From positions 37,004 to 101,003 of IMG/VR virus record IMGVR_UViG_3300009161_000031: 64,000 bases of DNA. One strand, given 5' to 3'. Below are positions 1-64,000 of this stretch, piece by piece; within the stretch, counting starts at the first letter, position 1, and every line of letters starts with the position of its first letter. Source of the stretch: a virus. Made by a program: the position numbers and the translations under genes. Below the pieces are notes generated by a model. That model saw nothing but the letters and a program-made list of their open reading frames with translations, searched no databases and was not told the origin of the DNA.

Positions 1-2
1 AT

Positions 3-506
3 ATGAAAGATATTACAGATATATACAATTCAGATGCATATGGCAGACTTTTTAATACTGTTGCTGATATATATGAATGTGAATGTGAAGAAGATTTAGT
101 ATGTGTTGCTCATAATATTTACAATGAGAATAGAACTAACCACTATACTATCCAAGATTGGATTCTTAATTTAAGAAGTAAAGAATATGAGCAAGGTATG
201 CAAGCCTTAAGAACTTTAGATGATAAATATTGTTGTCTTGGAGTATTGTGTGATATAACTCCTAACAATGTTTGGTTTGAAGATGGAAATTTAGACCTTA
301 GAAGTAATTATACAAATCAGAGTGGTACCTTGCTAGATAATGATATTCTTCATGATTTAGGTATTGCTGATGTTACTCAAAAGATTCTAGCTGGTCTTAA
401 TGATATGGGTACTTCTTTTGATGATATTGCTGATTGCATTGAGGCTAATTCTTTTGCTTCATTGTTATTTCATGCTCCAGAGTTTAATAAGAAAGGTAGT
501 GAATAA
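3..506 (+). CDS. small phage protein with CCLGVLCD motif
   Basis: A 167-residue soluble protein. Around residues 53-90 it has a tryptophan followed by a short helix and the motif CCLGVLCD. This pattern (W..LRS..Y.QG..LR..D..CCLGVLCD) recurs in many small phage proteins whose role is unknown to me. The ATG lies two bases from the window edge, so the upstream ribosome binding site cannot be seen and the real start could be further left. It is the first gene of a tightly packed seven-gene plus-strand operon, and the next ATG follows its stop by one base. No catalytic motif is visible. Confidence 0.7.
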   Translation: MKDITDIYNSDAYGRLFNTVADIYECECEEDLVCVAHNIYNENRTNHYTIQDWILNLRSKEYEQGMQALRTLDDKYCCLGVLCDITPNNVWFEDGNLDLRSNYTNQSGTLLDNDILHDLGIADVTQKILAGLNDMGTSFDDIADCIEANSFASLLFHAPEFNKKGSE

Positions 507-507
507 T

Positions 508-888
508 ATGAGTGGCGTTACTTATAAGTCAATGGTTATGTTTGAGAATAATTGGGGTGTGTATGGATATCAGTCCCACAACTTGGGAATGTTTACCTGT
601 ATTGAATGTACTCCGAAAAAGAATATAGATTCGTTAGATGTATTTGAGGTAAATTCTGATACCCGTTGGGCTATTGATGATGAAGATACACAAGGGTTAC
701 AAGGATTAGAATGTTATGATTGTGGGGAAGTTTTATGTGTAGCATATGTACCTTATACTAACGAACAAAACTTGCGTTCTAACTTGCCTGATTTAGATTT
801 ATTGAATAAAGCATTTGAGTTATTAGTAGAAGCAAACCAAGCCACTAGTGATTGGACTTATTTAAGCATACCAAAGGAGTTAACATAA
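508..888 (+). CDS. hypothetical protein with two CxxC pairs
   Basis: A 126-residue protein of unknown function. Two cysteine pairs (CIEC near residue 29, CYDCG near residue 71) could bind one zinc ion, which suggests a small zinc-finger-like fold. The start at 508 is preferred because AAAGG lies upstream and because the in-frame sequence further left overlaps the previous gene in another frame. Its TAA stop shares its last A with the next ATG (TAATG), so translation is probably coupled. Confidence 0.7.
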   Translation: MSGVTYKSMVMFENNWGVYGYQSHNLGMFTCIECTPKKNIDSLDVFEVNSDTRWAIDDEDTQGLQGLECYDCGEVLCVAYVPYTNEQNLRSNLPDLDLLNKAFELLVEANQATSDWTYLSIPKELT

Positions 889-1040
889 TGGGTGACGATT
901 GGATTTGGACTAGTTATCCAGAAACTATGACGTTAGAAGAATATCGTAAGAATAGAGATAAAGTTGAGCCTAAGAACTCTGAGTTTGTTTCGGCATTGTT
1001 TCCTATTGAGGCTACACTTAAAGAAATGGGAGAAAAATGA
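888..1040 (+). CDS. small acidic hypothetical protein
   Basis: A 50-residue protein beginning MGDDWIW, with a good Shine-Dalgarno (AAAGGAG) placed inside the end of the preceding gene. The start shares a base with the upstream stop and the end overlaps the next gene by four bases (ATGA). No family was recognised. Its position in a tightly coupled operon is the main support that it is real. Confidence 0.65.
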   Translation: MGDDWIWTSYPETMTLEEYRKNRDKVEPKNSEFVSALFPIEATLKEMGEK

Positions 1041-1402
1041 GTAATGGTAATGTAGTTATTGTCCAGCCTAAGATTGATGATGAGCATATAGATAGTTATT
1101 GGTATGATGGTTTAATTGCTCATACTATTGATTATGAATTATATGCTCGTGGTGAGATTAAGATTATGATGGTAGATGAAGATGGTAATTATGTGGGTAT
1201 GTATGATGGTAAGGCTAGAGATAATTATCGTAAACCATTGAATGACAATGACTTGAAGAAAGTCTATGCTTGTGAGGGTGGCTATATTACTGATAATAAT
1301 AACTGGTTTGAAATCAATATAATCAATGAACCAGACTTTGGGGTTATTGTTGATACCTATGATGAGGGTATCGAACGTCTAATAGAAATGAGTGGTAAGT
1401 AA
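1037..1402 (+). CDS. hypothetical protein
   Basis: A 121-residue acidic soluble protein without a recognisable domain. The sequence is rich in Asp, Asn and Tyr and looks like a compact beta-rich fold. It overlaps its neighbours by four bases upstream and by one base downstream, so it is translated within the same messenger. A Shine-Dalgarno-like AAATGGGAGAAA precedes the ATG. Function unknown. Confidence 0.7.
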   Translation: MSNGNVVIVQPKIDDEHIDSYWYDGLIAHTIDYELYARGEIKIMMVDEDGNYVGMYDGKARDNYRKPLNDNDLKKVYACEGGYITDNNNWFEINIINEPDFGVIVDTYDEGIERLIEMSGK

Positions 1403-1653
1403 TGAGTATATTTAATAATGACACATATGTGATATTTAAAGATTCAATCCTTGACGAACTTTTTGAGGAGACTAATGGCTCTGTTCATATTGTTTGGTAT
1501 GGTGGTAATATGTTTAATGTTTTTATAGACAATGTTGAGATTGACGTATTTACCTATGGTGGAGTTCCTGAGATTACTTTCGATATTGCCTATGCTTTAT
1601 GTCAAGATCATTTTGATGAAATAAAGCAAGAATGGAACAGTGAAAATGAGTGA
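1402..1653 (+). CDS. hypothetical protein
   Basis: An 83-residue acidic protein with alternating hydrophobic residues suggesting beta strands (VHIVWYGG, VFIDNVEIDVFTYG). No family recognised. The start overlaps the previous stop (TAATG) and the end overlaps the next gene by eight bases, with the string ATGAGTGA carrying both signals. The same ATGAGTGA overlap recurs at 19248-19255 and, with GTG in place of ATG, at 21738-21745. Confidence 0.7.
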   Translation: MSIFNNDTYVIFKDSILDELFEETNGSVHIVWYGGNMFNVFIDNVEIDVFTYGGVPEITFDIAYALCQDHFDEIKQEWNSENE

Positions 1654-1897
1654 GGGCTATTCTCATATCTTATGGCTCGATGCTATTCTCAAAGACTTAT
1701 TGGAGTCAGATGTACAACCAATTCATCCAGATTGGGATAGTAAAGAAAGTTATAAATCTGTTCAGTTAGCGAGAGCAACTTCAGATTTTAGTAATCTATC
1801 AGGCCAAGAAAAGAGAGATATTTTTCTCTTTTTGTGTGGTTGGGTATTAGACAAACATAGCGGGTTAGATTTAGAGGAAAAAGAAAATGATGAGTAA
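1646..1897 (+). CDS. hypothetical protein
   Basis: An 83-residue helical protein starting MSEGYSHILW. An in-frame GTG lies two codons upstream at 1640. The ATG at 1646 is preferred because GGAACAG sits at a better distance and because it gives the ATGAGTGA overlap seen elsewhere in this genome. No domain recognised. The C terminus is highly charged (LEEKENDE). It belongs to the seven-gene left operon. Confidence 0.65.
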   Translation: MSEGYSHILWLDAILKDLLESDVQPIHPDWDSKESYKSVQLARATSDFSNLSGQEKRDIFLFLCGWVLDKHSGLDLEEKENDE

Positions 1898-2207
1898 TCA
1901 CGAAACTAAAGAATCATTGAAGAAACAGTCTGAGTATTCAGATTTATCTAGAGCATTGTTAATGGCTAGGTCTATGGAAGATACAGAAATGGTTGTTGGG
2001 CTACTTAAAGAAGTAGATGTAATTCTAGATTCCAACCCTGTAGATAGACTTATTATGCTTGGGTGTCTAGTTAATCTTTCACATTCGTGTGCTAGTGGAA
2101 TGGCTGCACTTCTTGATATAGAAATTGCGGATATTGTATTAATGGATGCTACTGCTCAATATCATATTGAAGCTGAGACTATGAATAACTTTACAGATGA
2201 GGCTTAG
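1887..2207 (+). CDS. helical hypothetical protein, last gene of left operon
   Basis: A 106-residue mainly helical protein with a hydrophobic central region (residues 45-80) but no clear membrane span. It overlaps the preceding gene by eleven bases. A second ATG directly follows the first, so the start could be 1890. It closes the operon: no plus-strand coding follows except two micropeptide candidates, and the next strong plus-strand terminator is at 3366-3419. Confidence 0.7.
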   Translation: MMSNHETKESLKKQSEYSDLSRALLMARSMEDTEMVVGLLKEVDVILDSNPVDRLIMLGCLVNLSHSCASGMAALLDIEIADIVLMDATAQYHIEAETMNNFTDEA

Positions 2208-2243
2208 TATTTAATGTAAGCAATGTGGTGTTTTAAAGATGTT

Positions 2244-2380
2244 GAAATAGGGCTAGCGGGTTTTTTCCTTTCTGTCGTGATGGGAAACCTGCACTATTTG
2301 TTGTAATAGTGTTTACTAACCAGAGTTGTTTGTTGTCTTACTTTTCTTAAGATAATGGGAAAGGTTTCCCGCCCTATTTC
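2244..2380 (+). ncRNA. candidate structured RNA with closing stem and four hairpins
   Basis: A perfect 10-bp closing stem pairs 2244-2253 (GAAATAGGGC) with 2371-2380. Inside it are four local hairpins: 2256-2263 with 2285-2292; 2292-2298 with 2305-2311; 2333-2340 with 2348-2355; and 2357-2361 with 2366-2370. Together they would form a multi-branched RNA about 137 nt long, followed by a T-rich tract. It begins 37 nt after the left operon ends. It could be an independent small RNA, a processed 3' element of the operon messenger, or a control element for the micropeptides downstream. No known RNA family was recognised. Confidence 0.45.
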
Positions 2381-2642
2381 TACTTTTTATATTCTAAGTA
2401 TATCCATAATCTGTAAACTATATATCGTTAGGATATTAATAAAACTATTTTACAATCATATTGTTATTTTCGGGGGTTTTTAGAGAGTCTAATATCCCTA
2501 TATAGAATAGAATCTAAGGGGTCTAGAAGGCTAGCTGATGGCCTTTGTTATTCGGGCGGGACATTGGGATATCATATCTCCCTAGTAAGAGAATAAGATA
2601 AGAGGCAAGCCAAAAAAGATACCTACCAACAAGGAGAAAAGA

Positions 2643-2708
2643 ATGTTAACGATAATAACAATACTATTCATAATAACCCTAAGCATACTAATAACAAAAG
2701 TTAGTTAA
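2643..2708 (+). CDS. candidate 21-residue membrane micropeptide
   Basis: A short frame with a textbook Shine-Dalgarno (AACAAGGAGAAAAGA before the ATG). The product starts MLTIITILFIITL and is almost entirely hydrophobic, with a Lys near its C terminus, so it could form one membrane span. Such peptides are known as type I toxins, holin-like regulators and phage membrane effectors. Which of these applies, if any, cannot be told. The structured RNA-rich surroundings fit RNA-level control. Confidence 0.45.
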   Translation: MLTIITILFIITLSILITKVS

Positions 2709-2741
2709 AACAAACATAAAGACAGAGAACAAGGTTCCGCT

Positions 2742-2813
2742 ATGATAACGGAACTAATGACGGGGGTCTGCTGTGCCATAATGTGCATTCTATTTGAGAG
2801 TTTTTTGATATAG
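2742..2813 (+). CDS. candidate 23-residue hydrophobic micropeptide
   Basis: A second short hydrophobic frame, beginning MITELMTGVCCAIM and ending in a hydrophobic stretch, 33 nt after the 21-residue peptide. AAGG lies nine bases upstream of the ATG but within a GGTTCCG...CGGAAC hairpin that would mask it. The evidence is weaker than for its neighbour; it may be chance. Confidence 0.25.
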   Translation: MITELMTGVCCAIMCILFESFLI

Positions 2814-3365
2814 AATAGGCTATTTCTAGCTGTTTGTAGATGATATTCGCCTATATATAAAAGAATTTAATATAAAACACTCCCTTATATAACCCTTACT
2901 AGGAGAATATAAGAGTCGTTTAGACCCGCCGGTTATGGGTTTTGTTGGTGTTTGGTTCATATGTATAGTATATCAAGATTATTGTAAAGTTAGAGGTTGA
3001 GTATCTCCCTCCGCAAATATGATATTAAATTATTTTATTTGTGTTTTTGTAGAAAAAGTCAAAATTTGTTCCGCTGGCGTTTTTTACATATAATGTTTCT
3101 TTATAGGTAAGTTGGCGATAATTGTTGGCGGTATTTGTTGTATTCAGTTATTGCCCGCAAATATCCTCAACAATTGTGGCATTCTTTAACTCCATAAATA
3201 AAAAAGAAAAATATCTTTTCATAAATTCGGGACTCTATTGTTTTCCTCTATTCTTAGAGTAATTAAAACAATAAATACTAACCGTTATATCCCCGCAAAT
3301 AGTTTAGACGGGATTTGAAGAATTTATCCTCTAGTCTAAACTCATATATCTACCAGCAAGTAATT

Positions 3366-3419
3366 ACTCCAAGGTTAGACTGTCACTTTTGTGGCAGCCG
3401 AATCTGGAGTATTTTTTTT
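3366..3419 (+). terminator. strong rho-independent terminator
   Basis: A long imperfect stem (ACTCCA ... TGGAGT, with inner CTG.CAC / GTG.CAG pairs and a TTTT loop) is followed directly by ATTTTTTTT. It would end plus-strand transcripts coming from the left operon or from the structured RNA region. Confidence 0.8.
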
Positions 3420-3529
3420 GCCCTCATTTAACGCAGTAAAAAAAAGTTTCTTTTTTCAGTTTTAGAATCAAAAACTCGAGAAAATATAAAGTTTATTTAT
3501 TTCCAAATAGGTAGACGTTAAAATAACCC

Positions 3530-3614
3530 CAACATCTAACACCAGATAAAACGGTCGTTTTTTGCTCCTTCGTCGCAAAAAGGGACGACCGCCTAATGTG
3601 GCTGTCTGATGTTG
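3530..3614. repeat. interrupted inverted repeat
   Basis: CAACATC (3530-3536) pairs with GATGTTG (3608-3614). Inside lies a hairpin with arms CGGTCGT and ACGACCG (3552-3592) and an inner TTTGC/GCAAA stem. Function unknown. It sits between opposing terminators. Confidence 0.5.
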
Positions 3615-3670
3615 ATGTTTGTGTGTGCGGTATTTATTACACATCCCATTTGTTATCGCACCAGAGGAGG

Positions 3671-3711
3671 CTGTTGTTCCAAAACAGCCGCAGGCTGTTT
3701 TGGAACAACAG
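3671..3711. repeat. perfect 19-bp inverted repeat with GCA loop
   Basis: The arms read CTGTTGTTCCAAAACAGCC and its exact complement, separated by GCA. It is followed 22 bases later by the minus-strand terminator. Its design (perfect stem, tiny loop, CCAAAA near the tip) resembles the hairpins of the cassette island 1 kb to the right. Confidence 0.7.
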
Positions 3712-3732
3712 GCCAACAGCTATTAGACAAAA

Positions 3733-3780
3733 AAAAGGGGAGAGGCTGAGGGAACGTGAAACCCCCAACCTCTCCCCTAA
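3733..3780 (-). terminator. rho-independent terminator of the 3787-4547 operon
   Basis: On the minus strand AGGGGAGAGGTTGG pairs with the CCTCTCCCCT arm around a CACG-containing loop and is followed by eight Ts. It lies seven bases after the stop of the last gene. Confidence 0.85.
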
Positions 3781-3786
3781 TCTTAT

Positions 3787-3957
3787 TTAGAAGTTTACGT
3801 CTTTTACGCTAACTCCAACATTTACGAGATTAGTTTCATCATTTAGAATCCCACTCATTTGAGCGGTAACTAAATCTTCCATTTCTCTATCTGTAAGCAT
3901 TTTTCCTTCATCGCATTCCATACCGATTATCATTGTAAATAGTCTTAGTGTTTTCAT
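3787..3957 (-). CDS. 56-residue hypothetical protein
   Basis: A 56-residue protein (MKTLRLFTMIIGMECDEGKM...) whose ATG directly follows the stop codon of the upstream gene. It ends just before a textbook terminator. There is no recognisable domain; the N terminus is hydrophobic and the rest acidic. Its operon position and terminator support it as a real gene. Confidence 0.65.
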   Translation of the reverse strand: MKTLRLFTMIIGMECDEGKMLTDREMEDLVTAQMSGILNDETNLVNVGVSVKDVNF

Positions 3958-4257
3958 TTAGAAGTCCTTTCCAAAGTGTTCATTTATTTTATAGGCTAGG
4001 TATTCTTTATTTCCATTAGCGGGGTGATTCTTTATGCTGTTTTCTAATGATGACTCTTCAGCCAACTTTACTTCAGACTTATTACCGTAAGTCTGAACAT
4101 AAAGTTGATGCCAAGCACTTTCTGCTTCTGATTTGAGAATGTCAATCTCAAACTCTAAGTCTGCTATCTTTCCATCTTTCTTACCTTTACCCATAAGGTA
4201 TCCGGCAAGAACAGAACCCATCATTAGTACTACCTGAAACCAAAATAGATTTCTCAT
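3958..4257 (-). CDS. single-span membrane protein with coiled coil
   Basis: A 99-residue protein. Residues 4-22 (FWFQVVLMMGSVLAGYLMG) form one membrane span, followed by a Lys-rich stop-transfer sequence and a charged helical region (residues 28-60) that could be a coiled coil. It overlaps the upstream gene by four bases and abuts the downstream one. A role in the membrane is likely; one-span proteins with a coiled coil include spanin-like and holin-accessory proteins, but it lies 16 kb from the endolysin and no specific function can be assigned. Confidence 0.65.
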   Translation of the reverse strand: MRNLFWFQVVLMMGSVLAGYLMGKGKKDGKIADLEFEIDILKSEAESAWHQLYVQTYGNKSEVKLAEESSLENSIKNHPANGNKEYLAYKINEHFGKDF

Positions 4258-4547
4258 TGAATAAAATCTCCCGTCAACTCAAACAAACCATCTAGTTTGT
4301 TATTTACAACAATAAGCACTCTCTTTAGTTGAGCATTTTGTTCTTCTAAGTCATAAAGATTATTTAGTTTTTTGTGTATCTCTTCCATAGTTCTTGTTAT
4401 TCTGGCAATCTCAACATCTTTCTCTACAACAGTCATTTCTAAAGAAGTAATCACTTCTGCTAACTCAAAGTTAGAATAGTTCTCTAACTCAAAGATTCTT
4501 GCTTGTCTAACACTACTAGGAATAAATACTTCTTCTCTATTCTCCAT
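4254..4547 (-). CDS. coiled-coil hypothetical protein
   Basis: A 97-residue protein, mostly heptad-patterned helix (residues 20-90) with many Glu, Leu and Ile, so probably an oligomeric coiled coil. It is the first gene of a three-gene minus-strand operon. Its ATG follows AGATAGGAAATAAAA. The leader contains two hairpins, at 4569-4582 and 4588-4611, that might influence expression. No family recognised. Confidence 0.65.
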   Translation of the reverse strand: MENREEVFIPSSVRQARIFELENYSNFELAEVITSLEMTVVEKDVEIARITRTMEEIHKKLNNLYDLEEQNAQLKRVLIVVNNKLDGLFELTGDFIQ

Positions 4548-4796
4548 TTTTATTTCCTATCTATTAGGCCCGATTAGTCGGGGGTAAGGGGTGGAACCGA
4601 TAAGGCCACCCTAGCACACTCTCCCGCTTGTCTCGCATTGGCAAACTAAAAAAGAAAAAACCAAAATTTTGATCCGGGGAATAGTTCTACATAATGTTTT
4701 CGCATAGAGATGTTTGAGATTATTATTGTTGATTATTGTTGCCGTTAGTTATTCGCTTATTTATTCCAGTTTATTGTTGAGATAAGACGAAGAGAT
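4548..4796. other. leader and transition into the GC-rich island
   Basis: No gene is visible. On the minus strand this is the leader of the 3787-4547 operon with hairpins at 4569-4582 (CCCGA/TCGGG) and 4588-4611 (GGGTGG/CCACCC). I found no convincing -35/-10 pair. Base composition changes near here from AT-rich to GC-rich. Confidence 0.5.
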
Positions 4797-4883
4797 GCTG
4801 GCGTGCCAAAATCGCCGGAGGCGATTTTGGCACGCCAGCCCTGAAGCGGACGCGTCAAGGGGAGGGGCCGTCGCCCCTCCCCT
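4797..4883 (-). terminator. tandem hairpins ending cassette 1
   Basis: A perfect stem at 4797-4839 (GCTGGCGTGCCAAAATCGCC, loop GGAG) and a GC stem at 4858-4883 (AGGGGAGGGGC...). They follow the gene at 4965. There is no T-run, as is common in GC-rich actinobacterial terminators. Confidence 0.6.
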
Positions 4884-4964
4884 ATTCGCCGCAGACCTTC
4901 GGTGCCTGCCTTCCCTTCGGGTCGGGGGCTTGTTCCCCTACCCGCTACTAGTAACCATCGCAGG

Positions 4965-5231
4965 CTAGGCTCTCACCCGTACTTGGGCGAAACCCTCGGG
5001 CGAGAAGTCTACGCGGCACTCTCCCGCTTGAACCTCCGCCCAATGCTTGCGAATGGTTGCGGACACCGTAGGCCGGTCGCTTTTGGCGACAGCGCCGAAT
5101 GTCCCCTTGAGGGCTACGCCTTGCTTGGGGGTAACCTTCGCAAGAGTCTCAAGAAGTTCTACAATAAGAACCTTCTTACGACCTCGTGGGGAAACCTGTA
5201 CGGAATCCGCTGAAATGAACTCATCGTTCAT
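4965..5231 (-). CDS. 88-residue paralog family protein, copy 1
   Basis: An 88-residue basic protein, one of three full-length paralogs in the island (others at 6039 and 7659). Shared blocks are VQVSPRGRKK, LKGTFG, VAKSDRPTV, ATIRKHW and FSPEG.AQVR. The basic SPRGRKK near the N terminus and the repeated beta/helix pattern suggest a nucleic-acid or protein-binding role, but no named family was recognised. The ATG at 5231 is chosen because GGGAGGTGATT lies just upstream and the paralogs start at the same residue; an in-frame GTG at 5243 overlaps that ribosome binding site. It is a single-gene unit with its own promoter at 5314-5342. Confidence 0.75.
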   Translation of the reverse strand: MNDEFISADSVQVSPRGRKKVLIVELLETLAKVTPKQGVALKGTFGAVAKSDRPTVSATIRKHWAEVQAGECRVDFSPEGFAQVRVRA

Positions 5232-5313
5232 TTGTCTAATCACCTCCCGTCTTGAGCCGTTGCTCTTAGTGTTTCGAAGAATCCGAACTTTACCGGATTA
5301 CCTGACAAAGAAC

Positions 5314-5342
5314 AGACTACCGGCCTAGAGCTATTGAGTCCA
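5314..5342 (-). promoter_or_regulatory. promoter of 4965-5231
   Basis: Minus strand TGGACT, 17-nt spacer, TAGTCT. The leader to the ATG is about 75 nt, longer than in other cassettes. Confidence 0.65.
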
Positions 5343-5417
5343 CTTCTGCTCATTCTTTTATTTTTATTCTCAATAACTAACCTACTAAAAAAGCCTCATT
5401 ATTTGACACCACTAGAT

Positions 5418-5493
5418 GCTGTCGTGCCAGGATCGCCTGCGGCGATTTTGGCACGACAGCCCACTCCGTAGCCTCGGGGGTTTCCCCCCGAGG
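5418..5493 (-). terminator. tandem hairpins ending cassette 2
   Basis: Stem 5418-5460 (GCTGTCGTGCCA...), in which two positions differ so that G-U pairs form only in plus-strand RNA, and stem 5472-5493 (CCTCGGGGG/CCCCCGAGG). Confidence 0.6.
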
Positions 5494-5504
5494 ATTTGCG
5501 GAAC

Positions 5505-5714
5505 TTAGACGTACTGCTTCTCACATAGGCAGCATTTGTCGTTGTAGTAAAAATCTGATTCCTTGCGCTGTTTGATGGTCTGCCTGCGAACGATTAGGGG
5601 TATGTAACTACCGCCTTTGGCTCGGGGGTCATTGTGAAAACAGTCGTGACAGACTAAGCCGTTACCGCCTAGGCGATGAACAAAATAACAGCCTTTGAGT
5701 TTTGGAGAAGTCAT
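5505..5714 (-). CDS. Cys/His-rich small protein
   Basis: A 69-residue basic protein with CHDCFH (residues 22-27) and CCLCEKQ (residues 61-67), plus another Cys and His near the N terminus. The two Cys pairs about 40 residues apart could bind zinc. The region between carries a basic patch (RRQTIKQRK), consistent with nucleic-acid binding, but this is inference. It is a single-gene cassette with its own promoter (5754-5782) and tandem hairpins downstream. Confidence 0.65.
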   Translation of the reverse strand: MTSPKLKGCYFVHRLGGNGLVCHDCFHNDPRAKGGSYIPLIVRRQTIKQRKESDFYYNDKCCLCEKQYV

Positions 5715-5753
5715 TATGAGCCTTTCGGACTAGGGGACTTGATTACATACTGA

Positions 5754-5782
5754 AATCTACTAGCTAACGGCCTGCGAGTCAA
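5754..5782 (-). promoter_or_regulatory. promoter of 5505-5714
   Basis: Minus strand TTGACT, 17-nt spacer (CGCAGGCCGTTAGCTAG), TAGATT. The spacer is nearly identical to those of cassettes at 6578, 7087, 8196 and 8850. Confidence 0.8.
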
Positions 5783-5832
5783 GCCTTAGCGAGTATTTAT
5801 TCTATTTATTTATTTATCTAACCCCAAGCAAT

Positions 5833-5958
5833 GCTGGCGCTCCAAATCGCCGGAGGCGATTTGGAGCGCCAGCCCCGAGCGCGACAAGGCCCGCTCTGAG
5901 GGGGCAGAGCGGGCCTTGAGCTAGAGTAATTCGGGGGAGAGGTTCGCACCTCTCCCCC
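5833..5958 (-). terminator. three hairpins ending cassette 3
   Basis: Perfect stem 5833-5873 (GCTGGCGCTCCAAATCGCC, loop GGAG), stem 5886-5917 (AAGGCCCGCTCTG/CAGAGCGGGCCTT) and stem 5933-5958 (GGGGGAGAGG/CCTCTCCCCC). Confidence 0.65.
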
Positions 5959-6038
5959 TACGGCTGCGGCTATCGGGATTGCCGCTGGCACCTCGCACCC
6001 CGTAGCAAGCGGGGGGCGCTACTGATACGATTCATCCG

Positions 6039-6305
6039 CTAGCGGATACGCACCTGCGCGTATCCCTCCGGTGAGAAATCAATACGGCATTCGCCGCTTT
6101 GTATAACGCACCAGTGCTTCCGAATCGTTGCTGCTACCGTCGGGCGGTCACTCTTGGCGACTACTCCAAAGGTTCCCTTAAGCGCAACACCCTGCTCGGG
6201 TGTGACGTTCGAGAGAGTGTCAAGCAAATCCTGAATAAGAATTTTCTTGCGCCCTCGCGGGGATACCTGTACGGCATCAGCAGGTAGAAATTCATCTGCT
6301 GGCAT
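6039..6305 (-). CDS. 88-residue paralog family protein, copy 2
   Basis: The second 88-residue paralog of the gene at 4965, sharing the blocks VQVSPRGRKK, LKGTFG, AKSDRPTVAATIRKHW and FSPEGYAQVRIR. The ATG at 6305 has GAGGTGATTATT upstream and aligns with the paralogs; the in-frame extension upstream is not needed. Differences concentrate in the first ten residues and in the middle helix. Function unknown. It has its own promoter at 6381-6409 and three hairpins after it. Confidence 0.75.
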   Translation of the reverse strand: MPADEFLPADAVQVSPRGRKKILIQDLLDTLSNVTPEQGVALKGTFGVVAKSDRPTVAATIRKHWCVIQSGECRIDFSPEGYAQVRIR

Positions 6306-6380
6306 AATAATCACCTCGATTCTTGGGCCGTTGCCCGATAGTTACGATGGGAACCTTGCCGTTCCCTGCTGACAAAGACC

Positions 6381-6409
6381 AAACTAATCGCGATGCCGTT
6401 CCCAGTCAA
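6381..6409 (-). promoter_or_regulatory. promoter of 6039-6305
   Basis: Minus strand TTGACT, 17-nt spacer (GGGAACGGCATCGCGAT), TAGTTT. Confidence 0.75.
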
Positions 6410-6490
6410 TTTCTGTACGTCATTATTACCTCAAGAAACTTATCATTTGCGCACATTCCATAAAATGTAAATACCGCTACGACTTGACAC

Positions 6491-6575
6491 GGGCGTGCCT
6501 TTTTGCGAGAGCAAAAAGGCACGCCCGCCCTGAGCAACCGGCATCAGGGCGAGCGTACGGCCTTTGGAGGCTCGC
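6491..6575 (-). terminator. hairpins ending cassette 4
   Basis: Perfect stem 6491-6526 (GGGCGTGCCTTTTTGC / GCAAAAAGGCACGCCC) and a weaker GCGAGC/GCTCGC stem at 6549-6575, just after the stop at 6578. Confidence 0.6.
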
Positions 6576-6577
6576 TG

Positions 6578-6868
6578 TTAGGCGAAATCCTCGGGGGTGA
6601 TGGAGTCCCAATCCATTGCGTCTACGACTTCCTCGGGGCTAATCCCGAGGAGTTCGGTCACCTCTAGGTGACTAACGCCTAAATCTAGCGCTCGGGCGAT
6701 AATGGCGGGGCCGAGAGCGTCAAAGGCGCGTGACATAAGAAGCACACCCGTTATGGCGTGACGGATAGAGTCGGGGTCGCCATTGACGACCAACTCGTGA
6801 AGGTTAAACATTGCCTGTACGCTTACCTCTAGCGTTTCTGTTAGTAGATTACGCTCTTGCTCGTTCAT
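6578..6868 (-). CDS. acidic helical hypothetical protein
   Basis: A 96-residue acidic helical protein. The middle (residues 30-75) is hydrophobic but not a membrane span, and residues 65-84 (LEVTELLGISPEEVVDAM) resemble a helix-turn-helix-like or short helical bundle segment; this is weak. No family recognised. It is a single-gene cassette with its own promoter (6910-6938). Its GC-rich codon use matches the island and differs from the structural genes. Confidence 0.65.
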   Translation of the reverse strand: MNEQERNLLTETLEVSVQAMFNLHELVVNGDPDSIRHAITGVLLMSRAFDALGPAIIARALDLGVSHLEVTELLGISPEEVVDAMDWDSITPEDFA

Positions 6869-6909
6869 TCGGTGGAGCCTCTCTGTTAGGTGACTTGCTT
6901 ACAAAAGAG

Positions 6910-6938
6910 AAACTACTAGCTATTGGCCTGCGAGTCAA
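6910..6938 (-). promoter_or_regulatory. promoter of 6578-6868
   Basis: Minus strand TTGACT, 17-nt spacer (CGCAGGCCAATAGCTAG), TAGTTT. Confidence 0.8.
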
Positions 6939-6988
6939 GTCGGAGCGGGGATTTATTCTATTTTATTTACAATGCCAAGCCAAGAGAT

Positions 6989-7067
6989 GCTGGCGCTCCA
7001 AATCGCCGGAGGCGATTTGGAGCGCCAGCGCATAGCAAAGCCCCCACCGTTGCCGGTAGGGGCTTTT
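6989..7067 (-). terminator. tandem hairpins ending cassette 5
   Basis: Perfect stem 6989-7029 (same sequence as 5833-5873) and stem 7037-7067 (AAAGCCCC.ACC / GGT.GGGGCTTTT), 20 nt after the stop at 7087. Confidence 0.65.
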
Positions 7068-7086
7068 ATTGCTAAGGCGGGGTGGC

Positions 7087-7443
7087 TTAGTTATCCAGCC
7101 CCTTAAACGTGCGTTCGATGTCTCGGATTGTCTGCGCTGCCCACGCATAGGCGAGTCCCTGTAACTCGTCTGCGATAGGCTCCCCCACTAGAAGGCAGAG
7201 AGCGATTCTCAAGCCCTCTTGCTCTCCCTCTATTTTTAGGGCTTCGGCATTGTGCGGGTAGTTAAATGCGTCTAGGCGTAACTCGCTTATTCCTAGTCGA
7301 ATGGCTATGGCCTCAACAGCCGATTTGAGGTCTTTAACCCTTTCCATTATCGGATAATGGAAACCTGCCTGATAGTGAAAAAAGTTAAAGATCGCGTCTT
7401 TAAGTTTTTTTTCGTATGCTTCTGCGCTAGTCGCGATGTCCAT
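7087..7443 (-). CDS. helical hypothetical protein
   Basis: A 118-residue mainly helical protein with charged N and C termini, the largest of the left half of the island. No motif was recognised. It is a single-gene cassette: promoter at 7484-7512, leader with GAAAGGCTCTCCC before the ATG, tandem hairpins downstream. The leader sequence is shared with the neighbouring cassettes although the coding sequence is not. Confidence 0.65.
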   Translation of the reverse strand: MDIATSAEAYEKKLKDAIFNFFHYQAGFHYPIMERVKDLKSAVEAIAIRLGISELRLDAFNYPHNAEALKIEGEQEGLRIALCLLVGEPIADELQGLAYAWAAQTIRDIERTFKGLDN

Positions 7444-7483
7444 TGGGAGAGCCTTTCGGTTGGGTGGCTTGGGTACAAATGAG

Positions 7484-7512
7484 AAACTACCAGCTCACGG
7501 CCTGCGAGTCAA
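7484..7512 (-). promoter_or_regulatory. promoter of 7087-7443
   Basis: Minus strand TTGACT, 17-nt spacer (CGCAGGCCGTGAGCTGG), TAGTTT. Confidence 0.8.
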
Positions 7513-7562
7513 GCCGGAGCGGGTATTTATTCTATTTATTTTTGTTAGCGATACCAGATAAT

Positions 7563-7640
7563 GCTGGCGCTCCAAATCGCCGGAGGCGATTTGGAGCGCC
7601 AGCGCATAGGAAAGCCCCCGCCTCACGGCAGGGGCTTTCC
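7563..7640 (-). terminator. tandem hairpins ending cassette 6
   Basis: Perfect stem 7563-7603 (third copy of the GCTGGCGCTCC hairpin) and stem 7609-7640 (GGAAAGCCCC / GGGGCTTTCC). Confidence 0.65.
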
Positions 7641-7658
7641 CGTATTCCGCTAAGGGGG

Positions 7659-7925
7659 TTAGCGGATTCTTACCTGAGCGTATCCCTCAGGCGAAAAGTC
7701 AATACGGCACTCTGAAGCCTGAACCTCGCTCCAATGCTTGCGGATAGTCGCCGCAACCGTTGGCCGGTCAGACTTAGCAACCTCACCGAACGTACCTTTG
7801 AGAGATACGCCTTGCTTTGCGGTTACTTTCTTTAGTGTTGCGAGTAGGTCGGGGATTAGGATTTTCTTTCGACCTCGGGGCGATACCTGAACATCGCTAG
7901 CGTCAATAAACTCATCTACGGGCAT
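7659..7925 (-). CDS. 88-residue paralog family protein, copy 3
   Basis: The third full-length paralog of the 88-residue family. It keeps VQVSPRGRKK, LKGTFG, VAKSDRPTVAATIRKHW and FSPEGYAQVRIR. The ATG at 7925 is preceded by GAAAAGGAAAGTG and aligns exactly with the other two; a longer in-frame reading runs back through the promoter and is rejected. The strong conservation across three separately promoted copies suggests dosage or slight specialisation. Function unknown. Confidence 0.75.
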   Translation of the reverse strand: MPVDEFIDASDVQVSPRGRKKILIPDLLATLKKVTAKQGVSLKGTFGEVAKSDRPTVAATIRKHWSEVQASECRIDFSPEGYAQVRIR

Positions 7926-7986
7926 TTGGCACTTTCCTTTTCTTAGTAGGTAGTTAGAGTAGAAAGTCTCCGCTCCAACAGAGATA

Positions 7987-8015
7987 AATCTACTCCTCCC
8001 TACTAAGTGAGTCAA
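7987..8015 (-). promoter_or_regulatory. promoter of 7659-7925
   Basis: Minus strand TTGACT, 17-nt spacer (CACTTAGTAGGGAGGAG), TAGATT. Confidence 0.75.
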
Positions 8016-8106
8016 GTTGGAGCGAGAGTTTTTCTAGAAACTTTTTGAGTAGCTGTCGGCCCGAGCGTTTATTCCACCTAACATAAAACCTAAGACGACT
8101 TGACAC

Positions 8107-8147
8107 GGGCGTGCCTTTTTGCGAGGAACGAGCAAAAAGGCACGCCC
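8107..8147 (-). terminator. hairpin ending cassette 7
   Basis: Perfect stem GGGCGTGCCTTTTTGC with its complement around GAGGAAC, closely matching the hairpin at 6491-6526 apart from the loop. Confidence 0.6.
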
Positions 8148-8195
8148 GCCCTGAGCAACCGGCATCAGGGCGAGCGTGCGGCCTTGCGGAGCGGA

Positions 8196-8423
8196 CTAGA
8201 TAATCACGCCCTCCATCAGGTTTACCAACGCATCAGCCGTAGTTACCGGAGCGTAGCCGTAGGCAATAGCGGCGATTATTTCTCTATCGCCATTTTTTGC
8301 GGCGACTCTTAGAACGTGAGAGATAATGGCGACGACATTAGAGTCATTGCTTATCTTATGGGCGATAGAATCGGTGCGATTTATTAGAGCGCTTCTTATG
8401 GCTTGAGTTTGTTCAGGATTCAC
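8196..8423 (-). CDS. helical hypothetical protein
   Basis: A 75-residue helical protein starting MNPEQTQAIRSAL with a hydrophobic middle (VVAIISHVLRVAA) that is too polar overall for a confident membrane span. No family recognised. It is a single-gene cassette with promoter 8463-8491 and the GAAAGGCTCCAAC leader shared with neighbouring cassettes. Confidence 0.65.
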   Translation of the reverse strand: MNPEQTQAIRSALINRTDSIAHKISNDSNVVAIISHVLRVAAKNGDREIIAAIAYGYAPVTTADALVNLMEGVII

Positions 8424-8462
8424 GTTGGAGCCTTTCGGTTAGGCGACTTGCTTACAAGAGAG

Positions 8463-8491
8463 AAACTACCAGCTATTGGCCTACGAGTCAA
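8463..8491 (-). promoter_or_regulatory. promoter of 8196-8423
   Basis: Minus strand TTGACT, 17-nt spacer (CGTAGGCCAATAGCTGG), TAGTTT. Confidence 0.8.
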
Positions 8492-8541
8492 GCCGGAGAA
8501 GGTATTTATTCTATTTTATTTTAGAACTGATACCGAGCAAT

Positions 8542-8704
8542 GCTGGCGCTCCAAATCGCCGGAGGCGATTTGGAGCGCCAGCCCTGAACGCAACAAAGCC
8601 CGCTCTGAGGGGGCAGAGCGGGCTTTGCGATAATGGCGGCCCCCCACGCCCCGTATGCGGGCGTAATGCCTTCAGCAAACCCAACGGGTTATGCGGGGGG
8701 GGCC
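8542..8704 (-). terminator. hairpins ending cassette 8
   Basis: Perfect stem 8542-8582 (fourth copy of the GCTGGCGCTCC hairpin), stem 8595-8626 (AAAGCCCGCTCTG/CAGAGCGGGCTTT) and a long GGCCCCCC/GGGGGGCC pairing spanning 8638-8704, six bases after the stop. Confidence 0.6.
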
Positions 8705-8709
8705 ACGAA

Positions 8710-8850
8710 CTAGAAGTTGAGAGACTCAATCCACGCTGCGACAATCGGCAGGACTATGAACGCCGAGATGCCGAGCAGATACGGGAAGACCTGCCTCCAC
8801 CTATCTTGGAGACTAAAGAATACCTCTACGCTATCGAAACGACGGTTCAT
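8710..8850 (-). CDS. 46-residue membrane protein, second of a pair
   Basis: A 46-residue protein (MNRRFDSVEVFFSLQDRWRQ...) with one membrane span at residues 22-40 (VFPYLLGISAFIVLPIVAA). The ATG shares its A with the TGA of the upstream gene (TGATG), so the two are translationally coupled. GGAAAGGTAATCTG precedes the ATG. With its partner it forms the clearest two-gene unit in the island. A paired small-membrane-protein unit could be holin/antiholin-like or a membrane-acting defence or exclusion pair; this is inference. Confidence 0.65.
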   Translation of the reverse strand: MNRRFDSVEVFFSLQDRWRQVFPYLLGISAFIVLPIVAAWIESLNF

Positions 8851-9005
8851 CAGATTACCTTTCCGATTAGTGTGATGACTAGAGCGCCTAGACCTATTAG
8901 GGCTAGGAATCCTAGCGTTATTAGGGTCACGCCGAGTAGCCCTGCGGCCACCTCTGCGAAACTATCTTCGCGAACATTCTTGAACCACACGTTAGATAGT
9001 TTCAT
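8850..9005 (-). CDS. 51-residue membrane protein, first of a pair
   Basis: A 51-residue protein beginning MKLSNVWFKN with a long hydrophobic segment (residues 19-50, AAGLLGVTLITLGFLALIGL onward) that could span the membrane once or as a hairpin. The ATG at 9005 has AAAGGAAAACT upstream, the same start context as the gene at 15536. A second in-frame ATG at 9035 lies exactly six bases after the -10 box, so a leaderless 61-residue form starting METNPEQ is also possible. Probably co-functions with the 46-residue membrane protein. Confidence 0.65.
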   Translation of the reverse strand: MKLSNVWFKNVREDSFAEVAAGLLGVTLITLGFLALIGLGALVITLIGKVI

Positions 9006-9041
9006 AGTTTTCCTTTGCTCGGGGTTGGTTTCCATAGTTAG

Positions 9042-9070
9042 AAACTACTAGCTGATGGCCTGCGAGTCAA
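9042..9070 (-). promoter_or_regulatory. promoter of 8710-9005 pair
   Basis: Minus strand TTGACT, 17-nt spacer (CGCAGGCCATCAGCTAG), TAGTTT. The predicted +1 falls on the A of the ATG at 9035. Confidence 0.8.
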
Positions 9071-9120
9071 GTCTATTTGGTTATTTATTCTAAGTTTATC
9101 TAATACCGATACCAGCCTTT

Positions 9121-9211
9121 GCTGTCGTGCCTCACATTTATGTGAGGTGTCGTGAGGCACGACAGCCCGATAGGTTTCCGGGCGCGAAAAAGCCCCCCTT
9201 GCGGGGGGCTT
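9121..9211 (-). terminator. hairpins ending cassette 9
   Basis: Stem 9121-9166 (GCTGTCGTGCCTCAC with its complement), which has an alternative inner CTCACAT/ATGTGAG hairpin, and stem 9190-9211 (AAGCCCCCC/GGGGGGCTT). Confidence 0.65.
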
Positions 9212-9231
9212 CTGCCGACTCTCCGAGGCCG

Positions 9232-9573
9232 CTAGGCGACCTCGGGGCGGTCTTCCCGGCAGTCGTGATGCCCGCTGTAGCAAAACTCGTCGCTATCGAA
9301 CTCTATAGAGTCATCGCCCTCAACGAAAATAAGCATCCCTGCGGCCATAGCCTCGTAATGCCCCTCGGGGTTCTGAATGATAGCCATGTAATCCCTGTCC
9401 GTTTGAGGGTCAAGCGCCTCAACGGCATAACCGATTAGAGCAGTTTTATCCGCCCAGTCCGCGTCCCAAAAGTTTCGAGACTCAATAAAGCGCATAAGTC
9501 TCCATTCTTTGACATCAAGTAAGCCGCCAAAGTGAAAATCTAGCAAGTGGCGAACGGTTTCGATGGTCTCCAT
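9232..9573 (-). CDS. acidic hypothetical protein, paralog of 9829-10176
   Basis: A 113-residue strongly acidic protein sharing its whole length with the next cassette: IETVRHLLDFH at the N terminus, RNFW, an NPEGHYEAMA.GML block and an HDCRE.RPE.A C terminus. High acid content and small size recall phage inhibitors that mimic nucleic acid, but that is only a resemblance in composition. Promoter 9620-9648; tandem hairpins downstream. The family was not recognised. Confidence 0.7.
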   Translation of the reverse strand: METIETVRHLLDFHFGGLLDVKEWRLMRFIESRNFWDADWADKTALIGYAVEALDPQTDRDYMAIIQNPEGHYEAMAAGMLIFVEGDDSIEFDSDEFCYSGHHDCREDRPEVA

Positions 9574-9619
9574 TTTTTCCCCTTAGATCGGGAGTGCGGG
9601 GTGCGCTCCAACAAGGACA

Positions 9620-9648
9620 AAACTAATCGCGTTACCTATTTGAGTCAA
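9620..9648 (-). promoter_or_regulatory. promoter of 9232-9573
   Basis: Minus strand TTGACT, 17-nt spacer (CAAATAGGTAACGCGAT), TAGTTT. This is the first of the second promoter subtype (GCGATTAGTTTTGTCC). Confidence 0.8.
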
Positions 9649-9715
9649 GTTATAGAGGCAAATTGAGGAAAAGAATAGGTTCACTCTAAGTAGCCAAAAG
9701 CTATCACCACTCAAC

Positions 9716-9808
9716 GCTGGCGTGCCTCACATTTTTTTGTGAGGTGCCGTGAGGCACGCCAGCCCGATGGGTTTCCGGGCGCGAAAAAGCCCCCCTTGCG
9801 GGGGGCTT
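9716..9808 (-). terminator. hairpins ending cassette 10
   Basis: Stem 9716-9763 (GCTGGCGTGCCTCAC with its complement, T-rich inner loop) and stem 9787-9808, identical to the one at 9190-9211. Confidence 0.65.
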
Positions 9809-9828
9809 CTGCCGACTCTCCGAGGCCG

Positions 9829-10176
9829 CTAGGCAGCCTCGGGGCGAGATTCCCGGCAGTCGTCGTGCTGGTCGATACAAAACTCATCAAGGTCGAAATC
9901 TAAGATACCTGAGGATTCTATGTGGCTAAGCATACCGACAGCCATCGCTTCGTAGTATCCCTCGGGGTTATTCATAATGACCTGATAATCATCGGCGGTC
10001 TGAGGGTTGATAACGCTCACCGCAAAACCGATAAGCGTCATTTTGTTTTCCCAATTTGCTTCCCAAAAGTTACGAAACATAATGGCACGCATTAGTTTCC
10101 ATTCATCGTGGAATGGCATAGTAAATGAATCCTGATGAAAATCTAGCAAGTGGCGAACGGTTTCGATGTTGTCCAT
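9829..10176 (-). CDS. acidic hypothetical protein, paralog of 9232-9573
   Basis: A 115-residue acidic protein, clearly a tandem duplicate of the upstream-coordinate neighbour at 9232, sharing IETVRHLLDFH, NPEG.YEAMA.GML and the HDCRE C terminus. The flanking promoter and hairpins are duplicated too, so the duplication unit was the whole cassette. The two copies have diverged mainly in residues 14-30 and 85-100. Function unknown. Confidence 0.7.
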   Translation of the reverse strand: MDNIETVRHLLDFHQDSFTMPFHDEWKLMRAIMFRNFWEANWENKMTLIGFAVSVINPQTADDYQVIMNNPEGYYEAMAVGMLSHIESSGILDFDLDEFCIDQHDDCRESRPEAA

Positions 10177-10222
10177 TTTGTCCCCTTAGGTTGGGAGTGC
10201 CGGTTGCGCTCCAACAAGGACA

Positions 10223-10251
10223 AAACTAATCGCGTTTCGGTTTTGAGTCAA
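10223..10251 (-). promoter_or_regulatory. promoter of 9829-10176
   Basis: Minus strand TTGACT, 17-nt spacer (CAAAACCGAAACGCGAT), TAGTTT. A CACTCTAAGTG palindrome lies 33 bases upstream at 10285-10295. Confidence 0.8.
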
Positions 10252-10318
10252 CTTCTGCTAACGATTTGAGCAAAAGAATAGGTTCACTCTAAGTGGCCAC
10301 CAGCTACCACCAGACCCA

Positions 10319-10408
10319 GCGGGCGCACGCTACGAGGAACGAGTAGCGGGCAGCGTGCGCCCGCCCCCGAGGGGGAGTCACGGAGAGTGGTTGCCCACCC
10401 TCCGTGAC
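10319..10408 (-). terminator. hairpins ending cassette 11
   Basis: Stem 10319-10364 (GCGGGCGCACGCT..., inner TACGAGG loop region) and stem 10377-10408 (GTCACGGAG / CTCCGTGAC). Confidence 0.65.
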
Positions 10409-10419
10409 CCGACCGGCCC

Positions 10420-10725
10420 CTACAGGTAGTCGTGGGCGATGTTGCGGATTATGTCGTTTACCCAACGGTCGGGCCAATCGAGGTAATCCTGAGACTCTGC
10501 GAATACGTCCACCGCATTGGCAAATGTGGTCACGCCTACGATAGCGTGCGGGAATCCCATACGGACTAAGGATAGGCTCTGAGTCCATTCCATAGAGTCT
10601 AGGGCTAGGATAAGGGGCATTAGGGCATCTATTGAGTGAACAGATCGCGCCTCGCCGCTGGCGTGAGCCTCAATGAGGCTAAGGCGTAGCGCCTTGCCCT
10701 CTGCGTCTAGTGAGTAATTCGGCAT
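10420..10725 (-). CDS. hypothetical protein
   Basis: A 101-residue acidic helical protein starting MPNYSLDAEGKAL. The first residues MPNYS resemble the MPNFS/MPNVS starts of cassettes at 11428, 11909 and 12543 although the rest is unrelated. No domain recognised. The leader has GAAAGGTTCCACG before the ATG. Single-gene unit with promoter 10777-10805. Confidence 0.65.
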   Translation of the reverse strand: MPNYSLDAEGKALRLSLIEAHASGEARSVHSIDALMPLILALDSMEWTQSLSLVRMGFPHAIVGVTTFANAVDVFAESQDYLDWPDRWVNDIIRNIAHDYL

Positions 10726-10776
10726 AATCGTGGAACCTTTCAGGTGAGGTGCGCCGGTTGCGCTCCAACAAGGACA

Positions 10777-10805
10777 AACCTACTAGCGTTCCGAATCTGA
10801 GTCAA
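10777..10805 (-). promoter_or_regulatory. promoter of 10420-10725
   Basis: Minus strand TTGACT, 17-nt spacer, TAGGTT. Confidence 0.75.
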
Positions 10806-10872
10806 GGCGGGAGAGCAAATTGAGGAAACAATGATGTTCACTCTAAGTGGCCAAAAGCTACCACCACACTCA

Positions 10873-10962
10873 GCGGGCGCACGCTACGAGGAACGAGTAG
10901 CGGGCAGCGTGCGCCCGCCCCCGAGGGGGGGTCACGGAGAGTGGTTGCCCACTCTCCGTGAC
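10873..10962 (-). terminator. hairpins ending cassette 12
   Basis: Stem 10873-10918 (GCGGGCGCACGCT, same as 10319) and stem 10931-10962 (GTCACGGAGAGTGG / CCACTCTCCGTGAC, perfect except loop). Confidence 0.65.
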
Positions 10963-10970
10963 CGGGTCGG

Positions 10971-11216
10971 TTAGAAATCGCACTCGTGGTTTACGTCGTG
11001 GTCGTCAAGGTTGGGAAGTTCGTGCCTCCACGCTTGGTAGAGAATCGCTTCCTCTAGCGCTGCTGCGCTGTAGTTTAGGATTGTGTAATCGAGCCACTTA
11101 GCGCCCGACTCTGCGGAAATCGTGCGAGAAATCTCGCAACGAAATGCGCGAACTAATGGGGCAAGTGCCGAACGCGACGCGGTTTCGGCGGCTAGGACTT
11201 TCTGTGTGTTGGTCAT
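10971..11216 (-). CDS. hypothetical protein, probably leaderless
   Basis: An 81-residue helical protein (MTNTQKVLAAETASRS...) with an acidic, His-rich C terminus (LDDHDVNHECDF). The ATG lies exactly six bases after the -10 box TAGATT (11223-11228), so the transcript probably begins at the ATG itself. It is the clearest leaderless case in the island; other cassettes have 40-70 nt leaders. No domain recognised. Confidence 0.65.
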   Translation of the reverse strand: MTNTQKVLAAETASRSALAPLVRAFRCEISRTISAESGAKWLDYTILNYSAAALEEAILYQAWRHELPNLDDHDVNHECDF

Positions 11217-11222
11217 AAGAGA

Positions 11223-11251
11223 AATCTACCCTAGATTAGATTCTGAGTCTA
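11223..11251 (-). promoter_or_regulatory. promoter of 10971-11216 (leaderless)
   Basis: Minus strand TAGACT, 17-nt spacer, TAGATT. The predicted +1 coincides with the ATG of the gene. Confidence 0.7.
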
Positions 11252-11330
11252 GTTATGCGGCTAAAGATTGTCTCAAGATGTTGAGGTTAGAATACTCACT
11301 CTAAGTGGCCAAAAGCTATCACCAGCCGTT

Positions 11331-11417
11331 GCGGGCGCACGCTACGAGGAACGAGTAGCGGGCAGCGTGCGCCCGCCCCCGAGGGGGGCCACGGAGAGTG
11401 GTTGCCCACTCTCCGTG
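11331..11417 (-). terminator. hairpins ending cassette 13
   Basis: Stem 11331-11376 (third GCGGGCGCACGCT hairpin) and stem 11390-11417 (CACGGAGAG / CTCTCCGTG). Confidence 0.65.
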
Positions 11418-11427
11418 ACCGGGTCGG

Positions 11428-11640
11428 TTACTCCTCCCAGCCGACGATGCGGTCGGGGACTTCCCAGTCCTCAACGTCGCCGTCGTCCTCGCTGCGGACA
11501 GAGCGGGCGTAGACCTCGGGGTCATCGAAACTGAATTCGTAAACCTTGACCTCGATAGGAGCGCCCCACTGAATTCCAGAGAGGGCCGCGTCCCACTCCA
11601 TTGCCAATTCGCTTGCGGTCTTGCCAGAGACGTTCGGCAT
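11428..11640 (-). CDS. acidic mosaic protein, C-terminal module shared with 12543-12728
   Basis: A 70-residue acidic protein. Its last 20 residues (EDDGDVEDWEVPDRIVGWEE) are nearly identical to the end of the gene at 12543, while residues 6-50 are unrelated. Its first three residues MPN are shared with several cassettes. It therefore looks assembled from exchangeable ends. An out-of-frame ATG lies 13 bases upstream in the conserved GAGAGAATGGATTTGGC leader. Function unknown; the acid-rich tail could mimic nucleic acid or bind a basic partner. Confidence 0.65.
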   Translation of the reverse strand: MPNVSGKTASELAMEWDAALSGIQWGAPIEVKVYEFSFDDPEVYARSVRSEDDGDVEDWEVPDRIVGWEE

Positions 11641-11693
11641 CTGCCAAATCCATTCTCTCAGGGAGTCCGCCGGTTGCTCGCTCCAATAAGTAC

Positions 11694-11722
11694 AAACTAC
11701 TCGCGTTCGGAATCTGAGTCAA
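11694..11722 (-). promoter_or_regulatory. promoter of 11428-11640
   Basis: Minus strand TTGACT, 17-nt spacer (CAGATTCCGAACGCGAG), TAGTTT. Confidence 0.75.
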
Positions 11723-11789
11723 CTTCTGCGTGCGAATTGAGGTAAAAATGATGTTCACTCTAAGTGGCCAAAAGCTATCACCACACAAC

Positions 11790-11895
11790 GCTGGCGCACG
11801 CTACGAGGGACGAGTAGGCGGCAGCGTGCGCCAGCCCGGGCCAAGGTCACTCTGAGTGATGAGGGGGGAGCGCCCCGACCCTTGCGGGCCGGGGC
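11790..11895 (-). terminator. hairpins ending cassette 14
   Basis: Stem 11790-11835 (GCTGGCGCACGCT...), the perfect palindrome CACTCTGAGTG at 11848-11858, and stem 11872-11895 (GCCCCG / CGGGGC). Confidence 0.65.
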
Positions 11896-11908
11896 TTGAC
11901 CCCTAGAC

Positions 11909-12217
11909 TCAGATTGAGAGTCTAAAGACCCTGGCTAGGTCTATGATTTCATCGCAAGCGGCTATTGCCTCGGTGCGAGGGACATCGTCGCCGCGTAGTG
12001 GGGCTAGGTCACCCAACACGCTTTGCATAGCGTGGCTGTAGGGGTTATCCATTCCCCAAATGCCGGTGGTCATGAGCACGTTGAAGATAACGTGAGCGTT
12101 CATGAACGTGCACCCCCACAATTCCTGTATCCGTTCCTTAATAAGTACGGAATTGGTGCTTACGGTTACCGCCGCATCGGTTGTCGCGGTTGCGACCTCT
12201 CCAGAGAAGTTCGGCAT
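11909..12217 (-). CDS. hypothetical protein, paralog of 13025-13333
   Basis: A 102-residue protein beginning MPNFSGEVATATTDAAVTV. It shares its length and layout with the protein at 13025: a Thr/Ala/Val-rich N terminus, a basic helix (IKERIQELW / ITKRIKELW), a hydrophobic middle and an acid helix near the end. The start at MPNFS is chosen over an earlier out-of-frame ATG in the conserved leader because the paralog at 13025 lacks that ATG. No family recognised. Confidence 0.65.
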   Translation of the reverse strand: MPNFSGEVATATTDAAVTVSTNSVLIKERIQELWGCTFMNAHVIFNVLMTTGIWGMDNPYSHAMQSVLGDLAPLRGDDVPRTEAIAACDEIIDLARVFRLSI

Positions 12218-12271
12218 GTGGCCAAATCCATTCTCTCGGGGAGGGAGCCGGTTGCTCTCTCCAATAAGTAC

Positions 12272-12300
12272 AAACTACCAAACATCAGTATGCGAGTCTA
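12272..12300 (-). promoter_or_regulatory. promoter of 11909-12217
   Basis: Minus strand TAGACT, 17-nt spacer, TAGTTT. First of the third promoter subtype (TTGTACTTATTGGAG downstream). Confidence 0.7.
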
Positions 12301-12362
12301 TTTGTGCGCCTAATTATTACCTCAAGATTAAAAAAAGAATCCAAAAAAAACCAGCTCCCGGC

Positions 12363-12391
12363 TTGACACGGGCGAGCGGGTGTGATTTGTT
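12363..12391 (+). promoter_or_regulatory. possible divergent plus-strand promoter
   Basis: TTGACA, 17-nt spacer, TTTGTT, followed by the CACTCTAAGTG palindrome at 12399-12409. One of five similar sites (13469, 14089, 14622, 15183). The -10 is poor. Confidence 0.35.
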
Positions 12392-12433
12392 CTGCGGCCA
12401 CTCTAAGTGACATTTTTTCCCATACCAGCCAAC

Positions 12434-12530
12434 GCGGGCGAGCTTAGCACACGGTAGATCGTGTGTGCGTATGGGGCGGCTCGCCCGCCGAACCCCAAAG
12501 GGGAGGGGAGAGGCTGGAGCCTCTCCCCTT
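12434..12530 (-). terminator. hairpins ending cassette 15
   Basis: Long stem 12434-12488 (GCGGGCGAGC / GCTCGCCCGC) carrying an inner GCACACG/CGTGTGTGC hairpin, then stem 12505-12528 (GGGGAGAGGCT / AGCCTCTCCCC). Confidence 0.65.
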
Positions 12531-12542
12531 TGCCCCCGGGAG

Positions 12543-12728
12543 TTACTCCTCCCAGCCGGTGATGCGGTCGGGGACTTCCCAGTCCTCAACATCGCCGTCA
12601 TCCTCAAGCGGGAACCGGTCGGGGCTGACCGTGTGGAGGATGCTGTCCAACTGTCCGAGCGGATGCCCGAACATGTGTTCTATCAAGCCGCGTGCGTCAA
12701 ACGCGGGGCTAGCAGAGAAGTTCGGCAT
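12543..12728 (-). CDS. mosaic protein: MPNFS start and shared acidic tail
   Basis: A 61-residue protein. The first five residues MPNFS match the cassette at 11909, the last 20 match the cassette at 11428 (EDDGDVEDWEVPDRI.GWEE, with only a few base differences in DNA), and the middle 35 residues are unique. The pattern suggests recombination inside conserved ends. Function unknown. Confidence 0.65.
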   Translation of the reverse strand: MPNFSASPAFDARGLIEHMFGHPLGQLDSILHTVSPDRFPLEDDGDVEDWEVPDRITGWEE

Positions 12729-12782
12729 GTGGCCAAATCCATTCTCTCGGGGAGGGAGCCGGTCGCTCTCTCCAATAAGTAC

Positions 12783-12811
12783 AAACTACCAGCTAATGGC
12801 TTGCGAGTCTA
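12783..12811 (-). promoter_or_regulatory. promoter of 12543-12728
   Basis: Minus strand TAGACT, 17-nt spacer (CGCAAGCCATTAGCTGG), TAGTTT. The spacer resembles the first subtype. Confidence 0.75.
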
Positions 12812-12907
12812 TTTCTGCGGGCTATTTCTTTGCATTATTTCTTTTTTTATTTGTGAGCAGAACTTGACAGCGTACTAAACTTGTACTAGACTACCCCACC
12901 ACTCTGC

Positions 12908-13017
12908 GCTGGCGCACGCTACGAGGGACGAGTAGGCGGCAGCGTGCGCCAGCCCGGGCCAATGTCACTCTGAGTGATGAGGGGGGGGGGAGCGCCCCGA
13001 CCCTTGCGGGCCGGGGC
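12908..13017 (-). terminator. hairpins ending cassette 16
   Basis: Stem 12908-12953 (same as 11790), palindrome CACTCTGAGTG at 12966-12976 and stem 12994-13017 (GCCCCG / CGGGGC). The whole block duplicates that of cassette 14. Confidence 0.65.
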
Positions 13018-13024
13018 TTGACCC

Positions 13025-13333
13025 CTAGGCTGCGTCTACCCAATCCATCATTAGGTAAACGATTACCTCGGAGGCAATCATCGCCTCGGAGTGTGGAGTA
13101 TTAGTCCGACGCAGGCCGATTAGTGAGGCCATTACTCTCTCGCCTGCGGTATGGGCCATTCCCTCGGTTGCCCAAATCATAGTGGACGATAGGGCTCCGA
13201 ATACCGCTTGAGCGGTTCTTGAGTCAACATTCCACAATTCTTTGATGCGCTTAGTGATTGCTATTGAGCAAGGCGCTACGGTTACCGCCGTATCGGTTGC
13301 CGCGATTGCGACCTCTCCAGAGAAGGTAGGCAT
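13025..13333 (-). CDS. hypothetical protein, paralog of 11909-12217
   Basis: A 102-residue protein (MPTFSGEVAIAATDTAVTV...) with the same length and organisation as the gene at 11909. Identity is strong in the first 20 residues and in the basic helix, and weaker later. The downstream hairpins are also copies, so an entire cassette was duplicated. No function recognised. Confidence 0.65.
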   Translation of the reverse strand: MPTFSGEVAIAATDTAVTVAPCSIAITKRIKELWNVDSRTAQAVFGALSSTMIWATEGMAHTAGERVMASLIGLRRTNTPHSEAMIASEVIVYLMMDWVDAA

Positions 13334-13387
13334 TTGGCCAAATCCAGTCTCTCGGGGAGCGAGCCGGTTGCTCTCTCCAATAAGTAC

Positions 13388-13416
13388 AATTTACCAAACA
13401 TCAGTGAGTGAGTCTA
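13388..13416 (-). promoter_or_regulatory. promoter of 13025-13333
   Basis: Minus strand TAGACT, 17-nt spacer, TAAATT. Confidence 0.7.
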
Positions 13417-13468
13417 TTTCTGCGCCTCATTGTTTCCTCAAGATAATAAAAGAAATCCAGCTCCCGGC

Positions 13469-13497
13469 TTGACACGCAGCCGCGGCTGTGATTTATT
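13469..13497 (+). promoter_or_regulatory. possible divergent plus-strand promoter
   Basis: TTGACA, 17-nt spacer, TTTATT; the expected +1 falls at the edge of the CACTCTAAGTG palindrome (13505-13515). Confidence 0.4.
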
Positions 13498-13539
13498 CTG
13501 CGACCACTCTAAGTGACCAAAAATGCCAAACCAAGCCGA

Positions 13540-13640
13540 GCGGGCGAGCTTAGCACACGAAGAGCGTGTGTGCGTATGGGGCGGCTCGCCCGCCGAACCC
13601 CAAAAGGGGAGGGGAGGGGCCGGAGCCCCCCCCCCTTGCT
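13540..13640 (-). terminator. hairpins ending cassette 17
   Basis: Stem 13540-13593 (GCGGGCGAGC / GCTCGCCCGC) with inner GCACACG/CGTGTGTGC, followed by a GGGGAGGGGCCGG / CCGGAGCCCCCC type stem. Confidence 0.6.
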
Positions 13641-13651
13641 CCCCCGGAGGG

Positions 13652-13957
13652 TTACTCCTCGTCTCGGAAGACGGGGTACCAACGCTCACCCTCGGGGGTG
13701 ACGATGAGAACATCGGCAGCCTCGGCAGCGGCGACGAGAATGTCCACCGTCGCTTCGAGTATTAGCAACTCGAAGGTTGTGGTGAACGAGGTGACCGCGT
13801 CAAGCGCCTTGTCCGTAGCCTTGAACGCGTCGGCCAACTCTTGCGCCTCGTAGCGGTTCACGTAGAACCCCTCTAGGCGTTTCGCGAGAACCGTCGCGTC
13901 GGCTACCGCGGGTGCGGTCTTGCTAAGAGAGAGAATCGGCTTCATGCCGTAGTCCAT
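13652..13957 (-). CDS. hypothetical protein with shared MDYGM start
   Basis: A 101-residue acidic helical protein starting MDYGMKPILSLSKTA. The first 13 residues are almost the same as those of the cassette at 14800 (MDYGMEPILSLSKAA), after which the two differ completely. The leader CTCCCCAAGAGA before the ATG is conserved too. A start at 13945 (MKPILS) is an alternative. No family recognised. Confidence 0.65.
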   Translation of the reverse strand: MDYGMKPILSLSKTAPAVADATVLAKRLEGFYVNRYEAQELADAFKATDKALDAVTSFTTTFELLILEATVDILVAAAEAADVLIVTPEGERWYPVFRDEE

Positions 13958-13997
13958 TCTCTTGGGGAGTCCGCCGGTTGCTCGCTCCGATAAGTAC

Positions 13998-14026
13998 AAA
14001 CTACCAAACACGCCTATGCGAGTCCA
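13998..14026 (-). promoter_or_regulatory. promoter of 13652-13957
   Basis: Minus strand TGGACT, 17-nt spacer, TAGTTT. Confidence 0.75.
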
Positions 14027-14088
14027 TTTCTGCGCCTCATTTTTTCCTCAAGATAAAAAAAAGAATCAAAAAAAAACTAGCTCCCGGC

Positions 14089-14117
14089 TTGACACGCAGC
14101 CGCGGCTGTGATTTATT
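14089..14117 (+). promoter_or_regulatory. possible divergent plus-strand promoter
   Basis: TTGACA, 17-nt spacer, TTTATT; followed by CACTCTAAGTG at 14125-14135. Confidence 0.4.
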
Positions 14118-14159
14118 TTATGACCACTCTAAGTGACCAAAAATGCCAAACCAAGCCGA

Positions 14160-14253
14160 GCGGGCGATCCTAGCACACGGTAGATCGTGTGTGCTTGGGC
14201 GGCTCGCCCGCGTGACCCCAAAGGGGGAGGGGAGAGGCCGGAGCCCCTCCCCT
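14160..14253 (-). terminator. hairpins ending cassette 18
   Basis: Stem starting GCGGGCGA at 14160 with CTCGCCCGC near 14203-14211, inner GCACACGG/TCGTGTGTGC hairpin, then GGGGAGAGGC / GCCCCTCCCC. Confidence 0.6.
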
Positions 14254-14267
14254 TGTTCCCGGCTCCC

Positions 14268-14477
14268 TTAGACTTCGTACCCGTGGCGGGTAAGAATGTC
14301 CCGGGTCATTGAGACGATTGTCTCGTTGAGGGCAACCATCTCAGCCCCGAACGATTCGCCGTGAGAGCGAATGTTGATGTCAATCCCCGCATTGCGGATT
14401 GACATTCTCAGCCGGGACTCAGCGTCGCGAACGAAGTCGCGAAGCACACTTGCCCCACTCTCGGTTATTCCGGCCAT
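14268..14477 (-). CDS. hypothetical protein
   Basis: A 69-residue protein starting MAGITESGASVLRDF. The start at 14477 is set by a near-perfect AAGGAGA seven bases upstream; it is the strongest Shine-Dalgarno in the island. The leader after the promoter differs from those of its neighbours, so this cassette may come from a different source. Mixed helix and strand expected; no family recognised. Confidence 0.7.
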   Translation of the reverse strand: MAGITESGASVLRDFVRDAESRLRMSIRNAGIDINIRSHGESFGAEMVALNETIVSMTRDILTRHGYEV

Positions 14478-14530
14478 AACTGTCTCCTTAGGTTCGTGGA
14501 GCGAACCGGTTGTTCCCTCCAACAAGTACT

Positions 14531-14559
14531 AACCTATCGCGTCCCCGTGTGCGAGTCCA
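14531..14559 (-). promoter_or_regulatory. promoter of 14268-14477
   Basis: Minus strand TGGACT, 17-nt spacer, TAGGTT. Confidence 0.7.
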
Positions 14560-14621
14560 CTTCTGCGCCTAAATGTTTCCTCAAGATAAAAAAAAGAATC
14601 GAAAAAAAACCAGCTCCCGGC

Positions 14622-14650
14622 TTGACACGGCGGCGCGCCTGTGATTTATT
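14622..14650 (+). promoter_or_regulatory. possible divergent plus-strand promoter
   Basis: TTGACA, 17-nt spacer, TTTATT; followed by CACTCTAAGTG at 14658-14668. Confidence 0.4.
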
Positions 14651-14692
14651 CTGCGGCCACTCTAAGTGACATTTTTTCCGCCCCCAGTTCTC

Positions 14693-14787
14693 GCGGGCGA
14701 TCCTAGCACACGGTAGATCGTGTGTGCTTGGGCGGCTCGCCCGCGTGACCCCAAAGGGGAGGGGAGGGGCCGGAGCCCCCCCCCCTT
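14693..14787 (-). terminator. hairpins ending cassette 19
   Basis: Stem 14693-14744 (GCGGGCGA ... CTCGCCCGC) with inner GCACACG/CGTGTGTGC hairpin, then a GGGGAGGGGC / GCCCCCCCC stem. Confidence 0.6.
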
Positions 14788-14799
14788 TTCCCGGGAAGT

Positions 14800-15057
14800 T
14801 TACTTTGTCCACTTAATGGCAAAGTCGATTGCCTTAGGCAACATCACTTGGATGTCGTACTCATCCTCGGTGTAGTAGTCTGTGATGAGGTACTGTAGCG
14901 CCTCACTTATGACCTCGGGGGAGAGTGTGGCAACAAACTCCATGGCCGCCTTGACGCACATGATAGGCATGTGAATCGGGTCAAGGCTAACGGCCTTGGC
15001 GTGTGCCGCGATTGCGGCCTTGCTAAGAGAGAGAATCGGCTCCATGCCGTAATCCAT
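14800..15057 (-). CDS. hypothetical protein with shared MDYGM start
   Basis: An 85-residue helical protein starting MDYGMEPILSLSKAA and then unique. The shared N terminus with the gene at 13652, together with a conserved leader and promoter, marks a recombination junction about 15 codons into the gene. Middle hydrophobic helices and an acidic loop (DYYTEDEYDIQ) are visible. Function unknown. Confidence 0.65.
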   Translation of the reverse strand: MDYGMEPILSLSKAAIAAHAKAVSLDPIHMPIMCVKAAMEFVATLSPEVISEALQYLITDYYTEDEYDIQVMLPKAIDFAIKWTK

Positions 15058-15097
15058 TCTCTAGGGGAGTCCGCCGGTTGCGTGCTCCGATAAGTAC

Positions 15098-15126
15098 AAA
15101 CTACCAAACACGCGTAGGTGAGTCCA
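15098..15126 (-). promoter_or_regulatory. promoter of 14800-15057
   Basis: Minus strand TGGACT, 17-nt spacer, TAGTTT. Confidence 0.75.
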
Positions 15127-15182
15127 CTTCTGCGCCTCATTATTACCTCAAGATAATAAAAAAAATAAATCCGGCTCCCGAC

Positions 15183-15211
15183 TTGACACGGGGCCGCGGC
15201 TGTGATTTATT
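15183..15211 (+). promoter_or_regulatory. possible divergent plus-strand promoter
   Basis: TTGACA, 17-nt spacer, TTTATT; followed by CACTCTAAGTG at 15219-15229. Confidence 0.4.
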
Positions 15212-15253
15212 TCACGGCCACTCTAAGTGGTCAAAAAAGCGTATCCATATTTA

Positions 15254-15301
15254 GCGGGCGATCCTAGCACACGAAGAGCGTGTGTGCTGTCCGGGCCGCC
15301 C
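15254..15301 (-). terminator. degenerate hairpin ending cassette 20
   Basis: An AGCACACG/CGTGTGTGCT hairpin (15266-15288) inside GGGCGA...CCGCCC arms. It is separated from its gene by a tandem repeat block, unlike the other cassettes. Confidence 0.45.
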
Positions 15302-15330
15302 ACGTAACTGTTGTTCTGGGGGGCCGCTGG

Positions 15331-15440
15331 GCGCGGCGAGCCGCGATGTGGGGCGCGGCGAGCCGCGATGTGGGGCGCGGCGAGCCGCGATGTGGGGCGC
15401 GGCGAGCCGCGATGTGGGGCGCGGCGAGACGCGATGTGGG
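15331..15440. repeat. five tandem 22-bp repeats
   Basis: The unit GCGCGGCGAGCCGCGATGTG plus GG occurs five times head to tail; the last has one substitution (GAGACG). Each unit contains a CGCGGC/GCCGCG inverted pair. It lies between the 15536-15649 gene and its distal hairpin. Confidence 0.9.
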
Positions 15441-15535
15441 GTACGTCAAGCTGACTCCAGGCCAGAACCAGGGCTCGGGCCTGGGCGCGCAGAGGGGGGA
15501 GAGGCCGGAGCCCCTCCCCCGCCTCGCCTGCGGGG

Positions 15536-15649
15536 TTATGCGATGCAGTAGATTAGGAAGCAGAGCAGCTCTGCCCTGCGCTCTTCGCTCAAGAGCGGGG
15601 TCGTGTGGTACGTGTAGTCGAGCAACATAATCAGTTCGCCGTGTGTCAT
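15536..15649 (-). CDS. 37-residue hypothetical protein
   Basis: A 37-residue protein starting MTHGELIMLLDYTY and ending LLCFLIYCIA. The ATG has AAAAAAGGAAAACT upstream, matching the start context of the gene at 9005, and a promoter at 15691-15719. The C-terminal third is hydrophobic and could insert in a membrane. A longer frame reading through the tandem repeats on the same strand is rejected as composition-driven. Function unknown. Confidence 0.6.
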   Translation of the reverse strand: MTHGELIMLLDYTYHTTPLLSEERRAELLCFLIYCIA

Positions 15650-15690
15650 AGTTTTCCTTTTTTCGGGGAGCCGGTTGCTCCGATAAAGAT

Positions 15691-15719
15691 AACTTATCAC
15701 CGGCCCTAGTGTGAGTCAA
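15691..15719 (-). promoter_or_regulatory. promoter of 15536-15649
   Basis: Minus strand TTGACT, 17-nt spacer (CACACTAGGGCCGGTGA), TAAGTT; the best -10 in the island. Confidence 0.8.
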
Positions 15720-15845
15720 GTTGGAGCGGGTATTTCTTTTATTTTATTTATCGGGCCGCGCTGTTGGCCGCGCTGTCGGGGTAGGTCGCGTGGTGTGTGC
15801 TGTTGTGTGAGTAGGGCAGGGCGGGTACGCCCTGCTGGCTCTGCC

Positions 15846-15937
15846 CTGGCCTGACCCAGGGTCGCGAGCTGGCCTGACCCAGGGCCGCGAGCTGGCCTGA
15901 CCCAGGGCCGCGAGCTGGCCTGACCCAGGGCCGCGAG
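15846..15937. repeat. four tandem 23-bp repeats
   Basis: The unit CTGGCCTGACCCAGGGCCGC plus GAG occurs four times head to tail, with one T variant in the first unit, and a partial fifth. Open frames across it are repeat artefacts. Confidence 0.9.
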
Positions 15938-15965
15938 CTGGCCGCGTCCTGGCCTACACGCGACA

Positions 15966-16057
15966 ACGCCGCGACCCACGCTATCGGGTCGCGGTGTTCG
16001 CCTATGGCGGTACGATAACCCGCACCCCTTGAGACTCTCGCACTAGGCGAGAGTCTC
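15966..16057 (-). terminator. hairpins after 16070-16291
   Basis: Stem 15966-15999 (CCGCGACCC / GGGTCGCGG) and perfect stem 16031-16057 (GAGACTCTCG / CGAGAGTCTC). Confidence 0.65.
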
Positions 16058-16080
16058 GCGGGCTACGTGCTAGGCGCTTA
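16009..16080. repeat. about 70-bp direct repeat, copy 1
   Basis: This stretch, which includes the GAGACTCTCG hairpin and runs into the end of a gene, is almost identical to 16319-16390. Confidence 0.8.
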
Positions 16081-16291
16081 GGGCTATTAGTTCGGTTGCG
16101 ACGTTACCGGCGTTGGCGATTGTGTGGACTAGTGCGGCCTCAAGCGCGGTAGTCTGTCCATCGGTCGCAAGCATTAGCAACATCTCGCGGATAGTCCGGT
16201 CGGCGTTGGAATGGCCAAGAATCGCCTCGGTCACTCGGCGCGTTATTTCGTCAAGCCGTATTTCTACTGCGCGGTGCTGGTGGTGATTCAT
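16070..16291 (-). CDS. hypothetical helical protein
   Basis: A 73-residue helical protein (MNHHQHRAVEIRLDEITRRV...). AAAGGGGACATA precedes the ATG, and this leader (AACCAAAGGGGA) is also found before the gene at 16380, so the two cassettes share both leader and downstream hairpin. No own promoter of the island type was seen; it may be read through from the upstream gene or use an unrecognised promoter. Function unknown. Confidence 0.65.
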   Translation of the reverse strand: MNHHQHRAVEIRLDEITRRVTEAILGHSNADRTIREMLLMLATDGQTTALEAALVHTIANAGNVATELIALSA

Positions 16292-16318
16292 TATGTCCCC
16301 TTTGGTTGGTTGGTTGGT

Positions 16319-16390
16319 GGTACGGTAACCCGCACCCCTTGAGACTCTCGCACTAGGCGAGAGTCTCGCGGGCTACGTGCTAAACGCTTA
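16319..16390. repeat. about 70-bp direct repeat, copy 2
   Basis: Second copy of the 16009-16080 repeat, covering the hairpin and the last codons of the gene at 16380. Confidence 0.8.
16341..16367 (-). terminator. hairpin after 16380-16661
   Basis: Perfect stem GAGACTCTCG / CGAGAGTCTC with loop CACTAGG, 13 nt after the stop. Identical to 16031-16057. Confidence 0.7.
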
Positions 16391-16661
16391 CGTGGTGGAA
16401 CGCTATCACCGCGTTCGCGTTCTCGGCACCGATTACGTTCCCACCGATTACGTGACCGGCGAGACGCGCAAGCCATACGCGGCGCTCTTTAGTTGGCATC
16501 GCGGCTATTGCTATCGCGGCACCACGTAGGCGAGGCTCTGACTCAAACAGTAGGGCCGCGTTTGCCTTGAGGCGGAGACTCAAGGCATCTTGCTCCCCTA
16601 CTACTTGCGCGCGGTCCGCGTTGCCACCGGTGTCCGGTAGGTCTAGCGTGGAATCGAACAT
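16380..16661 (-). CDS. hypothetical protein, first gene of the island
   Basis: A 93-residue protein starting MFDSTLDLPDTGGNAD, then Ala-rich helices with basic residues (MPTKERRVWLARLAGHV). The start at 16661 is set by AAAGGGGAACAA upstream; a longer in-frame reading would run through a hairpin at 16684-16706 and is not needed. No promoter of the TTGACT type was found upstream. Function unknown. Confidence 0.65.
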   Translation of the reverse strand: MFDSTLDLPDTGGNADRAQVVGEQDALSLRLKANAALLFESEPRLRGAAIAIAAMPTKERRVWLARLAGHVIGGNVIGAENANAVIAFHHVSV

Positions 16662-17097
16662 TTGTTCCCCTTTGGTTAGATTCCGAGCGGGTGTCTCCCG
16701 CTCGGCCTTGCCCCTAAAGCGTACCGCGTCGCGGGTGCCGCGCATAGCATCGGGGCCGCGATTAGGCGAAGAATCGGGAGCTTGACCGCGCAGCGTGGCC
16801 AGCTATGGGCCGATTCTCACGCCGCGTGGTCGTTGGAGGTCGTTCTGGCAGATGGTGCGCCAGCACGACAGACTTCTCCTAATATTTATTCAATTTTTCA
16901 AAAATATGTATTCAAGTTTTTGAATTCTTGCATTCAAGTTTTTGAATTTTTGGGTTGTTGTATATTTATGATGAAAGGGGGGCTTTTGGGGTTGTTTGGT
17001 TATATTTATTGGTATGTAGGCACTCTCTGTAAGGTTCGCATGTTTCGTCGCTCTACGGGGCACACAGGGGGCTCTCCGGGGATTGTACACGCCTATA
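16662..17097. other. gene-free junction between the island and the methyltransferase
   Basis: A 436-bp stretch without a convincing gene. It holds a CCGAGCGGG/CCCGCTCGG hairpin (16684-16706), then the base composition drops sharply and three 22-bp spaced palindromic elements follow (16888-16947). Confidence 0.6.
16888..16953. repeat. three 22-bp spaced ATTCAA palindromes (iteron-like)
   Basis: ATTCAAGTTTTTGAAT occurs at 16910 and 16932, with a degenerate copy (ATTCAATTTTTCAAAA) at 16888. The spacing is exactly 22 bp, about two helix turns, so a protein could bind all three on one face. Could be operators or origin iterons. Confidence 0.65.
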
Positions 17098-18090
17098 TCA
17101 TGGGCCTGTTTGCATACCTATTGTTGCTTTGTTGTGTTTGATGATTTGGCTTGCTACCCATTGGGCGACGGGTGCTGCGATGCCGTTTCCGATCATGCGG
17201 AGTCTGGGTGTATCTTTGACGGCTCTGCCGTCTGCGAGCGTGGCGCAATGGCCTTCGGGCCAGCCCATGAGTCGTTCGCATTCCAATGGGCTAAGCCGCC
17301 GGAGTTGATGGGTCCCGCCCGTTTCGGGTCTGAGGTTATCGACCGCAATGAGGGTCGATTCGCGTTCATGGGTGCTCGCGACCAATGATGGGGCTATTGT
17401 TCCTTCGCCGTATTTTCCATATCCTGTTGATACAAAGATGCTTGGCGCTGGAGGATCTCCAAGAGTTGTTCCGGGATCGGGGCGTTGCGGCTTTGAATTC
17501 GTTTCATGATGCCTGCGCAAGCTTTTGGGCTGAGGGTATATCGTGGGTGCGGACTCTCCTCCAGCATGGAAATCAGCGATGAGAAAGACTCTTCGCCTGC
17601 GTTGGGATAAGCCGAAGTTTTGAGCATCCAGGATTCGCCATTCGATTGCCATTGCCCCCAGCCCAACCATACTTTCGAGTACACGGAGAAATGACTGTCC
17701 ATGTTCGGCACTAAGGAGTCCAACAACATTTTCTGCAACGGCGTATCGGGGATAAATTCCATCTGTGGCCTCTCTCATTTCTCGGATAATGCGGGCCGCT
17801 TCAAAGAAGAGAACTGACCGCTGACCTTTAAAGCCCTGCCGGGTGTCACCATAGACACCAGCGTTGCTTACATCCTGACAGGGGAACCCAAATGTGATGA
17901 TATCAACAGGCTCTATGTCATATCCGTTGATATCAACTATATCACCATATCTAGTGACGTTAGGCCAATGCCGTTCTAGGATGCTAGTGCAGCGCTCGTC
18001 TTTTTCGACTTGCCACTTGCATTCTAGTCCCGCAGCATCAAAGCCTAAATCTAATCCACCTACTCCAGCAAAAAGTGACCCATAGGTCAT
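17098..18090 (-). CDS. DNA (cytosine-5) methyltransferase
   Basis: A 330-residue C5 cytosine DNA methyltransferase. Visible motifs in order: SAM-binding SLFAGVGGLDLGF (residues 5-17), catalytic GFPCQDVS with Cys 71, ENVVGL (about 120), QRRRRVF (about 163), a short variable target-recognition region (180-260) and a C-terminal RLSPLECERLMGWPEG plus GNGIAAPVAQW, typical of motifs IX and X. It transfers a methyl group from SAM to cytosine in phage DNA, likely for restriction evasion. No partner endonuclease is visible. The ATG at 18090 is preferred because motif I follows at once; a TTG five codons upstream is an alternative. It is the last gene of the minus-strand block. Confidence 0.93.
   Translation of the reverse strand: MTYGSLFAGVGGLDLGFDAAGLECKWQVEKDERCTSILERHWPNVTRYGDIVDINGYDIEPVDIITFGFPCQDVSNAGVYGDTRQGFKGQRSVLFFEAARIIREMREATDGIYPRYAVAENVVGLLSAEHGQSFLRVLESMVGLGAMAIEWRILDAQNFGLSQRRRRVFLIADFHAGGESAPTIYPQPKSLRRHHETNSKPQRPDPGTTLGDPPAPSIFVSTGYGKYGEGTIAPSLVASTHERESTLIAVDNLRPETGGTHQLRRLSPLECERLMGWPEGHCATLADGRAVKDTPRLRMIGNGIAAPVAQWVASQIIKHNKATIGMQTGP
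17394..17762 (-). CDS. possible overprinted frame inside the methyltransferase gene
   Basis: A 122-residue open frame on the same strand but in another frame, covering motif VIII and the recognition region. It has protein-like composition, with the stretch SWMLKTSAYPNAGEESFSSL followed by LSPKACAGIMKR and a helical end. I recall similar out-of-frame sequences over the same part of other phage C5 methyltransferase genes, but could not check. No clear ribosome binding site was seen. It may be only a by-product of methyltransferase codon constraint. Confidence 0.3.
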   Translation of the reverse strand: MEFIPDTPLQKMLLDSLVPNMDSHFSVYSKVWLGWGQWQSNGESWMLKTSAYPNAGEESFSSLISMLEESPHPRYTLSPKACAGIMKRIQSRNAPIPEQLLEILQRQASLYQQDMENTAKEQ

Positions 18091-18110
18091 TGTTTTAGAT
18101 ATCAAGTGTT

Positions 18111-18329
18111 TTACTTAGTATAGAAAAGACCGCTCGGCCCCTGAGGACCCGTAGGTCCAATCGGACCAGTAACATATTCAATTTTATCAGAAATAGTTGC
18201 TGGAATATTGTTTATATTCGAACGGCTATCTACATATATAAAAATACCAACTGCAACAATAATTAAAAGAAGCGCTATTGTTAATACATCGTTTAGACGT
18301 TCACTGTTATAGAGTAACCAGTTTTTCAT
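18111..18329 (-). CDS. small membrane protein with collagen-like tail
   Basis: A 72-residue protein. Residues 15-32 (VLTIALLLIIVAVGIFIY) form one membrane span, and the C terminus carries a short Gly-X-Y run (GPIGPTGPQGPSG). AAAGGATGGAAAT precedes the ATG. Collagen-like runs are common in phage tail fibres, so their presence on a tiny membrane protein is unusual. It sits between the methyltransferase and a nuclease-fold gene. Function unknown. Confidence 0.7.
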   Translation of the reverse strand: MKNWLLYNSERLNDVLTIALLLIIVAVGIFIYVDSRSNINNIPATISDKIEYVTGPIGPTGPQGPSGLFYTK

Positions 18330-18347
18330 ATTTCCATCCTTTGTCTA

Positions 18348-18695
18348 TCAGGGCATATAAGCTTTTGCATACCCTTTTACTATCATATGACTATTGACAG
18401 ATCGACCTTGAAGGTGGGGGAACAATAGTTCGTCTAAAACAAGCGTTCCTAGGATGCGCCCATATTTCTCTGTCTTGTCTTTCGATGATTTCAAAATTAC
18501 AGGTGTCCCAACGGGGATAAGTTCTTTGAGGTAAGTCTTGGAAACTATGCCCTCGGGGGTAGAAATTTCTGGAGCATTGATTCCAATAAGTCTAACAGGT
18601 GTCTTGCGCAATATGACATTAAAACCTAAATCAATGTCTAATTTTACTGTATCCCCATCAGTTACTGAAGCAACAGTTGCGTAATACTCATACAT
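18348..18695 (-). CDS. thermonuclease-like (SNase fold) protein
   Basis: A 115-residue protein covering one staphylococcal-nuclease domain. Visible motifs: VTDGDTVKL (residues 11-19, acidic metal-binding), RLIGINAPE (35-43, Arg and Glu of the active site) and KYGRILG (78-84, second catalytic Arg). All key residues are present, so it could cleave nucleic acid with calcium. There is no signal peptide, so it acts in the host cytoplasm, perhaps in host DNA breakdown. The ATG overlaps the stop of the upstream gene (TAATG). Confidence 0.85.
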   Translation of the reverse strand: MYEYYATVASVTDGDTVKLDIDLGFNVILRKTPVRLIGINAPEISTPEGIVSKTYLKELIPVGTPVILKSSKDKTEKYGRILGTLVLDELLFPHLQGRSVNSHMIVKGYAKAYMP

Positions 18696-18958
18696 TACTG
18701 AGCAGCGCGCCAGATTGTCTTGCGGAAAGGCCAGCGGCCTTTAGCAAATTCTGTAATCCGTTCGGCTTCATTGTCCTCGTTGATTACGTCAATAGTTTCA
18801 GTCTGAGGGAAAGTGCTCAAGAGTCTGGTGATTGCGTAGTTGCGAGTCTTAAAACCTTCTTCGCTGGCTCCAACTGTCTTCCAGTTTCCACCACGAGCAA
18901 CAAAACGCCACTCTCCTGCATTGTCTGTGTATACCTGTGCATTGCGTACTCTAATCAT
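18695..18958 (-). CDS. YegP/DUF1508-like protein, leaderless
   Basis: An 87-residue protein. Its first half (VYTDNAGEWRFVARGGNWKT...EGFKTR.YA) resembles the small YegP/DUF1508 beta-rich domain, whose role is unknown; the second half is charged. The start at 18958 is set by TATAAT at 18965-18970, which ends exactly six bases before the ATG and is preceded by TGC (extended -10). No Shine-Dalgarno is present, so the transcript is probably leaderless. The family call is moderate. Confidence 0.65.
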   Translation of the reverse strand: MIRVRNAQVYTDNAGEWRFVARGGNWKTVGASEEGFKTRNYAITRLLSTFPQTETIDVINEDNEAERITEFAKGRWPFRKTIWRAAQ

Positions 18959-18964
18959 ATTGAG

Positions 18965-18970
18965 ATTATA
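18965..18970 (-). promoter_or_regulatory. extended -10 box of leaderless gene 18695-18958
   Basis: TGCTATAAT followed by CTCAAT and the ATG. No good -35 is visible, as often seen with extended -10 promoters. Confidence 0.65.
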
Positions 18971-19148
18971 GCACATCAAATTTGGGATTTAGGTGATTGC
19001 AACCACAATTCTTTGGAGAATGTTTTACCAACTTTGACAACTCATTATTCTTAACGGTCAAAATCTGGACATTATTCTCCAATTCAGCAATTTCTCGCTT
19101 CAACATAAGAATTTCAGTGTAACTGGTAGCAAAAATATCTTGATTCAT
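18966..19148 (-). CDS. 60-residue coiled-coil protein
   Basis: A 60-residue protein starting MNQDIFATSY with a leucine-zipper-like helix (residues 10-42, LMLKREIAELENNVQILTVK onward) and a C-terminal CGCNHL that might bind metal. The start at 19148 follows AAGGAGAAATA and shares its A with the stop of the 35-residue gene upstream. Function unknown. Confidence 0.65.
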   Translation of the reverse strand: MNQDIFATSYTEILMLKREIAELENNVQILTVKNNELSKLVKHSPKNCGCNHLNPKFDVL

Positions 19149-19255
19149 TATTTCTCCTTGTCGCACAATAGACCAAAATTGGCAATAGCCCACAATATAC
19201 ATAGAATGCCAATGTAGGAAACTCCAAAAAATATCTCCCAAAAAATATCACTCAT
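19148..19255 (-). CDS. 35-residue membrane protein
   Basis: A 35-residue protein starting MSDIFWEIFFGVSYIG, with one membrane span over residues 5-30 and a charged end (CDKEK). The ATG overlaps the upstream gene through ATGAGTGA and its TAA overlaps the next ATG, so it is locked into the operon by coupling at both ends. GAGGATGAAGACG lies upstream. A holin-like or accessory role near the endolysin (700 nt away) is possible but not shown. Confidence 0.6.
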   Translation of the reverse strand: MSDIFWEIFFGVSYIGILCILWAIANFGLLCDKEK

Positions 19256-19568
19256 CGTCTTCATCCTCATCTGCATCGGGGTCTTCATAATCCTCTGGAA
19301 AGGCGCTCCAGAATTTTCCAAGATTTTTCATCCTAAACTCTTCATCCCACATATAGGGTAGAGCTTCTTCGTTTGCATCTGAGTTAAACATGTAGTTTAC
19401 TTCACGAGCTATCTTTAAATCGACAAGCATCTGACGCTGAAGAATATTTACAATAATCTGCCAAGATAGAGCATTATCTAAATGACGGGCAGTCTCAACT
19501 ATCTCAAGAAGAGATTCGCCATTATCCAACCAAGGAGGTACCCAATCACCAATCTGTGAATCGCCCAT
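19248..19568 (-). CDS. hypothetical protein with acidic tail
   Basis: A 106-residue helical protein with a strongly acidic C terminus (EDYEDPDADEDEDDE). AAGGAGG-like pairing is weak; the ATG directly abuts the upstream stop. The acidic tail is shared in style with the neighbour at 19569. No family recognised. Confidence 0.7.
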   Translation of the reverse strand: MGDSQIGDWVPPWLDNGESLLEIVETARHLDNALSWQIIVNILQRQMLVDLKIAREVNYMFNSDANEEALPYMWDEEFRMKNLGKFWSAFPEDYEDPDADEDEDDE

Positions 19569-19775
19569 TTAGAAAGAGTCATCCTCGTCGTCCTCATGTC
19601 TTGCACCGTTGACAAGATGATCTCGCATAATTTCTAGGGCACCATTCAACATGCCATATATAGCCCAACCTTCAGAGAAACTGCCGATGTCGTAATCGAT
19701 TTCGAGGTCGCCTGTTTCTTCATCTAGTGTGATGGTAACAATCTTGATGTCAGGCATTCCGTCTAATCGTTGCAT
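19569..19775 (-). CDS. hypothetical acidic protein
   Basis: A 68-residue protein (MQRLDGMPDIKIVTITLDEE...) with predicted strands, a helix and an acidic tail (HEDDEDDSF). The ATG at 19775 is chosen for TTTGGAGGAACCG directly upstream. A longer in-frame form from 19871 (MSLLVPRLDG) is possible, since it would begin just after the endolysin stop. Function unknown. Confidence 0.65.
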   Translation of the reverse strand: MQRLDGMPDIKIVTITLDEETGDLEIDYDIGSFSEGWAIYGMLNGALEIMRDHLVNGARHEDDEDDSF

Positions 19776-19885
19776 CGGTTCCTCCAAACTGGACTTGCTT
19801 TTCTTTGTCTCGCTTTGGTCTATATACAAACTTCGTGTTCTGCCGTCTAGCCTCGGGACTAAAAGACTCATTAATATCATTGATA

Positions 19886-20587
19886 TTAACGAATAGAGAT
19901 GTTGTAGACCATAAGCGAGCGAGACTTGGGTCCCACAATACCATCAGGCACGAGCCTCCAGAACCGTTGAAAATCTTTGGTCGCCGCAGTGGTTTGCGGG
20001 CCGAAGGAACCATCTCCAATAAGATGTGTCCCATTGGCATAGTTCAACGCACACTGCCAATACTTGACCTCTTCATTTTGGGACCCTCCCTTAAGAATAG
20101 GACCATCTTTAACTTTATTAATAAGATCACCTTTAAGAACATCACTCGCTTTAATTTGCGGGACATTATATGTAACACCAGGAACGAGGCATGCATTAGT
20201 CCAAGGACGATTATAAGCAGACCAGGAGCCAACACCATATGCTGTTCCGCGGGCTTCTGCGGTACTACCATTCCCTAGCGATATGGCTACATGCCCAGAA
20301 GGACCATACCCAGAGTATCCGCTGTTCGCTCCCATAAAGAGCAATGCTCCGGGAGTATGGATAGCTTGGTCGATAGAGATTAACGTATGGTTATCTCTTC
20401 CCATGATTGCTTGATTCCAACTCCCATTCGGAAGTGATACCCCATTTCGACCAAAAACCCAATGGGTATATCCAGAACAATCAAAAGAACGAGGATTACG
20501 AACTGAAACAGCAGGGGCAGACGCATAGACATATGGCTTCCCGAACTGAGATCTTGCTGTATCAACAATTTGATTTGGTGTTGTCAT
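19886..20587 (-). CDS. endolysin: NlpC/P60 peptidase with peptidoglycan-binding domain
   Basis: A 233-residue lysis enzyme. The N-terminal NlpC/P60 domain (residues 1-150) has the catalytic Cys in FDCSGY (Cys 37) and the His in SGHVAISLG (His 99), and would cleave peptide bonds in the cell wall stem peptide. The C-terminal part (about 165-230) matches a PG_binding_1 domain (GDGSFGPQT...FQR...DGIVGPKS). There is no signal peptide, so export through a holin is expected. AAAAGGAGAATA precedes the ATG. Modular peptidase plus wall binding is usual for phages of Gram-positive hosts. Confidence 0.92.
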   Translation of the reverse strand: MTTPNQIVDTARSQFGKPYVYASAPAVSVRNPRSFDCSGYTHWVFGRNGVSLPNGSWNQAIMGRDNHTLISIDQAIHTPGALLFMGANSGYSGYGPSGHVAISLGNGSTAEARGTAYGVGSWSAYNRPWTNACLVPGVTYNVPQIKASDVLKGDLINKVKDGPILKGGSQNEEVKYWQCALNYANGTHLIGDGSFGPQTTAATKDFQRFWRLVPDGIVGPKSRSLMVYNISIR

Positions 20588-20597
20588 TATTCTCCTT

Positions 20598-20759
20598 TTA
20601 CCATGTCACTTGACATTGGCTACAACGATAGTGTTCCCAAAGTACAGGAAACTCACATTTACATTTATCTGACTCCTCATCACAAAGAATGCAATGATGA
20701 GACTGTTTACCCATTTTACCGCAATTCCAGCAAATGAGCAAGTGCTCAAATACTGACAT
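20598..20759 (-). CDS. small multi-CxxC zinc-binding protein
   Basis: A 53-residue Cys-rich protein starting MSVFEHLLI. It has CWNCG, HHCILC, CKC and CSQC, enough for two zinc ribbons. The ATG at 20759 lacks a strong Shine-Dalgarno; a longer form from 20792 (MFKWNF, with AAGGAT upstream) is possible. It ends eleven bases before the endolysin start. Probably a zinc-stabilised binding protein; partner unknown. Confidence 0.6.
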   Translation of the reverse strand: MSVFEHLLICWNCGKMGKQSHHCILCDEESDKCKCEFPVLWEHYRCSQCQVTW

Positions 20760-20921
20760 AGTCGGTATATTCAAAAAGTTCCATTTGAACATATCCTTGC
20801 TGAACAAATAAAGTGGCACATTGCTTATGCACTATCCGATTGCCTGTATTTAATAAACACCATGATATCCTGTTTTCAACTCTAAGACCACACAAATTAC
20901 AGAAAAAATCTGTAAGGGGTA

Positions 20922-21242
20922 TCACTTATTTAAGCCAGTCTCTTTTTTTTTATCAAGGCTTATCATATATAGAACTAGATATCCAATGAGATCAATGATA
21001 ACATCTTCGTCTTCATCCGACTGACTAGAGGCAACCCGAGAAATCTTGTCATCAATTCGGACCTTAAGCTGCTCTGCGGGATCAGCCTTAGAGAAGATTC
21101 GCACTGGCGAGAGGGCAGAGTCGCCATAGCGACGATTTTTCTCAATCAACAATGCTTCTATCTTATCTAGAGTAGCAATAATTGCATATTGAGTATCAGT
21201 CTTAAGACCGTTAACATAACCTACTGAATAATCAGACAGCAT
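20922..21242 (-). CDS. Nmad1 (DUF1599)-like protein
   Basis: A 106-residue protein matching the pattern of nucleotide modification associated domain 1 (DUF1599): KNRRYGDSAL, PVRIFSKAD, QLKVRIDDKISR and DEDVIIDLIGYLVLY. Such proteins occur in phages and were linked by gene neighbourhood to DNA base modification; their biochemical activity is not established to my knowledge. The fold is probably all-alpha, MazG-like, which could act on nucleotides. It overlaps the upstream gene by eleven bases. Confidence 0.75.
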   Translation of the reverse strand: MLSDYSVGYVNGLKTDTQYAIIATLDKIEALLIEKNRRYGDSALSPVRIFSKADPAEQLKVRIDDKISRVASSQSDEDEDVIIDLIGYLVLYMISLDKKKETGLNK

Positions 21243-21537
21243 TGCGTTTACCTTGTCTTTTAAAGAAACGAAGAAGCATTTTATACAATAAACTTTCAGC
21301 TTCTGGCGATGAATAGTATACTCTCATATATGCATAATGAGTAATATTGTCTAAAAACACACAATCATCATTGTGACATTGATATATTACTTTAAAATCC
21401 ATAGGGTTGTTTTCAATATGGCAAGTGGTTTCAATAATCAACGCCTGCTCACAATGTGGGCAGTATCTATCTGGATAAGGAAATCCGGGGATTCTATGCG
21501 GAATGGCAATTCCGCCATTGTCAAGTATTGAACCCAT
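21232..21537 (-). CDS. zinc-ribbon hypothetical protein
   Basis: A 101-residue protein starting MGSILDNGG. Cys pairs CPHC and CHNDDC, with another Cys between, suggest a zinc ribbon in residues 25-60, followed by a basic helical C terminus (LLRFFKRQGKRN). An upstream TTG at 21543 could be the start because GGAG is better placed for it. Overlaps both neighbours. Function unknown. Confidence 0.65.
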   Translation of the reverse strand: MGSILDNGGIAIPHRIPGFPYPDRYCPHCEQALIIETTCHIENNPMDFKVIYQCHNDDCVFLDNITHYAYMRVYYSSPEAESLLYKMLLRFFKRQGKRNAV

Positions 21538-21745
21538 TATCAAAAATCTCCAAGAGTTGCTCCATTTTATATTTTGCAGTTGTTATTCCCAATATCAAAC
21601 TTTTAAATTCTTCAATCTCAACATCCCGATCTGGAATGGATAGAAAAAAAGTTGATAGATAATCATCGTTATCTTTAAATACCTTTACAGATATTGCAAG
21701 GCTATTATCTGTTTCAATATGATCAGCTGAGGAAAATTCACTCAC
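21521..21745 (-). CDS. hypothetical protein
   Basis: A 74-residue acidic protein with a GTG start that overlaps the upstream gene by eight bases in the string GTGAGTGA. Strand-helix pattern; the C-terminal helix is amphipathic. It overlaps the next gene by 17 bases. No family recognised. Confidence 0.6.
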   Translation of the reverse strand: MSEFSSADHIETDNSLAISVKVFKDNDDYLSTFFLSIPDRDVEIEEFKSLILGITTAKYKMEQLLEIFDNGFNT

Positions 21746-21923
21746 TGGAGAATGTTCCTTTAACTACCGTGTAAACCAACCTTGCAGTCAGTAAAGCGCT
21801 GATGGTTAAAGAATATGAAATTTTATATTGAAGAGCCCCTAGGGTTAACATTGTGATCCATGCCACAAAAAATACATATAGCAAATATGATATTGCAATT
21901 GCCGCTACATTAGGTTTTTCCAT
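21738..21923 (-). CDS. two-span membrane protein
   Basis: A 61-residue protein with two hydrophobic segments (residues 6-30 and 35-53) separated by a short polar turn. Size and topology fit small phage holins of class II, and it lies about 1.2 kb upstream of the endolysin in the same transcription direction. This is inference from topology only. A membrane protein with one span and a coiled coil follows at 21970. Confidence 0.6.
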   Translation of the reverse strand: MEKPNVAAIAISYLLYVFFVAWITMLTLGALQYKISYSLTISALLTARLVYTVVKGTFSSE

Positions 21924-21969
21924 ATTTAAATCCTATCATATTTAGTAGTACAAAATGAATAATTGCAAA

Positions 21970-22338
21970 TTAATCTTCAATAGGGTGTTGCTGAATTTGC
22001 AGAGAGCCTGAAATTTTGTCTTGATTGATAGATAGTCTATCTACACATATCTGAAGGTGCCTAATTTCAGTAGTAAGTTTTTTGTTACTTTCGTCACATC
22101 TGTACATCTCTGCTCTAATGGCATCTAACGCATTCTGGAGTCTAGTGACTTCTGTTTGAAGATTCTGAACAACATCGTTATACGCTGCAAACAGAGTTGT
22201 GTCGGCTTCTACTTCAACTTTTTCTTTTACCCCACGCCAATTTATAATGGAAGAAATTGCGGCTACAATAATAGAACTGCTGGCTGCAATAATCGCGACA
22301 TTTGTGGTTGACATAGCTGCGAAAAAGAGGTGTGACAT
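21970..22338 (-). CDS. membrane-anchored coiled-coil protein, leaderless
   Basis: A 122-residue protein. Residues 12-32 form one span (VAIIAASSSIIVAAISSIIN) and residues 50-110 a long coiled coil. The ATG lies six bases after CATAAT, with TTGCTG 17 bases further upstream inside the end of thyX, so it has its own promoter and is probably leaderless. Possible lysis-related or membrane-scaffold role; not certain. A later ATG at 22314 is an alternative. Confidence 0.65.
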   Translation of the reverse strand: MSHLFFAAMSTTNVAIIAASSSIIVAAISSIINWRGVKEKVEVEADTTLFAAYNDVVQNLQTEVTRLQNALDAIRAEMYRCDESNKKLTTEIRHLQICVDRLSINQDKISGSLQIQQHPIED

Positions 22339-22344
22339 AGATAA

Positions 22345-22373
22345 ATTATGACATAGATATTGCTATACAGCAA
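22345..22373 (-). promoter_or_regulatory. promoter of 21970-22338 (leaderless)
   Basis: Minus strand TTGCTG, 17-nt spacer, CATAAT, then six bases to the ATG. Confidence 0.65.
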
Positions 22374-23043
22374 CCCTGCCAAATTCAAGAAATGACTGGT
22401 GAGTGACTGGCATAATTTGACTAAAAAGATATTCTATGGCTGAAGCAAACTCTCTGATTTCAAGCATGGCTTCTGGGGCATTTCTAAGGGAGACAAAGTT
22501 CATTAAACTTCTAGCATTGATGCTCCAATAAAATTCTGTATAAGTTCCTACTGGGAGAACAATGCGAGCAATTTCTTTTGCTACGCCTTGAGCCAGAAGT
22601 TGCTTGTAAGTTTGATGAGCAAAATCATAAACTTCTTGAACTTGACGTTGACTAAAACCTACCTGTCCAGTGGAGTCGTCCATTGGTTCAAAAGTATAAG
22701 AACCAGGCTTCCCTGTTTGAGTTCTAAAGTGATCTATTTCTGGCATATAAAATTCTGACTCTGAAACAGAGTAACGCATGCTGAACTCATTGAAACTTCC
22801 GATCCGATGACGCATCCATTCTCTAGCTACGAAGATTGGGGTCTTGATATGAAATCTGAAAAAGTTATGTTCAAATGGAGTCCCGTGACGATTTTTCATC
22901 AGAAATTTTATCAGTCCAACGTCAGATTCATCCATGAAATCTTTTTTCTGACCGAACGATACGCGCGCGGCATTCACTACGCTAAGATCAGTAGCCTCAT
23001 AGCCATCTAGCCTTACAAAACCCTTATGTATATCTATCTTCAT
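22363..23043 (-). CDS. thyX: flavin-dependent thymidylate synthase ThyX
   Basis: A 226-residue enzyme that makes dTMP from dUMP using FAD, NADPH and methylene-tetrahydrofolate. The ThyX signature RHRIGSFNEFSMRYS is complete at residues 78-92. Further family blocks are HGTPFEHNFFRFHIKTPIFV and the C-terminal NFVSLRNAPEAMLEIREFA. Length is normal for the family. It is the first gene of the 17-23 kb minus-strand block; with the class II reductase at 30569 it supplies thymidine nucleotides. ThyX is frequent in actinobacteria and their phages. Confidence 0.95.
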   Translation of the reverse strand: MKIDIHKGFVRLDGYEATDLSVVNAARVSFGQKKDFMDESDVGLIKFLMKNRHGTPFEHNFFRFHIKTPIFVAREWMRHRIGSFNEFSMRYSVSESEFYMPEIDHFRTQTGKPGSYTFEPMDDSTGQVGFSQRQVQEVYDFAHQTYKQLLAQGVAKEIARIVLPVGTYTEFYWSINARSLMNFVSLRNAPEAMLEIREFASAIEYLFSQIMPVTHQSFLEFGRVAV

Positions 23044-23202
23044 TAGTAGTTAGTATCCTTAGAATGGAGGCCAGTCTATATCTAGCTGGCTAGCTAGTAT
23101 AAGAGCAGAGTATCAGAGATTTTTGCTCGGCGCAAGCGAAACGAGAATTTTTTTTTGTCAAACTAGTTGATCGGCTGGTTTGGAACTGCTATCATTGCCT
23201 TG
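23044..23202. other. divergent promoter region
   Basis: This gap separates the minus-strand thyX block from the plus-strand genes. It contains CTAGCTGGCTAGCTAG-type palindromic sequence near 23082-23097. A plus-strand promoter is described separately. For thyX, TTGCGC-N17-TACTCT on the minus strand is a weak candidate. Confidence 0.5.
23167..23195 (+). promoter_or_regulatory. promoter of 23203-23325 (leaderless)
   Basis: TTGATC, 17-nt spacer, TATCAT, then seven bases to the ATG. Confidence 0.65.
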
Positions 23203-23325
23203 ATGGACAAGAGCGCTGCTATTCAAATTTTGTTAAATGAAATCAACAATACCGTCTTTCACGATGAGCGTACTTTGATTGTAGCAACCCGTATTTGGAT
23301 GTCAAAAAACATACTCAATAATTAA
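23203..23325 (+). CDS. 40-residue hypothetical protein, leaderless
   Basis: A 40-residue protein starting MDKSAAIQILLNEINN, first gene of the plus-strand early-like cluster. Its ATG lies seven bases after a good -10 box with a 17-bp spaced -35, and it has no Shine-Dalgarno. The next gene begins 13 bases after its stop with a clear GGAGA. Helical, soluble, unknown function. Confidence 0.55.
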   Translation: MDKSAAIQILLNEINNTVFHDERTLIVATRIWMSKNILNN

Positions 23326-23338
23326 CTGGAGATAAAAC

Positions 23339-23509
23339 ATGCAATTAAGTTTTTATAATACTGATGCATTTCAATATTCTGGAGTAATTGATATTCCAGA
23401 CAATCTTGCTTTATCTATTGAAAAATTTGCAGAGCAAGCCGGATTAAATATAGAAGATTATATTATATATTTGCTTACAGCTCATTTTGAGTCTTTAACT
23501 CAAGAATAA
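23339..23509 (+). CDS. 56-residue hypothetical protein
   Basis: A 56-residue acidic protein starting MQLSFYNTDAFQYSG, with ACTGGAGATAAAAC upstream. The middle (IDIPDNLALSIEKFAEQAGL, then EDYIIYLLTAH) resembles a ribbon-helix-helix or short helical DNA-binding fold in its pattern (strand, helix, helix), but this is weak. Part of the 23203-24498 group. Confidence 0.55.
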   Translation: MQLSFYNTDAFQYSGVIDIPDNLALSIEKFAEQAGLNIEDYIIYLLTAHFESLTQE

Positions 23510-23520
23510 AATAAACTGCT

Positions 23521-23823
23521 ATGTTAATAGACAATCAAAGAATAGTTTTTGAAAAAGAATTTGAAATCTCTGTTGCAAATGCAGCAAAAATGCTTGACGG
23601 AGAATTTATTCCCGAAGGCACTGAAGATGCTTACCTAGACTGCTGGGAAGATATACACCATTGCGGTACCTGCATCACTCGCGAAGTTTTGAATACCGTT
23701 TGGCCCTCAGTGGAAAAATATATTGACTCCCTTGAGTTTATAATTAATCAATTAGATCCTTCCGATGTCTTGAGTGCGTTAAAAAAAAAGAAAGATATGT
23801 TGACGCACCAGCTCCCTGAGTGA
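23521..23823 (+). CDS. hypothetical acidic protein
   Basis: A 100-residue acidic protein with three Cys in the middle (DCWEDIHHCGTC) which, with two His, could bind zinc. The rest is helical. It starts eleven bases after the previous stop without a strong Shine-Dalgarno. Unknown function. Confidence 0.6.
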   Translation: MLIDNQRIVFEKEFEISVANAAKMLDGEFIPEGTEDAYLDCWEDIHHCGTCITREVLNTVWPSVEKYIDSLEFIINQLDPSDVLSALKKKKDMLTHQLPE

Positions 23824-23870
23824 TGTATGCTGCCTTGCAACATCCACACCACCCGCCCAAAGGGGACTAA

Positions 23871-24272
23871 GTGACTATCAATCAAGAAATATCAGAATTT
23901 TTAATGACCGAGCTTGCTCAAACTCGTTGCGATTTTGAAGACGATAGTAGTTTTTCATATAGTGTAATTGTTAACATTGCAATTTTAGGAAATACTATTT
24001 CCGAATCACTTATTGAATTGTATCTTGTGCCAATTAAAGATGTTATCTCTGAAGAGTTAATTATGGGTACTTTATCTTATTTTCATGGTGCGGAGTTATT
24101 AGTTGTTGCTTGTGATTGCTCATCTAGAAATACAAAGTGTTTAGTTTCAGATATTGAGTCTACATCTTGGCATCTATTTGGCCGTGGAGAAAAAATAGCT
24201 AAATCAGAATTTTATGACAGAGCTGCTCTAGATATTTTAGAATTAAGAGAAAGTCTTTTTGACGGTGGATGA
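23871..24272 (+). CDS. hypothetical protein
   Basis: A 133-residue acidic protein with a GTG start preceded by AAAGGGGACTAA. Mixed strand and helix; a CDCSS motif lies near residue 82. No family recognised. It overlaps the next gene by a few codons. Confidence 0.65.
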   Translation: MTINQEISEFLMTELAQTRCDFEDDSSFSYSVIVNIAILGNTISESLIELYLVPIKDVISEELIMGTLSYFHGAELLVVACDCSSRNTKCLVSDIESTSWHLFGRGEKIAKSEFYDRAALDILELRESLFDGG

Positions 24273-24498
24273 AATAAATTCTATTGCATCTGATTGGTTT
24301 ATTGAGATGCATGAGTGTGGACATATTGTCCATTGGCCTAATGATTGGCCAGAAGGTCACGGACAATCTGCTCCTAGGTTTATAAACTCTGTAGTCAGAT
24401 GTCCAGGTTGTTATAAGGGACCAAAGAATTGGTTTGAGTATAGGAGAGTCAAAGCTTTGGCTATTCGTCCAGATTTATTGGGTAACAGTAAAGTATAA
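24259..24498 (+). CDS. small putative zinc-binding protein
   Basis: A 79-residue protein. HECGH and H...HGQ near the N terminus together with RCPGCYKG around residue 48 could form a zinc site. The reading starts at TTG 24259; GTG at 24265 (MDEINS...) is an equally good start. It overlaps the upstream gene by 14 bases. Function unknown. Confidence 0.6.
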   Translation: MTVDEINSIASDWFIEMHECGHIVHWPNDWPEGHGQSAPRFINSVVRCPGCYKGPKNWFEYRRVKALAIRPDLLGNSKV

Positions 24499-24523
24499 TC
24501 TTTGCTATATACTAAAACTGTGG

Positions 24524-24529
24524 TAACAT
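24524..24529 (+). promoter_or_regulatory. extended -10 of leaderless gene 24536-24670
   Basis: TGGTAACAT, then AGTCTC and the ATG. A weak -35 (TTGCTA) lies 16 bases upstream. Confidence 0.6.
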
Positions 24530-24535
24530 AGTCTC

Positions 24536-24670
24536 ATGGCTATTACTACAGGTACGATAGGAGCAGGCGGTGGGGGAATCAAAAATCCCCAGCAAGCATC
24601 TTCTTCTAATAAACCAAAGGCAATAGATGTTACCCCTCAGAAGGTGTCTGTTGTTACAATTAAAAAATAG
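24536..24670 (+). CDS. 44-residue hypothetical protein, leaderless
   Basis: A 44-residue low-complexity protein starting MAITTGTIGAGGGGIK, rich in Gly, Ser and Lys and probably disordered. Its ATG is exactly six bases after the -10 box. It comes just before a small structural-like protein. Function unknown. Confidence 0.5.
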   Translation: MAITTGTIGAGGGGIKNPQQASSSNKPKAIDVTPQKVSVVTIKK

Positions 24671-24773
24671 TCGATAAGTTTTAGCTTATGCTAAAATATG
24701 CTTACTGATTAGGTTTGCATACCCCAATTGCTGGGGACTCCCCCGAATTGCTCGGGGACTTTGGAGAAATATT
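24671..24773 (+). promoter_or_regulatory. promoter and leader hairpins before 24774
   Basis: An extended -10 (TGCTAAAAT, 24692-24697) is followed by two similar small hairpins: CCCC-AATTGCT-GGGG and CCCCGAATTGCTCGGGG. The repeated hairpins then lead to TTTGGAGAAAT before the ATG. Confidence 0.55.
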
Positions 24774-25031
24774 ATGGCTGCTTATGCTGGCATTAAAGTA
24801 CTTTACAAGACAGAGGCAGGATTTATTCCTGCTACGACTGTAGCTCACCGTACAGGAGCAACTGCTGCTGCTTCGGTGATTGCTGATGTTGCTATTAGTG
24901 GTGCAACATTTGTTGACATCGTTACAACGGGCTATCAGCCCACTCGCATTACGGCTGCGCCTGTTGCTGCAGCGTCGACCTTTGCTGCTCGACTTACGAA
25001 TGCCGTTGGAAGCGTTTGGCTTCCTGCGTAA
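24774..25031 (+). CDS. small Ala/Thr-rich protein, possible virion protein
   Basis: An 85-residue protein rich in Ala, Thr and Val with strand-forming pattern (YKTEAGFIPATTVAHRTG...). Composition resembles capsid decoration or other small virion proteins and differs from the acidic proteins around it. It has its own promoter, GGAG ribosome binding site and a terminator right after, which fits a highly expressed single-gene unit. The role is inferred, not shown. Confidence 0.6.
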   Translation: MAAYAGIKVLYKTEAGFIPATTVAHRTGATAAASVIADVAISGATFVDIVTTGYQPTRITAAPVAAASTFAARLTNAVGSVWLPA

Positions 25032-25060
25032 TTTAATTTAAGGTTCCGCTACCTTATGAG

Positions 25061-25087
25061 AAGCCCGCTGGAAACGGCGGGCTTTTC
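25061..25087 (+). terminator. rho-independent terminator after 24774-25031
   Basis: AAGCCCGCTG / CGGCGGGCTTTT: stem AGCCCGC with GCGGGCT around TGGAAAC, followed by TTTT. Confidence 0.85.
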
Positions 25088-25093
25088 TATGCC

Positions 25094-25122
25094 TTGACTC
25101 AAAGTCATTTATTTGATAATAT
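25094..25122 (+). promoter_or_regulatory. promoter of 25129-26106 (leaderless)
   Basis: TTGACT, exact 17-nt spacer, TAATAT, then six bases to the ATG. One of the best promoters in the window. Confidence 0.75.
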
Positions 25123-25128
25123 AGAGAT

Positions 25129-26106
25129 ATGGCAGAAACTTGGTATAATCATCTTGGCCTATGCGCCGACTATTCAACAGCAAACCTTGATTTAGCAGCC
25201 AGTATTGGCGCTCAGTGGATACGCACATCACCCGAGTATGGGTGGAATATTTCTGCCGCTATTATCAAAACTCAGACCGACGCTATACGTGCTAAAGGTA
25301 TGAAGCATCTTGCTGTAGTTCAATATAACTCTGGGGGAACTCAAACTCATAACTACGATAATATGTTTACTGCTCCAACAATAAGAGCATCTTTTATTAG
25401 TTGGGTAGCATCGTTAGCACCATGTTGCGATGCTATAGAAATTGGCAATGAATGGAATTTGACTGCAGTATTCTGGCAAGGCACTTTTGATAAAACATGG
25501 AAGCAGCAAGCTCAACTTATGTATGACGTTGCCGTTGCTTGCAAAAAAAAGAATCCTGATATCATTCTCGTTACCGCAGGAATGTCGCCATATGGCAACG
25601 ATGACGGTGGTACTACCAACAAGTGGCCTCAGTCAGCGTTACCGCTACTTATTGCCGAGATAGACCGTCTTGCGAAGGCCGGAGGGCTAACAGGGTTTAG
25701 CGCCCTATTTGGTGGCATAGGACAGCATCTTTATGAGACAAAATATAATCCGAAGTCTGGCCCAGACGCTAACCATCCCGGTTGGTGGGCTGTCAAGCGT
25801 AACCGTACAGTCTGGTTTGGTGGAACCGCTAAAGGAACTTCAGGAACGTGGATTTGGCCGGGAATAGCAAAATATGGTGTCCCTATCTGGAACACAGAGT
25901 TTGGACAAAAGCGTATAGACTTTGCTAGTGGGGCGACTGCTGCAACTCATATGGGTTATTACTTTGAGGAGTATGAATCTCAGAAGGCTGCGGGTATAAA
26001 GATAGCGATGCACGTTGTCATTTCCAAGAAAGCTTTTGATGGCGATTGGACGCTTGATCCTGATACCAAATTGCGTATCAAAACACAATCACTGAAGGCT
26101 TGGTAA
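25129..26106 (+). CDS. glycoside hydrolase-like protein, clan GH-A fold
   Basis: A 325-residue protein with the pattern of a TIM-barrel glycosidase such as GH39 or GH5 relatives. The acid/base Glu is in EIGNEWN (Glu 108) and the likely nucleophile in WNTEFGQK (Glu 257). It has no signal peptide, so it is either a virion component or acts on cytoplasmic or released glycans. The gene has its own leaderless promoter, separate from the tail operon. Substrate unknown; a capsule or cell-wall polysaccharide is plausible. Both catalytic residues appear present. Confidence 0.75.
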   Translation: MAETWYNHLGLCADYSTANLDLAASIGAQWIRTSPEYGWNISAAIIKTQTDAIRAKGMKHLAVVQYNSGGTQTHNYDNMFTAPTIRASFISWVASLAPCCDAIEIGNEWNLTAVFWQGTFDKTWKQQAQLMYDVAVACKKKNPDIILVTAGMSPYGNDDGGTTNKWPQSALPLLIAEIDRLAKAGGLTGFSALFGGIGQHLYETKYNPKSGPDANHPGWWAVKRNRTVWFGGTAKGTSGTWIWPGIAKYGVPIWNTEFGQKRIDFASGATAATHMGYYFEEYESQKAAGIKIAMHVVISKKAFDGDWTLDPDTKLRIKTQSLKAW

Positions 26107-26114
26107 ATAATATT

Positions 26115-26264
26115 ATGAGTCAATCTGAAACTGAAACTAGATGTGTTTGTGCTAGGTGTGGACTAATTGCAATTGTCCCCAGCGACGGACGTTCAATATG
26201 GAGACTGGGCACTTGCCCTAGTTGCGATATGGTTGCATGGGTTGCCGATGAGTCAACTGCATAG
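26115..26264 (+). CDS. 49-residue zinc-ribbon protein
   Basis: A 49-residue protein with CVCARCG near residue 10 and CPSCD near residue 34, the usual spacing of a four-Cys zinc ribbon. It starts eight bases after the glycosidase stop. One of three small zinc-ribbon proteins between 26.1 and 27.2 kb. Possibly a nucleic-acid or protein-binding factor. Confidence 0.6.
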   Translation: MSQSETETRCVCARCGLIAIVPSDGRSIWRLGTCPSCDMVAWVADESTA

Positions 26265-26308
26265 TTATATTATATAAGTTATTTATAGCTATATTTTTTG
26301 ATGTAACG

Positions 26309-26314
26309 TATAAT
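26309..26314 (+). promoter_or_regulatory. -10 box of leaderless gene 26321-26503
   Basis: TATAAT, then AGCTTT and the ATG. No clear -35. Confidence 0.55.
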
Positions 26315-26320
26315 AGCTTT

Positions 26321-26503
26321 ATGTATGTTAGCTATTTTATTGGTGGACCATTGCATAGAAAAAAAACTAACAGCCGTGTAGTTCCAGCTGTAAAAATTGT
26401 ATTTAAAGATTCAAATAAAGTTATTCATATTTATGACAAGCTTAAAGTAACTAGCAATGAATTTCATGCGTGTTATCGATATGCTGGCGTATCTAAGATC
26501 TAA
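26321..26503 (+). CDS. 60-residue basic protein, leaderless
   Basis: A 60-residue basic protein (MYVSYFIGGPLHRKK...) with alternating strands (VVPAVKIVFKD...VIHIYDKLKV). The ATG lies exactly six bases after TATAAT. The N terminus (GGPLHR) resembles short conserved phage proteins of unknown role found near the tail. No function assigned. Confidence 0.6.
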   Translation: MYVSYFIGGPLHRKKTNSRVVPAVKIVFKDSNKVIHIYDKLKVTSNEFHACYRYAGVSKI

Positions 26504-26555
26504 TGGTAAATACGTCACCACAAGTTGTGGTACACTGTTTCTCGGAGGATAGTAA

Positions 26556-26720
26556 ATGAGATGTATTAAGTGTGGAAATTTTGCGTCATCTAAAGTAGAG
26601 ATGCATGATGATTATCGATTTAAGATGCGCTATTACTGTACTCCTTGTCTTAAAATCTCTAAAAAAGGTGAACTTTTAAAATGGCAAATAAAAATAAGCT
26701 TGTTAGACCAATCAACTTAA
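26556..26720 (+). CDS. 54-residue zinc-ribbon protein
   Basis: A 54-residue basic protein with CIKCG at the N terminus and CTPCL near residue 28, a four-Cys zinc ribbon. CGGAGGATAGTAA lies upstream. A hairpin (CCACAA/TTGTGG) and a possible extended -10 (TGGTACACT at 26531-26536) precede it. Its end overlaps the next gene by 40 bases in another frame, so the last 13 residues are shared DNA. Confidence 0.55.
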   Translation: MRCIKCGNFASSKVEMHDDYRFKMRYYCTPCLKISKKGELLKWQIKISLLDQST

Positions 26721-26905
26721 GTATTCACGCTATTGAAGATAGTCGTGGAGGTTATACTGTTGATACATACTTTGGTGACCGAAAGATAAGAATTAATTCT
26801 AATTTATATGAGACATCTGATATTGCATTAGATATGGCTGAACGTATTTTGTCTGTTGCTTTTGAGCGAATCTTAACTAAGACTCTTGGCTCTGTTGACC
26901 TATAA
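26681..26905 (+). CDS. hypothetical protein
   Basis: A 74-residue protein (MANKNKLVRPINLSIHAIED...) with a beta-rich first half and a helical end. AAAAAGGTGAAC lies upstream of the ATG within the preceding zinc-ribbon gene. No family recognised. Confidence 0.6.
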   Translation: MANKNKLVRPINLSIHAIEDSRGGYTVDTYFGDRKIRINSNLYETSDIALDMAERILSVAFERILTKTLGSVDL

Positions 26906-26940
26906 TTTTCTATCTGTTTTTGCTTTTCATTTAGCGATGG

Positions 26941-26946
26941 TATAAT
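26941..26946 (+). promoter_or_regulatory. extended -10 of leaderless gene 26953-27201
   Basis: TGGTATAAT, then GTGATT and the ATG. Confidence 0.65.
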
Positions 26947-26952
26947 GTGATT

Positions 26953-27201
26953 ATGGATTTAGAGATAGTGTGTATTATTAATTGTGACGATTGTGGAAAG
27001 TCAGTCATTATTGACCCTACATATGTAACAATATTTATTGGAGATGAAAATCTAGCAACTGCTGCTGCCCTGTGTTCGCACTGTGAGCGCCCAGTTGTGG
27101 AGGATATCTCTATCGAACTTGCCAAGTCTATGTCAGAAAAGAATGTTAAAGTATTGTCTTGGCTCAATGGAGAGGAAGTTAATTTAAATGAATGTATCTG
27201 A
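26953..27201 (+). CDS. 82-residue zinc-ribbon protein, leaderless
   Basis: An 82-residue protein with CDDCGKS near residue 11 and CSHCERP near residue 41, a wider-spaced zinc ribbon, then an acidic helical end. The ATG at 26953 lies six bases after TATAAT; a GTG at 26947 is within the leader and is not needed. It overlaps the glycosyltransferase start by 14 bases, so it heads that operon. Confidence 0.65.
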   Translation: MDLEIVCIINCDDCGKSVIIDPTYVTIFIGDENLATAAALCSHCERPVVEDISIELAKSMSEKNVKVLSWLNGEEVNLNECI

Positions 27202-28225
27202 TTTGCCAACGCAGAGCATTTCAGCATTAGTTCCTGACAATTATGGGGCGCTGTCTTGGTTTACACCGTCAGTAGGCACGTTGATGGGTTATGGAGTGGC
27301 TGCTACCAGTCTTATTCGAGCTTTGATGAATCGTTCGACATACGTTGGATATAACAATAATAATCCAAAAGTTCATGTTTCTTTTGTTCAACCTGAGTGG
27401 TATACGGGAACTGAACAGCAATATAAAGTTGGGTATACTCCATGGGAGTCTACGGTTATCCCCGATACATGGAAACATTATATGCAAGAACAAGATGAAA
27501 TTTGGACTACATCCAATTTTTGTCTAGATATCTTTAAGCAATATGAAGTTAATGATACCATTCATATGGTCCCTCATGGTATAGACCCAGAAGTTTGGAC
27601 TATTCAAGAAAGAACTTTGACTGAAGATTTTGTTTTCCTGCACGTTGGTGGGAGCGTAGAGCGCAAAGGCTGCCAAAAAGTTGTTGATGCATTTTTAGAT
27701 TTATTTGATGGACAATCTAATATAAAACTTCTCATAAAATCTACTGGAGTTTCAGAAGGCCGATGGAGACGAGAAAATTACTACGGTGGCAATATTTCCA
27801 ATCATCCACAAGTGACGGTAGTTGATTCAGACTTATCAGAAACTGATTTAGTCAAGATGTATCATAAGGCACATTGTCTTGTATACCCAACTAATGGGGA
27901 AGGCTTTGGATTTATACCATTTCAGGGTATTGCCACAGGGCTTCCTACTATTGCTACTAATTTAACAGCTACTGCAGATTTTGCTGAGTTGTCTATGCCT
28001 TTGAAGGCATCATGGACTGAAGGCAATGGCATCCATCTTGGGCTGTGGGCGGAGCCTGATTTAGAAGACTTAAGAATTCAAATGAAATCGGCAGTTGATG
28101 ATTGGGAAAATCATAAAAAGAAAGCTATGTACGGTGCGAGGATAATTCATGGAAATCAGACATGGGATCATATTGCTCAGCAGGTAATCGGGATATTAGG
28201 AAATCGTCTATATGAGCGTACCTAG
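27188..28225 (+). CDS. glycosyltransferase, GT-B fold (GT4-like)
   Basis: A 345-residue glycosyltransferase. The C-terminal half shows the GT4 pattern: VFLHVGGSVERKGC (donor domain start), then VYPTNGEGFGFIPFQGIATG with the Glu-rich nucleotide-sugar motif. The N-terminal half contains an acceptor-side Rossmann region (VPHGIDPEVW at the hinge). It would transfer a sugar from a nucleotide donor to an acceptor that is not identifiable. First of four genes (27188-30460) overlapping or closely spaced, probably one pathway. Confidence 0.85.
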   Translation: MNVSDLPTQSISALVPDNYGALSWFTPSVGTLMGYGVAATSLIRALMNRSTYVGYNNNNPKVHVSFVQPEWYTGTEQQYKVGYTPWESTVIPDTWKHYMQEQDEIWTTSNFCLDIFKQYEVNDTIHMVPHGIDPEVWTIQERTLTEDFVFLHVGGSVERKGCQKVVDAFLDLFDGQSNIKLLIKSTGVSEGRWRRENYYGGNISNHPQVTVVDSDLSETDLVKMYHKAHCLVYPTNGEGFGFIPFQGIATGLPTIATNLTATADFAELSMPLKASWTEGNGIHLGLWAEPDLEDLRIQMKSAVDDWENHKKKAMYGARIIHGNQTWDHIAQQVIGILGNRLYERT

Positions 28226-29144
28226 TCTATCTATCGTAATCCCTTTTATTGACTCGTGGGAATTCACCTCCAAGGCTATAGCTAATTTGGTGAAATATAC
28301 CCACGGTGACACCCAGCTAGTTGCTATCGACAATGGTTCTGATATTTCACATGAAGAGGACATTCAATCTTTGATTAAAAATTCTTCAATTAAGTTAACC
28401 TATGTTCGTAATGAATCTAATACAGGAGTCTTGGCTACATTCCGGCAGGGAATGAAAAAGGCAGATGCGAACATCGTTTGTTTTATGCATAATGATGTTT
28501 TGATTCATGAGCCATTGTGGGACTTAAGAGTCGTTAAATCTTTTGCTGACGATGCGAGTCTCGGCTTGATAGGGCTATTTGGGGCAAGAGGGGTTCAGCC
28601 AAACGGAGGTAGAGAAGGCTCTATGTCTAACATGCTGGGCCAAGAATGGGGCTCGTGCGATTGTCACGAAGTTGCTTCACTGCATCATGGAGAACGGATG
28701 GAAGGTTTGTCCCCTAGCGTTGTCTTTGACGGTGTTGGATTGTTCTTTAAAAAAGAAGCACTTTTGAATATTGCATCTAAGACTGATGCGTTTGAAGATT
28801 GGCGCGCTCCTCATCATTTCTATGACCGCATTTTAAGTTTGAAAGTGTTAGGTCTGGGATATCATATGGCTACTATTGGCATTAAGTTTGATCACTATAG
28901 CGGTGTTACAGCAAACCGTAGCGATAAATATGTAGAATTTTCCAAGCAATGGTTAAAAAAATATAATTATGGAATAAACGATATTGGAATAGATTCTACA
29001 ATATATAATATTGCGGAGTATCAATGGACTAAAGAATTCAGTTCCGTTTTGCCCATCTTTGTAGTTGAAGGCTATTCGATTCATCATGGACAGAGCCCCC
29101 TTCCGAGGATGCCCTTCAACATAGGTTATACTTCCAATGGCTAG
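28212..29144 (+). CDS. glycosyltransferase family 2-like
   Basis: A 310-residue GT-A glycosyltransferase. The N-terminal SIVIPFIDSWEFTSKAI and the FMHNDVLI acidic motif (DXD-like HND) in residues 85-100 mark the GT2 fold. It overlaps the previous gene by 14 bases. The C-terminal 80 residues look like an extra acceptor-recognition region. Substrate unknown. Confidence 0.85.
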   Translation: MSVPSLSIVIPFIDSWEFTSKAIANLVKYTHGDTQLVAIDNGSDISHEEDIQSLIKNSSIKLTYVRNESNTGVLATFRQGMKKADANIVCFMHNDVLIHEPLWDLRVVKSFADDASLGLIGLFGARGVQPNGGREGSMSNMLGQEWGSCDCHEVASLHHGERMEGLSPSVVFDGVGLFFKKEALLNIASKTDAFEDWRAPHHFYDRILSLKVLGLGYHMATIGIKFDHYSGVTANRSDKYVEFSKQWLKKYNYGINDIGIDSTIYNIAEYQWTKEFSSVLPIFVVEGYSIHHGQSPLPRMPFNIGYTSNG

Positions 29145-29210
29145 AAACGCAATTAAAGCCTTCAGCCTTATCTTGGCGCATGCAGATATCTATCTTCTAA
29201 AGGAGCAATT

Positions 29211-29744
29211 ATGACATTGAGGCAATTAGACTTAGGTGCTGGCGGAGCCAATAGGATATTGGATGGATATGACGGATATGGGGTTGACATTGGCCCAGTC
29301 TCTCGTCCATGGCTACTTGAAAACAGAATTGCTGATATTGCTATCAGCTCTATTCCATATGAAGACAACTTCTTTGACCATGTAACCGCACACGATTTGC
29401 TGGAACATATTCCAGCAGTTATATATAACAACAACATTAAACGTAATTGTATGATTGAACTGTTTAATGAAATTTATCGAGTCTTGAAAGATGGTGGAAC
29501 TTTCTACCACAGCACTCCTGGATATATTCCCGGAACAAATCACCAGTCAATATGGGCTGATCCAACACATGTTTATGTCTGGACTCTCGATACGGCACAC
29601 CATCTCAGCGGAGACTATTTTGGTCAGCACGATAGCTATGATCACAAATCAAAGTTTAAGCTATTGAGCCGTGACTATAATCATAGTCACATTATGGAAA
29701 CATTTGTGGCTATTAAACCCGATAATCCACCGTACAATCTGTAG
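29211..29744 (+). CDS. SAM-dependent methyltransferase, class I
   Basis: A 177-residue methyltransferase. LDLGAGGANRIL near the N terminus is motif I for SAM binding, followed by DGYGVDIGP (motif II acidic residue), then FDHVTAHDLLEHI and YRVLKDGGTFYHSTPG (motifs V-VI), as in methyltransferase family 11. AAAGGAGCAATT precedes the ATG. Between two glycosyltransferases, it may methylate a sugar of the same glycan. The C terminus contains DPTHVYVWT, common in methyltransferases near glycan clusters. Confidence 0.8.
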   Translation: MTLRQLDLGAGGANRILDGYDGYGVDIGPVSRPWLLENRIADIAISSIPYEDNFFDHVTAHDLLEHIPAVIYNNNIKRNCMIELFNEIYRVLKDGGTFYHSTPGYIPGTNHQSIWADPTHVYVWTLDTAHHLSGDYFGQHDSYDHKSKFKLLSRDYNHSHIMETFVAIKPDNPPYNL

Positions 29745-29752
29745 GAGAAAAT

Positions 29753-30460
29753 ATGAAAATAGGAATAGTTATACCAGTGTTCAATCAATTTAAAAAAGCC
29801 GTAGATGCCATTTCAAGCATCAAGACAGATGAAACATATGAAGTTAAGATTATACCTCAATATATTGTCAATAGGCCGCTGTCTGCTGCGTGGAATGAAG
29901 GCGTAGCTTGGTCAAAAGGTCGGGGGCATGACTTTACTTTGGTCATCAATGACGATATCATGTTTTCTCCTCAATGTATTGACAACTTAATTACGGCCTT
30001 TGTAGACCAAGAAAAAGATGGTGTCGTGATGGTGACTGGATGCAATGTTCATAGTTTTCTAGATGACCCTTATCTAATTTTAGACTATGCCAATAGCCTA
30101 ATCGACTATACAGAGCACCCGGACTTTTCATGCTTTATGATTCGCCCCGATATTGTTTCTACCGTGGGGCTCTTTGATGAAAACTTTGCTCCAGCTTATT
30201 ATGAAGATAATGACTATCATTATAGAATTGCATTGGCTGGCAAGAAAGCTCTCAATATCGCCTCTGCTCCATATTATCATTATGGCTCTGCGACTCAAAA
30301 TTCTCTTGTTGAGGTTATTGATATTTTTCCTGCAATCTCTGGAGATAATGAGGGGTATTACATTAGTAAGTGGGGCGGAAGTCCGGGCAAAGAGTCTTTC
30401 CAACATCCATACAATGATGTCAGTTACTCGCATTGTGACTGGCGGCCCGTTGCTAAATAA
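29753..30460 (+). CDS. glycosyltransferase family 2-like
   Basis: A 235-residue GT-A glycosyltransferase. IGIVIPVFNQFKKAV at the N terminus, LVINDDIMFSP (DXD-like, residues 62-72) and PAYYEDNDYHYRIALAG (residues 144-160) match GT2 enzymes. AGGAGAAAAT precedes the ATG, nine bases after the methyltransferase stop. Last gene of the glycan cluster. Confidence 0.85.
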   Translation: MKIGIVIPVFNQFKKAVDAISSIKTDETYEVKIIPQYIVNRPLSAAWNEGVAWSKGRGHDFTLVINDDIMFSPQCIDNLITAFVDQEKDGVVMVTGCNVHSFLDDPYLILDYANSLIDYTEHPDFSCFMIRPDIVSTVGLFDENFAPAYYEDNDYHYRIALAGKKALNIASAPYYHYGSATQNSLVEVIDIFPAISGDNEGYYISKWGGSPGKESFQHPYNDVSYSHCDWRPVAK

Positions 30461-30568
30461 TCTTCTTCAAATCCCAATGTAGGGTCTTGTTTCGGTGTCT
30501 CCGATGTGATAAGGTAGATACACGTTTCGCTCTGGGCGCTCGCCCGACTAAATCTGAAGGAGATTAAA
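30461..30568 (+). promoter_or_regulatory. leader of the ribonucleotide reductase gene
   Basis: A 108-nt leader. TTGTTT-N17-TAAGGT (30487-30515) is a possible promoter and GGGCGCTCGCCC near 30535 a hairpin. No cobalamin riboswitch box was recognised. CTGAAGGAG gives a strong ribosome binding site. Confidence 0.4.
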
Positions 30569-32593
30569 ATGACTGACACAATTCGAACCCTAGCAATACC
30601 AGCCCTTTTTGCAAAATCGGGATATCAAGGATATAAGATTTTTCTTGATAGATATACAAAGAAGGCACTTAAGGGTGATATCGCTATTGACGATTTAGTT
30701 TTAGTCATTACCAAGAAAGACCCTAAGTTCCCCCAGAAAGATGTTGGATGGGTGACTGAAATTACCGCTAAGGGCGCAGTCGTTATGCTTTATAACGGTG
30801 AAGAAATCTATCAGGACTTTGACCTTATTTCTCGACCTCTGGAGACAGAGCCTGCTCAAGTTCGTCGGCGTGTTGCCAATGCTCTTGCTTCGTGTGAGAA
30901 GCCTGAGATACAGCAAGATGTTGAAGATGATTTCTATCGTATCTTGTTGGATTATTTTATTCCCGGTGGACGCATCCTTGCTGGCGCAGGTTTAGATACT
31001 TTGACTTTGCAAAACTGTTTTGTATTGCCGGGTGCTGAAGATTCTCGCACCGGAGTATTTGACAGAGCCAAAGAAATGGCTGAGACACATAGCCGTGGTG
31101 GAGGAGTTGGAATCAATCTATCTTCTTTGCGTCCTCGCTATGCTCACGTTAAGGGAGTTAATGGCATTTCCTCTGGCGCAGTATCTTGGGGGCAAATCTT
31201 CAATCTGTCTACAGGACTAATTGAGCAGGGTGGTTCTCGTCGTGGGGCGACGATGCTTATGATTGATGATTGGCACCCTGATGTATTTGAGTTTATTCAG
31301 GCCAAGAGAACCGCTGGAGCATTTGAGAATGCAAACATGAGTGTCTGTATTTCAGATGCTTTTATGGAAGCCCTAGATGCTGATGGAGACTGGAATTTAG
31401 TGTTCCCAGAAACAGGGGATCCTATCTATGACGAAAAATGGACTGGTAACCTCCAGCAGTGGCAAGAAGATGGTGGAACCGTTCGAGTCTACGATACTGT
31501 AAAAGCTCGTGATATCTGGAGTCTTCTTATTGAGTCTGCTTGGGCTTCTGCGGAACCCGGACTACATTTTCTTGAGCGTAGTAATAAGATGTCTAATTCT
31601 TGGTATTTTGCTCCGCTTGTTGCCACCAATCCTTGCGGAGAGCAGCCTCTAGAGGCATACGGTGTATGCACGCTTGGTGCGCTTGACCTATCCAAGTTTA
31701 TATCTGCAAGTGGTGTTGGTATGAACTGGGCTATGCTTACTTCTGTTATTCAAACTGCAGTAAGATTTTTGGATAATGTCATTGATGTTAATAACTATCA
31801 CCTGCCGGAGATTGAAGTTAATCACCGAGGCAACCGACGTATCGGATTAGGAACTATGGGGCTAGGTGAGCTTTTGCTGCGTCTGGGTATTAAGTATGGG
31901 TCAGATGAGTCTGTATCTTTTATAAATACTTTGTATCAGTTTATTGCTGAGCAGGCATATCATACTTCCGTAAACCTTGCAATGGAAAAAGGTGCTTTCT
32001 CTATGTATGACGAGAGAATGCTAAATTCTGGATTTATGGAGGCCATGCCAATTTCTGTGCGTGAGCGAGTTCGGACTCACGGGATACGTAATGTCTGCTT
32101 GCTCACACAGGCCCCCACAGGGACCACAGGCACGATGATGGGAACATCTACGGGTATAGAGCCATATTATTCTTGGCAGTATACTCGCACATCAAGGTTA
32201 GGTGTCCATGTTGAGGTCGTGCCAGCTCTTAAAGAGTTAGGTTTGAAGATTAGTGACCTGCCAGATTACTGTGTTACCGCACAAGACTTAGATCCAGATG
32301 AGCATGTCAAGGTTCAGGCCGCTATTCAGAGATGGACAGATTCGGCAATTAGCAAGACAACCAATGCTCCATCTAACTATAGTATTGCTCAGACAGACAG
32401 GCTGTATCGTAATGCCTATGCAATGGGATGCAAGGGCGTAACTATCTACAGAGATAAGTCTCGCCATGAGCAGGTTCTATCTTCCATTGACGAGCAGGAT
32501 GATACATATGAAGATGGTGTTGAGGTAATTCATCAGGGAGCCTGTGAAGTAGCTTATCTTCCTGACGGTACTGTTTACTCTAAATGTGATTAG
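30569..32593 (+). CDS. nrdJ: class II (B12-dependent) ribonucleotide reductase
   Basis: A 674-residue reductase that makes deoxynucleotides with adenosylcobalamin. The barrel active site is complete: Cys 150 in LQNCFVLP, NPCGEQ with the radical Cys 356 and Glu 358, Cys 367 in GVCTLGALDLS, and the PTGTTGTMMGTSTGIEP phosphate loop. GGGVGINLSSLRP precedes. The first 80 residues form a small beta-barrel-like extension (VGWVTEITAKGAVVMLYNGEE). No NrdB-like small subunit or NrdH is nearby, fitting class II. The C terminus has two cysteines for thiol exchange. Lies between the glycan cluster and the head genes. Confidence 0.9.
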   Translation: MTDTIRTLAIPALFAKSGYQGYKIFLDRYTKKALKGDIAIDDLVLVITKKDPKFPQKDVGWVTEITAKGAVVMLYNGEEIYQDFDLISRPLETEPAQVRRRVANALASCEKPEIQQDVEDDFYRILLDYFIPGGRILAGAGLDTLTLQNCFVLPGAEDSRTGVFDRAKEMAETHSRGGGVGINLSSLRPRYAHVKGVNGISSGAVSWGQIFNLSTGLIEQGGSRRGATMLMIDDWHPDVFEFIQAKRTAGAFENANMSVCISDAFMEALDADGDWNLVFPETGDPIYDEKWTGNLQQWQEDGGTVRVYDTVKARDIWSLLIESAWASAEPGLHFLERSNKMSNSWYFAPLVATNPCGEQPLEAYGVCTLGALDLSKFISASGVGMNWAMLTSVIQTAVRFLDNVIDVNNYHLPEIEVNHRGNRRIGLGTMGLGELLLRLGIKYGSDESVSFINTLYQFIAEQAYHTSVNLAMEKGAFSMYDERMLNSGFMEAMPISVRERVRTHGIRNVCLLTQAPTGTTGTMMGTSTGIEPYYSWQYTRTSRLGVHVEVVPALKELGLKISDLPDYCVTAQDLDPDEHVKVQAAIQRWTDSAISKTTNAPSNYSIAQTDRLYRNAYAMGCKGVTIYRDKSRHEQVLSSIDEQDDTYEDGVEVIHQGACEVAYLPDGTVYSKCD

Positions 32594-32596
32594 TGC

Positions 32597-32602
32597 TATG
32601 AT
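32597..32602 (+). promoter_or_regulatory. extended -10 of leaderless gene 32610-32813
   Basis: TGCTATGAT, then seven bases to the ATG. Confidence 0.5.
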
Positions 32603-32609
32603 ATAGGAT

Positions 32610-32813
32610 ATGTTTAAACGCACATTTCCATATGAGTGGTGGGGTTTAATTTGTTTAGTAGTTGCCTATGATATTTTTGTTCATAGAACTAAAAAACGTG
32701 CAACCTTGTCTAATGTTATAAAGAGTTTAAATCAAGACAATTTAAGTTCTTCTATTCTTTGGGCCTTTTGGGGCTGGTTAACTTATCACTGGTTTTTTGA
32801 GCGGGACAATTGA
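32610..32813 (+). CDS. membrane protein
   Basis: A 67-residue protein with two aromatic-rich hydrophobic stretches (residues 9-24, WWGLICLVVAYDIFV, and 48-62, SSILWAFWGWLTYHWF) and a basic linker, so probably two membrane segments with the linker in the cytoplasm. Leaderless start likely. It is translationally coupled to the next gene (TGATG). Function unknown; position before the head genes suggests no specific role. Confidence 0.6.
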   Translation: MFKRTFPYEWWGLICLVVAYDIFVHRTKKRATLSNVIKSLNQDNLSSSILWAFWGWLTYHWFFERDN

Positions 32814-32968
32814 TGAAATCAACATATATCTCATATGAGTGCGATGAGCAATTAGAGATGGATACTAAAAAGACCACTATACGCTTTAGTATCAATATTT
32901 ACTGTGATGAATGTCAAACTGTTCACACTTTTATATTAAAACCAGTAAAAACATCTAAAAAACAATAA
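32813..32968 (+). CDS. 51-residue hypothetical protein with CDEC
   Basis: A 51-residue protein starting MKSTYISYECDEQ, with strand pattern and a CDECQTVH motif near residue 31 that with Cys 10 could bind zinc. Its ATG shares its A with the upstream TGA. The lysine-rich C terminus (KPVKTSKKQ) is basic. Unknown function. Confidence 0.55.
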   Translation: MKSTYISYECDEQLEMDTKKTTIRFSINIYCDECQTVHTFILKPVKTSKKQ

Positions 32969-33012
32969 AAAACTTTGGCTTTTCATAGAAAATATGATAG
33001 GATTGACTTAAT

Positions 33013-33339
33013 ATGAATAACTTTGCACCTAAAACTACTGAAGTTCAGTCTGATTCTCCATATGGAGTATGCCTTTGGGAAATGCCTGATGGCGGTTGCT
33101 TAGGAGATGGAGAACGATTCCTCTCACTAAATGGAAGAGTTGGCGATAAAAACGTAGAAGCTAGAATGAGAAAAGCTGTAATTCATTATATGGGTGACGC
33201 AACTGGACAGCCTAAGTGGATGCCTGGAAGAAGGCAAGTTTCTGACATGGAATATGATGTACAGAATGAGCGCTTTGCTAATGGCTTGATACCAGATGAA
33301 GCAGAAGCCGCTCGACAGATAATGAGGGGCCTTAAATAA
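33013..33339 (+). CDS. hypothetical protein upstream of portal
   Basis: A 108-residue protein containing PYGVCLWEMPDGGCLGDGERFLSL, then helices ending EAARQIMRGLK. I recall this layout (short protein with a WEMPDG-like stretch) directly before the portal in several actinobacterial phages, where its role is unknown. It ends exactly at the portal start. Possibly a head or packaging accessory. Confidence 0.65.
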   Translation: MNNFAPKTTEVQSDSPYGVCLWEMPDGGCLGDGERFLSLNGRVGDKNVEARMRKAVIHYMGDATGQPKWMPGRRQVSDMEYDVQNERFANGLIPDEAEAARQIMRGLK

Positions 33340-34952
33340 TGAAACATGAAATTTCGCTAGTAGATGAGTCACAGGATACTGTAGTATATTTGCCGGAAAT
33401 TGATATTGATTTAATTCAGCCGCAAATGGAGAAGGTCAGTTCTGACCCTTTTCGTCGCGTTGATGCATCTGGACAGTCTAAAAAAACTCAACGTCTTATT
33501 AAGAGATTAGTAGGCGTTGAGGGTGCAGAAAGTAAATACTCAGATCCTTTAAATATTGATGGATATGGATTATTTAATGTAACTGTACCTCCATATGATT
33601 TAGATACTTTGTCAACTTTGTATGATGAATGTGGATTCTTGCATGCAACTGTTGATGCTCGTGTTATGAATACAGTTGGACTTGGCTTTAACTGGAAGCC
33701 CACAACCAAGGCAGAAAAAAGAGTTTCTAGATCTGCCACCAATGCCGAGAAAGCAGACCGTATTCGCAATATGCATCAGTCTGAGCAGGATCGTCTTGAA
33801 CTTCTTTTTGAGTCTTTCAATGAAGAAGAAACTTTTACTGAGACAATGGTTAAAATTTGGACCGATATGCTTGTAACTGGAAACGGATACATGGAAATTG
33901 GTCGCACTAACTCTGGTAAAGTTGGATATGTTGGACATATCCCTAGTCGCCTTATGCGAGTTAGGAAGGAACGAGATGGATACGTTCAGCTAGCGAATCG
34001 CGTTGCTATTTTCTTTAGGAACTTTGGCGACTCTGAGACTAAAGACCCAATTGGCGACGACCCCAAACCCAATGAAATTTTGCATTTTAAAGTTTATAGC
34101 CCAAATCATACTTTCTATGGAATCCCACCTTCAGTTTCTGTAATCTCAGCTATTGTGGGAGATAAGTTTGCTAAAGAATACAACATTGATTATTTTGAAA
34201 ATAAGGCTATTCCCCGTTATGCTATTATCTTGAAGGGGGTAAAGTTAAGTGAAGCCTCAAAACGTGAACTTATTACGTATTTTAAGAAAGAAGTTAAAGG
34301 TCGAAATCACGGAACACTCGTTGTTCCTATCCCTGCGACTATTGGATCTAACAATGATGCTGATATCCGATTTGAGAAGCTTGAGGCCGGAGTACAGGAA
34401 GGCTCGTTCGACCAGTACCGAAAGTCCAACAGAGACGAAATAATTTCTGCGTATCGTGTCCCACCAACTAAGGTCGGAGTTTATGATAACGCAAACATGG
34501 CAGTCGCTCGCGATGCTGATAAGACATTCAAGACTCAAGTTGTGAGTCCAGATCAGGTCATTGCTGAAAAGAAAATCAACAGAATTGTCACCGAGTTTAG
34601 TGACTTGTTCTTGTTCTTCTTCCAGCAGCTAGATATTATCGATGAAGATTTGCGGTCTAGAATTCATGATCGTTATCTTCGTACTGAGGTTATTACTCCC
34701 AATGAGGTAAGAACTCAAGTAGGTTTGCCAGCAATTGCTGGTGGAGATGAAGTATTGATGTACCCCACTAACTTAAAACTGCAACAAGCTGGAAAGCCTG
34801 CTGCGGATGGTACTGGAAATACTAATGCAATGTTTGGAACTCCACCTAAGTCAGGTCAGGATAATGGCTCTAATGCTACTCCTAAGACTGATGGTACGGG
34901 GCAAGAACGCGGTCAAGCCCAAGATACTCAGGGCGTAAGGGAAAGAGGTTAA
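33339..34952 (+). CDS. portal protein
   Basis: A 537-residue phage portal protein. A clear family core: NTVGLGFNWKPT, then DMLVTGNGYMEIGR, HIPSRLMRVRKE, EILHFKVYSPNHTFYGIPPSVS, and the stretch YRVPPTKVGVYDN with NMAVARDADKTFK typical of HK97/PBSX-like portals. The ring forms the DNA gate at the capsid vertex. The C-terminal 60 residues are Gly/Thr/Gln-rich and disordered. No terminase gene lies upstream within the window, which is unusual. Confidence 0.92.
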   Translation: MKHEISLVDESQDTVVYLPEIDIDLIQPQMEKVSSDPFRRVDASGQSKKTQRLIKRLVGVEGAESKYSDPLNIDGYGLFNVTVPPYDLDTLSTLYDECGFLHATVDARVMNTVGLGFNWKPTTKAEKRVSRSATNAEKADRIRNMHQSEQDRLELLFESFNEEETFTETMVKIWTDMLVTGNGYMEIGRTNSGKVGYVGHIPSRLMRVRKERDGYVQLANRVAIFFRNFGDSETKDPIGDDPKPNEILHFKVYSPNHTFYGIPPSVSVISAIVGDKFAKEYNIDYFENKAIPRYAIILKGVKLSEASKRELITYFKKEVKGRNHGTLVVPIPATIGSNNDADIRFEKLEAGVQEGSFDQYRKSNRDEIISAYRVPPTKVGVYDNANMAVARDADKTFKTQVVSPDQVIAEKKINRIVTEFSDLFLFFFQQLDIIDEDLRSRIHDRYLRTEVITPNEVRTQVGLPAIAGGDEVLMYPTNLKLQQAGKPAADGTGNTNAMFGTPPKSGQDNGSNATPKTDGTGQERGQAQDTQGVRERG

Positions 34953-34953
34953 A

Positions 34954-35187
34954 ATGGAAATTGCACAAGTTATTGCTTCAGGGCAGACTGCATCTGGTAA
35001 TACCATTACTGTAACCGACAGAACCAGGAAATGGATGTTTTCAGCAGTCGCTGCTGCCACTGTTGTCTTGGATGGTAAGTATACAATATATTTGCCAGCT
35101 TCTGCTCCACAATATGTTACAGTTGAGGGAAACTATCAGACTGCAACTATTGGCACAAGCACTGTTAGTTATATTGTATTTGGCTAG
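34954..35187 (+). CDS. small putative virion protein
   Basis: A 77-residue beta-rich protein (IASGQTASGNTITVTDRT...) one base after the portal stop. Composition (Thr, Ala, Val, Ser) is like decoration or head-fibre proteins. Its location between portal and protease fits a head protein. The exact role is inferred. Confidence 0.6.
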   Translation: MEIAQVIASGQTASGNTITVTDRTRKWMFSAVAAATVVLDGKYTIYLPASAPQYVTVEGNYQTATIGTSTVSYIVFG

Positions 35188-35216
35188 TTGACATATGTCA
35201 TATCTTCTGGTATGCT
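35188..35216 (+). promoter_or_regulatory. promoter for protease and capsid genes
   Basis: TTGACA, exact 17-nt spacer, extended TGGTATGCT; leader of about 68 nt to the protease ATG. Confidence 0.75.
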
Positions 35217-35290
35217 TCAGGGGACAACATAGCCGTTGCTATCCCAATCTGCAGTATTGCCACATATTGCGAGTAGGGAGATATATATAA

Positions 35291-37117
35291 ATGTCAAATG
35301 AAATTACATTATCTATCCCATTCAGCAAAGTTGATATAGCTCGTCGCATTGTGACAGGTTATGCAACTGCTGATAATGTAGATCCTTCAGGGGATTTAAT
35401 TGAGTATGCCGCTTCTGCTGATGCATTCAAGAATTGGGTAGGAAATATCCGAGAAATGCATGCACCAAAGGCTGTCGGTAAAGCAATTAATTATCGCCCC
35501 GTCATGGTTCCCTACCAAGGTCGAGAGTATCGAGGATTTGAGGTTGATGCCTACATTTCCAAAGGTGCCCAAGATACTTGGGAAAAAATCCTTGACGGAA
35601 CCTTGAAGGGTTTTTCTGTCGGTGGACGTATTGTAAAATCGTCAGAAGACATGGATAAAATTAGTAATCGAACTATAAGACGAATCAATCAGTATGAGCT
35701 GAATGAACTTAGTCTTGTAGACAACATGGGCAATCCTGCCGCTGTTGTAACAATGGTTAAAAGGGCTCCTGATGGTTCCCTTACTTACGATCTTGCTAAG
35801 TATAAAGTTTTTTACTGTGACCGACATGGAGTTGCTAAAATTGATAATGCTAACTGCGATCATGGCGATGCTATGAGAGAAGTTGGAATTGTCGATGAAC
35901 TCGATATTGATGTTATAGTTAAGGTAGTCCAAATGGAAATTGATAAAGCCAGTGATGGTTTTAGTCCACCACAAGGTGCTCGTTCTGAAGCCCGTAAGGG
36001 TTTGGAGTGGCGCAAAGAATTTAATCGTGGTGGAACTGCTATAGGAGTAGCACGAGCTCGTGACTTATCTAACGGTAGGCAACTTCCTCTTGATACTATT
36101 AATAGAATGGTTAGTTACTTTGCAAGGCACGAAGTTGATAAAAAAGGTCAAGGTTGGTCGCCCGGTGAAGATGGTTTTCCATCTGCCGGGAGAATAGCTT
36201 GGGCTCTGTGGGGCGGAGACGCTGGCAGAACTTGGGCTAACTCTATTTCTAGCCGTATGAAAAAAGAAAATGAGAATGAGACAAATAAATCTTATGAGGA
36301 TTTAAATAAACATTCTATAGGAGGCAATATGGATTTGCATGAAAACGTATCAGATGATACAGTAGAGTCTGTGCAGGCATTATCCGATAACGCAAAGGTT
36401 GGTTTGATTACCAAGTTTATTACTTGGATCAACGGCGAAGCATCTAACGATGTTTCTAAATCAATTGATGCCGACGGGGTGTCCGCAGATAATTCTGTTT
36501 CATCAAATACTCAGGGAGCTTCTAACGTAAATATTTATGTTGGCCGTAACTCTGATATCGAAAAAGCAGATGATGTAACTCCTATCGTTAAAGCTGAGGC
36601 TGAAATTGCTATCGTTTCCGTAGAAATTGGAGAAGATGGTGAAGAAGAATCAGGTACAGAGGTTGCTTGTCCTGACTGTGGTTCCATGTGTGACGCTTCT
36701 GCGTCATTCTGTAGCGACTGTGGGGCATCAATGCCTGCACCTAGCGATAGTGTAACTAAGTCTGATGATTCAGATGAAATAATCACCGATGGTGAAAACA
36801 ATGGAGGTATCGAGATGGATATTGAAAAGCTCATGGAGGGCATTGGTTCCCTTCTAGATGAGAAAATCAGCAAGATGAAGGAAGAGGTAATTGAGTCAGT
36901 GGATGAGAAGCTGGCAGAAGTTACAAAGTCTGTTGATGACAAGGTTGAAGGCGTTGCCGACCGTATTGAAAAGGTCGAGGATGCTGGAGCTGTTAAGAAG
37001 TCAGTAGATGAAGAAGTTACAAGCGATGAGTCAATCATCGAGAAGAAGGCTGAGTCTTTCTGGGGCGGCATCTTCGTACCAGTGCAAATCGCAGAAGCTT
37101 TGGGCTACGAGTCCTAA
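35291..37117 (+). CDS. prohead protease with ZnR-like and scaffold-like regions
   Basis: A 608-residue multi-part head maturation protein. Residues 1-165 look like an XkdF/HK97-type prohead protease: MHAP supplies the catalytic His (about residue 57) and GFSVGGR the Ser (about 109). Residues 215-310 form a module with GLEWRKEFNRGGTAIGVARA, PSAGRIAWALWGGDAG, seen in other phage proteins of unknown role. Residues 455-480 form a four-Cys zinc ribbon (CPDCG..CSDCG). The last 120 residues are a charged coiled coil like a scaffold. Protease and scaffold are often fused; the zinc ribbon between is unusual. Followed at once by the major capsid gene. Confidence 0.85.
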   Translation: MSNEITLSIPFSKVDIARRIVTGYATADNVDPSGDLIEYAASADAFKNWVGNIREMHAPKAVGKAINYRPVMVPYQGREYRGFEVDAYISKGAQDTWEKILDGTLKGFSVGGRIVKSSEDMDKISNRTIRRINQYELNELSLVDNMGNPAAVVTMVKRAPDGSLTYDLAKYKVFYCDRHGVAKIDNANCDHGDAMREVGIVDELDIDVIVKVVQMEIDKASDGFSPPQGARSEARKGLEWRKEFNRGGTAIGVARARDLSNGRQLPLDTINRMVSYFARHEVDKKGQGWSPGEDGFPSAGRIAWALWGGDAGRTWANSISSRMKKENENETNKSYEDLNKHSIGGNMDLHENVSDDTVESVQALSDNAKVGLITKFITWINGEASNDVSKSIDADGVSADNSVSSNTQGASNVNIYVGRNSDIEKADDVTPIVKAEAEIAIVSVEIGEDGEEESGTEVACPDCGSMCDASASFCSDCGASMPAPSDSVTKSDDSDEIITDGENNGGIEMDIEKLMEGIGSLLDEKISKMKEEVIESVDEKLAEVTKSVDDKVEGVADRIEKVEDAGAVKKSVDEEVTSDESIIEKKAESFWGGIFVPVQIAEALGYES

Positions 37118-37133
37118 TAGGAGGTAATATAAA

Positions 37134-38171
37134 ATGAGTTCTAGAGAACTATTAGAGAAGGTTGTTTCTACTACGCAACTTGGTGCCGGTGGCGGAGGGC
37201 TTCTTAAGCCCCAGCAAGCCAATCGTTTCCTTGACTACTTGGTAGAGCAGTCAGTACTCCTTAACGATGTACGTGTTGTGCGAATGAACAACCCAACCGT
37301 AGAAATCGATAAGGTTAGTGTTGGTACACGCGTTATGCGTAAGGCCACCGAGTCGGTAGATGACGGGACGAACGTGGACCCCACGTTCTCCAAGATTTCG
37401 ATGACAACGGTCAAGCTTCGTCTTGACTGGGAGCTTTCAACTGAAGGCTTGGAAGACAACATTGAGGGCACAAGCCTTGAGGATCATGTCGCTTCGCTTA
37501 TGGCTCGCCAGACAGCAAACGACCTTGAGGACCTTGCAATTAATGGCAATACCGGCATTGTGCCCCCAGATCCACTGCTTAAGGCTCTTGACGGATACAT
37601 CGTTCGCGCTCGTGCGAATGCCACTGTTGTAGATGCGGCTGGTGCAAACCTTAACCGCTCACTCTTCGACAAGGCACTTCGTAACCTTCCGAACAAGTAC
37701 CTACAGCGCCGCAATGCACTGTCATGGTACACTTCGTCAAGTCTGCTTCAGGACTACCTTTGGTCACTATCAACTACTGGCACTGCTGGTATCATTGATG
37801 GTAACGGGGCTCCCTCGCCAGGAAGCACTCTCGGTGACATTATTGTCAATGCCGGTACGGGTGCAGGCTCTGGAGGCGGTAGCGCTGTAGTTCAGGGAAT
37901 CCGTCCGTTCGGCATTACTCTCAAGGAAGTTCCTTTGTTCCCCGAGACTGAGGCTGGATCATACTCTGGTGCCTCTGGCAACCATGGTGTGCTTGAGTTG
38001 ACATTCCCGGACAACAGGATTTGGGGTATTCAGCGTGATATCGTTGTTTATCGCGAGTTTAAGCCGAAGAAGGACACAATCGAGTACACACAGTTTATCC
38101 GTGTTGCTTCTCAGATTGAGAACGCCGAGGCTTACGTCCACGTAAAGAACATTAAGGTTCGTAGTTTCTAA
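37134..38171 (+). CDS. major capsid protein, HK97-like
   Basis: A 345-residue major capsid protein, next to its protease. AATAGGAGGTAATATAAA gives one of the strongest ribosome binding sites in the window, as expected for the most abundant protein. The Gly-rich start (TTQLGAGGGGLLKPQQ), E-loop region with repeated TRVMRKATESV, and the large domain ending in VYREFKPKKDTIEYTQFIRV are typical of a HK97 fold. Codon use is more GC-rich than in the neighbouring tail genes. A terminator follows directly. Confidence 0.92.
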   Translation: MSSRELLEKVVSTTQLGAGGGGLLKPQQANRFLDYLVEQSVLLNDVRVVRMNNPTVEIDKVSVGTRVMRKATESVDDGTNVDPTFSKISMTTVKLRLDWELSTEGLEDNIEGTSLEDHVASLMARQTANDLEDLAINGNTGIVPPDPLLKALDGYIVRARANATVVDAAGANLNRSLFDKALRNLPNKYLQRRNALSWYTSSSLLQDYLWSLSTTGTAGIIDGNGAPSPGSTLGDIIVNAGTGAGSGGGSAVVQGIRPFGITLKEVPLFPETEAGSYSGASGNHGVLELTFPDNRIWGIQRDIVVYREFKPKKDTIEYTQFIRVASQIENAEAYVHVKNIKVRSF

Positions 38172-38197
38172 TTAATAGTAACTATTAGCGTAATGGA

Positions 38198-38224
38198 GAG
38201 CGGCCCTTCGGGGCCGCTTTCTGC
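38198..38224 (+). terminator. terminator after the major capsid gene
   Basis: AGCGGCCC-TTCG-GGGCCGCTTT, a tight UUCG-type loop stem with TTTC following. Confidence 0.85.
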
Positions 38225-38230
38225 TATACT
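38225..38230 (+). promoter_or_regulatory. extended -10 of leaderless gene 38237-38428
   Basis: TGCTATACT, then GTTTAG and the ATG. The -10 lies directly after the capsid terminator stem. Confidence 0.6.
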
Positions 38231-38236
38231 GTTTAG

Positions 38237-38428
38237 ATGGAAAAAGTCTTGCTTTATATGGAGACTGGCGTTGGATATTTAACTGCTGATGGTGTGGATT
38301 TTTCACGCGATCATCCATATCAATTGGTTTACAAAGCAGAATCAGAAATTTTGCTGTCAACACAAAGATTTCGTAATGCATCTTCTGATGAATTGCGTTC
38401 TTATTATAATTATAAAGTTGCTACTTAG
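38237..38428 (+). CDS. 63-residue hypothetical protein, leaderless
   Basis: A 63-residue protein (MEKVLLYMETGVGYLTADGV...), soluble, strand-rich at the N terminus and helical at the end. Exactly six bases separate TATACT from the ATG. It sits between capsid and the next structural gene and has its own promoter right after the capsid terminator. Function unknown. Confidence 0.6.
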   Translation: MEKVLLYMETGVGYLTADGVDFSRDHPYQLVYKAESEILLSTQRFRNASSDELRSYYNYKVAT

Positions 38429-38485
38429 TCTAGTTTGTGAGAAACTAGGTATAGGGTAATCACCTGTCATCCTTAGGAGGAATAA

Positions 38486-39193
38486 ATGTCTGTTTTTGGA
38501 CTTAAAAAGTCAGAGCAAAATAGTCCGCATTCACTTGCAGCTGCTGGAAATCTTGGTATTCAAGTAATTCGCGCTAGCGAGGGTTCGCCGGATTTAAACG
38601 AGTTAATTAATGAATATGCTATGCCGCATTCAAGGCTTAGCCGTGAGGTACGCAACTATCGTACTATGAACTGGGAAAATATCTATCGTGGATATAAGAA
38701 AGCTAAGATGGCTTATGACAACAACATTCCCACATTTTTTGGGATGCTTTGGGGAACTGTCGTCAGAGATGGTGAGACTGTAGACCTTGGTATTATTTCT
38801 ATGCGTGTTGTTACTGACGCTGGTGTAGCGGCTATTGCTACTGGACTTAACGGAAACGCTAGCGCTGGAAACTTTAACTTCCACGGTCTTGGCATTGGAA
38901 CTGGCGCAGAGTCTGCTGCCAATACTGCTCTTGGCTCTGAGCTTACTACTGCTTATGCAGTAGATAGCACTCGTCCTGCGGGAACTAAGTCTAACCCTTC
39001 GGCCAATGTGTTTCGTACTGTTGCTACTAATACTTTAGATGGAAGCGCTGCTGTTACTGAGCATGGTATCTTTACTCAAGCGGCTATTGCTGGCGGGACT
39101 CTTTTAGACCGTTCAGTATTCTCTGCCATTAACTTAAGCAGTGGAGATTCACTTGAGACTACCTACGATTTAACGCTTAACTCTGGAGGCTAA
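38486..39193 (+). CDS. minor structural protein
   Basis: A 235-residue virion-like protein. The first 100 residues are helical; from residue 130 a beta-rich domain appears (NFHGLGIGTGAES..., then DGSAAVTEHGIFTQAA and LLDRSVFSAINLSSGDSL), a pattern I associate with phage tail or head-decoration proteins. AGGAGGAAT precedes the ATG. Located after the capsid gene, so probably head-associated. Confidence 0.7.
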   Translation: MSVFGLKKSEQNSPHSLAAAGNLGIQVIRASEGSPDLNELINEYAMPHSRLSREVRNYRTMNWENIYRGYKKAKMAYDNNIPTFFGMLWGTVVRDGETVDLGIISMRVVTDAGVAAIATGLNGNASAGNFNFHGLGIGTGAESAANTALGSELTTAYAVDSTRPAGTKSNPSANVFRTVATNTLDGSAAVTEHGIFTQAAIAGGTLLDRSVFSAINLSSGDSLETTYDLTLNSGG

Positions 39194-39194
39194 T

Positions 39195-39644
39195 ATGGCA
39201 AATGGTATTTATACTGCCAGTCTTTCTGGCATTTCAACAGGTACTGCATTAAAAACATTAATGGAGCTTGGAACTACTTCAACTATGAGAGCTACTATCT
39301 TAAGTTGGTGGGTAGAATTTGATGGTACTTCTGGTTCTGGAGCACCTATTAAGGTTGAATTAATTCGCGGTACTGGTGGAATTACTGGAACATCTATAAC
39401 AGCAGAAAAGTATACTGATAAGTATGATGCTGCGGTTACTGTTGCTAAGCATACATCTACCAACGAGGGCACTATTGGTGTGACTAATGCTCTAGAGTCT
39501 CACTATGTTCACCCTCAGTCTGGCATCTTAGTTCAGTATCCACTTGATCGTGAAATTCAAATTCCTGTGAGTGCTTTCTTGCGCTTGCGTGTAACCGCTG
39601 CAGCTTCGGTCAATGCTTCTGTTGGTATTGTCTGGCAGGAGTAG
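39195..39644 (+). CDS. minor structural protein, beta-sandwich-like
   Basis: A 149-residue beta-rich protein (MANGIYTASLSGISTGTALK...), Thr/Ser/Gly-rich, one base after the previous stop. Composition fits a virion surface protein such as a decoration protein. No catalytic motif. The exact role is inferred from position. Confidence 0.65.
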   Translation: MANGIYTASLSGISTGTALKTLMELGTTSTMRATILSWWVEFDGTSGSGAPIKVELIRGTGGITGTSITAEKYTDKYDAAVTVAKHTSTNEGTIGVTNALESHYVHPQSGILVQYPLDREIQIPVSAFLRLRVTAAASVNASVGIVWQE

Positions 39645-39646
39645 TC

Positions 39647-40309
39647 ATGTCTTTATACTATTTTTGTGTAAGATATTTAGGCTCAGGTACTACTGAAGAC
39701 CCATTTAGAGCAGATATGCTCTATAATCAGAATCTGGATGCAATGGCGTTGTATCTTGCAAGTAATTTTGCTTGCAATAATTTTGCAGGTGCGCCTAATT
39801 ATTCTCCTATTGATTTAAATCAATTTAAGCAATTTACTCTTGTTAGTTACAATAAACATGTTGCAATTTGCAGTTTTGAAATGAATGACATATATGCTTA
39901 TACCATATTGTTATCGTACAATAACTGGCCTTTTATAAATCTTTCATGGGAACGTAGTTACAATGCGTTATTAGAACATCTTGCTCAAACTAAAACATTC
40001 TATATAGATTTTCTTCATGGCGTTGATGATACTTTTGATGAAAATAATATTCAAGATTATATTAATTCTTTATATTTTGTTGATACTATTCATCTATCTA
40101 TTATTTCATGGATGAACGATATTATGAATGGAGGTAACGCTGAACTCCCAGATATGTTGATTGATGGAAAATTCTTTAATATGAGCAACTTTGAGACTTT
40201 CTTTCATCAACTAGAGCTGGCTAGTCACGAGTCAGATTTAATCAAAGCATTAAAAGCTTTTGAAGTATTTAATATAAATACAGCATTGGATTGCACCCTT
40301 GTCCAATAA
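39647..40309 (+). CDS. hypothetical protein
   Basis: A 220-residue protein rich in Asn, Tyr, Phe and Asp, with low GC codons compared with the capsid gene. It begins MSLYYFCVRYLGSGTTEDPF, where the GTTEDPF stretch resembles the N termini of structural proteins that carry ..GSGT..DPYRP... No other domain recognised. Located inside the structural operon, so probably a virion or assembly protein. Confidence 0.6.
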   Translation: MSLYYFCVRYLGSGTTEDPFRADMLYNQNLDAMALYLASNFACNNFAGAPNYSPIDLNQFKQFTLVSYNKHVAICSFEMNDIYAYTILLSYNNWPFINLSWERSYNALLEHLAQTKTFYIDFLHGVDDTFDENNIQDYINSLYFVDTIHLSIISWMNDIMNGGNAELPDMLIDGKFFNMSNFETFFHQLELASHESDLIKALKAFEVFNINTALDCTLVQ

Positions 40310-41783
40310 AACTTCTCTAGATAAAGACTTTAATATTGCTACTGCCGCTACTGCTGACTCATGGCCAAGTGCTACTGGAGTTCCTGCTGCATCTGTCTAT
40401 ACTTTTGGGTCTATAAATAAATTAACTGAGACTGCTTCACCTCTAGTTGTTGATACAGATATAGTTAAATCTTCTATGGCAGGTCTTGTTTATCTAAAAC
40501 AATCAACACCGGCATATAGGGCTACAAATGTTTTAACTACTATGCCAACTATTGCTCAAAACGTCTCTACGTTTACTGTGCCAGTGTCAGTTGCGCCTAC
40601 AGCATATAGAACAACTCTTTTATTTATTACGCAACTAGCTTCAAGCGCAGGCAATGCTGCTTTACCTACTAGCGTAACTGGGGCTGGAATGACTTGGTCA
40701 AATGTTACTACTGCAATTGTAGGAACTCGTAGGGTTTCTTTATATGCTGCAGTATCTAGCTCTCCAAGTACTGCAAGTATTGTAATAACTACTGCCGCTA
40801 GCCAAACCGTAATATCTGCTTTATGTTATTCCATAGATGGAACTAATTTTACGTCTATCTCTGCCACCACAAGCGGAGCGGCTGCTGCCAGTACAGGTTC
40901 TGTGTTGGCTTATACCTTACCCTTTAGCGCTGCTGTAGACTCATCTATTGGTGGCATCAATATTGGTTTTTTGTATAGATTTTCTGCGTTTGCATCACCT
41001 ACTATTACAAACGCAGTTACATCTCATTGGTATAACTCTACAACTCCGGGGTTTGCTGTTGGGGACGCTACCTCGGGAGCCAGCAGTGTTGGATTTACTG
41101 TAACAGCAGGTAATGCTTCTGGTGGTTTGTATGCCGTATGTCATCTAGAATCAGTAGCAACTCAGAAAGTCAATATTCCTATACAGTCTAATGGAGTTGA
41201 TGTATCTCCGATTGGAACTTCTCAATATCTACTTGTTCCTCCATACAAAGCTACTACGACTACAGATACATCTGGCTCAACATATTTTTATTTTTTTGGC
41301 TCCAAAGACGGAAACGGTAAGTTATTAAATTATTATTATCTGGTTTTTGGTTCTCACTACAATGGCAAGACCAGTGGTACCCCGAATGTTTCTACTCCTG
41401 GAGGCTCTCTTGTCAAAGTTGAGGCTGGCGTGTCTACCACTATTGCTACTGTTGGTGCTACCTCTCAGTTGGATAGAAACTACGAAGATTTTTGGAACGC
41501 TAAAGTTATAACCTCTCCAGCAGATAGTGGTCTATTTACTGTCAAGTTTATAGTTGATATTCCTGCATCTAATACTGGAGCTCCAGCTGACCAGTTTTCA
41601 TATACTTCAACTCCATTGACTAAATATGGTGACTCTAGCGGTTTTATAATGGACTCTTTGCGTAACTATCCTACCTCTATCCCTATTGCATTTAATGATA
41701 TAAAAGGTATGTCAATAAATGATATATCTGTTTCTAATTTAAAACCAGCAATGCAGGGAATTAGCAGATCGGCTAACTGGTAA
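40299..41783 (+). CDS. putative virion protein, beta-rich
   Basis: A 494-residue Thr/Ser/Ala-rich protein with strong strand pattern, in the style of phage appendage or Ig-like surface proteins. It starts with TTG at 40299, overlapping the upstream stop by eleven bases; no better start is near. Residues 100-290 look like one large beta domain. It is followed at once by a repeat-rich protein. Possibly a head-fibre or tail-side protein. Confidence 0.65.
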   Translation: MSNKTSLDKDFNIATAATADSWPSATGVPAASVYTFGSINKLTETASPLVVDTDIVKSSMAGLVYLKQSTPAYRATNVLTTMPTIAQNVSTFTVPVSVAPTAYRTTLLFITQLASSAGNAALPTSVTGAGMTWSNVTTAIVGTRRVSLYAAVSSSPSTASIVITTAASQTVISALCYSIDGTNFTSISATTSGAAAASTGSVLAYTLPFSAAVDSSIGGINIGFLYRFSAFASPTITNAVTSHWYNSTTPGFAVGDATSGASSVGFTVTAGNASGGLYAVCHLESVATQKVNIPIQSNGVDVSPIGTSQYLLVPPYKATTTTDTSGSTYFYFFGSKDGNGKLLNYYYLVFGSHYNGKTSGTPNVSTPGGSLVKVEAGVSTTIATVGATSQLDRNYEDFWNAKVITSPADSGLFTVKFIVDIPASNTGAPADQFSYTSTPLTKYGDSSGFIMDSLRNYPTSIPIAFNDIKGMSINDISVSNLKPAMQGISRSANW

Positions 41784-42976
41784 TGGCTAGGTCACGTAGA
41801 AGCACAAAAACTGTATTTAGATTAAACTCTAATCCGCATGTTTCTATAATTACAGTTTCACTATCTGGGTCTATATCCTCTGCAGGATCTTATATTAATG
41901 TTAAAACTATTAAAAAAATAATTGCAGCATATATAACATCTAATGCAGTTGTTAATAAATATATGCGTACAAAAATATATGCATATATAACTTCAAGTGC
42001 TATATTAAATAAAAAAATATCGTTTAGGCGTAATCTTGCTGGTAGCATATCTGCGTCTGGGATTGTTCGTAAATATATAAAGAAAAACATATTAGGCGCT
42101 ATTTCTTCATCGTCTAATCTGGTTAGAAAAATTTCAAAACAATTTCAATCTGCCGTATCTTCTTCGGGGAGCGAAATTGCAAGAATGTCCCGCAGGCTCA
42201 TATCTTCCATATCCCCTTCAGCGGCAATTCGCAAAAAGTCATCTAAAAATATCGCTGCCTCTATTACGTCATCTGCTGCTCTTAAGAAAGCCCCTCGTAG
42301 GGTTTTTGCTGGGAGCATATCCCCAGGATCTAGTCTTCACTTACTTAGTAGATTTGTCGCCGTGTTCATATCTCATATATCTTCTAGTGGATTGGTTTCC
42401 TCCCGGGTTACTGCGCATAGGTTAATTGCTGGAACCGTTAATTCATCTGGTACGACATTCAAGCGATTTGGAAGAAGCGTTGCTGGCGTAATATCTTCCT
42501 CGGCGCTTCTTCGCAAGACTCCGAGGAGAAGATTTATTGCTTTCCTCACATCGGGCGGTTCTGTGGTTGCAAGAAAATCAATAGTTCGAAACTTCATAGC
42601 GTCAGTATCTTCATCTGGCTTGATTCGCAAAAAAGCCTCTGCTCGTTTGGCGGGTATTGAGTCTCTAAATGGGGCTATTCGCAAGGCATCGACTAAGCGC
42701 CTACAAGGCGCTGTAACGGCCCTGGGTGCCCTTATTAAGCTCTTTTATAGTCAACCGGAACCGGTACAGGGTATTATAGAAATATTAAGCAGAGTGCCGG
42801 TTACAATGAGCATTGAGGACTCAGACACAGTTGACATAGATACTATTGATGATATTAATATAACTATGGAAATTAAGTCTATTACCAGCCCTGAAATAAC
42901 GCAGTTAGACGATTACAATATTACTATTGAGATTAATGCCTTAGTGACAGGAGATATAATTTTTTCTGGCCTTTAA
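41783..42976 (+). CDS. repeat protein with GSISSSG..RK units
   Basis: A 397-residue basic protein built of about a dozen degenerate repeats of roughly 23-25 residues over positions 15-320. The consensus is a short hydrophobic strand, SSG or SPSG, a further hydrophobic residue, RK, and a basic patch (AGSISASGIVRK, GAISSSSNLVRK, AGVISSSALLRK). The C-terminal 75 residues differ and are acidic with a DIDTIDDINITMEI pattern. Such repeats suggest an extended beta-solenoid or fibre. It overlaps the upstream gene by one base. Probably a virion protein; role unknown. Confidence 0.7.
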   Translation: MARSRRSTKTVFRLNSNPHVSIITVSLSGSISSAGSYINVKTIKKIIAAYITSNAVVNKYMRTKIYAYITSSAILNKKISFRRNLAGSISASGIVRKYIKKNILGAISSSSNLVRKISKQFQSAVSSSGSEIARMSRRLISSISPSAAIRKKSSKNIAASITSSAALKKAPRRVFAGSISPGSSLHLLSRFVAVFISHISSSGLVSSRVTAHRLIAGTVNSSGTTFKRFGRSVAGVISSSALLRKTPRRRFIAFLTSGGSVVARKSIVRNFIASVSSSGLIRKKASARLAGIESLNGAIRKASTKRLQGAVTALGALIKLFYSQPEPVQGIIEILSRVPVTMSIEDSDTVDIDTIDDINITMEIKSITSPEITQLDDYNITIEINALVTGDIIFSGL

Positions 42977-42989
42977 AGGTTATGAAGGG

Positions 42990-42995
42990 TATAAT
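42990..42995 (+). promoter_or_regulatory. -10 box of leaderless gene 43002-43298
   Basis: TATAAT, then ACATAT and the ATG. Confidence 0.6.
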
Positions 42996-43001
42996 ACATA
43001 T

Positions 43002-43298
43002 ATGACAACAACAACAACAGTTTATACCGGAGATACAATTAGAGTAAAAGGGACATTTAGAAATCAAGCTAATACCTTGATTGACGCAGACTCTAATGCT
43101 GTAACATTTACCATCTACAATGCTGACTCTTTAAGGCTTGTGAGTACGGGGGCTGCAACCCGACAATCTGCTGGCGTATATTATTATGACTATACTGTCC
43201 CAGTTTCGGAGATGAAATATATTGTAGAACTGAAAGGAAACTTCAGCGCATTGCCGCAACTATCACGCGCAACGCTTAAAGCGAAGTTCAGGGTCTAA
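43002..43298 (+). CDS. Ig-like small structural protein
   Basis: A 98-residue beta-sandwich-like protein (VYTGDTIRVKGTFRNQ..., then GVYYYDYTVP), resembling a bacterial Ig-like or carbohydrate-binding module. It probably is leaderless with its own -10. The adjacent gene begins with a similar domain, so the two may be duplicates or stack in the virion. Confidence 0.7.
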   Translation: MTTTTTVYTGDTIRVKGTFRNQANTLIDADSNAVTFTIYNADSLRLVSTGAATRQSAGVYYYDYTVPVSEMKYIVELKGNFSALPQLSRATLKAKFRV

Positions 43299-43299
43299 A

Positions 43300-44187
43300 A
43301 TGGCAGTTCAGTCCTATACTAAGCAGGGCCTATCATATGTCGCTAGCCTTAGTCTGGCATCTGATGCCGACATAGTTTCAGGGGTTTATCAAGTTTTTGT
43401 ATCACTAGTTCATGACTGGACTGACGTTGTAGTAAATAACGTCGTTGCTACGAGGTCGTCAGCTGGAGAATATGTCTATCAGTTTTCAGCAGACAATATG
43501 GCCAGCTTTGGCAACCACAAAATTGTTTGGAGGTATATTAAAACATCTGTAACATATACTTCTACTTCATACATTAATGTATATGCGCAGTATGTGAGCA
43601 GTGGAGAGTTCTTTGATATCTATCCAGAGCTTGAGGCTGCCGCTGGCGATAAGTTTGACAGTACAGAGCGTAGAGTGCGTTCTGTAATAGATACTGTCTG
43701 TGGTCAAAACTTTCAATCTATAAAGAATAAAACTTTATCTTTTGAGGGTGAAGATCGAGAAACAATATATTTTGGGATTAGATGCACATCGCTCATAGAA
43801 GCAACTCAAAAGCCAGACGTTGATATTACTGGCGACTGTGAAATTACGGTGGAGTCTAAAGCCTATGTGCGCAGGATAGAGCAGTTAATTCCTATTGCTA
43901 CATCTGAAAAGATGTATCTACAGCCTCGTTTTAGCGAAAATGAATTTTATTTATTTCGAGGTAATTGGGGCTGGGATTATGTGCCTACAAACATAACTGA
44001 TGCTGCGACTCTTCTTATTTATGATTATCTAAATGACGATAATGCCTATGCTAAGCATGGTATTTCTCAAATGAAGATGGACCAATATTCTTTAACATTT
44101 GGAGCATCTGCTATGGCTGGAACGGGAAATATTGAGGTAGATGTATTGTTGATGGATTATACCCTCTATACAATGGGTATGATATGA
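43300..44187 (+). CDS. head-tail connector (adaptor) with N-terminal Ig-like domain
   Basis: A 295-residue protein. The first about 105 residues form an Ig-like domain (GVYQVFVSLVHDW... SAGEYVYQFSADN), followed by a helical region (DIYPELEAAAGDKFDS.ERRVRSVIDTVCGQNF) like the head-tail connector of the HK97 gp6 / SPP1 gp15 type, then a beta part. Position, just before two further connector genes, supports the adaptor role. The Ig-like fusion is an extra. Confidence 0.7.
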   Translation: MAVQSYTKQGLSYVASLSLASDADIVSGVYQVFVSLVHDWTDVVVNNVVATRSSAGEYVYQFSADNMASFGNHKIVWRYIKTSVTYTSTSYINVYAQYVSSGEFFDIYPELEAAAGDKFDSTERRVRSVIDTVCGQNFQSIKNKTLSFEGEDRETIYFGIRCTSLIEATQKPDVDITGDCEITVESKAYVRRIEQLIPIATSEKMYLQPRFSENEFYLFRGNWGWDYVPTNITDAATLLIYDYLNDDNAYAKHGISQMKMDQYSLTFGASAMAGTGNIEVDVLLMDYTLYTMGMI

Positions 44188-44558
44188 GTAATCCATATCT
44201 GCGATTAATTAATCGTGCAGACATTTACAGCAAAGCAACCGCAGTATCTGCTGCTGGTCAGAAGGTAGCAACTTGGGCTATTTCTTCTTCAGCAGTTTCT
44301 TGTGCGTATATTCCCAAATTTAGCAAACAAGTTAATATTGCAATTAATGCAAATTATGCATATGATCAAGTCATTCATTTCTTTTTTGGACCAGACGCAG
44401 CCATAGATTTTACTAAAAGAATATACAATGTAACAGACGCTACTGGCCAAGTTATTGAGGCGGGTCCTGTAGAAATCACAGCAGTATTGTCTATTCCCGG
44501 ATATAGCGGAAAACTTCATCACTATGAAGTTTCGGGATATAAAGTGATGGATCAATAA
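44184..44558 (+). CDS. head closure protein (putative)
   Basis: A 124-residue beta-rich protein that overlaps the adaptor by four bases. Size, position and strand pattern fit the stopper / head-tail joining protein that closes the capsid after packaging. No strongly diagnostic motif. Confidence 0.6.
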   Translation: MSNPYLRLINRADIYSKATAVSAAGQKVATWAISSSAVSCAYIPKFSKQVNIAINANYAYDQVIHFFFGPDAAIDFTKRIYNVTDATGQVIEAGPVEITAVLSIPGYSGKLHHYEVSGYKVMDQ

Positions 44559-44559
44559 T

Positions 44560-45243
44560 ATGGTAATGACAATCAATTTTGAGTATAGAGCTGAGATTAA
44601 AAATATGGCGCGTCAAGTAAACATGGCTGACAAGAATATTAGAGCAGCTATGATAGCAGCGCGCAACAAAGCTGTGCAAGACATTACAGAGTTTTTAGAT
44701 AGTGAAAGCACTTGGAGTTATCCAGGAGAGCATATGGCTGGTAAGACGGGAAGAGAACGCGGCTCTCAAGTAAGTGACATTAGAGGGTCTGGTCACTTCA
44801 AGTTTTTTAAGCCAACTCAGGTTTTGGGGTCATCTCCTATTTTTGGTCTGCAATTATATGCCAATCCTGAAGATCCTCAGCCTGTCGGGGAAGTCTTGCT
44901 TTCGGGCAGCGCACCTCATCATATTCTCTCCGGGAACATTGAGGGTTCGGCTCTTGTTTTTCCAAGGTATGAGGGTGTATACTCATCCGTAGTTCATCCG
45001 GGAACTCCTTCATATGGTAGTTGGATATCTCAAAACATGGAGGCGATATTTTACAACGCCGTTATAAGTACTGAGGCAGAGCTTGGTGCTCTTGGAGATG
45101 CGCTATTTGTGGACGGCGCTATTGCAGGGCTATTTCTATCTAGATATAAAAAGAATAACGCTGAGTTTTCTGGTAGTGACACGCTTACAGACAGTGAAGA
45201 TCATCGCAACACTGGCCTTGAAGTGAAGGGTGAATATATATAA
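44560..45243 (+). CDS. tail completion protein, HK97 gp10-like (putative)
   Basis: A 227-residue protein with helical N terminus (residues 10-45, AEIKNMARQVNMADKN...) and a middle with GKTGRERGSQVSDIRGSG, as in gp10-like neck proteins, but somewhat longer because of a C-terminal extension. ATG at 44560 or 44566. Stands between head closure and tail terminator genes. Confidence 0.6.
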   Translation: MVMTINFEYRAEIKNMARQVNMADKNIRAAMIAARNKAVQDITEFLDSESTWSYPGEHMAGKTGRERGSQVSDIRGSGHFKFFKPTQVLGSSPIFGLQLYANPEDPQPVGEVLLSGSAPHHILSGNIEGSALVFPRYEGVYSSVVHPGTPSYGSWISQNMEAIFYNAVISTEAELGALGDALFVDGAIAGLFLSRYKKNNAEFSGSDTLTDSEDHRNTGLEVKGEYI

Positions 45244-45656
45244 TGATGATATATAGCATTAATCAATATCTTCAAAGCGATGCAACCTTGCTGGCCTTAG
45301 CCGGTAAAGCTTCTATAGCCATCAGCCCTATGATTGGTTATGATGAAGATCCTGCTCCAATAATCATATATCAGTATTCTCCCGATATTAAAAGTGAAGA
45401 TATGTATTATATGAATCATGACAGTGTATGGTTTACCATATTAGATACCGACATTGCCCGTGGCTTTGCTATTCGAAATAGAATAATTTCTTTATTGAAT
45501 CATGGAGATAACATACAAAGCAAGCTAATTGCGGATACGTATGGTAGACTATTATATATGAACCTATACAGGTCTGCCGATAGGCGGCCTGTAAATCCAG
45601 AGGGTTACTATGAGATTTCTTCTTTATTTGAGTTTTGCTGGATTCCAGCAAATTAA
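45243..45656 (+). CDS. tail terminator protein (putative)
   Basis: A 137-residue protein: INQYLQSDATLLALAG at the N terminus, a beta core (APIIIYQYSPDIKS) and EISSLFEFCWIPA at the end. This layout is usual for tail terminators (SPP1 gp17, lambda gpU class). One-base overlap with the upstream gene. Confidence 0.65.
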   Translation: MMIYSINQYLQSDATLLALAGKASIAISPMIGYDEDPAPIIIYQYSPDIKSEDMYYMNHDSVWFTILDTDIARGFAIRNRIISLLNHGDNIQSKLIADTYGRLLYMNLYRSADRRPVNPEGYYEISSLFEFCWIPAN

Positions 45657-45695
45657 TATTGCTTAATAACCAAGAATCTATTATTATGGAGTGGT

Positions 45696-45893
45696 ATGGC
45701 AATGTATACTGCAATTACGTACATTGGTAAGACACCTGGTTTTGCCGCAAAGGTAGGCAAACGCATTTATGAATTTGAGTGGCAAAAGTCATTAGGCATT
45801 GGTAGGCGACCCGAAGAGGTCGATTTTACACATGCGATGCGTCTATCGAAACGGCGGGATAGGAACGGCAAGAAAATGTTTGTTCTTGAATAA
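45696..45893 (+). CDS. 65-residue basic protein before the tail tube gene
   Basis: A 65-residue basic protein (MAMYTAITYIGKTPGFAAKVGK...). The second half is arginine-rich (MRLSKRRDRNGKK). A start at 45702 (second ATG) is possible. It sits directly before the tail tube gene. Role unknown. Confidence 0.6.
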   Translation: MAMYTAITYIGKTPGFAAKVGKRIYEFEWQKSLGIGRRPEEVDFTHAMRLSKRRDRNGKKMFVLE

Positions 45894-45910
45894 ATAAGGA
45901 GGCTATTAAA

Positions 45911-46480
45911 ATGGCTGTAACATTCGCAAATATTATCGTTGGTGAAGGAACTCTTTCCGTCAGCAACAACACAGCAGGCGCTACGTTCTATGACGTTGGC
46001 GCTACGCAAGAAGGAGTAAGTATCTCATGGGAGCCAGACATGGTTGACATTGAGGTAGATCAGTTTGGTGACGCAGCACGCGTTATCCAATCTAAAGTTA
46101 AAGTTTCAGTTAAGACAAGTCTAGCTGAGAACACGTTTAATAACCTAGCACTTGTGTGGGGCTATAGTGGTATTACTGGATACGGCGATGCTGCGGTTGC
46201 AACCGCTACTCAGCCCGGTATGACAAGCACTACTGGCTTAAACTTAGGTATTCATGGCGCTCTTCCCGAAGAGCGTAGACTTAAGGTAACTGGCCCTGCG
46301 CCAGGATCTAGTGCAGCAACACCGAAGACTCGTACATACACTTGTAACCGAGCAATCTCTATGGCTTCTGCTGAAATTAGCTACAAGCGTAACGAGAACG
46401 CTAAATTGCCAGTATCTTTCCGTATTCTTCCAGACCCGCAGTTTACGGGTAAAGAGTATGGTACAATTGCTGACGCATAA
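45911..46480 (+). CDS. major tail tube protein
   Basis: A 189-residue beta-rich protein with AAATAAGGAGGCTATTAAA before the ATG, a very strong ribosome binding site. Its size, position before the tail chaperones, and the pattern VGATQEGVSISWEPDMVDIEVDQ followed by a beta domain match phage tail tube proteins (VIPERS-like region at the N terminus). Expected to form the tail tube in hexameric rings. Confidence 0.85.
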   Translation: MAVTFANIIVGEGTLSVSNNTAGATFYDVGATQEGVSISWEPDMVDIEVDQFGDAARVIQSKVKVSVKTSLAENTFNNLALVWGYSGITGYGDAAVATATQPGMTSTTGLNLGIHGALPEERRLKVTGPAPGSSAATPKTRTYTCNRAISMASAEISYKRNENAKLPVSFRILPDPQFTGKEYGTIADA

Positions 46481-46518
46481 CCAATAACAAAAATTCAAAA
46501 ACAAGGAGGTGAGTCTTT

Positions 46519-46821
46519 ATGAGTAATAAAGACTTAGCAACAGGAGTTAAGATTTTAATCGGTGATACCGAGGTAGAGGTTCGACCATTGACGATTCGTC
46601 AGCTGCGTCGTTTTGTTAAGATTGTTGGAGATTTAAACTTTGACAATCAGACAGAACTAACAGATGAAGATATCGATAAGATGGTAGAAGCTGCTTCAAT
46701 CGCCCTTGAAAAAGCTGCTCCTGATCTAGCTAAAGATAATGATGCCATCGAAGATTCGTTGGATATCAGAACCTTTAACGAGATCCTTAACGCCGCTATG
46801 GGCGTAGACCCAAACGAGTAA
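46519..46821 (+). CDS. tail assembly chaperone, upstream frame
   Basis: A 100-residue chaperone between the tube and tape measure genes, in the position of lambda gpG. Beginning DLATGVKILIGDTEVEVRPL, then ...LTIRQLRRFVKIVGD, it fits the small tail chaperone family that coats the tape measure protein. Ribosomes mostly stop at TAA 46819; some shift at CCCAAAC (46809-46815) to make a longer product. Confidence 0.8.
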   Translation: MSNKDLATGVKILIGDTEVEVRPLTIRQLRRFVKIVGDLNFDNQTELTDEDIDKMVEAASIALEKAAPDLAKDNDAIEDSLDIRTFNEILNAAMGVDPNE

Positions 46822-47144
46822 CGGAGGGGGGGTCGTCATCTGGTGAAGGAATTCACTTCGATGACCTCCCCCTCCTTACCTACGAAAAAGAAGTATTCTC
46901 TGAGTGCGGCGCTTGGAAGAATTTCATGGACTTAGAAGATTGTCTAACCATGGAAGAGTTGATGGAGTTGTATGGAAGCGCTATCGAGAGACAAAACAGA
47001 CTTATGAAGACTGTCGCTGCCGCTATGGGAGCAGACATATCTGATGACTCTGATTCTAGTCACGATACCAGCGGATATGATATTAACAGCGCAAATGACC
47101 TAGGTTTCTTGCCTATTAATATGGGATATGAGACAATAGACTAA
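46519..47144 (+). CDS. tail assembly chaperone, -1 frameshift product
   Basis: A fusion made when ribosomes slip one base back at C CCA AAC (46809-46815), six bases before the stop. The -1 frame is open without a stop from there to 47144 and adds about 110 residues (TYEKEVFSEC..., then MDLEDCLTMEELMEL). A stem pairing GGAGGGGG...TCGTCATC (from 46823) with GATGACCTCCCCCTCC (to 46875) follows at the right distance to stimulate slipping. This is the gpG-gpGT arrangement of long-tailed phages. The product should bind the tape measure protein. Confidence 0.85.
46809..46875 (+). promoter_or_regulatory. programmed -1 frameshift signal
   Basis: Slippery heptamer CCCAAAC in the right phase, followed by a strong stem-loop at 46823-46875 with arms GGAGGGGGGGTCGTCATC and its near complement. 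Confidence 0.85.
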
Positions 47145-47145
47145 T

Positions 47146-50100
47146 ATGGCGAATCTTCATGTTGGTGTGCAAGTTCAGCTGTCTCAGCTGAATAACTTAG
47201 TTCGAATCATTCAGCAAGTTTCTAAATCATTCTCACAGGCTGCTACTCAAATAGCAAATACTAACAGGATGATTCAGCAGTCGTATGCCTCAATGGGGCA
47301 ATCTGCTGGTGCCGCTGGCAATATGGCCGCATCTTCGCAAAGCAGGCAGCTTGCTACTTCTCGTGCTACTGAATTTCAAATCAAGCAAGAAACTAAAGCT
47401 TATTTAAATTTAGTGCGTGCAATGAATACTCAGTCTTTTGGGACTGGAGGGAAAGCACGCTTTTCCGATGTTCGCAGACAAGCCGCATTTTTAAATAATC
47501 AGGCTGCTGCATATCGTACTCAAGTAAATGCTGGTGTTAGACCTATGATGCCCGGGCAGCCTATGGGGGCAGGCGTTAACACTCCTATGGCTATTGGTAT
47601 GGTTGACCGTAACTCCATGCGTCAACTAGCTATGCAGCAGCAACAAGTATTTGGGCAGTCTGTTAGTGCAGCCAATATGGCTGCCATTAAATGGGGGGCC
47701 TTGAAGGCTCCACTTCAGGGTGTTGCTCAGAACATGACCAACATAGGAAAGCAAACTCAATGGACTGGTCGCCAGATGATGACTGGTCTAACTATTCCAT
47801 TGCTTATGGCCATTAGGGCAACGACTCAGCTGTACCTATCTGTAAGTAAAGAAATGACTCGTATTAAGAAGGTCGGTGGAGCCGATCTTTATAATAAATA
47901 TGAGGGTGTTATCAAAGGTGATATTGCTGATATTGTTAAAACTTTTGGTGTAAGTCAGAAACAAGCTGCTCAGCAACTTGGTGATGTTGTGGCTATGGGT
48001 TACAGCATCGCTGGAAAGAATTCACAAGCGGCTAAAATGACTAAAGCAATGCAATTTAGCTCAACTTTGGGCGATATTGGTTCAAAACAGGGTGCCGACT
48101 TCTATAGAACAATGCTTAAAGTGTTTGTTGAAGGCGCTCCTGGTGTGAAGAATTTCAATGATCAGATTAAAGGTACTAACTTTATTGTTGATCAATTAAA
48201 CCAGATTGAAAATAAGACTATTATTAACTTGAATCAACTTGCTGAGGCTATGCCTCGTGCTGCTGGTGCAGCGAAGATGTTCGGGTTGAACGCCGCTGAG
48301 TTAGCTTCTGTCCTTACGGGTATTTATGACAAAGGTATTCCAATTGAAACTGCTGCAACTGGGTTAAGTTTTATTCTACAGCGTGTTGTAAATCCTACAG
48401 CTAAAGCTGCTAAGACCTTTGATGAAGCTTTTTCTAAAACTCCGCATGCTTTGCAGGGTATTCAGACTATGGCTGGAGGATTAGAAAAACTTACTAGACT
48501 GTCGGAAATGTATGTTGAGTTACAGAATAGGGGACTAAGTAAGGAAGAGATAGCTGATCCTAATGCTAAGAAAAATACTGCATATGCTAATCAAGTATTT
48601 TCTGAGTTAGTTCAGCGTAGGCAAATTAAAACATTTCAACCAATGGCTGAAAGTCTTGCTTTAGGTGCTCATCAAATTCGCACAGCGCTAAAAGAAATTC
48701 CTGCTGCTGTTCAGGATATAAATGCCGCTGGTTTGAATATTGATACATCTACGTTCACAGAGTTATCTAAGCCTCTTATTCAGTACAGATCACAATTGTT
48801 GCAGAGTGAACAATTTACTTCTGGGTTTGGTAGAGCTTTAGTTGCTAGCTCTGGATTTGTAAATATCAATAGTGAGTCTATTAAAGAACTTGCATCGGCA
48901 TATCGTAGCATGTCTGCAAAAGAAATTAACATTAAATTAGTTTCACCAGATGTACAGATGCGAATTCTTAGTGAAACATTTAAAATGGTTGGAGTATCTA
49001 TTGGTGAATCTATTTTTCCAGTTTTACTTAAAGTGGGTCATGTTTTATTGAGTGTTTTTGAGGGAATCAACAAAATGGGAGCAGGCACGAAAACACTCTT
49101 TGGTGGCTTGATTGTGGGCTTGGCTGTTATCGGTCCGCTGATGTATCTTGGAGGACTGGCATTCAGCGTATTTGGCTCACTGGCTGGCGCTATATTCAAG
49201 TTCTTACCGGGCCTTGAGATGATTGCTCCAGACACCATGGCGGCTATGGCTGCAATGGGTACTATACCCCCAAATGTAGCTCAAGTAAATGGAAGCTTCA
49301 TTCTTCTTGACAAGAGTACTACGACATTGGGTGGAAGATTAAAAAGCCTTGTTGGTATTCAGGATGCGCAGGCTGTTGCTACGAGGCAACAAATTGCTGC
49401 TGCCGACGCAGTTATCCTTTCACAAGAAGAACAGATAGCGGCTGCCGAGGCTGCTTCGCTTGCTGCACAACAAAGCGATGCTGCATATATTCTATCAGCA
49501 GAGCTTAAAGCCGGTGCAGTTGCCCAAGCCGAAACGGCATATGCGGCTGCGGCAGCCACTCATAGTGCTACGGCAGACCTTCAGGTAAATGCCGCAAGAA
49601 GAGTTACTGCTGCTGAACTAGAAGTGGCTGCTGCCAAAACAGAAGTTGCCGCTGTGGGGAGACTAAAAACAGGCTTAGATACTGCTACTAAAAATGCTTT
49701 AGCTACAGATAGGAAGGTCATTGCGTCTAAGCAGGCTGTACTTGATAATGAATCTGTTATTGACAAGCTTCGCAGACAAATAAGTCAGTCTCGAATCACT
49801 CAGATCATTGCCGAAGGCAGAGCAGAAGAACTTACTGCTCAAATGACAATCAACGCGAACAGACGCAAATTTGCTAGTGCTCTTGAGGCTAAGGCCATAA
49901 AGCAGGCAGATGTTCCCAATGCGGTTCTTGAATTAGAAATTAAACTTGTTGATAAATTAAATACAGAACTTGCTCAGCAGAATGTTTTAATTGCTGAGAA
50001 AAAGGCTGCAATTGAAGAAGGGTCTGCTACCAATGCCGGTCTTTATGGAATGGAATCAAAGAAAACAAGGCTAGAGAACGAACTTTTGGCAGAAAAAAAG

Positions 50101-53100
50101 TTATTGCTTGATGCGACAGCTGAAGCAAAAGCTCGAAATGATGCAGTTATAGCTGCAGGATTGGAAGTAGAGGCTGCTGATCTGGCAACCACTACAGCAA
50201 TAAACGACAGTAAAGCTTTATCTGCGGAAATTTCAGCAGAAAACACTCTACAAGATCAAGCGGCAATAGCCATAAAACAAAAACTTTCTCAAATTACTGC
50301 TTTGGAAGCGGCAGTTGTGGATGCTGAAAATGTAGCTCTGACTCAGAACGCTGCGCTCAAGAAACTTAATGACGAGTATAATATTCGCTTGAGTTCTTCC
50401 ACGATGGGATTAACAGGGGCTGAAGCCGGTCTTGCAACTGCTCAAAGTAATTTGTCGGTAATGATGGGACTTGGTACAACTTCTGCTCATACGCTTGCGC
50501 TCGCTGAAGAAAGAGTAGCTGCTGCTTCAGCCCTAGTTGTTGATGCAATGGCAGAAGAGATGCTCGTTAATCTTGGACTAGGCGAATCATTTGATGCTTT
50601 AGCCGCTGAGACTCACTATGCTCAAATTGCTCAAGAAGAACTTCGGATAGCAATGGCCAGCGGTCTAACTGGTGCAGAGGCACTCGCTGCTGCTCATTTG
50701 GGAGTAACCGAAGCCCTCAATCTTGAGGCTGCTGCTGCAGCGAGGCTTGCTGCAAGAAACCTTGAGCTAGCTGGAGAGTCTGCTCTATCTCCTATTACTG
50801 CTAGACCTGGGTTAATAGCTCGCACAGGTGGATTGGTAGCAAAAGGCGGCAAGGGGCTAGTTCGCGGAGTTACTAAATTTATTCCTGGAGTTTCCGCACC
50901 CGCTTGGGCTGCTGCACCGGCTGCTGGGACTGCTGCCGCTGAAGGCGGGGGACTGATGACAATGATGGGTCCTCTGCTAGTTATTGCAGCAATTGTTGCT
51001 GCTCTGGTTTTAGCATTTATTGTTTTAAAAAGACATTGGAAAGAAATTCATGCTGGAATGAAATCCGGCCTCGATGCCGTTGGAAAAGCCTTCAAGGAAG
51101 TTGGCAAGGCAGTCGGGGACATTATAGCAATATTTTCTAATAGCATGAAGGGGGTTGCAGGTTTTGCGGAAGAAGGCAAAAAAACTGGAAGCGTTTGGAC
51201 TAGCATAGGTCAAGCAGTTTCTGGCCTGATGATAATTTTTGCAAAAATGTTAACGCTGGTTGCACAGCTTATAAAATTCTTAGCTCCTGCATTTCAATAT
51301 ATTGCTAACTTAATTAAACCAATTATTGAATTTGTAGTTAATCTTATTCAAGCAATAACTGCAATAATACATGGTGACTTAAGCGAAGCTTTTGATTTCT
51401 TAGGTAGAGCTGTAGCTAATGTATTTGAATTTGTTCTTTCTTATATGAGTCCATTCTTGAAAATGATAGATGGAATGGCTAAAAAACTTGGAGGAGTTGC
51501 CGCATCTATAGCAGATGCATTTGGTGCCCATGGTACTGCCGACAACATTCGTCGTGGTATAAAGAATATGAATATTGAAAGTACTTTGCGTAATGCAATC
51601 AATAATGGCTTAAAGAAAACTGGCACGCAAAAAATTCCATATGAGTTTGTTCCATATACGACACAACCACGCCCTAGTGCTGTTTCTGTGAAGCCCGATC
51701 CGGGAGCGCTAGATCCTCCGAATGGAAGCGGTGGCAGCGGTGGAAAATCCGCATATGATAACTTCCTATCTGCTCTGCAGTCTAAGCTAAATGAATTTAT
51801 TTCTAAACTTAAAGATCTTATTTCTAAAGAGTTTGATGACGTATGGAAACAACGACTGCAAGTCTTTGATGACCAAATTAAAGCAATGGATGCCGTTGAG
51901 AAGAAAGAAGCAGAACTTATTGCTGCTCAAGAGTATGCACAAAGTCGTCGTGAGGCTCTAAATAAGCGTTCGCTTGATCAAGAGAATTATCGCAGAGATA
52001 GAGGACTTGCTATATATGAGGGCCGTATTGACGATGCTCGTAACTTAGATCTTTCATTTGCTGAAAATGATAAAAGCAACCGTAAGACTATAACTGATAT
52101 AGATAAATCTCGTGCAAATGTATTGCTTAAAGCCAGCAGGGATCTACAGAGGCAGAAGATTGCAGATGCCAAGAAAGCTGCTGAAGACCTTAAGGCAATA
52201 GAAGAGAAAGCTCTTAAAGAGCAAATCGATCTTATTACTAAATACACTCCTAAGAATGATGCTGAGTGGGTAGCGATGATGGATAAAATCAATGATACTT
52301 TAACTAATTATGGTATGCCTCGTATTGCTGGCGCATGGAACAATGGTCTTGATATGTTCAAGCTTGCTATTTCTGAGGTGAAGATAGAGCTTAGCAATGA
52401 CTCATTCTGGCAAGGCGAATGGGCTTATAAAGGTATCTATAACTGGATTTCTCAATTAGCTCAAATTGATATTAAAAATATTGTTAAATCAATGGCAGAC
52501 AGTGCTGCTGCTGGCATTGCTGGTAGCGCTTTAGATCCTAGCGCTACTCCAGATCCAACCACGGACGGGCCTACCGATAGTACCACTCCAAAGGAAGAAT
52601 CTACGGCTATTCCAAAGTCAGTAACTGTTGGCGGTTGGAGAAACTTGCTTCTTGGGTTTGCTAAAGGCGGCTATAAGGAACAAGCGTGGCAGGGAATTCT
52701 TGGCAATAAAAAGCTGGTTAACTGGCTAAAGAATGATCCTAAGAATAAAGGATTGTACGAATTTTATGTCAGTCAGGTTAGAGCAAATAATCAATTAGGT
52801 GATATAGGTGCCGCAGGAACCGCACCCGGTGGGCTACCCAGCGGCTTCGCCTTGCTTAAGAGGCCCACTGCTGCTGCTGCACCCGCAGTGTCGCCTGCAA
52901 TTGCTAAGCTTGCTGGCAAAGTAGATAAAAAACGAAAAACGTTAAAAGATAGTTGGAGTCAAGTTCTTATGTCTCCACCAACTAGCGGAGCAGATTTAGC
53001 CAAGCAAGAGCGATTCCGAGCATGGCAGGTCAAAAATCCTGGCGGCACTTTAGATCAGTTCCTTAGTCAAGAAATATTGCCTGGTGCTGTCAAGTTACCT

Positions 53101-54819
53101 GATTCAATTGAGATTAATCCTCTGTCTGGTAATTTACAGCCAACGCCCGCAGCTCCCGGTACCGTTCCAACAATGTTGAATAAAAGAGGTTTGACTAAAG
53201 TAGGTCAGGCTAAATTCAATACAGCAACTGGATGGAAGTCAGACAAGAATATGGTGCCGCTTGCTACTTGGTATGCTGGCGATGAGTTGCAAGATGGAGA
53301 CGGTCAAAAAACTAAGGGCGGCAAAATGCAGCCTTATTGGGTCCTAGCAGACGGCACAATAAGTTGGGTAAAACCTAGCGTGGCTGCTAAGCGTGCAGCT
53401 GCTGCTGCTATTGCTGGTCCACCGTCTGGTCCTAAAGGTCCACGGGATCAGGCAAGACCAAAGGGGCCAAAGGGGGCAATGGGGCCTGCAAGTGAGAAAG
53501 ATCAACTTGGACCTTATGTTAAGCCTAAAGGCGTTAATTGGAAGAATCCTAACAATTGGCTGAAATGGGCCGGTATTGACTTGGGTGGCGCAGCTTCGGG
53601 CTGGGCTAAAGTCATAGGCAATGCTATGACCCTATCAGGTAAAATCGTAGACGCTCCGTTCAAGGCTGGACTCGATATTGGAAAGCATTTATTAAAAGGT
53701 TTGTCAAAAGCTTTTAAGGCTAAAGGCGATGCCATGGATGGGGGTGGAAACATACTATGGAATGCATTAAGTAATAATGGAAAACCAATGGATTGGCTAC
53801 CGATTGAAAAAAGTGCTGGAGAAGGACTTGGTGATTTATTTGATGGGCTCCAGAGGACCATGCGAAAACTTGGGAAAGACATGTTCAATCAAAGTGGCGT
53901 TGACATCACTCGGGGTATCAAAGAGGGAATCCTTGGACCACAAGAGCAAAAGAAAGTACGCGATGCCGGAGTTGATACCATTAAGAACATTAGCGATGGC
54001 GTTAAAGATCATGCCAAAATTAAATCTCCATCTAAGTTATTTGCTGATGAGATAGGTAAACCTCTTGTTGATGGTATCGCCATGGGCATTGAATCTCCAT
54101 CTAGCAAGCTTACTTTTAAAACAGCTGTCAAGAATCTTCTTGATTCTTATGATAGTTTTCGTAAAACTGTTACTGTTATCCTTAGGTGGAATCTAGAGAA
54201 CGCTGGGGGACTACGGAGTGGAATTCAGGGGATTATAAATGATGCATTGGCCGGTGGACTTACTGTCAATGCAGACGTATTCACAGCAGCAAAGAGGGCA
54301 TTGTATGATTTCTTTATGTGGATTTGGGATAACTTAAATGCTGCAGCAAGAGCGGCAGATGGTCCACTTAGCGGCATACCTGCCAGAGATACAAGGGTTG
54401 GCCCGCTTCAGCAGCGTGTACTCAATAATCGTATAAACAGTTTTGCTGAGGGTGGAATAGTTAAGCGTCGCATGGGTGGTATAATTGCTCAAATTGGTGA
54501 GGGGCAATATGATGAAGCTGTTATTCCGCTTCCTCAAGGCATGTCTCAATTTGTAAATAGTTTTCAGCCTGCTCGCACTGCTCCATCTGATTATTCTGGT
54601 ATGTCAGTAAATATAACTAACAACTCTGCTCCAGCGACCCCGCAGGCTGTATCAACTAATATCTATGTTGATAACTTCATTGGTGAGCCCGCTTGGTTTG
54701 AGTCAATGATGAAAGAATATGGTGTCAAAGTTGCACCAAAAAATCAGCAGGCTTATGGTACAATTAATAGGAAAGTAACGTCTTACCAAGACAATTCTCA
54801 AAGGAGCGGTAGAATCTAA
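47146..54819 (+). CDS. tape measure protein
   Basis: A 2557-residue tape measure protein that sets tail length; at the usual 1.5 angstrom per residue it would give a tail near 380 nm. Residues 200-640 are helical with AVSKEMTRIKK-type core of actinophage tape measures. Hydrophobic segments lie at about 650-685, 1270-1295 and 1347-1410. Residues 740-1240 form an Ala-rich coiled coil. Residues 2088-2115 carry a collagen-like GPKGP run. The C terminus has MGGIIAQIGEGQYDEAVIP, typical of actinobacterial phages. No clear lytic transglycosylase or peptidase motif was seen. Confidence 0.93.
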   Translation: MANLHVGVQVQLSQLNNLVRIIQQVSKSFSQAATQIANTNRMIQQSYASMGQSAGAAGNMAASSQSRQLATSRATEFQIKQETKAYLNLVRAMNTQSFGTGGKARFSDVRRQAAFLNNQAAAYRTQVNAGVRPMMPGQPMGAGVNTPMAIGMVDRNSMRQLAMQQQQVFGQSVSAANMAAIKWGALKAPLQGVAQNMTNIGKQTQWTGRQMMTGLTIPLLMAIRATTQLYLSVSKEMTRIKKVGGADLYNKYEGVIKGDIADIVKTFGVSQKQAAQQLGDVVAMGYSIAGKNSQAAKMTKAMQFSSTLGDIGSKQGADFYRTMLKVFVEGAPGVKNFNDQIKGTNFIVDQLNQIENKTIINLNQLAEAMPRAAGAAKMFGLNAAELASVLTGIYDKGIPIETAATGLSFILQRVVNPTAKAAKTFDEAFSKTPHALQGIQTMAGGLEKLTRLSEMYVELQNRGLSKEEIADPNAKKNTAYANQVFSELVQRRQIKTFQPMAESLALGAHQIRTALKEIPAAVQDINAAGLNIDTSTFTELSKPLIQYRSQLLQSEQFTSGFGRALVASSGFVNINSESIKELASAYRSMSAKEINIKLVSPDVQMRILSETFKMVGVSIGESIFPVLLKVGHVLLSVFEGINKMGAGTKTLFGGLIVGLAVIGPLMYLGGLAFSVFGSLAGAIFKFLPGLEMIAPDTMAAMAAMGTIPPNVAQVNGSFILLDKSTTTLGGRLKSLVGIQDAQAVATRQQIAAADAVILSQEEQIAAAEAASLAAQQSDAAYILSAELKAGAVAQAETAYAAAAATHSATADLQVNAARRVTAAELEVAAAKTEVAAVGRLKTGLDTATKNALATDRKVIASKQAVLDNESVIDKLRRQISQSRITQIIAEGRAEELTAQMTINANRRKFASALEAKAIKQADVPNAVLELEIKLVDKLNTELAQQNVLIAEKKAAIEEGSATNAGLYGMESKKTRLENELLAEKKLLLDATAEAKARNDAVIAAGLEVEAADLATTTAINDSKALSAEISAENTLQDQAAIAIKQKLSQITALEAAVVDAENVALTQNAALKKLNDEYNIRLSSSTMGLTGAEAGLATAQSNLSVMMGLGTTSAHTLALAEERVAAASALVVDAMAEEMLVNLGLGESFDALAAETHYAQIAQEELRIAMASGLTGAEALAAAHLGVTEALNLEAAAAARLAARNLELAGESALSPITARPGLIARTGGLVAKGGKGLVRGVTKFIPGVSAPAWAAAPAAGTAAAEGGGLMTMMGPLLVIAAIVAALVLAFIVLKRHWKEIHAGMKSGLDAVGKAFKEVGKAVGDIIAIFSNSMKGVAGFAEEGKKTGSVWTSIGQAVSGLMIIFAKMLTLVAQLIKFLAPAFQYIANLIKPIIEFVVNLIQAITAIIHGDLSEAFDFLGRAVANVFEFVLSYMSPFLKMIDGMAKKLGGVAASIADAFGAHGTADNIRRGIKNMNIESTLRNAINNGLKKTGTQKIPYEFVPYTTQPRPSAVSVKPDPGALDPPNGSGGSGGKSAYDNFLSALQSKLNEFISKLKDLISKEFDDVWKQRLQVFDDQIKAMDAVEKKEAELIAAQEYAQSRREALNKRSLDQENYRRDRGLAIYEGRIDDARNLDLSFAENDKSNRKTITDIDKSRANVLLKASRDLQRQKIADAKKAAEDLKAIEEKALKEQIDLITKYTPKNDAEWVAMMDKINDTLTNYGMPRIAGAWNNGLDMFKLAISEVKIELSNDSFWQGEWAYKGIYNWISQLAQIDIKNIVKSMADSAAAGIAGSALDPSATPDPTTDGPTDSTTPKEESTAIPKSVTVGGWRNLLLGFAKGGYKEQAWQGILGNKKLVNWLKNDPKNKGLYEFYVSQVRANNQLGDIGAAGTAPGGLPSGFALLKRPTAAAAPAVSPAIAKLAGKVDKKRKTLKDSWSQVLMSPPTSGADLAKQERFRAWQVKNPGGTLDQFLSQEILPGAVKLPDSIEINPLSGNLQPTPAAPGTVPTMLNKRGLTKVGQAKFNTATGWKSDKNMVPLATWYAGDELQDGDGQKTKGGKMQPYWVLADGTISWVKPSVAAKRAAAAAIAGPPSGPKGPRDQARPKGPKGAMGPASEKDQLGPYVKPKGVNWKNPNNWLKWAGIDLGGAASGWAKVIGNAMTLSGKIVDAPFKAGLDIGKHLLKGLSKAFKAKGDAMDGGGNILWNALSNNGKPMDWLPIEKSAGEGLGDLFDGLQRTMRKLGKDMFNQSGVDITRGIKEGILGPQEQKKVRDAGVDTIKNISDGVKDHAKIKSPSKLFADEIGKPLVDGIAMGIESPSSKLTFKTAVKNLLDSYDSFRKTVTVILRWNLENAGGLRSGIQGIINDALAGGLTVNADVFTAAKRALYDFFMWIWDNLNAAARAADGPLSGIPARDTRVGPLQQRVLNNRINSFAEGGIVKRRMGGIIAQIGEGQYDEAVIPLPQGMSQFVNSFQPARTAPSDYSGMSVNITNNSAPATPQAVSTNIYVDNFIGEPAWFESMMKEYGVKVAPKNQQAYGTINRKVTSYQDNSQRSGRI

Positions 54820-55211
54820 TGGCACTGCCTAATCTAATTACTCTTGGTGGATATGAACTTACCGATCAGGGCCGCACTTTCTCGTCTGCGAGAGATGAGC
54901 GCTCAATTCCTGTTGAGCTTGCCAGCGGGCTTACTAAGAAATATTTCAAGGCAGTTAAGTATACTTTCAGCATTGCATGGACTCAACTGCCCAGTCTATC
55001 TACTCAAACATATGATAAGAAAGAAGCTCGTAATACTTTGAAGGTCTTGTCTGATACCCAGGCAGTTCTTCCGCTAATTGTTCGTGCGCCTATAGGCACG
55101 ACTCAAACCTACAACGTCTGGATAGAAAGTTATAGTGAAAACATTATGCGCAGGGATTTTGTGTCTGGTGCAATCTTTTATGAGGTTAGCTTAGAATTGA
55201 AACAACAGTAA
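54819..55211 (+). CDS. distal tail protein-like
   Basis: A 130-residue beta-rich protein directly after the tape measure gene (one-base overlap). Position and size fit a short distal tail (Dit-like) protein linking tube to hub. Strand pattern throughout (YFKAVKYTFSIAWTQLP, QTYNVWIESYSENIM). The family call rests mainly on context. Confidence 0.65.
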   Translation: MALPNLITLGGYELTDQGRTFSSARDERSIPVELASGLTKKYFKAVKYTFSIAWTQLPSLSTQTYDKKEARNTLKVLSDTQAVLPLIVRAPIGTTQTYNVWIESYSENIMRRDFVSGAIFYEVSLELKQQ

Positions 55212-55212
55212 T

Positions 55213-58200
55213 ATGCAGAATATATCCGGCACCCTTGCCACTGCTGTCCAAGACAGCGCCCATAATGTATTGCCTTATGTAGAGGCCGAATGGGTTAATG
55301 GCAGGTCTTTAACTAATGTTAAAGCATACTCTACATCAGATGATTATGTCGATTATATTAAATCCCTAAACCCTGCATTGCATTTTAGGCTTAACGACTC
55401 TTTTGATCTTGTACAAAACATGAATACTGGACCCAAGCCTGCATCTCATTGGAGAATGAATAACGCTTCAGACACTTTTGGGACAATCATTGCCGATGAA
55501 ATGGGTTACAACAATCTTTCCCTAAATGGAGCTAATTATACCTTGGCTCAACCTGGAGCTGTTAGAGATAATGACGCATCTGTTACCAACTATTCTATTG
55601 GATTCAATACTTCTACCGCTCCATTAAGTGCATATGCGCAATCTTCCAGTCCAGATTTACAAAATAAATGGAGTATTGTAGATAATCCAAACTTTAGCTT
55701 TGAGTGCTGGATTAAACCAGGGGGTGATGCGGGTGTGCTAGACCGTGGCAAGCATGTTGTAGCACATCACGTTGGAAAACGCTTTAATGAGAAGAATATT
55801 CTTGTAGACAAAATTGAATGGATGTTTTCAGTCGATGCCGCACCATCGGCTTTAGCGTCTACTTCTGCAGTATACCCCAGTTTTGTGATTGTGAACAATA
55901 CTGGAAATGCACTAACTATGGCTCAGGACCTACAGAATGTATACATGTCTATAAAATCTCCTAACTCTATAGCGGTTGGTGCATGGTCGCATATTGTAGT
56001 AACATACAATTCTAAAGAATTAAAAATATATATTAACAGTGTTCTTGTTGCAACCGAGTCAAGGCAAAATGGTAACCTCATTGACATTGCTAGCGGTACA
56101 CTGTATATTGCGAGCGCACATCAATCTTCTATGTTATTAGATGGCGTTGGCTCAGGGTTTGATACTAACCTTAACGCATTGAGGGGATATATAGATGAAA
56201 TTGCTATATATCAAGATTGTCTTTCCTTTGCTGACGTTGCACGAAGGTGGAAGTCTGGGTCTTTAAAAGTATTGACTAGGTCCTCTACGGATGTCGTGCA
56301 TCAAAATATTAAAGATTTTTCGGGCAAGGGAAGGGACGGTTTTCTTGACTTTGCAACCTCGGCCACCGTCAATTTCAATCCTAAGTCTAATGGTACGGTT
56401 GTATCTCCGTTTATTGGTCGTTTAGACGGAGGTAGTTTATTTTTTATAGATAAGACATCTAAAGTAGATGCCGGGTATTTTACTTCAGATAATACATCTA
56501 CGGGAACGAGTGTTTATACTGGCAATAATTTGACAGTTAGCGCATGGGTGTATGTTACTGCACTTAATGGAACAGGTGCCGAATCTGTTGAGATGATTGC
56601 TGCACAAGGCAATGGCTCCAGTGGATCTGCTGTCAATAATGCATGGTATCTTGCAATGAGAAAACAAGCATCTAGTGGTGTAATTCAGATTACTGCCTCT
56701 ATCAACGATGGTGCCAGCAACCCTATTGCTCAATATACGTCTATCTCTATTAATGCTTGGCATCATATTGTAATGACTGTAGATAGTAGCAATAGATTAA
56801 ATCTTATGGTTGATGGCAATTACGCCCAAGCTGAAACGGATCGGGTTTCCGGTGTTGGAACTATGAATATGAATCCAGCGTGGAAAACATTTATAGGTGG
56901 AAGAGTAGGATTCACTGAAGGATGTAGAGATACATATATTGCTGAAGTAGCTATTATTAATGCTAAGACTGACCTTAGAGCATGGTCTACTTTGTATAAG
57001 TCTGTTATTAATGTTAATGACTATAAAGCTATTAATAAAATTTATAATCCACTTCAAGTTATAAACGGTAAAACTGAGAATACTGTTCCTTGGGCAGTTT
57101 TAGATGCTTTGGATGAAAATGGCGAAACTATTACCGCTGATGGCGACTATCATTTCACTGAACGCAATGAGGTTCTTGTAGACACAGACTATGAATATGG
57201 TTGGTGGTCTAAAGTTAAATCTGATTTTGCAGCTAATTTTCCAAACAAACCAAGTATTTATTTAACTTTTGATGCCATATCAGCTAACTATGTTGATTTG
57301 TATAGTACTTTAAAATATGGTGCAATTAGGACAGGATCTTTTTATTATCAATTAGAGTCTGGAACCTGGGTTGGCCCTCTTGCTTTTTCTGTAGACAGTG
57401 AAAGTAAATATATTTATTCAATTGGCTCTATTGTAAAAATTAAAGCATTGCATTTATTTATAGATTCCTCAGCATATGTAAATGATTGTGCAAGGATTGA
57501 AGAATTTGCTCCACGATTTACTGAAGATATTTCTTCCTATGTCTCTAGCATGGAAGTAGATAAAGTTCGTGAAAACTTCGATAGCTCAGTACCACTAGGC
57601 GCAACCGGAGCAAATACATGCAACCTAACCTTAGACAACACAAGCAAAAGATTTAATCTTGAGAATTCGTCTAGCGATCTTTATGGTCTAATATTTCCGG
57701 GTGTCAAATTTACTGTTGGATATAAGTACGCTACGTCTAGCGGGTCTAGCCCCGAATACATACAAGAGGGAATTTTTTATTCGGATAACTGGAACCTTGG
57801 TTCCGATAATATGGTGGCATCTGTTCAGTGCAGAGACTTCAGTGGAAAAATGCAAGATAGCATGATGGTAGATGGATATATATCTACAGATGCTACCGCA
57901 GCAGAAGCAATATCTGACTTGGCGCTTAGGAGTGGAGTTCCTGCATCTAAACTAAATATTGATAACAACTATAACACTGAAATAATTAAAGATGCTCCCG
58001 ATGCCTACTGGCGCTTCAATGAAACTCAACTAGAGCCATTTGCTCTTAACTTTAATGGAAGTGTATATCTATATAGTCACCCATTTGCTGACTTGTTGAT
58101 GGGTACAGGCAATGTCACTGGCGCTCAAATTAAAAATACTACGTATGCTTCGACTAAAGTTCTGCCAAGAACATTCTATGATTTTCCAAACTCGGAGTTG

Positions 58201-61200
58201 ACGCTAGAGTTCTGGATTAAATGTGCTACTCCGGCTGCCAAAAAAACTGTAATAAACTATGCCACAAAAAGATATGCCAATGAATTCAGTGTCAATATTG
58301 ATACCGCCGGAAAGATTGAAACAAGAATACTTTCATTTGCTCCAGGCACTGCAGTAGGTGTCGGAACAGCTTCCACGGCTGTAGTTGCAGATAATATTTG
58401 GCATCACGTTGCTATTGTAGTTGATCCAACTATTGCAGCAACTGTTGGCAATACTACTCAAATATCATATTTTATTGATGGAGTTGTAGATAATACTTTT
58501 GTAGTTTCATCTTTTTCAGGATTTAGGCCATCTGGACAAATGCTTATTGGTGCGGGGTTTTCTGCTTCCACAGTTACAGGTTCGTTAGCCAATGGTCCTC
58601 ATACTTTAGATACTGCAAGCATTTTTTCTGGATCGCTGAAAGAAATCAAACTGTGGGGCACTGCGCGTAGTCAGTCTCAAATCAGAAAATATATGAACTC
58701 CCCAGTGGCAAATAAAAAAATTGGAGCGCACAGTAGCAATCTCTATAAGAGTATGATTATTGCTGCTGCTCCTGTTGCTTATTATCCTCTTGACTTAAAG
58801 TTAAACAGCGGTACTACAACCTACGGTTCTCCTCTGGTTAGAGATATTTCCGGCTTTGATCGCAACGGCTTGCTTGTTAGCTCAGGCTTTACGTCGGTTG
58901 CTGGCCCAATAATTAGCGAAGATTCAAGCTCTGCTATAAAATTTAAAGCATCTAATACTACATCTTATATAACTGCTTCTAATACTTCGATCACTCCATA
59001 TGAGGGAACTCAAGATGGGAACATTGCGTATAGTGCATATGATTTCAGCCTTACGCCAACTGTACTAAGTACTACTGGGCAATTTACTTTTGAAGCATGG
59101 GTAAACCCTACTTCTAGGTTGTTAACTCCCATTGCTTCCAAAACATCTGCTACTCTTGCCGAAAAAGAATGGGATTTATCGATAAACACTTCCGGTCTAC
59201 TGCAGTTTAGAGCATATACCGGGGCAAGTGGACTATCTGCAGTAACCGCAACCAGCAGCACCGATAGTCCATTGCAATTAAATGCATGGAATCATATTGC
59301 CGTTACGCTTGGTGGTTCTAAGCTGGAAATGTATGTAAATGGCAAAAATGTAACTGGTGGTGTAAAATTTGCAAACGCCAGCTTGCTTAGATCTACTACA
59401 CCTGCTCCATTTAGAATAGGTGCAAATAATGTCAGTACCGCTGCAGACACTTATGCTTCTACTTTGTCTATATCTCATGTAGCAATTTATGCAAGGGTTC
59501 TTCCCTTAATAGAATTATATTCGCATTACTCTAAAGCAGGATATGATTCTTCTATAATAAATTCATCTCAAGATGGAAAATTATTGTACTATTGGCCTTT
59601 AAATCAAGGTAGATTTTTTGAATATGAAGATTTTAAAAAATCTGGTTTTGCTTATAAATTTAATTCAAAAAGTAACCAAAATATATGCCCCAATGTAACA
59701 AAATTTACTAATCATATGTATGCCTATACAGCAGACAATGTTGGAACTAGTGCAACATCTACAGCAATTACCAGTTCTTTGTGGAACAAGAGTGGTGTAT
59801 TGGCTGTAAGAGATTATGCGTCTGACAAAAATTATTTAACGTATCGCATGGGAGCCGCTGCTCCATATGATGAAAAAATAGCGGCCAATCAGATTTCTCC
59901 TAATTTCGCAGGGCCAATATCCTCTGAGGCAGCAAGGTCCACGAAGTTCTCTTCTGCCCTTAATCATGTGGCATATTTAAATTACACTACAGATTTACCA
60001 ATGACTGTAAGTTCCACTTCTCCTCTAAGTATGGAGATGTGGATAAACCCAACTAGTGTAACATCTAAGCAATATCTGTTTTCTCGTGAAAACTTTGGGG
60101 CTACGGATGTTGCTGGAAGCTGGCGCATATTTCTAGATTCAGACTCTAAGGTCAAATTTGAGATTCATCAAACTTCTGGAGCGACTTTGTTGGCTGTTAC
60201 CCCAACTACCTTTGGCGGATACCCATCCTTGACTGCCAACGCTTGGTCACATTTAGGATTTACTTTTACAGTAGCATCTACTACCTGCACTGCAAGCATC
60301 TACCTTAATGGTGTCTTGTATGCTCAATATGCGTGGTCTACAGCAACTGCTGCTCTAACATCAGCGCAAGTTAAGATGATAATCGGTGGCAATAGAGCTG
60401 TTGGTGTCAACGACTTTGATGGCTATATTTCTAATTTTGCTATCTACAATAAACTACTGACAGTCGATAAATTCTTGAAACATTATGTTCGAGGTAAAAG
60501 TATTAGACAAAATGTCTATGATATGATTGCAACTTCATCTGAGTCTTATTGGGCTGAAATGCTTAAGATTGCTACAGCTGATATTGGAATGTATTTCTTT
60601 GATGAGTTTGGGAATTTTGTGTACGAGCATGGAAGATCATATGATGATGCCCTAGATACTCAACATGCTGTAGTTCAGTATACGTTAGATCAAAATCAAG
60701 ATATTATTTCTGCTTCTCAGACAGTAGAACTGCACACTAATAAAGTTAAAGTTAAAGTCTACCCCAAAATGACCACTAGCTCATCCACACCAAATATTTG
60801 GGCCGCTGCTGCTAATGAGTCTTTGGCTATATGTTTGTTGGCGAGTTCTACGTCAGCGTATAATACAGACTCATTGTCATTGGAGTTAACTTTGAATAAT
60901 GCTTCTCTTTATGAGCCACTTTGGCCAATGAGCGGTGTTGTTAAAATTGATAATGAATTTATCAAATACACTAAATCCAGCGGCAGTTCTTTATTTGACC
61001 TTGAGCGAGGATATTGGGGATCTACAGCCGCCTATCATAAATCTGGGTCTGTCGTTGGAGAGGCTCGTGAATACAATTTGGAGTGGAGTAATCAACCTGT
61101 TTATTTTGTTAAATATCCTTTCATTACTGGTGTCATTTATGATAAAACTGTTGTAGCCTCTAATTGGAGATTTAATGGACAAAAAGGATATATTAGATTG

Positions 61201-61650
61201 TTTCCATCTAATTCAGCTAGAGCATCTGATAGATATATTGTTCTAGAAGGCACCAACCCTGTCACTAAACTAGTAAACCACTTCGTAGTTTCTGGAGTCG
61301 TAGGAACATCTAGTGAGTCTAGTAAGCAAAACATTGTTGAAGTATTGTCGGACTATAAAGACAATATTAGAAAATATGGAGAAAAAATATTAGAAATTGA
61401 CAATCCGTTAATTCAAGATGCTGAGTATGCTAAAGATTTAGCTCAGTTCTTGCTTGCCAAATACTCTATTCCTTGTCCGGTTTTACAAATTTCTACTATG
61501 GGGATACCTCAACTACAATTGGGTGATAGAATAAAGATACAATCTTTAGATGGATTATCTCTTTCTAACGATGAATATTGGATTATGTCAATAAATATGT
61601 CTTATGATGGTGGAATTAATCAAACAATGACTCTCAGGAAAGTATCTTAA
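55213..61650 (+). CDS. tail hub protein with five LamG-like domains
   Basis: A 2145-residue tail tip protein. Five concanavalin/LamG-like modules are recognisable by their repeated F.CWIKPG / VSAWVYV / LEFWIK / FEAWVNPT / MEMWINPT strands near residues 165, 441, 997, 1292 and 1607. A hub-like region with SSYVSSMEVDKVRENF and FSGKMQDSMMVDGY occupies about 770-925, and a second hub-like region 1765-2145. Three LamG domains are therefore inserted between the two hub halves. LamG domains bind sugars, so this is probably the receptor-recognition tip. No peptidase motif was noticed. Confidence 0.85.
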   Translation: MQNISGTLATAVQDSAHNVLPYVEAEWVNGRSLTNVKAYSTSDDYVDYIKSLNPALHFRLNDSFDLVQNMNTGPKPASHWRMNNASDTFGTIIADEMGYNNLSLNGANYTLAQPGAVRDNDASVTNYSIGFNTSTAPLSAYAQSSSPDLQNKWSIVDNPNFSFECWIKPGGDAGVLDRGKHVVAHHVGKRFNEKNILVDKIEWMFSVDAAPSALASTSAVYPSFVIVNNTGNALTMAQDLQNVYMSIKSPNSIAVGAWSHIVVTYNSKELKIYINSVLVATESRQNGNLIDIASGTLYIASAHQSSMLLDGVGSGFDTNLNALRGYIDEIAIYQDCLSFADVARRWKSGSLKVLTRSSTDVVHQNIKDFSGKGRDGFLDFATSATVNFNPKSNGTVVSPFIGRLDGGSLFFIDKTSKVDAGYFTSDNTSTGTSVYTGNNLTVSAWVYVTALNGTGAESVEMIAAQGNGSSGSAVNNAWYLAMRKQASSGVIQITASINDGASNPIAQYTSISINAWHHIVMTVDSSNRLNLMVDGNYAQAETDRVSGVGTMNMNPAWKTFIGGRVGFTEGCRDTYIAEVAIINAKTDLRAWSTLYKSVINVNDYKAINKIYNPLQVINGKTENTVPWAVLDALDENGETITADGDYHFTERNEVLVDTDYEYGWWSKVKSDFAANFPNKPSIYLTFDAISANYVDLYSTLKYGAIRTGSFYYQLESGTWVGPLAFSVDSESKYIYSIGSIVKIKALHLFIDSSAYVNDCARIEEFAPRFTEDISSYVSSMEVDKVRENFDSSVPLGATGANTCNLTLDNTSKRFNLENSSSDLYGLIFPGVKFTVGYKYATSSGSSPEYIQEGIFYSDNWNLGSDNMVASVQCRDFSGKMQDSMMVDGYISTDATAAEAISDLALRSGVPASKLNIDNNYNTEIIKDAPDAYWRFNETQLEPFALNFNGSVYLYSHPFADLLMGTGNVTGAQIKNTTYASTKVLPRTFYDFPNSELTLEFWIKCATPAAKKTVINYATKRYANEFSVNIDTAGKIETRILSFAPGTAVGVGTASTAVVADNIWHHVAIVVDPTIAATVGNTTQISYFIDGVVDNTFVVSSFSGFRPSGQMLIGAGFSASTVTGSLANGPHTLDTASIFSGSLKEIKLWGTARSQSQIRKYMNSPVANKKIGAHSSNLYKSMIIAAAPVAYYPLDLKLNSGTTTYGSPLVRDISGFDRNGLLVSSGFTSVAGPIISEDSSSAIKFKASNTTSYITASNTSITPYEGTQDGNIAYSAYDFSLTPTVLSTTGQFTFEAWVNPTSRLLTPIASKTSATLAEKEWDLSINTSGLLQFRAYTGASGLSAVTATSSTDSPLQLNAWNHIAVTLGGSKLEMYVNGKNVTGGVKFANASLLRSTTPAPFRIGANNVSTAADTYASTLSISHVAIYARVLPLIELYSHYSKAGYDSSIINSSQDGKLLYYWPLNQGRFFEYEDFKKSGFAYKFNSKSNQNICPNVTKFTNHMYAYTADNVGTSATSTAITSSLWNKSGVLAVRDYASDKNYLTYRMGAAAPYDEKIAANQISPNFAGPISSEAARSTKFSSALNHVAYLNYTTDLPMTVSSTSPLSMEMWINPTSVTSKQYLFSRENFGATDVAGSWRIFLDSDSKVKFEIHQTSGATLLAVTPTTFGGYPSLTANAWSHLGFTFTVASTTCTASIYLNGVLYAQYAWSTATAALTSAQVKMIIGGNRAVGVNDFDGYISNFAIYNKLLTVDKFLKHYVRGKSIRQNVYDMIATSSESYWAEMLKIATADIGMYFFDEFGNFVYEHGRSYDDALDTQHAVVQYTLDQNQDIISASQTVELHTNKVKVKVYPKMTTSSSTPNIWAAAANESLAICLLASSTSAYNTDSLSLELTLNNASLYEPLWPMSGVVKIDNEFIKYTKSSGSSLFDLERGYWGSTAAYHKSGSVVGEAREYNLEWSNQPVYFVKYPFITGVIYDKTVVASNWRFNGQKGYIRLFPSNSARASDRYIVLEGTNPVTKLVNHFVVSGVVGTSSESSKQNIVEVLSDYKDNIRKYGEKILEIDNPLIQDAEYAKDLAQFLLAKYSIPCPVLQISTMGIPQLQLGDRIKIQSLDGLSLSNDEYWIMSINMSYDGGINQTMTLRKVS

Positions 61651-62651
61651 TGGAATCTTATAAGCCAGTGTCGTGGTCGTCAGAGCCTTTGTCTATTGAT
61701 AAAATACAAGCGATGATACAAAATGATCAATCGATTGCAGATGAAATTGATCTTAGACCTCGTGGAGTTATTGGGTATAGTGAACTTACTATGTATGCTT
61801 CTAATACCGGTAAAAAAGGATATCGAGACGTAGACAGAGCTTTTTATCCAAATTATGCCGCTACTTTAGTGTCAGCTGCTGACATGACTAATGTTAAAAA
61901 TACTGGAGAAAAAATTCGTGAATACACTCGCGTTATTGACAATTGGGAAATAAATCCCAATGGTCTGTCTTTAAATATTAATGTTGAGCCAAATCGTATT
62001 ATTCATTTTGAATTGTATATTCCTATTTTTACTCACAACAACCCCAATGTTGGCCCAAACACATCTGATAACTGGGCTATTGATGCTTTTGTTATTACTC
62101 GCGACGGGGAGCAAATTATTGCAGAGTCTGGAACAGATTTATGGACAGCGATGCCAGGTTCTAGGTCATTGAGGTCTTTCTATTATGACTGCTTTGATAT
62201 AGGTGCCACTTCAGGTCCACATCTTTATGAGGTTATGTGGAGATGTCAGTCGTCAGTGGTAGCCCAGCAACTTGAAATGGAAATCTGGGAGCAAAATCGC
62301 AATACAATAGTTGGTCTACCGTCTTCAGTTACTGAGCCCGATCAACAATACTATTCAGCGTCGGATGCAACTACTATAGGCTCCGGCAGTGGCAGATATA
62401 ATCTTTCCGACTTCACAAGCCCTCAAGATTCTCCTATAAAGTATACTGAGGTAGTAGGTATTGTTGAAACCTACACAGGCAACCCTAGCCTGTCGCCAGC
62501 AACATTTGCTGGAACAGGCTACTATCCATTTGCTGGTGTAATCCCAACAGCGCAGTTTATTGCTACTGACTGCGGTGATGCTACGTCTGCTATAATAAAG
62601 ATAGACGGAGAGACTAAGACGGGAGATGCAAATGCAAATACACCAGCCTAA
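61650..62651 (+). CDS. minor tail protein, trio member 1
   Basis: A 333-residue tail protein, one-base overlap with the hub gene. The N terminus (SWSSEPLSIDKIQAMIQND..., PRGVIGYSELT) shares a layout with the next two genes: a short aromatic start, a helix ending in ND, then a Gly turn. The rest is a beta domain with a Trp-rich middle (EVMWRCQSSVVAQQLEMEIW). Possibly a receptor-binding or tip accessory. Confidence 0.7.
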   Translation: MESYKPVSWSSEPLSIDKIQAMIQNDQSIADEIDLRPRGVIGYSELTMYASNTGKKGYRDVDRAFYPNYAATLVSAADMTNVKNTGEKIREYTRVIDNWEINPNGLSLNINVEPNRIIHFELYIPIFTHNNPNVGPNTSDNWAIDAFVITRDGEQIIAESGTDLWTAMPGSRSLRSFYYDCFDIGATSGPHLYEVMWRCQSSVVAQQLEMEIWEQNRNTIVGLPSSVTEPDQQYYSASDATTIGSGSGRYNLSDFTSPQDSPIKYTEVVGIVETYTGNPSLSPATFAGTGYYPFAGVIPTAQFIATDCGDATSAIIKIDGETKTGDANANTPA

Positions 62652-63549
62652 TGTTTCTACATTTGCTAAAGCTGACTATAAATTGCTTCAGCAAATGTGT
62701 GATAATGATGATGATATTCGCAATAATCTAGAGATGAACGCTAAAGGCATAGTTGCTTTAGGCATGGCTAATAATATGAATTTGGCACTTCCTAATTATT
62801 CTAATGCCTTTGGGGCTTATTCGCAGTCAACATCTGTAAATTGGCTGGATGTGCAGTTTAGTTATCCAAATACCACAAAATTTTCTGTAAACTTTGAGGC
62901 CAATCGTTATTATAAATTTATGATACATTTTGATTATGTCTGGGCCGCCAATGTAAGGGTCGGTGCTGGAGATGTTTTAGGCAAAACGGGACGTATTGAA
63001 GTTAGAGTAAGGGATGTTACTCACCGAAGAGATGTAATCTATTGGACTAATCTAGTAGATCCTGATTATAATATGGGCGGGTATGTTGCGGGTCCCTACA
63101 TTTTACATAGAGATACTGAAGCGGGTAATCATCCAGATGTAAACATATATAGTTGGGATGAGCCGTCTGCGGACGGTTGTGTGCCTAGTTCGTGCCATGC
63201 AGTTAGAGTTATGGCTGCAAAAACTAGTGGAGCGTCTGTTCTAAAAGTTCAATTTAGGCCAATGTTTGCTTTTGGTGGAGTCCAACCTCCTTTGTCTCTG
63301 GATGTAACCAGCACTGCCCAGCCAGTAATTGGTCTTCCCCAACAGTATGTTGCGGATGCAGGTCGCGGTGGCATCAGGGACACTGAGGCGATTAAACAGT
63401 TTAATGGATATTTCTCTGTAGAGGATTGCGGTCCAGTTGAGAAGCCCGCTGGAGTGGCTGCTGGTACGCTTGATGATAACTCTATTTCTCCATATTTTGA
63501 GGCGTATGAAAATCATGCCTATGATACAACGGCGACGGATAGACCATAA
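62626..63549 (+). CDS. minor tail protein, trio member 2
   Basis: A 307-residue tail protein sharing layout with its neighbours (YKLLQQMCDNDDDIRNNLEMN, then KGIVALG) and a similar beta domain (FSVNFEANRYYKFMIHFDY). It overlaps trio member 1 by 26 bases. Two in-frame ATG codons lie at 62626 and 62632. Likely a paralog of member 1 with diverged receptor region. Confidence 0.7.
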   Translation: MQMQIHQPNVSTFAKADYKLLQQMCDNDDDIRNNLEMNAKGIVALGMANNMNLALPNYSNAFGAYSQSTSVNWLDVQFSYPNTTKFSVNFEANRYYKFMIHFDYVWAANVRVGAGDVLGKTGRIEVRVRDVTHRRDVIYWTNLVDPDYNMGGYVAGPYILHRDTEAGNHPDVNIYSWDEPSADGCVPSSCHAVRVMAAKTSGASVLKVQFRPMFAFGGVQPPLSLDVTSTAQPVIGLPQQYVADAGRGGIRDTEAIKQFNGYFSVEDCGPVEKPAGVAAGTLDDNSISPYFEAYENHAYDTTATDRP

Positions 63550-64000
63550 TGTATAAATCTTTAAAATGGTCACCTCAATCTCCTTTGACTTCGGCATCTT
63601 TAAACCAGATGGTTGAGAATGATAAAGATAATTATGTTCTTTGCGCAACCTCTGCTGGCACAGTAATCGCTATATCTGAAATGAAACAAAGATTTGAGAC
63701 AATGCCTGGAAATGTTCCTATTCGGATACCATACCTTGGCGTAGATGCTTTTAGGGCTCCATACACTGGATGGTATAAAGCACATTTTTCTTGCGCTGCT
63801 GCTAGGCAAGATACTACAAATATTGATGGATCAAACGCAGCGGTAGGAACCTCAGGTCAAGGAAGGTCGGCATTATCATATTTGGATGGATTTTATTTTG
63901 TAATAACCGCTAAACATACTAATGCCGCAACAGATAAAAATGTGTTTACTGAAATACAAAACACAAATCAAGAAAGTTTGTTTAGCGACATTCAAAAAGA
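63549..64000 (+). CDS. minor tail protein, trio member 3 (cut by window edge)
   Basis: The first 150 residues of a third related tail protein (MYKSLKWSPQSPLTSASLNQ, then MVENDKDNYVLC). The ATG overlaps the upstream stop. The same N-terminal layout as members 1 and 2 is visible: aromatic start, LNQMVEND helix, then a beta domain. The end lies outside the window. Confidence 0.7.
   Translation, partial: MYKSLKWSPQSPLTSASLNQMVENDKDNYVLCATSAGTVIAISEMKQRFETMPGNVPIRIPYLGVDAFRAPYTGWYKAHFSCAAARQDTTNIDGSNAAVGTSGQGRSALSYLDGFYFVITAKHTNAATDKNVFTEIQNTNQESLFSDIQK

Follow-up and report, generated by a model that had tools for sequence, protein, structure and literature searches.

What does a GC-rich row of very small genes, each seemingly fitted with its own start and stop signals, do in an AT-rich phage? 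We analysed a window of 64,000 nucleotides (positions 37,004 to 101,003 of IMG/VR record IMGVR_UViG_3300009161_000031), and our data indicate that the row is probably an early 'host-takeover' region of shufflable monocistronic cassettes. The cassette island occupies window positions 4797-16661 on the minus strand and contains 23 small ORFs of 37-118 aa. GC content calculated by kb is 52-62% in kb 5-18 versus 33-45% for most of the remaining sequence. The initial annotation had described a GC-rich row of approximately 20 cassettes on one strand over 12 kb; we found 22 units, all on the minus strand, and nearly all carry a single gene, the exception being unit 15 with two. The plan of a unit is a promoter, a short conserved leader, a small ORF and one or two hairpins. 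The units and the two flanks of the island are as follows.

17098..18105, minus strand: DNA methyltransferase marking the upstream flank (phrog_116, 3e-73)
16326..16661, minus strand: unit c1; ORF 16661-16380 (93 aa); hairpin 16382-16326; own promoter not recognised
16016..16291, minus strand: unit c2; ORF 16291-16070 (73 aa); hairpin 16072-16016, near-identical to the c1 hairpin; own promoter not recognised
15495..15719, minus strand: unit c3; promoter 15719-15691; ORF 15649-15536 (37 aa); hairpin 15520-15495
14702..15126, minus strand: unit c4; promoter 15126-15098; ORF 15057-14800; hairpins 14788-14753, 14731-14702
14169..14559, minus strand: unit c5; promoter 14559-14531; ORF 14477-14268; hairpins 14254-14222, 14198-14169
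13604..14026, minus strand: unit c6; promoter 14026-13998; ORF 13957-13652; hairpin 13637-13604
12908..13416, minus strand: unit c7; promoter 13416-13388; ORF 13333-13025, c9 paralogue; hairpins 13017-12994, 12953-12908
12504..12811, minus strand: unit c8, mosaic; promoter 12811-12783; ORF 12728-12543; hairpin 12529-12504
11790..12300, minus strand: unit c9; promoter 12300-12272; ORF 12217-11909; hairpins 11895-11872, 11835-11790
11331..11722, minus strand: unit c10; promoter 11722-11694; ORF 11640-11428; hairpins 11420-11387, 11376-11331 (loop TCGTTCCTC)
10873..11251, minus strand: unit c11; promoter 11251-11223; ORF 11216-10971; hairpins 10963-10930, 10918-10873 (loop TCGTTCCTC)
10319..10805, minus strand: unit c12; promoter 10805-10777; ORF 10725-10420; hairpins 10408-10377, 10364-10319 (loop TCGTTCCTC)
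9716..10251, minus strand: unit c13; promoter 10251-10223; ORF 10176-9829; terminator 9810-9785 with T-run; hairpin 9763-9716
9121..9648, minus strand: unit c14; promoter 9648-9620; ORF 9573-9232; terminator 9213-9188 with T-run; hairpin 9166-9121
8542..9070, minus strand: unit c15; promoter 9070-9042; ORFs 9035-8850, 8850-8710; hairpins 8627-8594, 8582-8542
8106..8491, minus strand: unit c16; promoter 8491-8463; ORF 8423-8196 (GTG start); hairpin 8148-8106 (loop TCGTTCCTC)
7563..8015, minus strand: unit c17; promoter 8015-7987; ORF 7925-7659 (family A, RGR motif); hairpins 7640-7609, 7603-7563
6989..7512, minus strand: unit c18; promoter 7512-7484; ORF 7443-7087; hairpins 7066-7037, 7029-6989
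6490..6938, minus strand: unit c19; promoter 6938-6910; ORF 6868-6578; hairpin 6527-6490
5833..6409, minus strand: unit c20; promoter 6409-6381; ORF 6305-6039 (family A); hairpins 5960-5931, 5918-5885, 5873-5833
5418..5782, minus strand: unit c21; promoter 5782-5754; ORF 5714-5505; hairpins 5495-5470, 5460-5418
4797..5342, minus strand: unit c22; promoter 5342-5314; ORF 5231-4965 (family A); hairpins 4944-4918, 4883-4858, 4839-4797
3669..4547, minus strand: downstream AT-rich three-gene block, the island boundary; genes 4547-4254, 4257-3958, 3957-3787; ends in a terminator 3778-3736 and an island-type hairpin 3713-3669

The motif TNGACT-N17-TARNNT occurs 20 times in the 12-kb island, always on the coding strand, compared to 3 copies in the other 89 kb of the 101-kb genome and 0-2 in shuffled sequence (50 shuffles), counts that partly mirror motif choice since the motif was derived from the same sequences. 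An independent sigma-70 score separated island upstreams from shuffled upstreams (Fisher p = 9e-8), and a generic promoter scan over the first 20 kb, taken alone, was near chance (31 versus 25.2 ± 4.6). The promoter signal is the fixed spacing together with the position relative to each ORF. The proposal that most small genes have their own promoter held for units 3-22, with exactly one copy upstream of each; in units 1 and 2 none was recognisable. In c11, 6 nt separate the -10 box from the ATG, an arrangement of the leaderless type.

Hairpins of at least 9 bp lie within 160 nt of the stop codon in 22/22 units (shuffled expectation 1.2) and in 2/24 late genes. Those of at least 10 bp number 27 in 12.1 kb of island (2.2/kb) and 5 in 44.8 kb outside it (0.11/kb; shuffles, 0-2 each). 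Tandem GC-rich hairpins, as first described, are present downstream of most units, c16 and c19 having the long hairpin only. We asked what these hairpins are. They could act in RNA stability or processing, or bind proteins, with the many promoters giving rise to overlapping long RNAs, a reading that would account for the absence of a U-tract from second hairpins, for the perfect conservation of the 41-nt hairpins and for the 9-nt apical loop TCGTTCCTC, which recurs on differing stems in two phages and is confined to their islands. We consider it unlikely, given the classical form of many first hairpins, a G+C stem and a T-run, and given that each hairpin set directly precedes the next promoter. 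Second hairpins covary, with changes on both sides in 5/10 pairs and 17 both-side-change cells compared to 5.0 ± 1.6 after shuffling. Within IMG/VR, exact matches to the long hairpin's 33-nt core were confined to the same phage, and an Rfam search returned no match.

Unrelated genes carry homologous intergenic modules, and these modules are mosaic. Among 183 non-homologous gene pairs, 5' flanks are shared in 63 and 3' flanks in 24 (above the 99% null). In c8, the 5' flank resembles c9, the 3' flank c6 and the C-terminus c10; c13 is a whole-unit duplicate of c14 (coding 68%, 3' flank 94%). Such mosaic modules, common to non-homologous genes, support the earlier view of self-contained, shufflable cassettes. 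Ordinary tandem duplication, in which intergenic likeness would come from genes whose coding parts diverged beyond recognition, is in keeping with the several paralogous pairs, but family A paralogues (68-70% nt) have unrelated flanks (0.46-0.62), genes without detectable similarity have flanks alike at 0.8-0.9, and the best 5' partner differs from the best 3' partner in 12/20 units. Duplication contributes but cannot alone yield the mosaic; as the explanation of the island we regard it as quite improbable.

The same kind of island (GC-rich, hairpin-rich, one-strand) is found in five relatives (G014, G015, G023, G019, G021), at the same locus wherever the surroundings are readable. Cassette variation among related phages had been proposed as a check on the idea that cassettes can be added, lost or reshuffled, and the idea gained support: G015 and G023 differ in nearly all cassettes, with almost no cassette gene in common, despite collinear flanks at roughly 50-80% aa identity, so that collinear relatives retain the island and exchange its genes. 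G020, the only near-identical record (99.98%), contains no cassette change. A strong perfect hairpin is present in only 6/19 units of G014, and the sigma-70 test was weakly significant in G015 and not significant in G023. A DNA similarity search of 50,697 phage records gave no match, and a search of methyltransferase relatives found no further islands.

Family A, a multi-copy RGR-motif protein, is the only gene present in the islands of all six phages; its three window copies (c17, c20, c22) lie at the downstream end. As the initial annotation had found from reading the window, no product was recognised: comparison of family A and the cassette products of the window with Pfam, PHROGs and solved structures gave nothing significant. 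The structure-based search that it had proposed likewise returned no significant match for the window products searched or for the family A fold (AlphaFold model, pLDDT 66; no PDB match at E <= 0.001, best 0.25). Family A was not found in the bacterial genomes searched and so offers no host clue. The two ORFs of c15 contain hydrophobic segments, judged by eye. Recognisable products in the islands of relatives are WhiB and a DEDDh exonuclease. A more speculative reading, which we hold to be improbable, is that the islands serve as a system dedicated to cassette exchange, in which conserved hairpins and family A act together, for example in recombination, antitermination or silencing control, to keep, copy and swap early-gene cassettes across the whole phage lineage. 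This reading draws on the constant 9-nt loop over changing stems and the strong stem covariation.

Judged from its sequence, the source is a tailed phage of ~101 kb and a distant relative of the Streptomyces BE-type phages (Stanwilliamsviridae). Its MCP matches those of Streptomyces BE phages at 54-56% aa, ThyX, glycosyltransferase, RNR, portal and MCP are collinear with Gilson and Jay2Jay, and a long-tail tape measure accompanies the BE-type capsid. BE1 phages have the order ThyX-RNR-portal-capsid with an adjoining terminal repeat, ~11 kb long, that holds 20-25 small ORFs (PMC5764925). By synteny and GC, the island occupies the place of the ~11-kb direct terminal repeat of Jay2Jay. Like the island, the BE1 repeat (Samistivirus: Jay2Jay, Samisti12) adjoins the ThyX block, lies upstream of RNR-portal-capsid, has nearly all its small ORFs on one strand, has raised GC (52-59% after its first kb versus 46-50% beyond) and carries for each gene one promoter motif whose spacer is 17 nt. 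The Jay2Jay repeat contains 12 coding-strand copies of a motif (TTGNNN-N17-TAGACT) derived from the same data, compared to 0 in the next 11 kb and 0.02 in shuffles; a generic sigma-70 test was weak there (p < 0.05 in 2/15 genes). Unlike the island, BE1 repeats show no hairpin excess, carry an Lsr2-like gene and gave no family A homologue. One island protein, G015_10, weakly matches an ORF of the Jay2Jay repeat over 42 residues (E 4e-5 against a small set; absent by tblastn), a likeness on which we do not build. The terminal repeat of Gilson is only 766 bp, with a GC-rich small-gene stretch at the other end; together with the lack of hairpin excess, this means that position alone is no proof of terminal-repeat status. 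Terminal duplication is proven for the BE1 repeat, whereas the island is known from a metagenome contig alone, in which a terminal repeat would appear collapsed; the contig ends share a direct 123-bp overlap, consistent with a circular map. The island may lie at or near the genome end as a candidate direct terminal repeat.

It is very unlikely that a GC-rich element, mobile or newly acquired, inserted into an AT-rich phage (as an integrative island, a satellite or an integron-type cassette array). Such an insertion would explain the sharp GC step (GC3 0.61 versus 0.32) and products without relatives, but no integrase, transposase or recombinase is among the called island ORFs, no integrase or transposase domain was found in 57 island proteins of four phages or in the scanned window island proteins, and six divergent phages carry this kind of island, which, together with a matching GC-rich BE1 terminal repeat, marks it as an old resident of the lineage.

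In the early region of shufflable cassettes that we favour, host RNA polymerase would transcribe each cassette gene on its own shortly after the DNA has entered. The first hairpin would terminate, as the U-tract in several units suggests, and the second would insulate the next promoter. Repeated modules could supply recombination homology, by which cassettes would be duplicated, swapped, gained and lost with neighbours unharmed. A host-takeover store is plausible, considering the position shared with the BE1 repeat and the WhiB and DEDDh exonuclease of relatives.

The remark in the initial annotation that phages normally use long operons overlooks two precedents, the SPO1 host-takeover module and T4 PeSLs. 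PeSLs of T4-type phages, reportedly described by Arbiol in 2010 and Comeau in 2014, are said to be a repeated stem-loop and early promoter between small variable genes, and to have been proposed as mediators of module shuffling. The island, presumably early in timing, likewise repeats a stem-loop then a promoter between unrelated genes; we call it PeSL-like in its working and claim no homology. PeSLs belong to the T4-type lineage and use a T4 early promoter, whereas the phage studied here has a BE-type capsid, and its island uses a promoter motif of its own and gathers 20 promoters and mostly double hairpins in one contiguous 12-kb array. PeSLs are cited as mobile regulatory cassettes of T4-type phages in PMC4503421. 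The SPO1 module of 24-26 small early genes (PMC10531801, PMC6873191) is similar in region size, count of small early-type genes and many promoters; it lies in the terminal redundancy, a place that the island may share. It differs in having its genes in operons and a Bacillus host, and the likeness is one of features, a repeated promoter-terminator module not being described in these two sources. Cluster K mycobacteriophage SAS/ESAS and the intergenic repeats found in Microbacterium phages of clusters EC, EF, EG and EI (PMC7302621, PMC3203893) are likewise regulatory repeats that mark where many different small genes begin, but these are short start-associated or inverted repeats rather than full promoter-terminator modules.

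The island would be an actinophage-like counterpart that joins the SPO1 host-takeover and T4 PeSL-shuffling ideas in one locus, an early-gene rack with conserved wiring and position and almost completely exchanged genes. We predict that every cassette holds a gene for host attack or counter-defence that is expressed independently of the others, which would make such islands a compact source of candidate small inhibitors. Our data further suggest that the little-described ~11-kb BE1 terminal repeats are one-promoter-per-gene arrays, and since BE1 Streptomyces phages are culturable in the laboratory, the idea is directly testable. Finally, codons read by the phages' own tRNAs are rarer in island genes, which may be a consequence of GC content alone and is as expected if these genes are translated first.

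We found that the GC-rich island on the minus strand of the window, from 16661 to 4797, comprises 23 small ORFs in 22 units (c1 to c22). GC content by kb is 52-62% in kb 5-18 and 33-45% across most of the remaining sequence. All 22 units carry a G+C hairpin (9 bp or longer) no more than 160 nt from the stop, versus 1.2 expected from shuffled flanks and 2 of 24 late genes by the same criterion, and hairpins of at least 10 bp reach 2.2 per kb in the island compared to 0.11 per kb in the remaining sequence examined. T-runs are present on several first hairpins (those nearest the ORF), while second hairpins lack them. The island has 20 copies of a promoter of fixed geometry, TNGACT-17 nt-TARNNT, every one on the coding strand. 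Each unit from c3 to c22 has a single copy 5' of it, with 7 or 40-82 nt between promoter and start codon. The remaining 89 kb has 3 copies (0-2 in 50 shuffles), although this motif was derived from the same sequences in which it was then counted. An independent sigma-70 score also separated the upstream regions from shuffled ones (Fisher p = 9e-8). The initial annotation had proposed some 20 self-contained gene cassettes, most of the genes with a promoter of their own; the number holds, at 22 units. No promoter was found for c1 and c2, and c15 is a two-gene unit. Short tandem repeats lie between c2, c3 and c4 (window 15850-15960 and 15320-15440; about four of CCAGCTCGCGGCCCTGGGTCAGG and about five of CGCCGCGCCCCACATCGCGGCT).

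Intergenic regions within the island are homologous although the adjoining genes are unrelated. One four-member group shares an identical 41-nt long hairpin and both conserved promoter boxes, and two further groups have hairpins, the CACTTAGAGTG element, promoter and leader in common. Among 183 non-homologous gene pairs, 5' flanks were alike in 63 and 3' flanks in 24 (above the 99% null), and the best 5' partner differed from the best 3' partner in 12 of 20 units. Unit c8, for example, is a mosaic of a c9-type 5' flank, a c6-type 3' flank and a c10-like C-terminus. Conversely, the three paralogues of family A, a multi-copy protein family encoded by c17, c20 and c22, are 68-70% identical in coding DNA, but the similarity of their flanks is close to background or slightly higher. 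Units c13/c14 are a whole-unit duplicate (coding 68%, 3' flank 94%). Genes and regulatory modules thus have partly separate histories, the pattern that shuffling or gene conversion via the repeats leaves behind. In the majority of units c4-c14 (window 9700-15230), the near-palindrome CACTTAGAGTG, a candidate operator, lies 5' of the -35 box; it is not present in units toward 5-9 kb.

In the second hairpins of 11 units, 99% of pairs are kept, with 17 two-sided changes versus 5.0 +/- 1.6 in shuffled sequence, a number that does not count independent events because the hairpin copies are paralogous. The 9-mer TCGTTCCTC, expected by chance about 0.8 times per genome, has four copies in the genome of the window, all in the island and all in apical loops of long hairpins, and seven in the related phage G015, all in its island and five in such loops. 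Since this fixed loop sits on different stems, it may be recognized by a protein or RNA.

Relatives were reached by capsid search, and five contain GC-rich, hairpin-rich arrays of small ORFs on one strand:

G014: 80.8-89.5 kb, one-strand array, DNA methyltransferase at the upstream flank
G015: 67.4-78 kb, one-strand array, DNA methyltransferase at the upstream flank
G023: partial, one-strand array
G019: 34-41 kb, strand opposite to the capsid gene, about 15 kb upstream of that gene
G021: 20.7-26 kb, strand opposite to the capsid gene, about 15 kb upstream of that gene

The upstream methyltransferase is common to the window, G014 and G015. No island was seen in G018 and G017, records which may stop short of the locus. 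The upstream flanks of G015 and G023 keep one gene order over about 11 kb (mostly 50-80% amino acid identity), and collinearity returns at the downstream family A genes; the cassettes between these flanks gave no match. Among 71 cassette proteins from four phages, only family A was found in all four, and a weak zinc-ribbon-like family in three. Family A proteins are about 90 aa long; an RGR close to the N-terminus is invariant and a W is conserved. G019 and G021 members were recognized by profile comparison (hhalign probability 95.6%). Every island has at least two copies in it or at its edge, toward the downstream end. The RGR resembles the AT-hook-like motif of Lsr2-type proteins, which hints at a possible function; a fold search with family A returned no match at E <= 0.001. 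Other island contents include a WhiB-like regulator in G014 (L115:6645-6929) and, in G015, a DEDDh (RNase T-type) exonuclease (L119:15080-15700) and a high density of TTATCCACA-like (DnaA-box-like) and CCTGTGGACAAACCTGTGG repeats (L119:15880-16240 and between cassettes), possibly an origin or DnaA-titrating site.

The window spans 37004-101003 of its parent record, a metagenome contig of 101,003 bp. The contig has a direct 123-bp overlap between its ends, which fits a circular map of about 100.9 kb. Its genes include those for a long tape measure protein, the portal, RNR and ThyX. Because its capsid protein shares 54-56% identity with the Streptomyces BE phage capsids, and the order ThyX, glycosyltransferases, RNR, portal, capsid is that of Gilson and Jay2Jay, we place it as a distant relative of Stanwilliamsviridae. 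An AT-rich stretch of about 1.6 kb between convergent gene blocks (window 2208-3786), with no convincing ORFs, is a candidate genome-end or replication region. The terminal repeat of Jay2Jay, a BE1 phage, is 10,778 bp (PMC5764925) and holds a minus-strand small-gene array adjoining the ThyX block, with GC mostly 52-59% versus 46-50% beyond. We found 12 copies of TNGNNN-17-TAGA[C/G]T in this repeat (L133:1-10778), all on the coding strand, and the 11 kb that follow have no copy (0.02 in shuffled sequence); the terminal repeat of Samisti12 (L148) has eight, also on the coding strand. The genome announcement does not mention these copies. These counts suggest that a genome-end array with one promoter per gene is common to BE1 phages and the present lineage, with the caveat that Gilson has a repeat of only 766 bp and GC-rich small genes at its right end. 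Dense hairpins, in contrast, are a feature of the present lineage and not of BE1 terminal repeats.

Long terminal regions classically carry early genes, such as the SPO1 host-takeover module of small, strongly promoted, host-inhibiting early genes (PMC10531801, PMC6873191). We propose that host polymerase would transcribe every cassette from its own promoter, that the cassette's own hairpin would end the transcript and that the second hairpin would insulate the next promoter, so neighboring cassettes would be independent; exchange by homology would be possible through the repeated modules. From the timing of expression to the function of the island genes, this scheme is inferred. Phage tRNAs in G014, G015 and the phage of the window serve A-ending codons (Leu-TAA, Arg-TCT, Lys-TTT, Ile-TAT, Val-TAC, Glu-TTC), and island genes contain far fewer of several such codons than the other genes do: TTA occurs 0 times in G014 island genes versus 203 in the rest, and AAA makes up 8% versus 58% in G015. 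Such avoidance is expected if island genes are translated before phage tRNAs exist; GC content alone could also explain it. The phage of the window has no Ile or Val tRNA, and ATA and GTA are not depleted in its island genes. In T4-type phages, PeSLs, a stem-loop with an early promoter repeated among variable genes, are held to mediate shuffling (as cited in PMC4503421). The island would work like PeSLs and the SPO1 module, an analogy that claims homology with neither. Repeated start-associated elements are also known from cluster K mycobacteriophages and Microbacterium phages (PMC7302621, PMC3203893), but these have no terminators, unlike the island modules.
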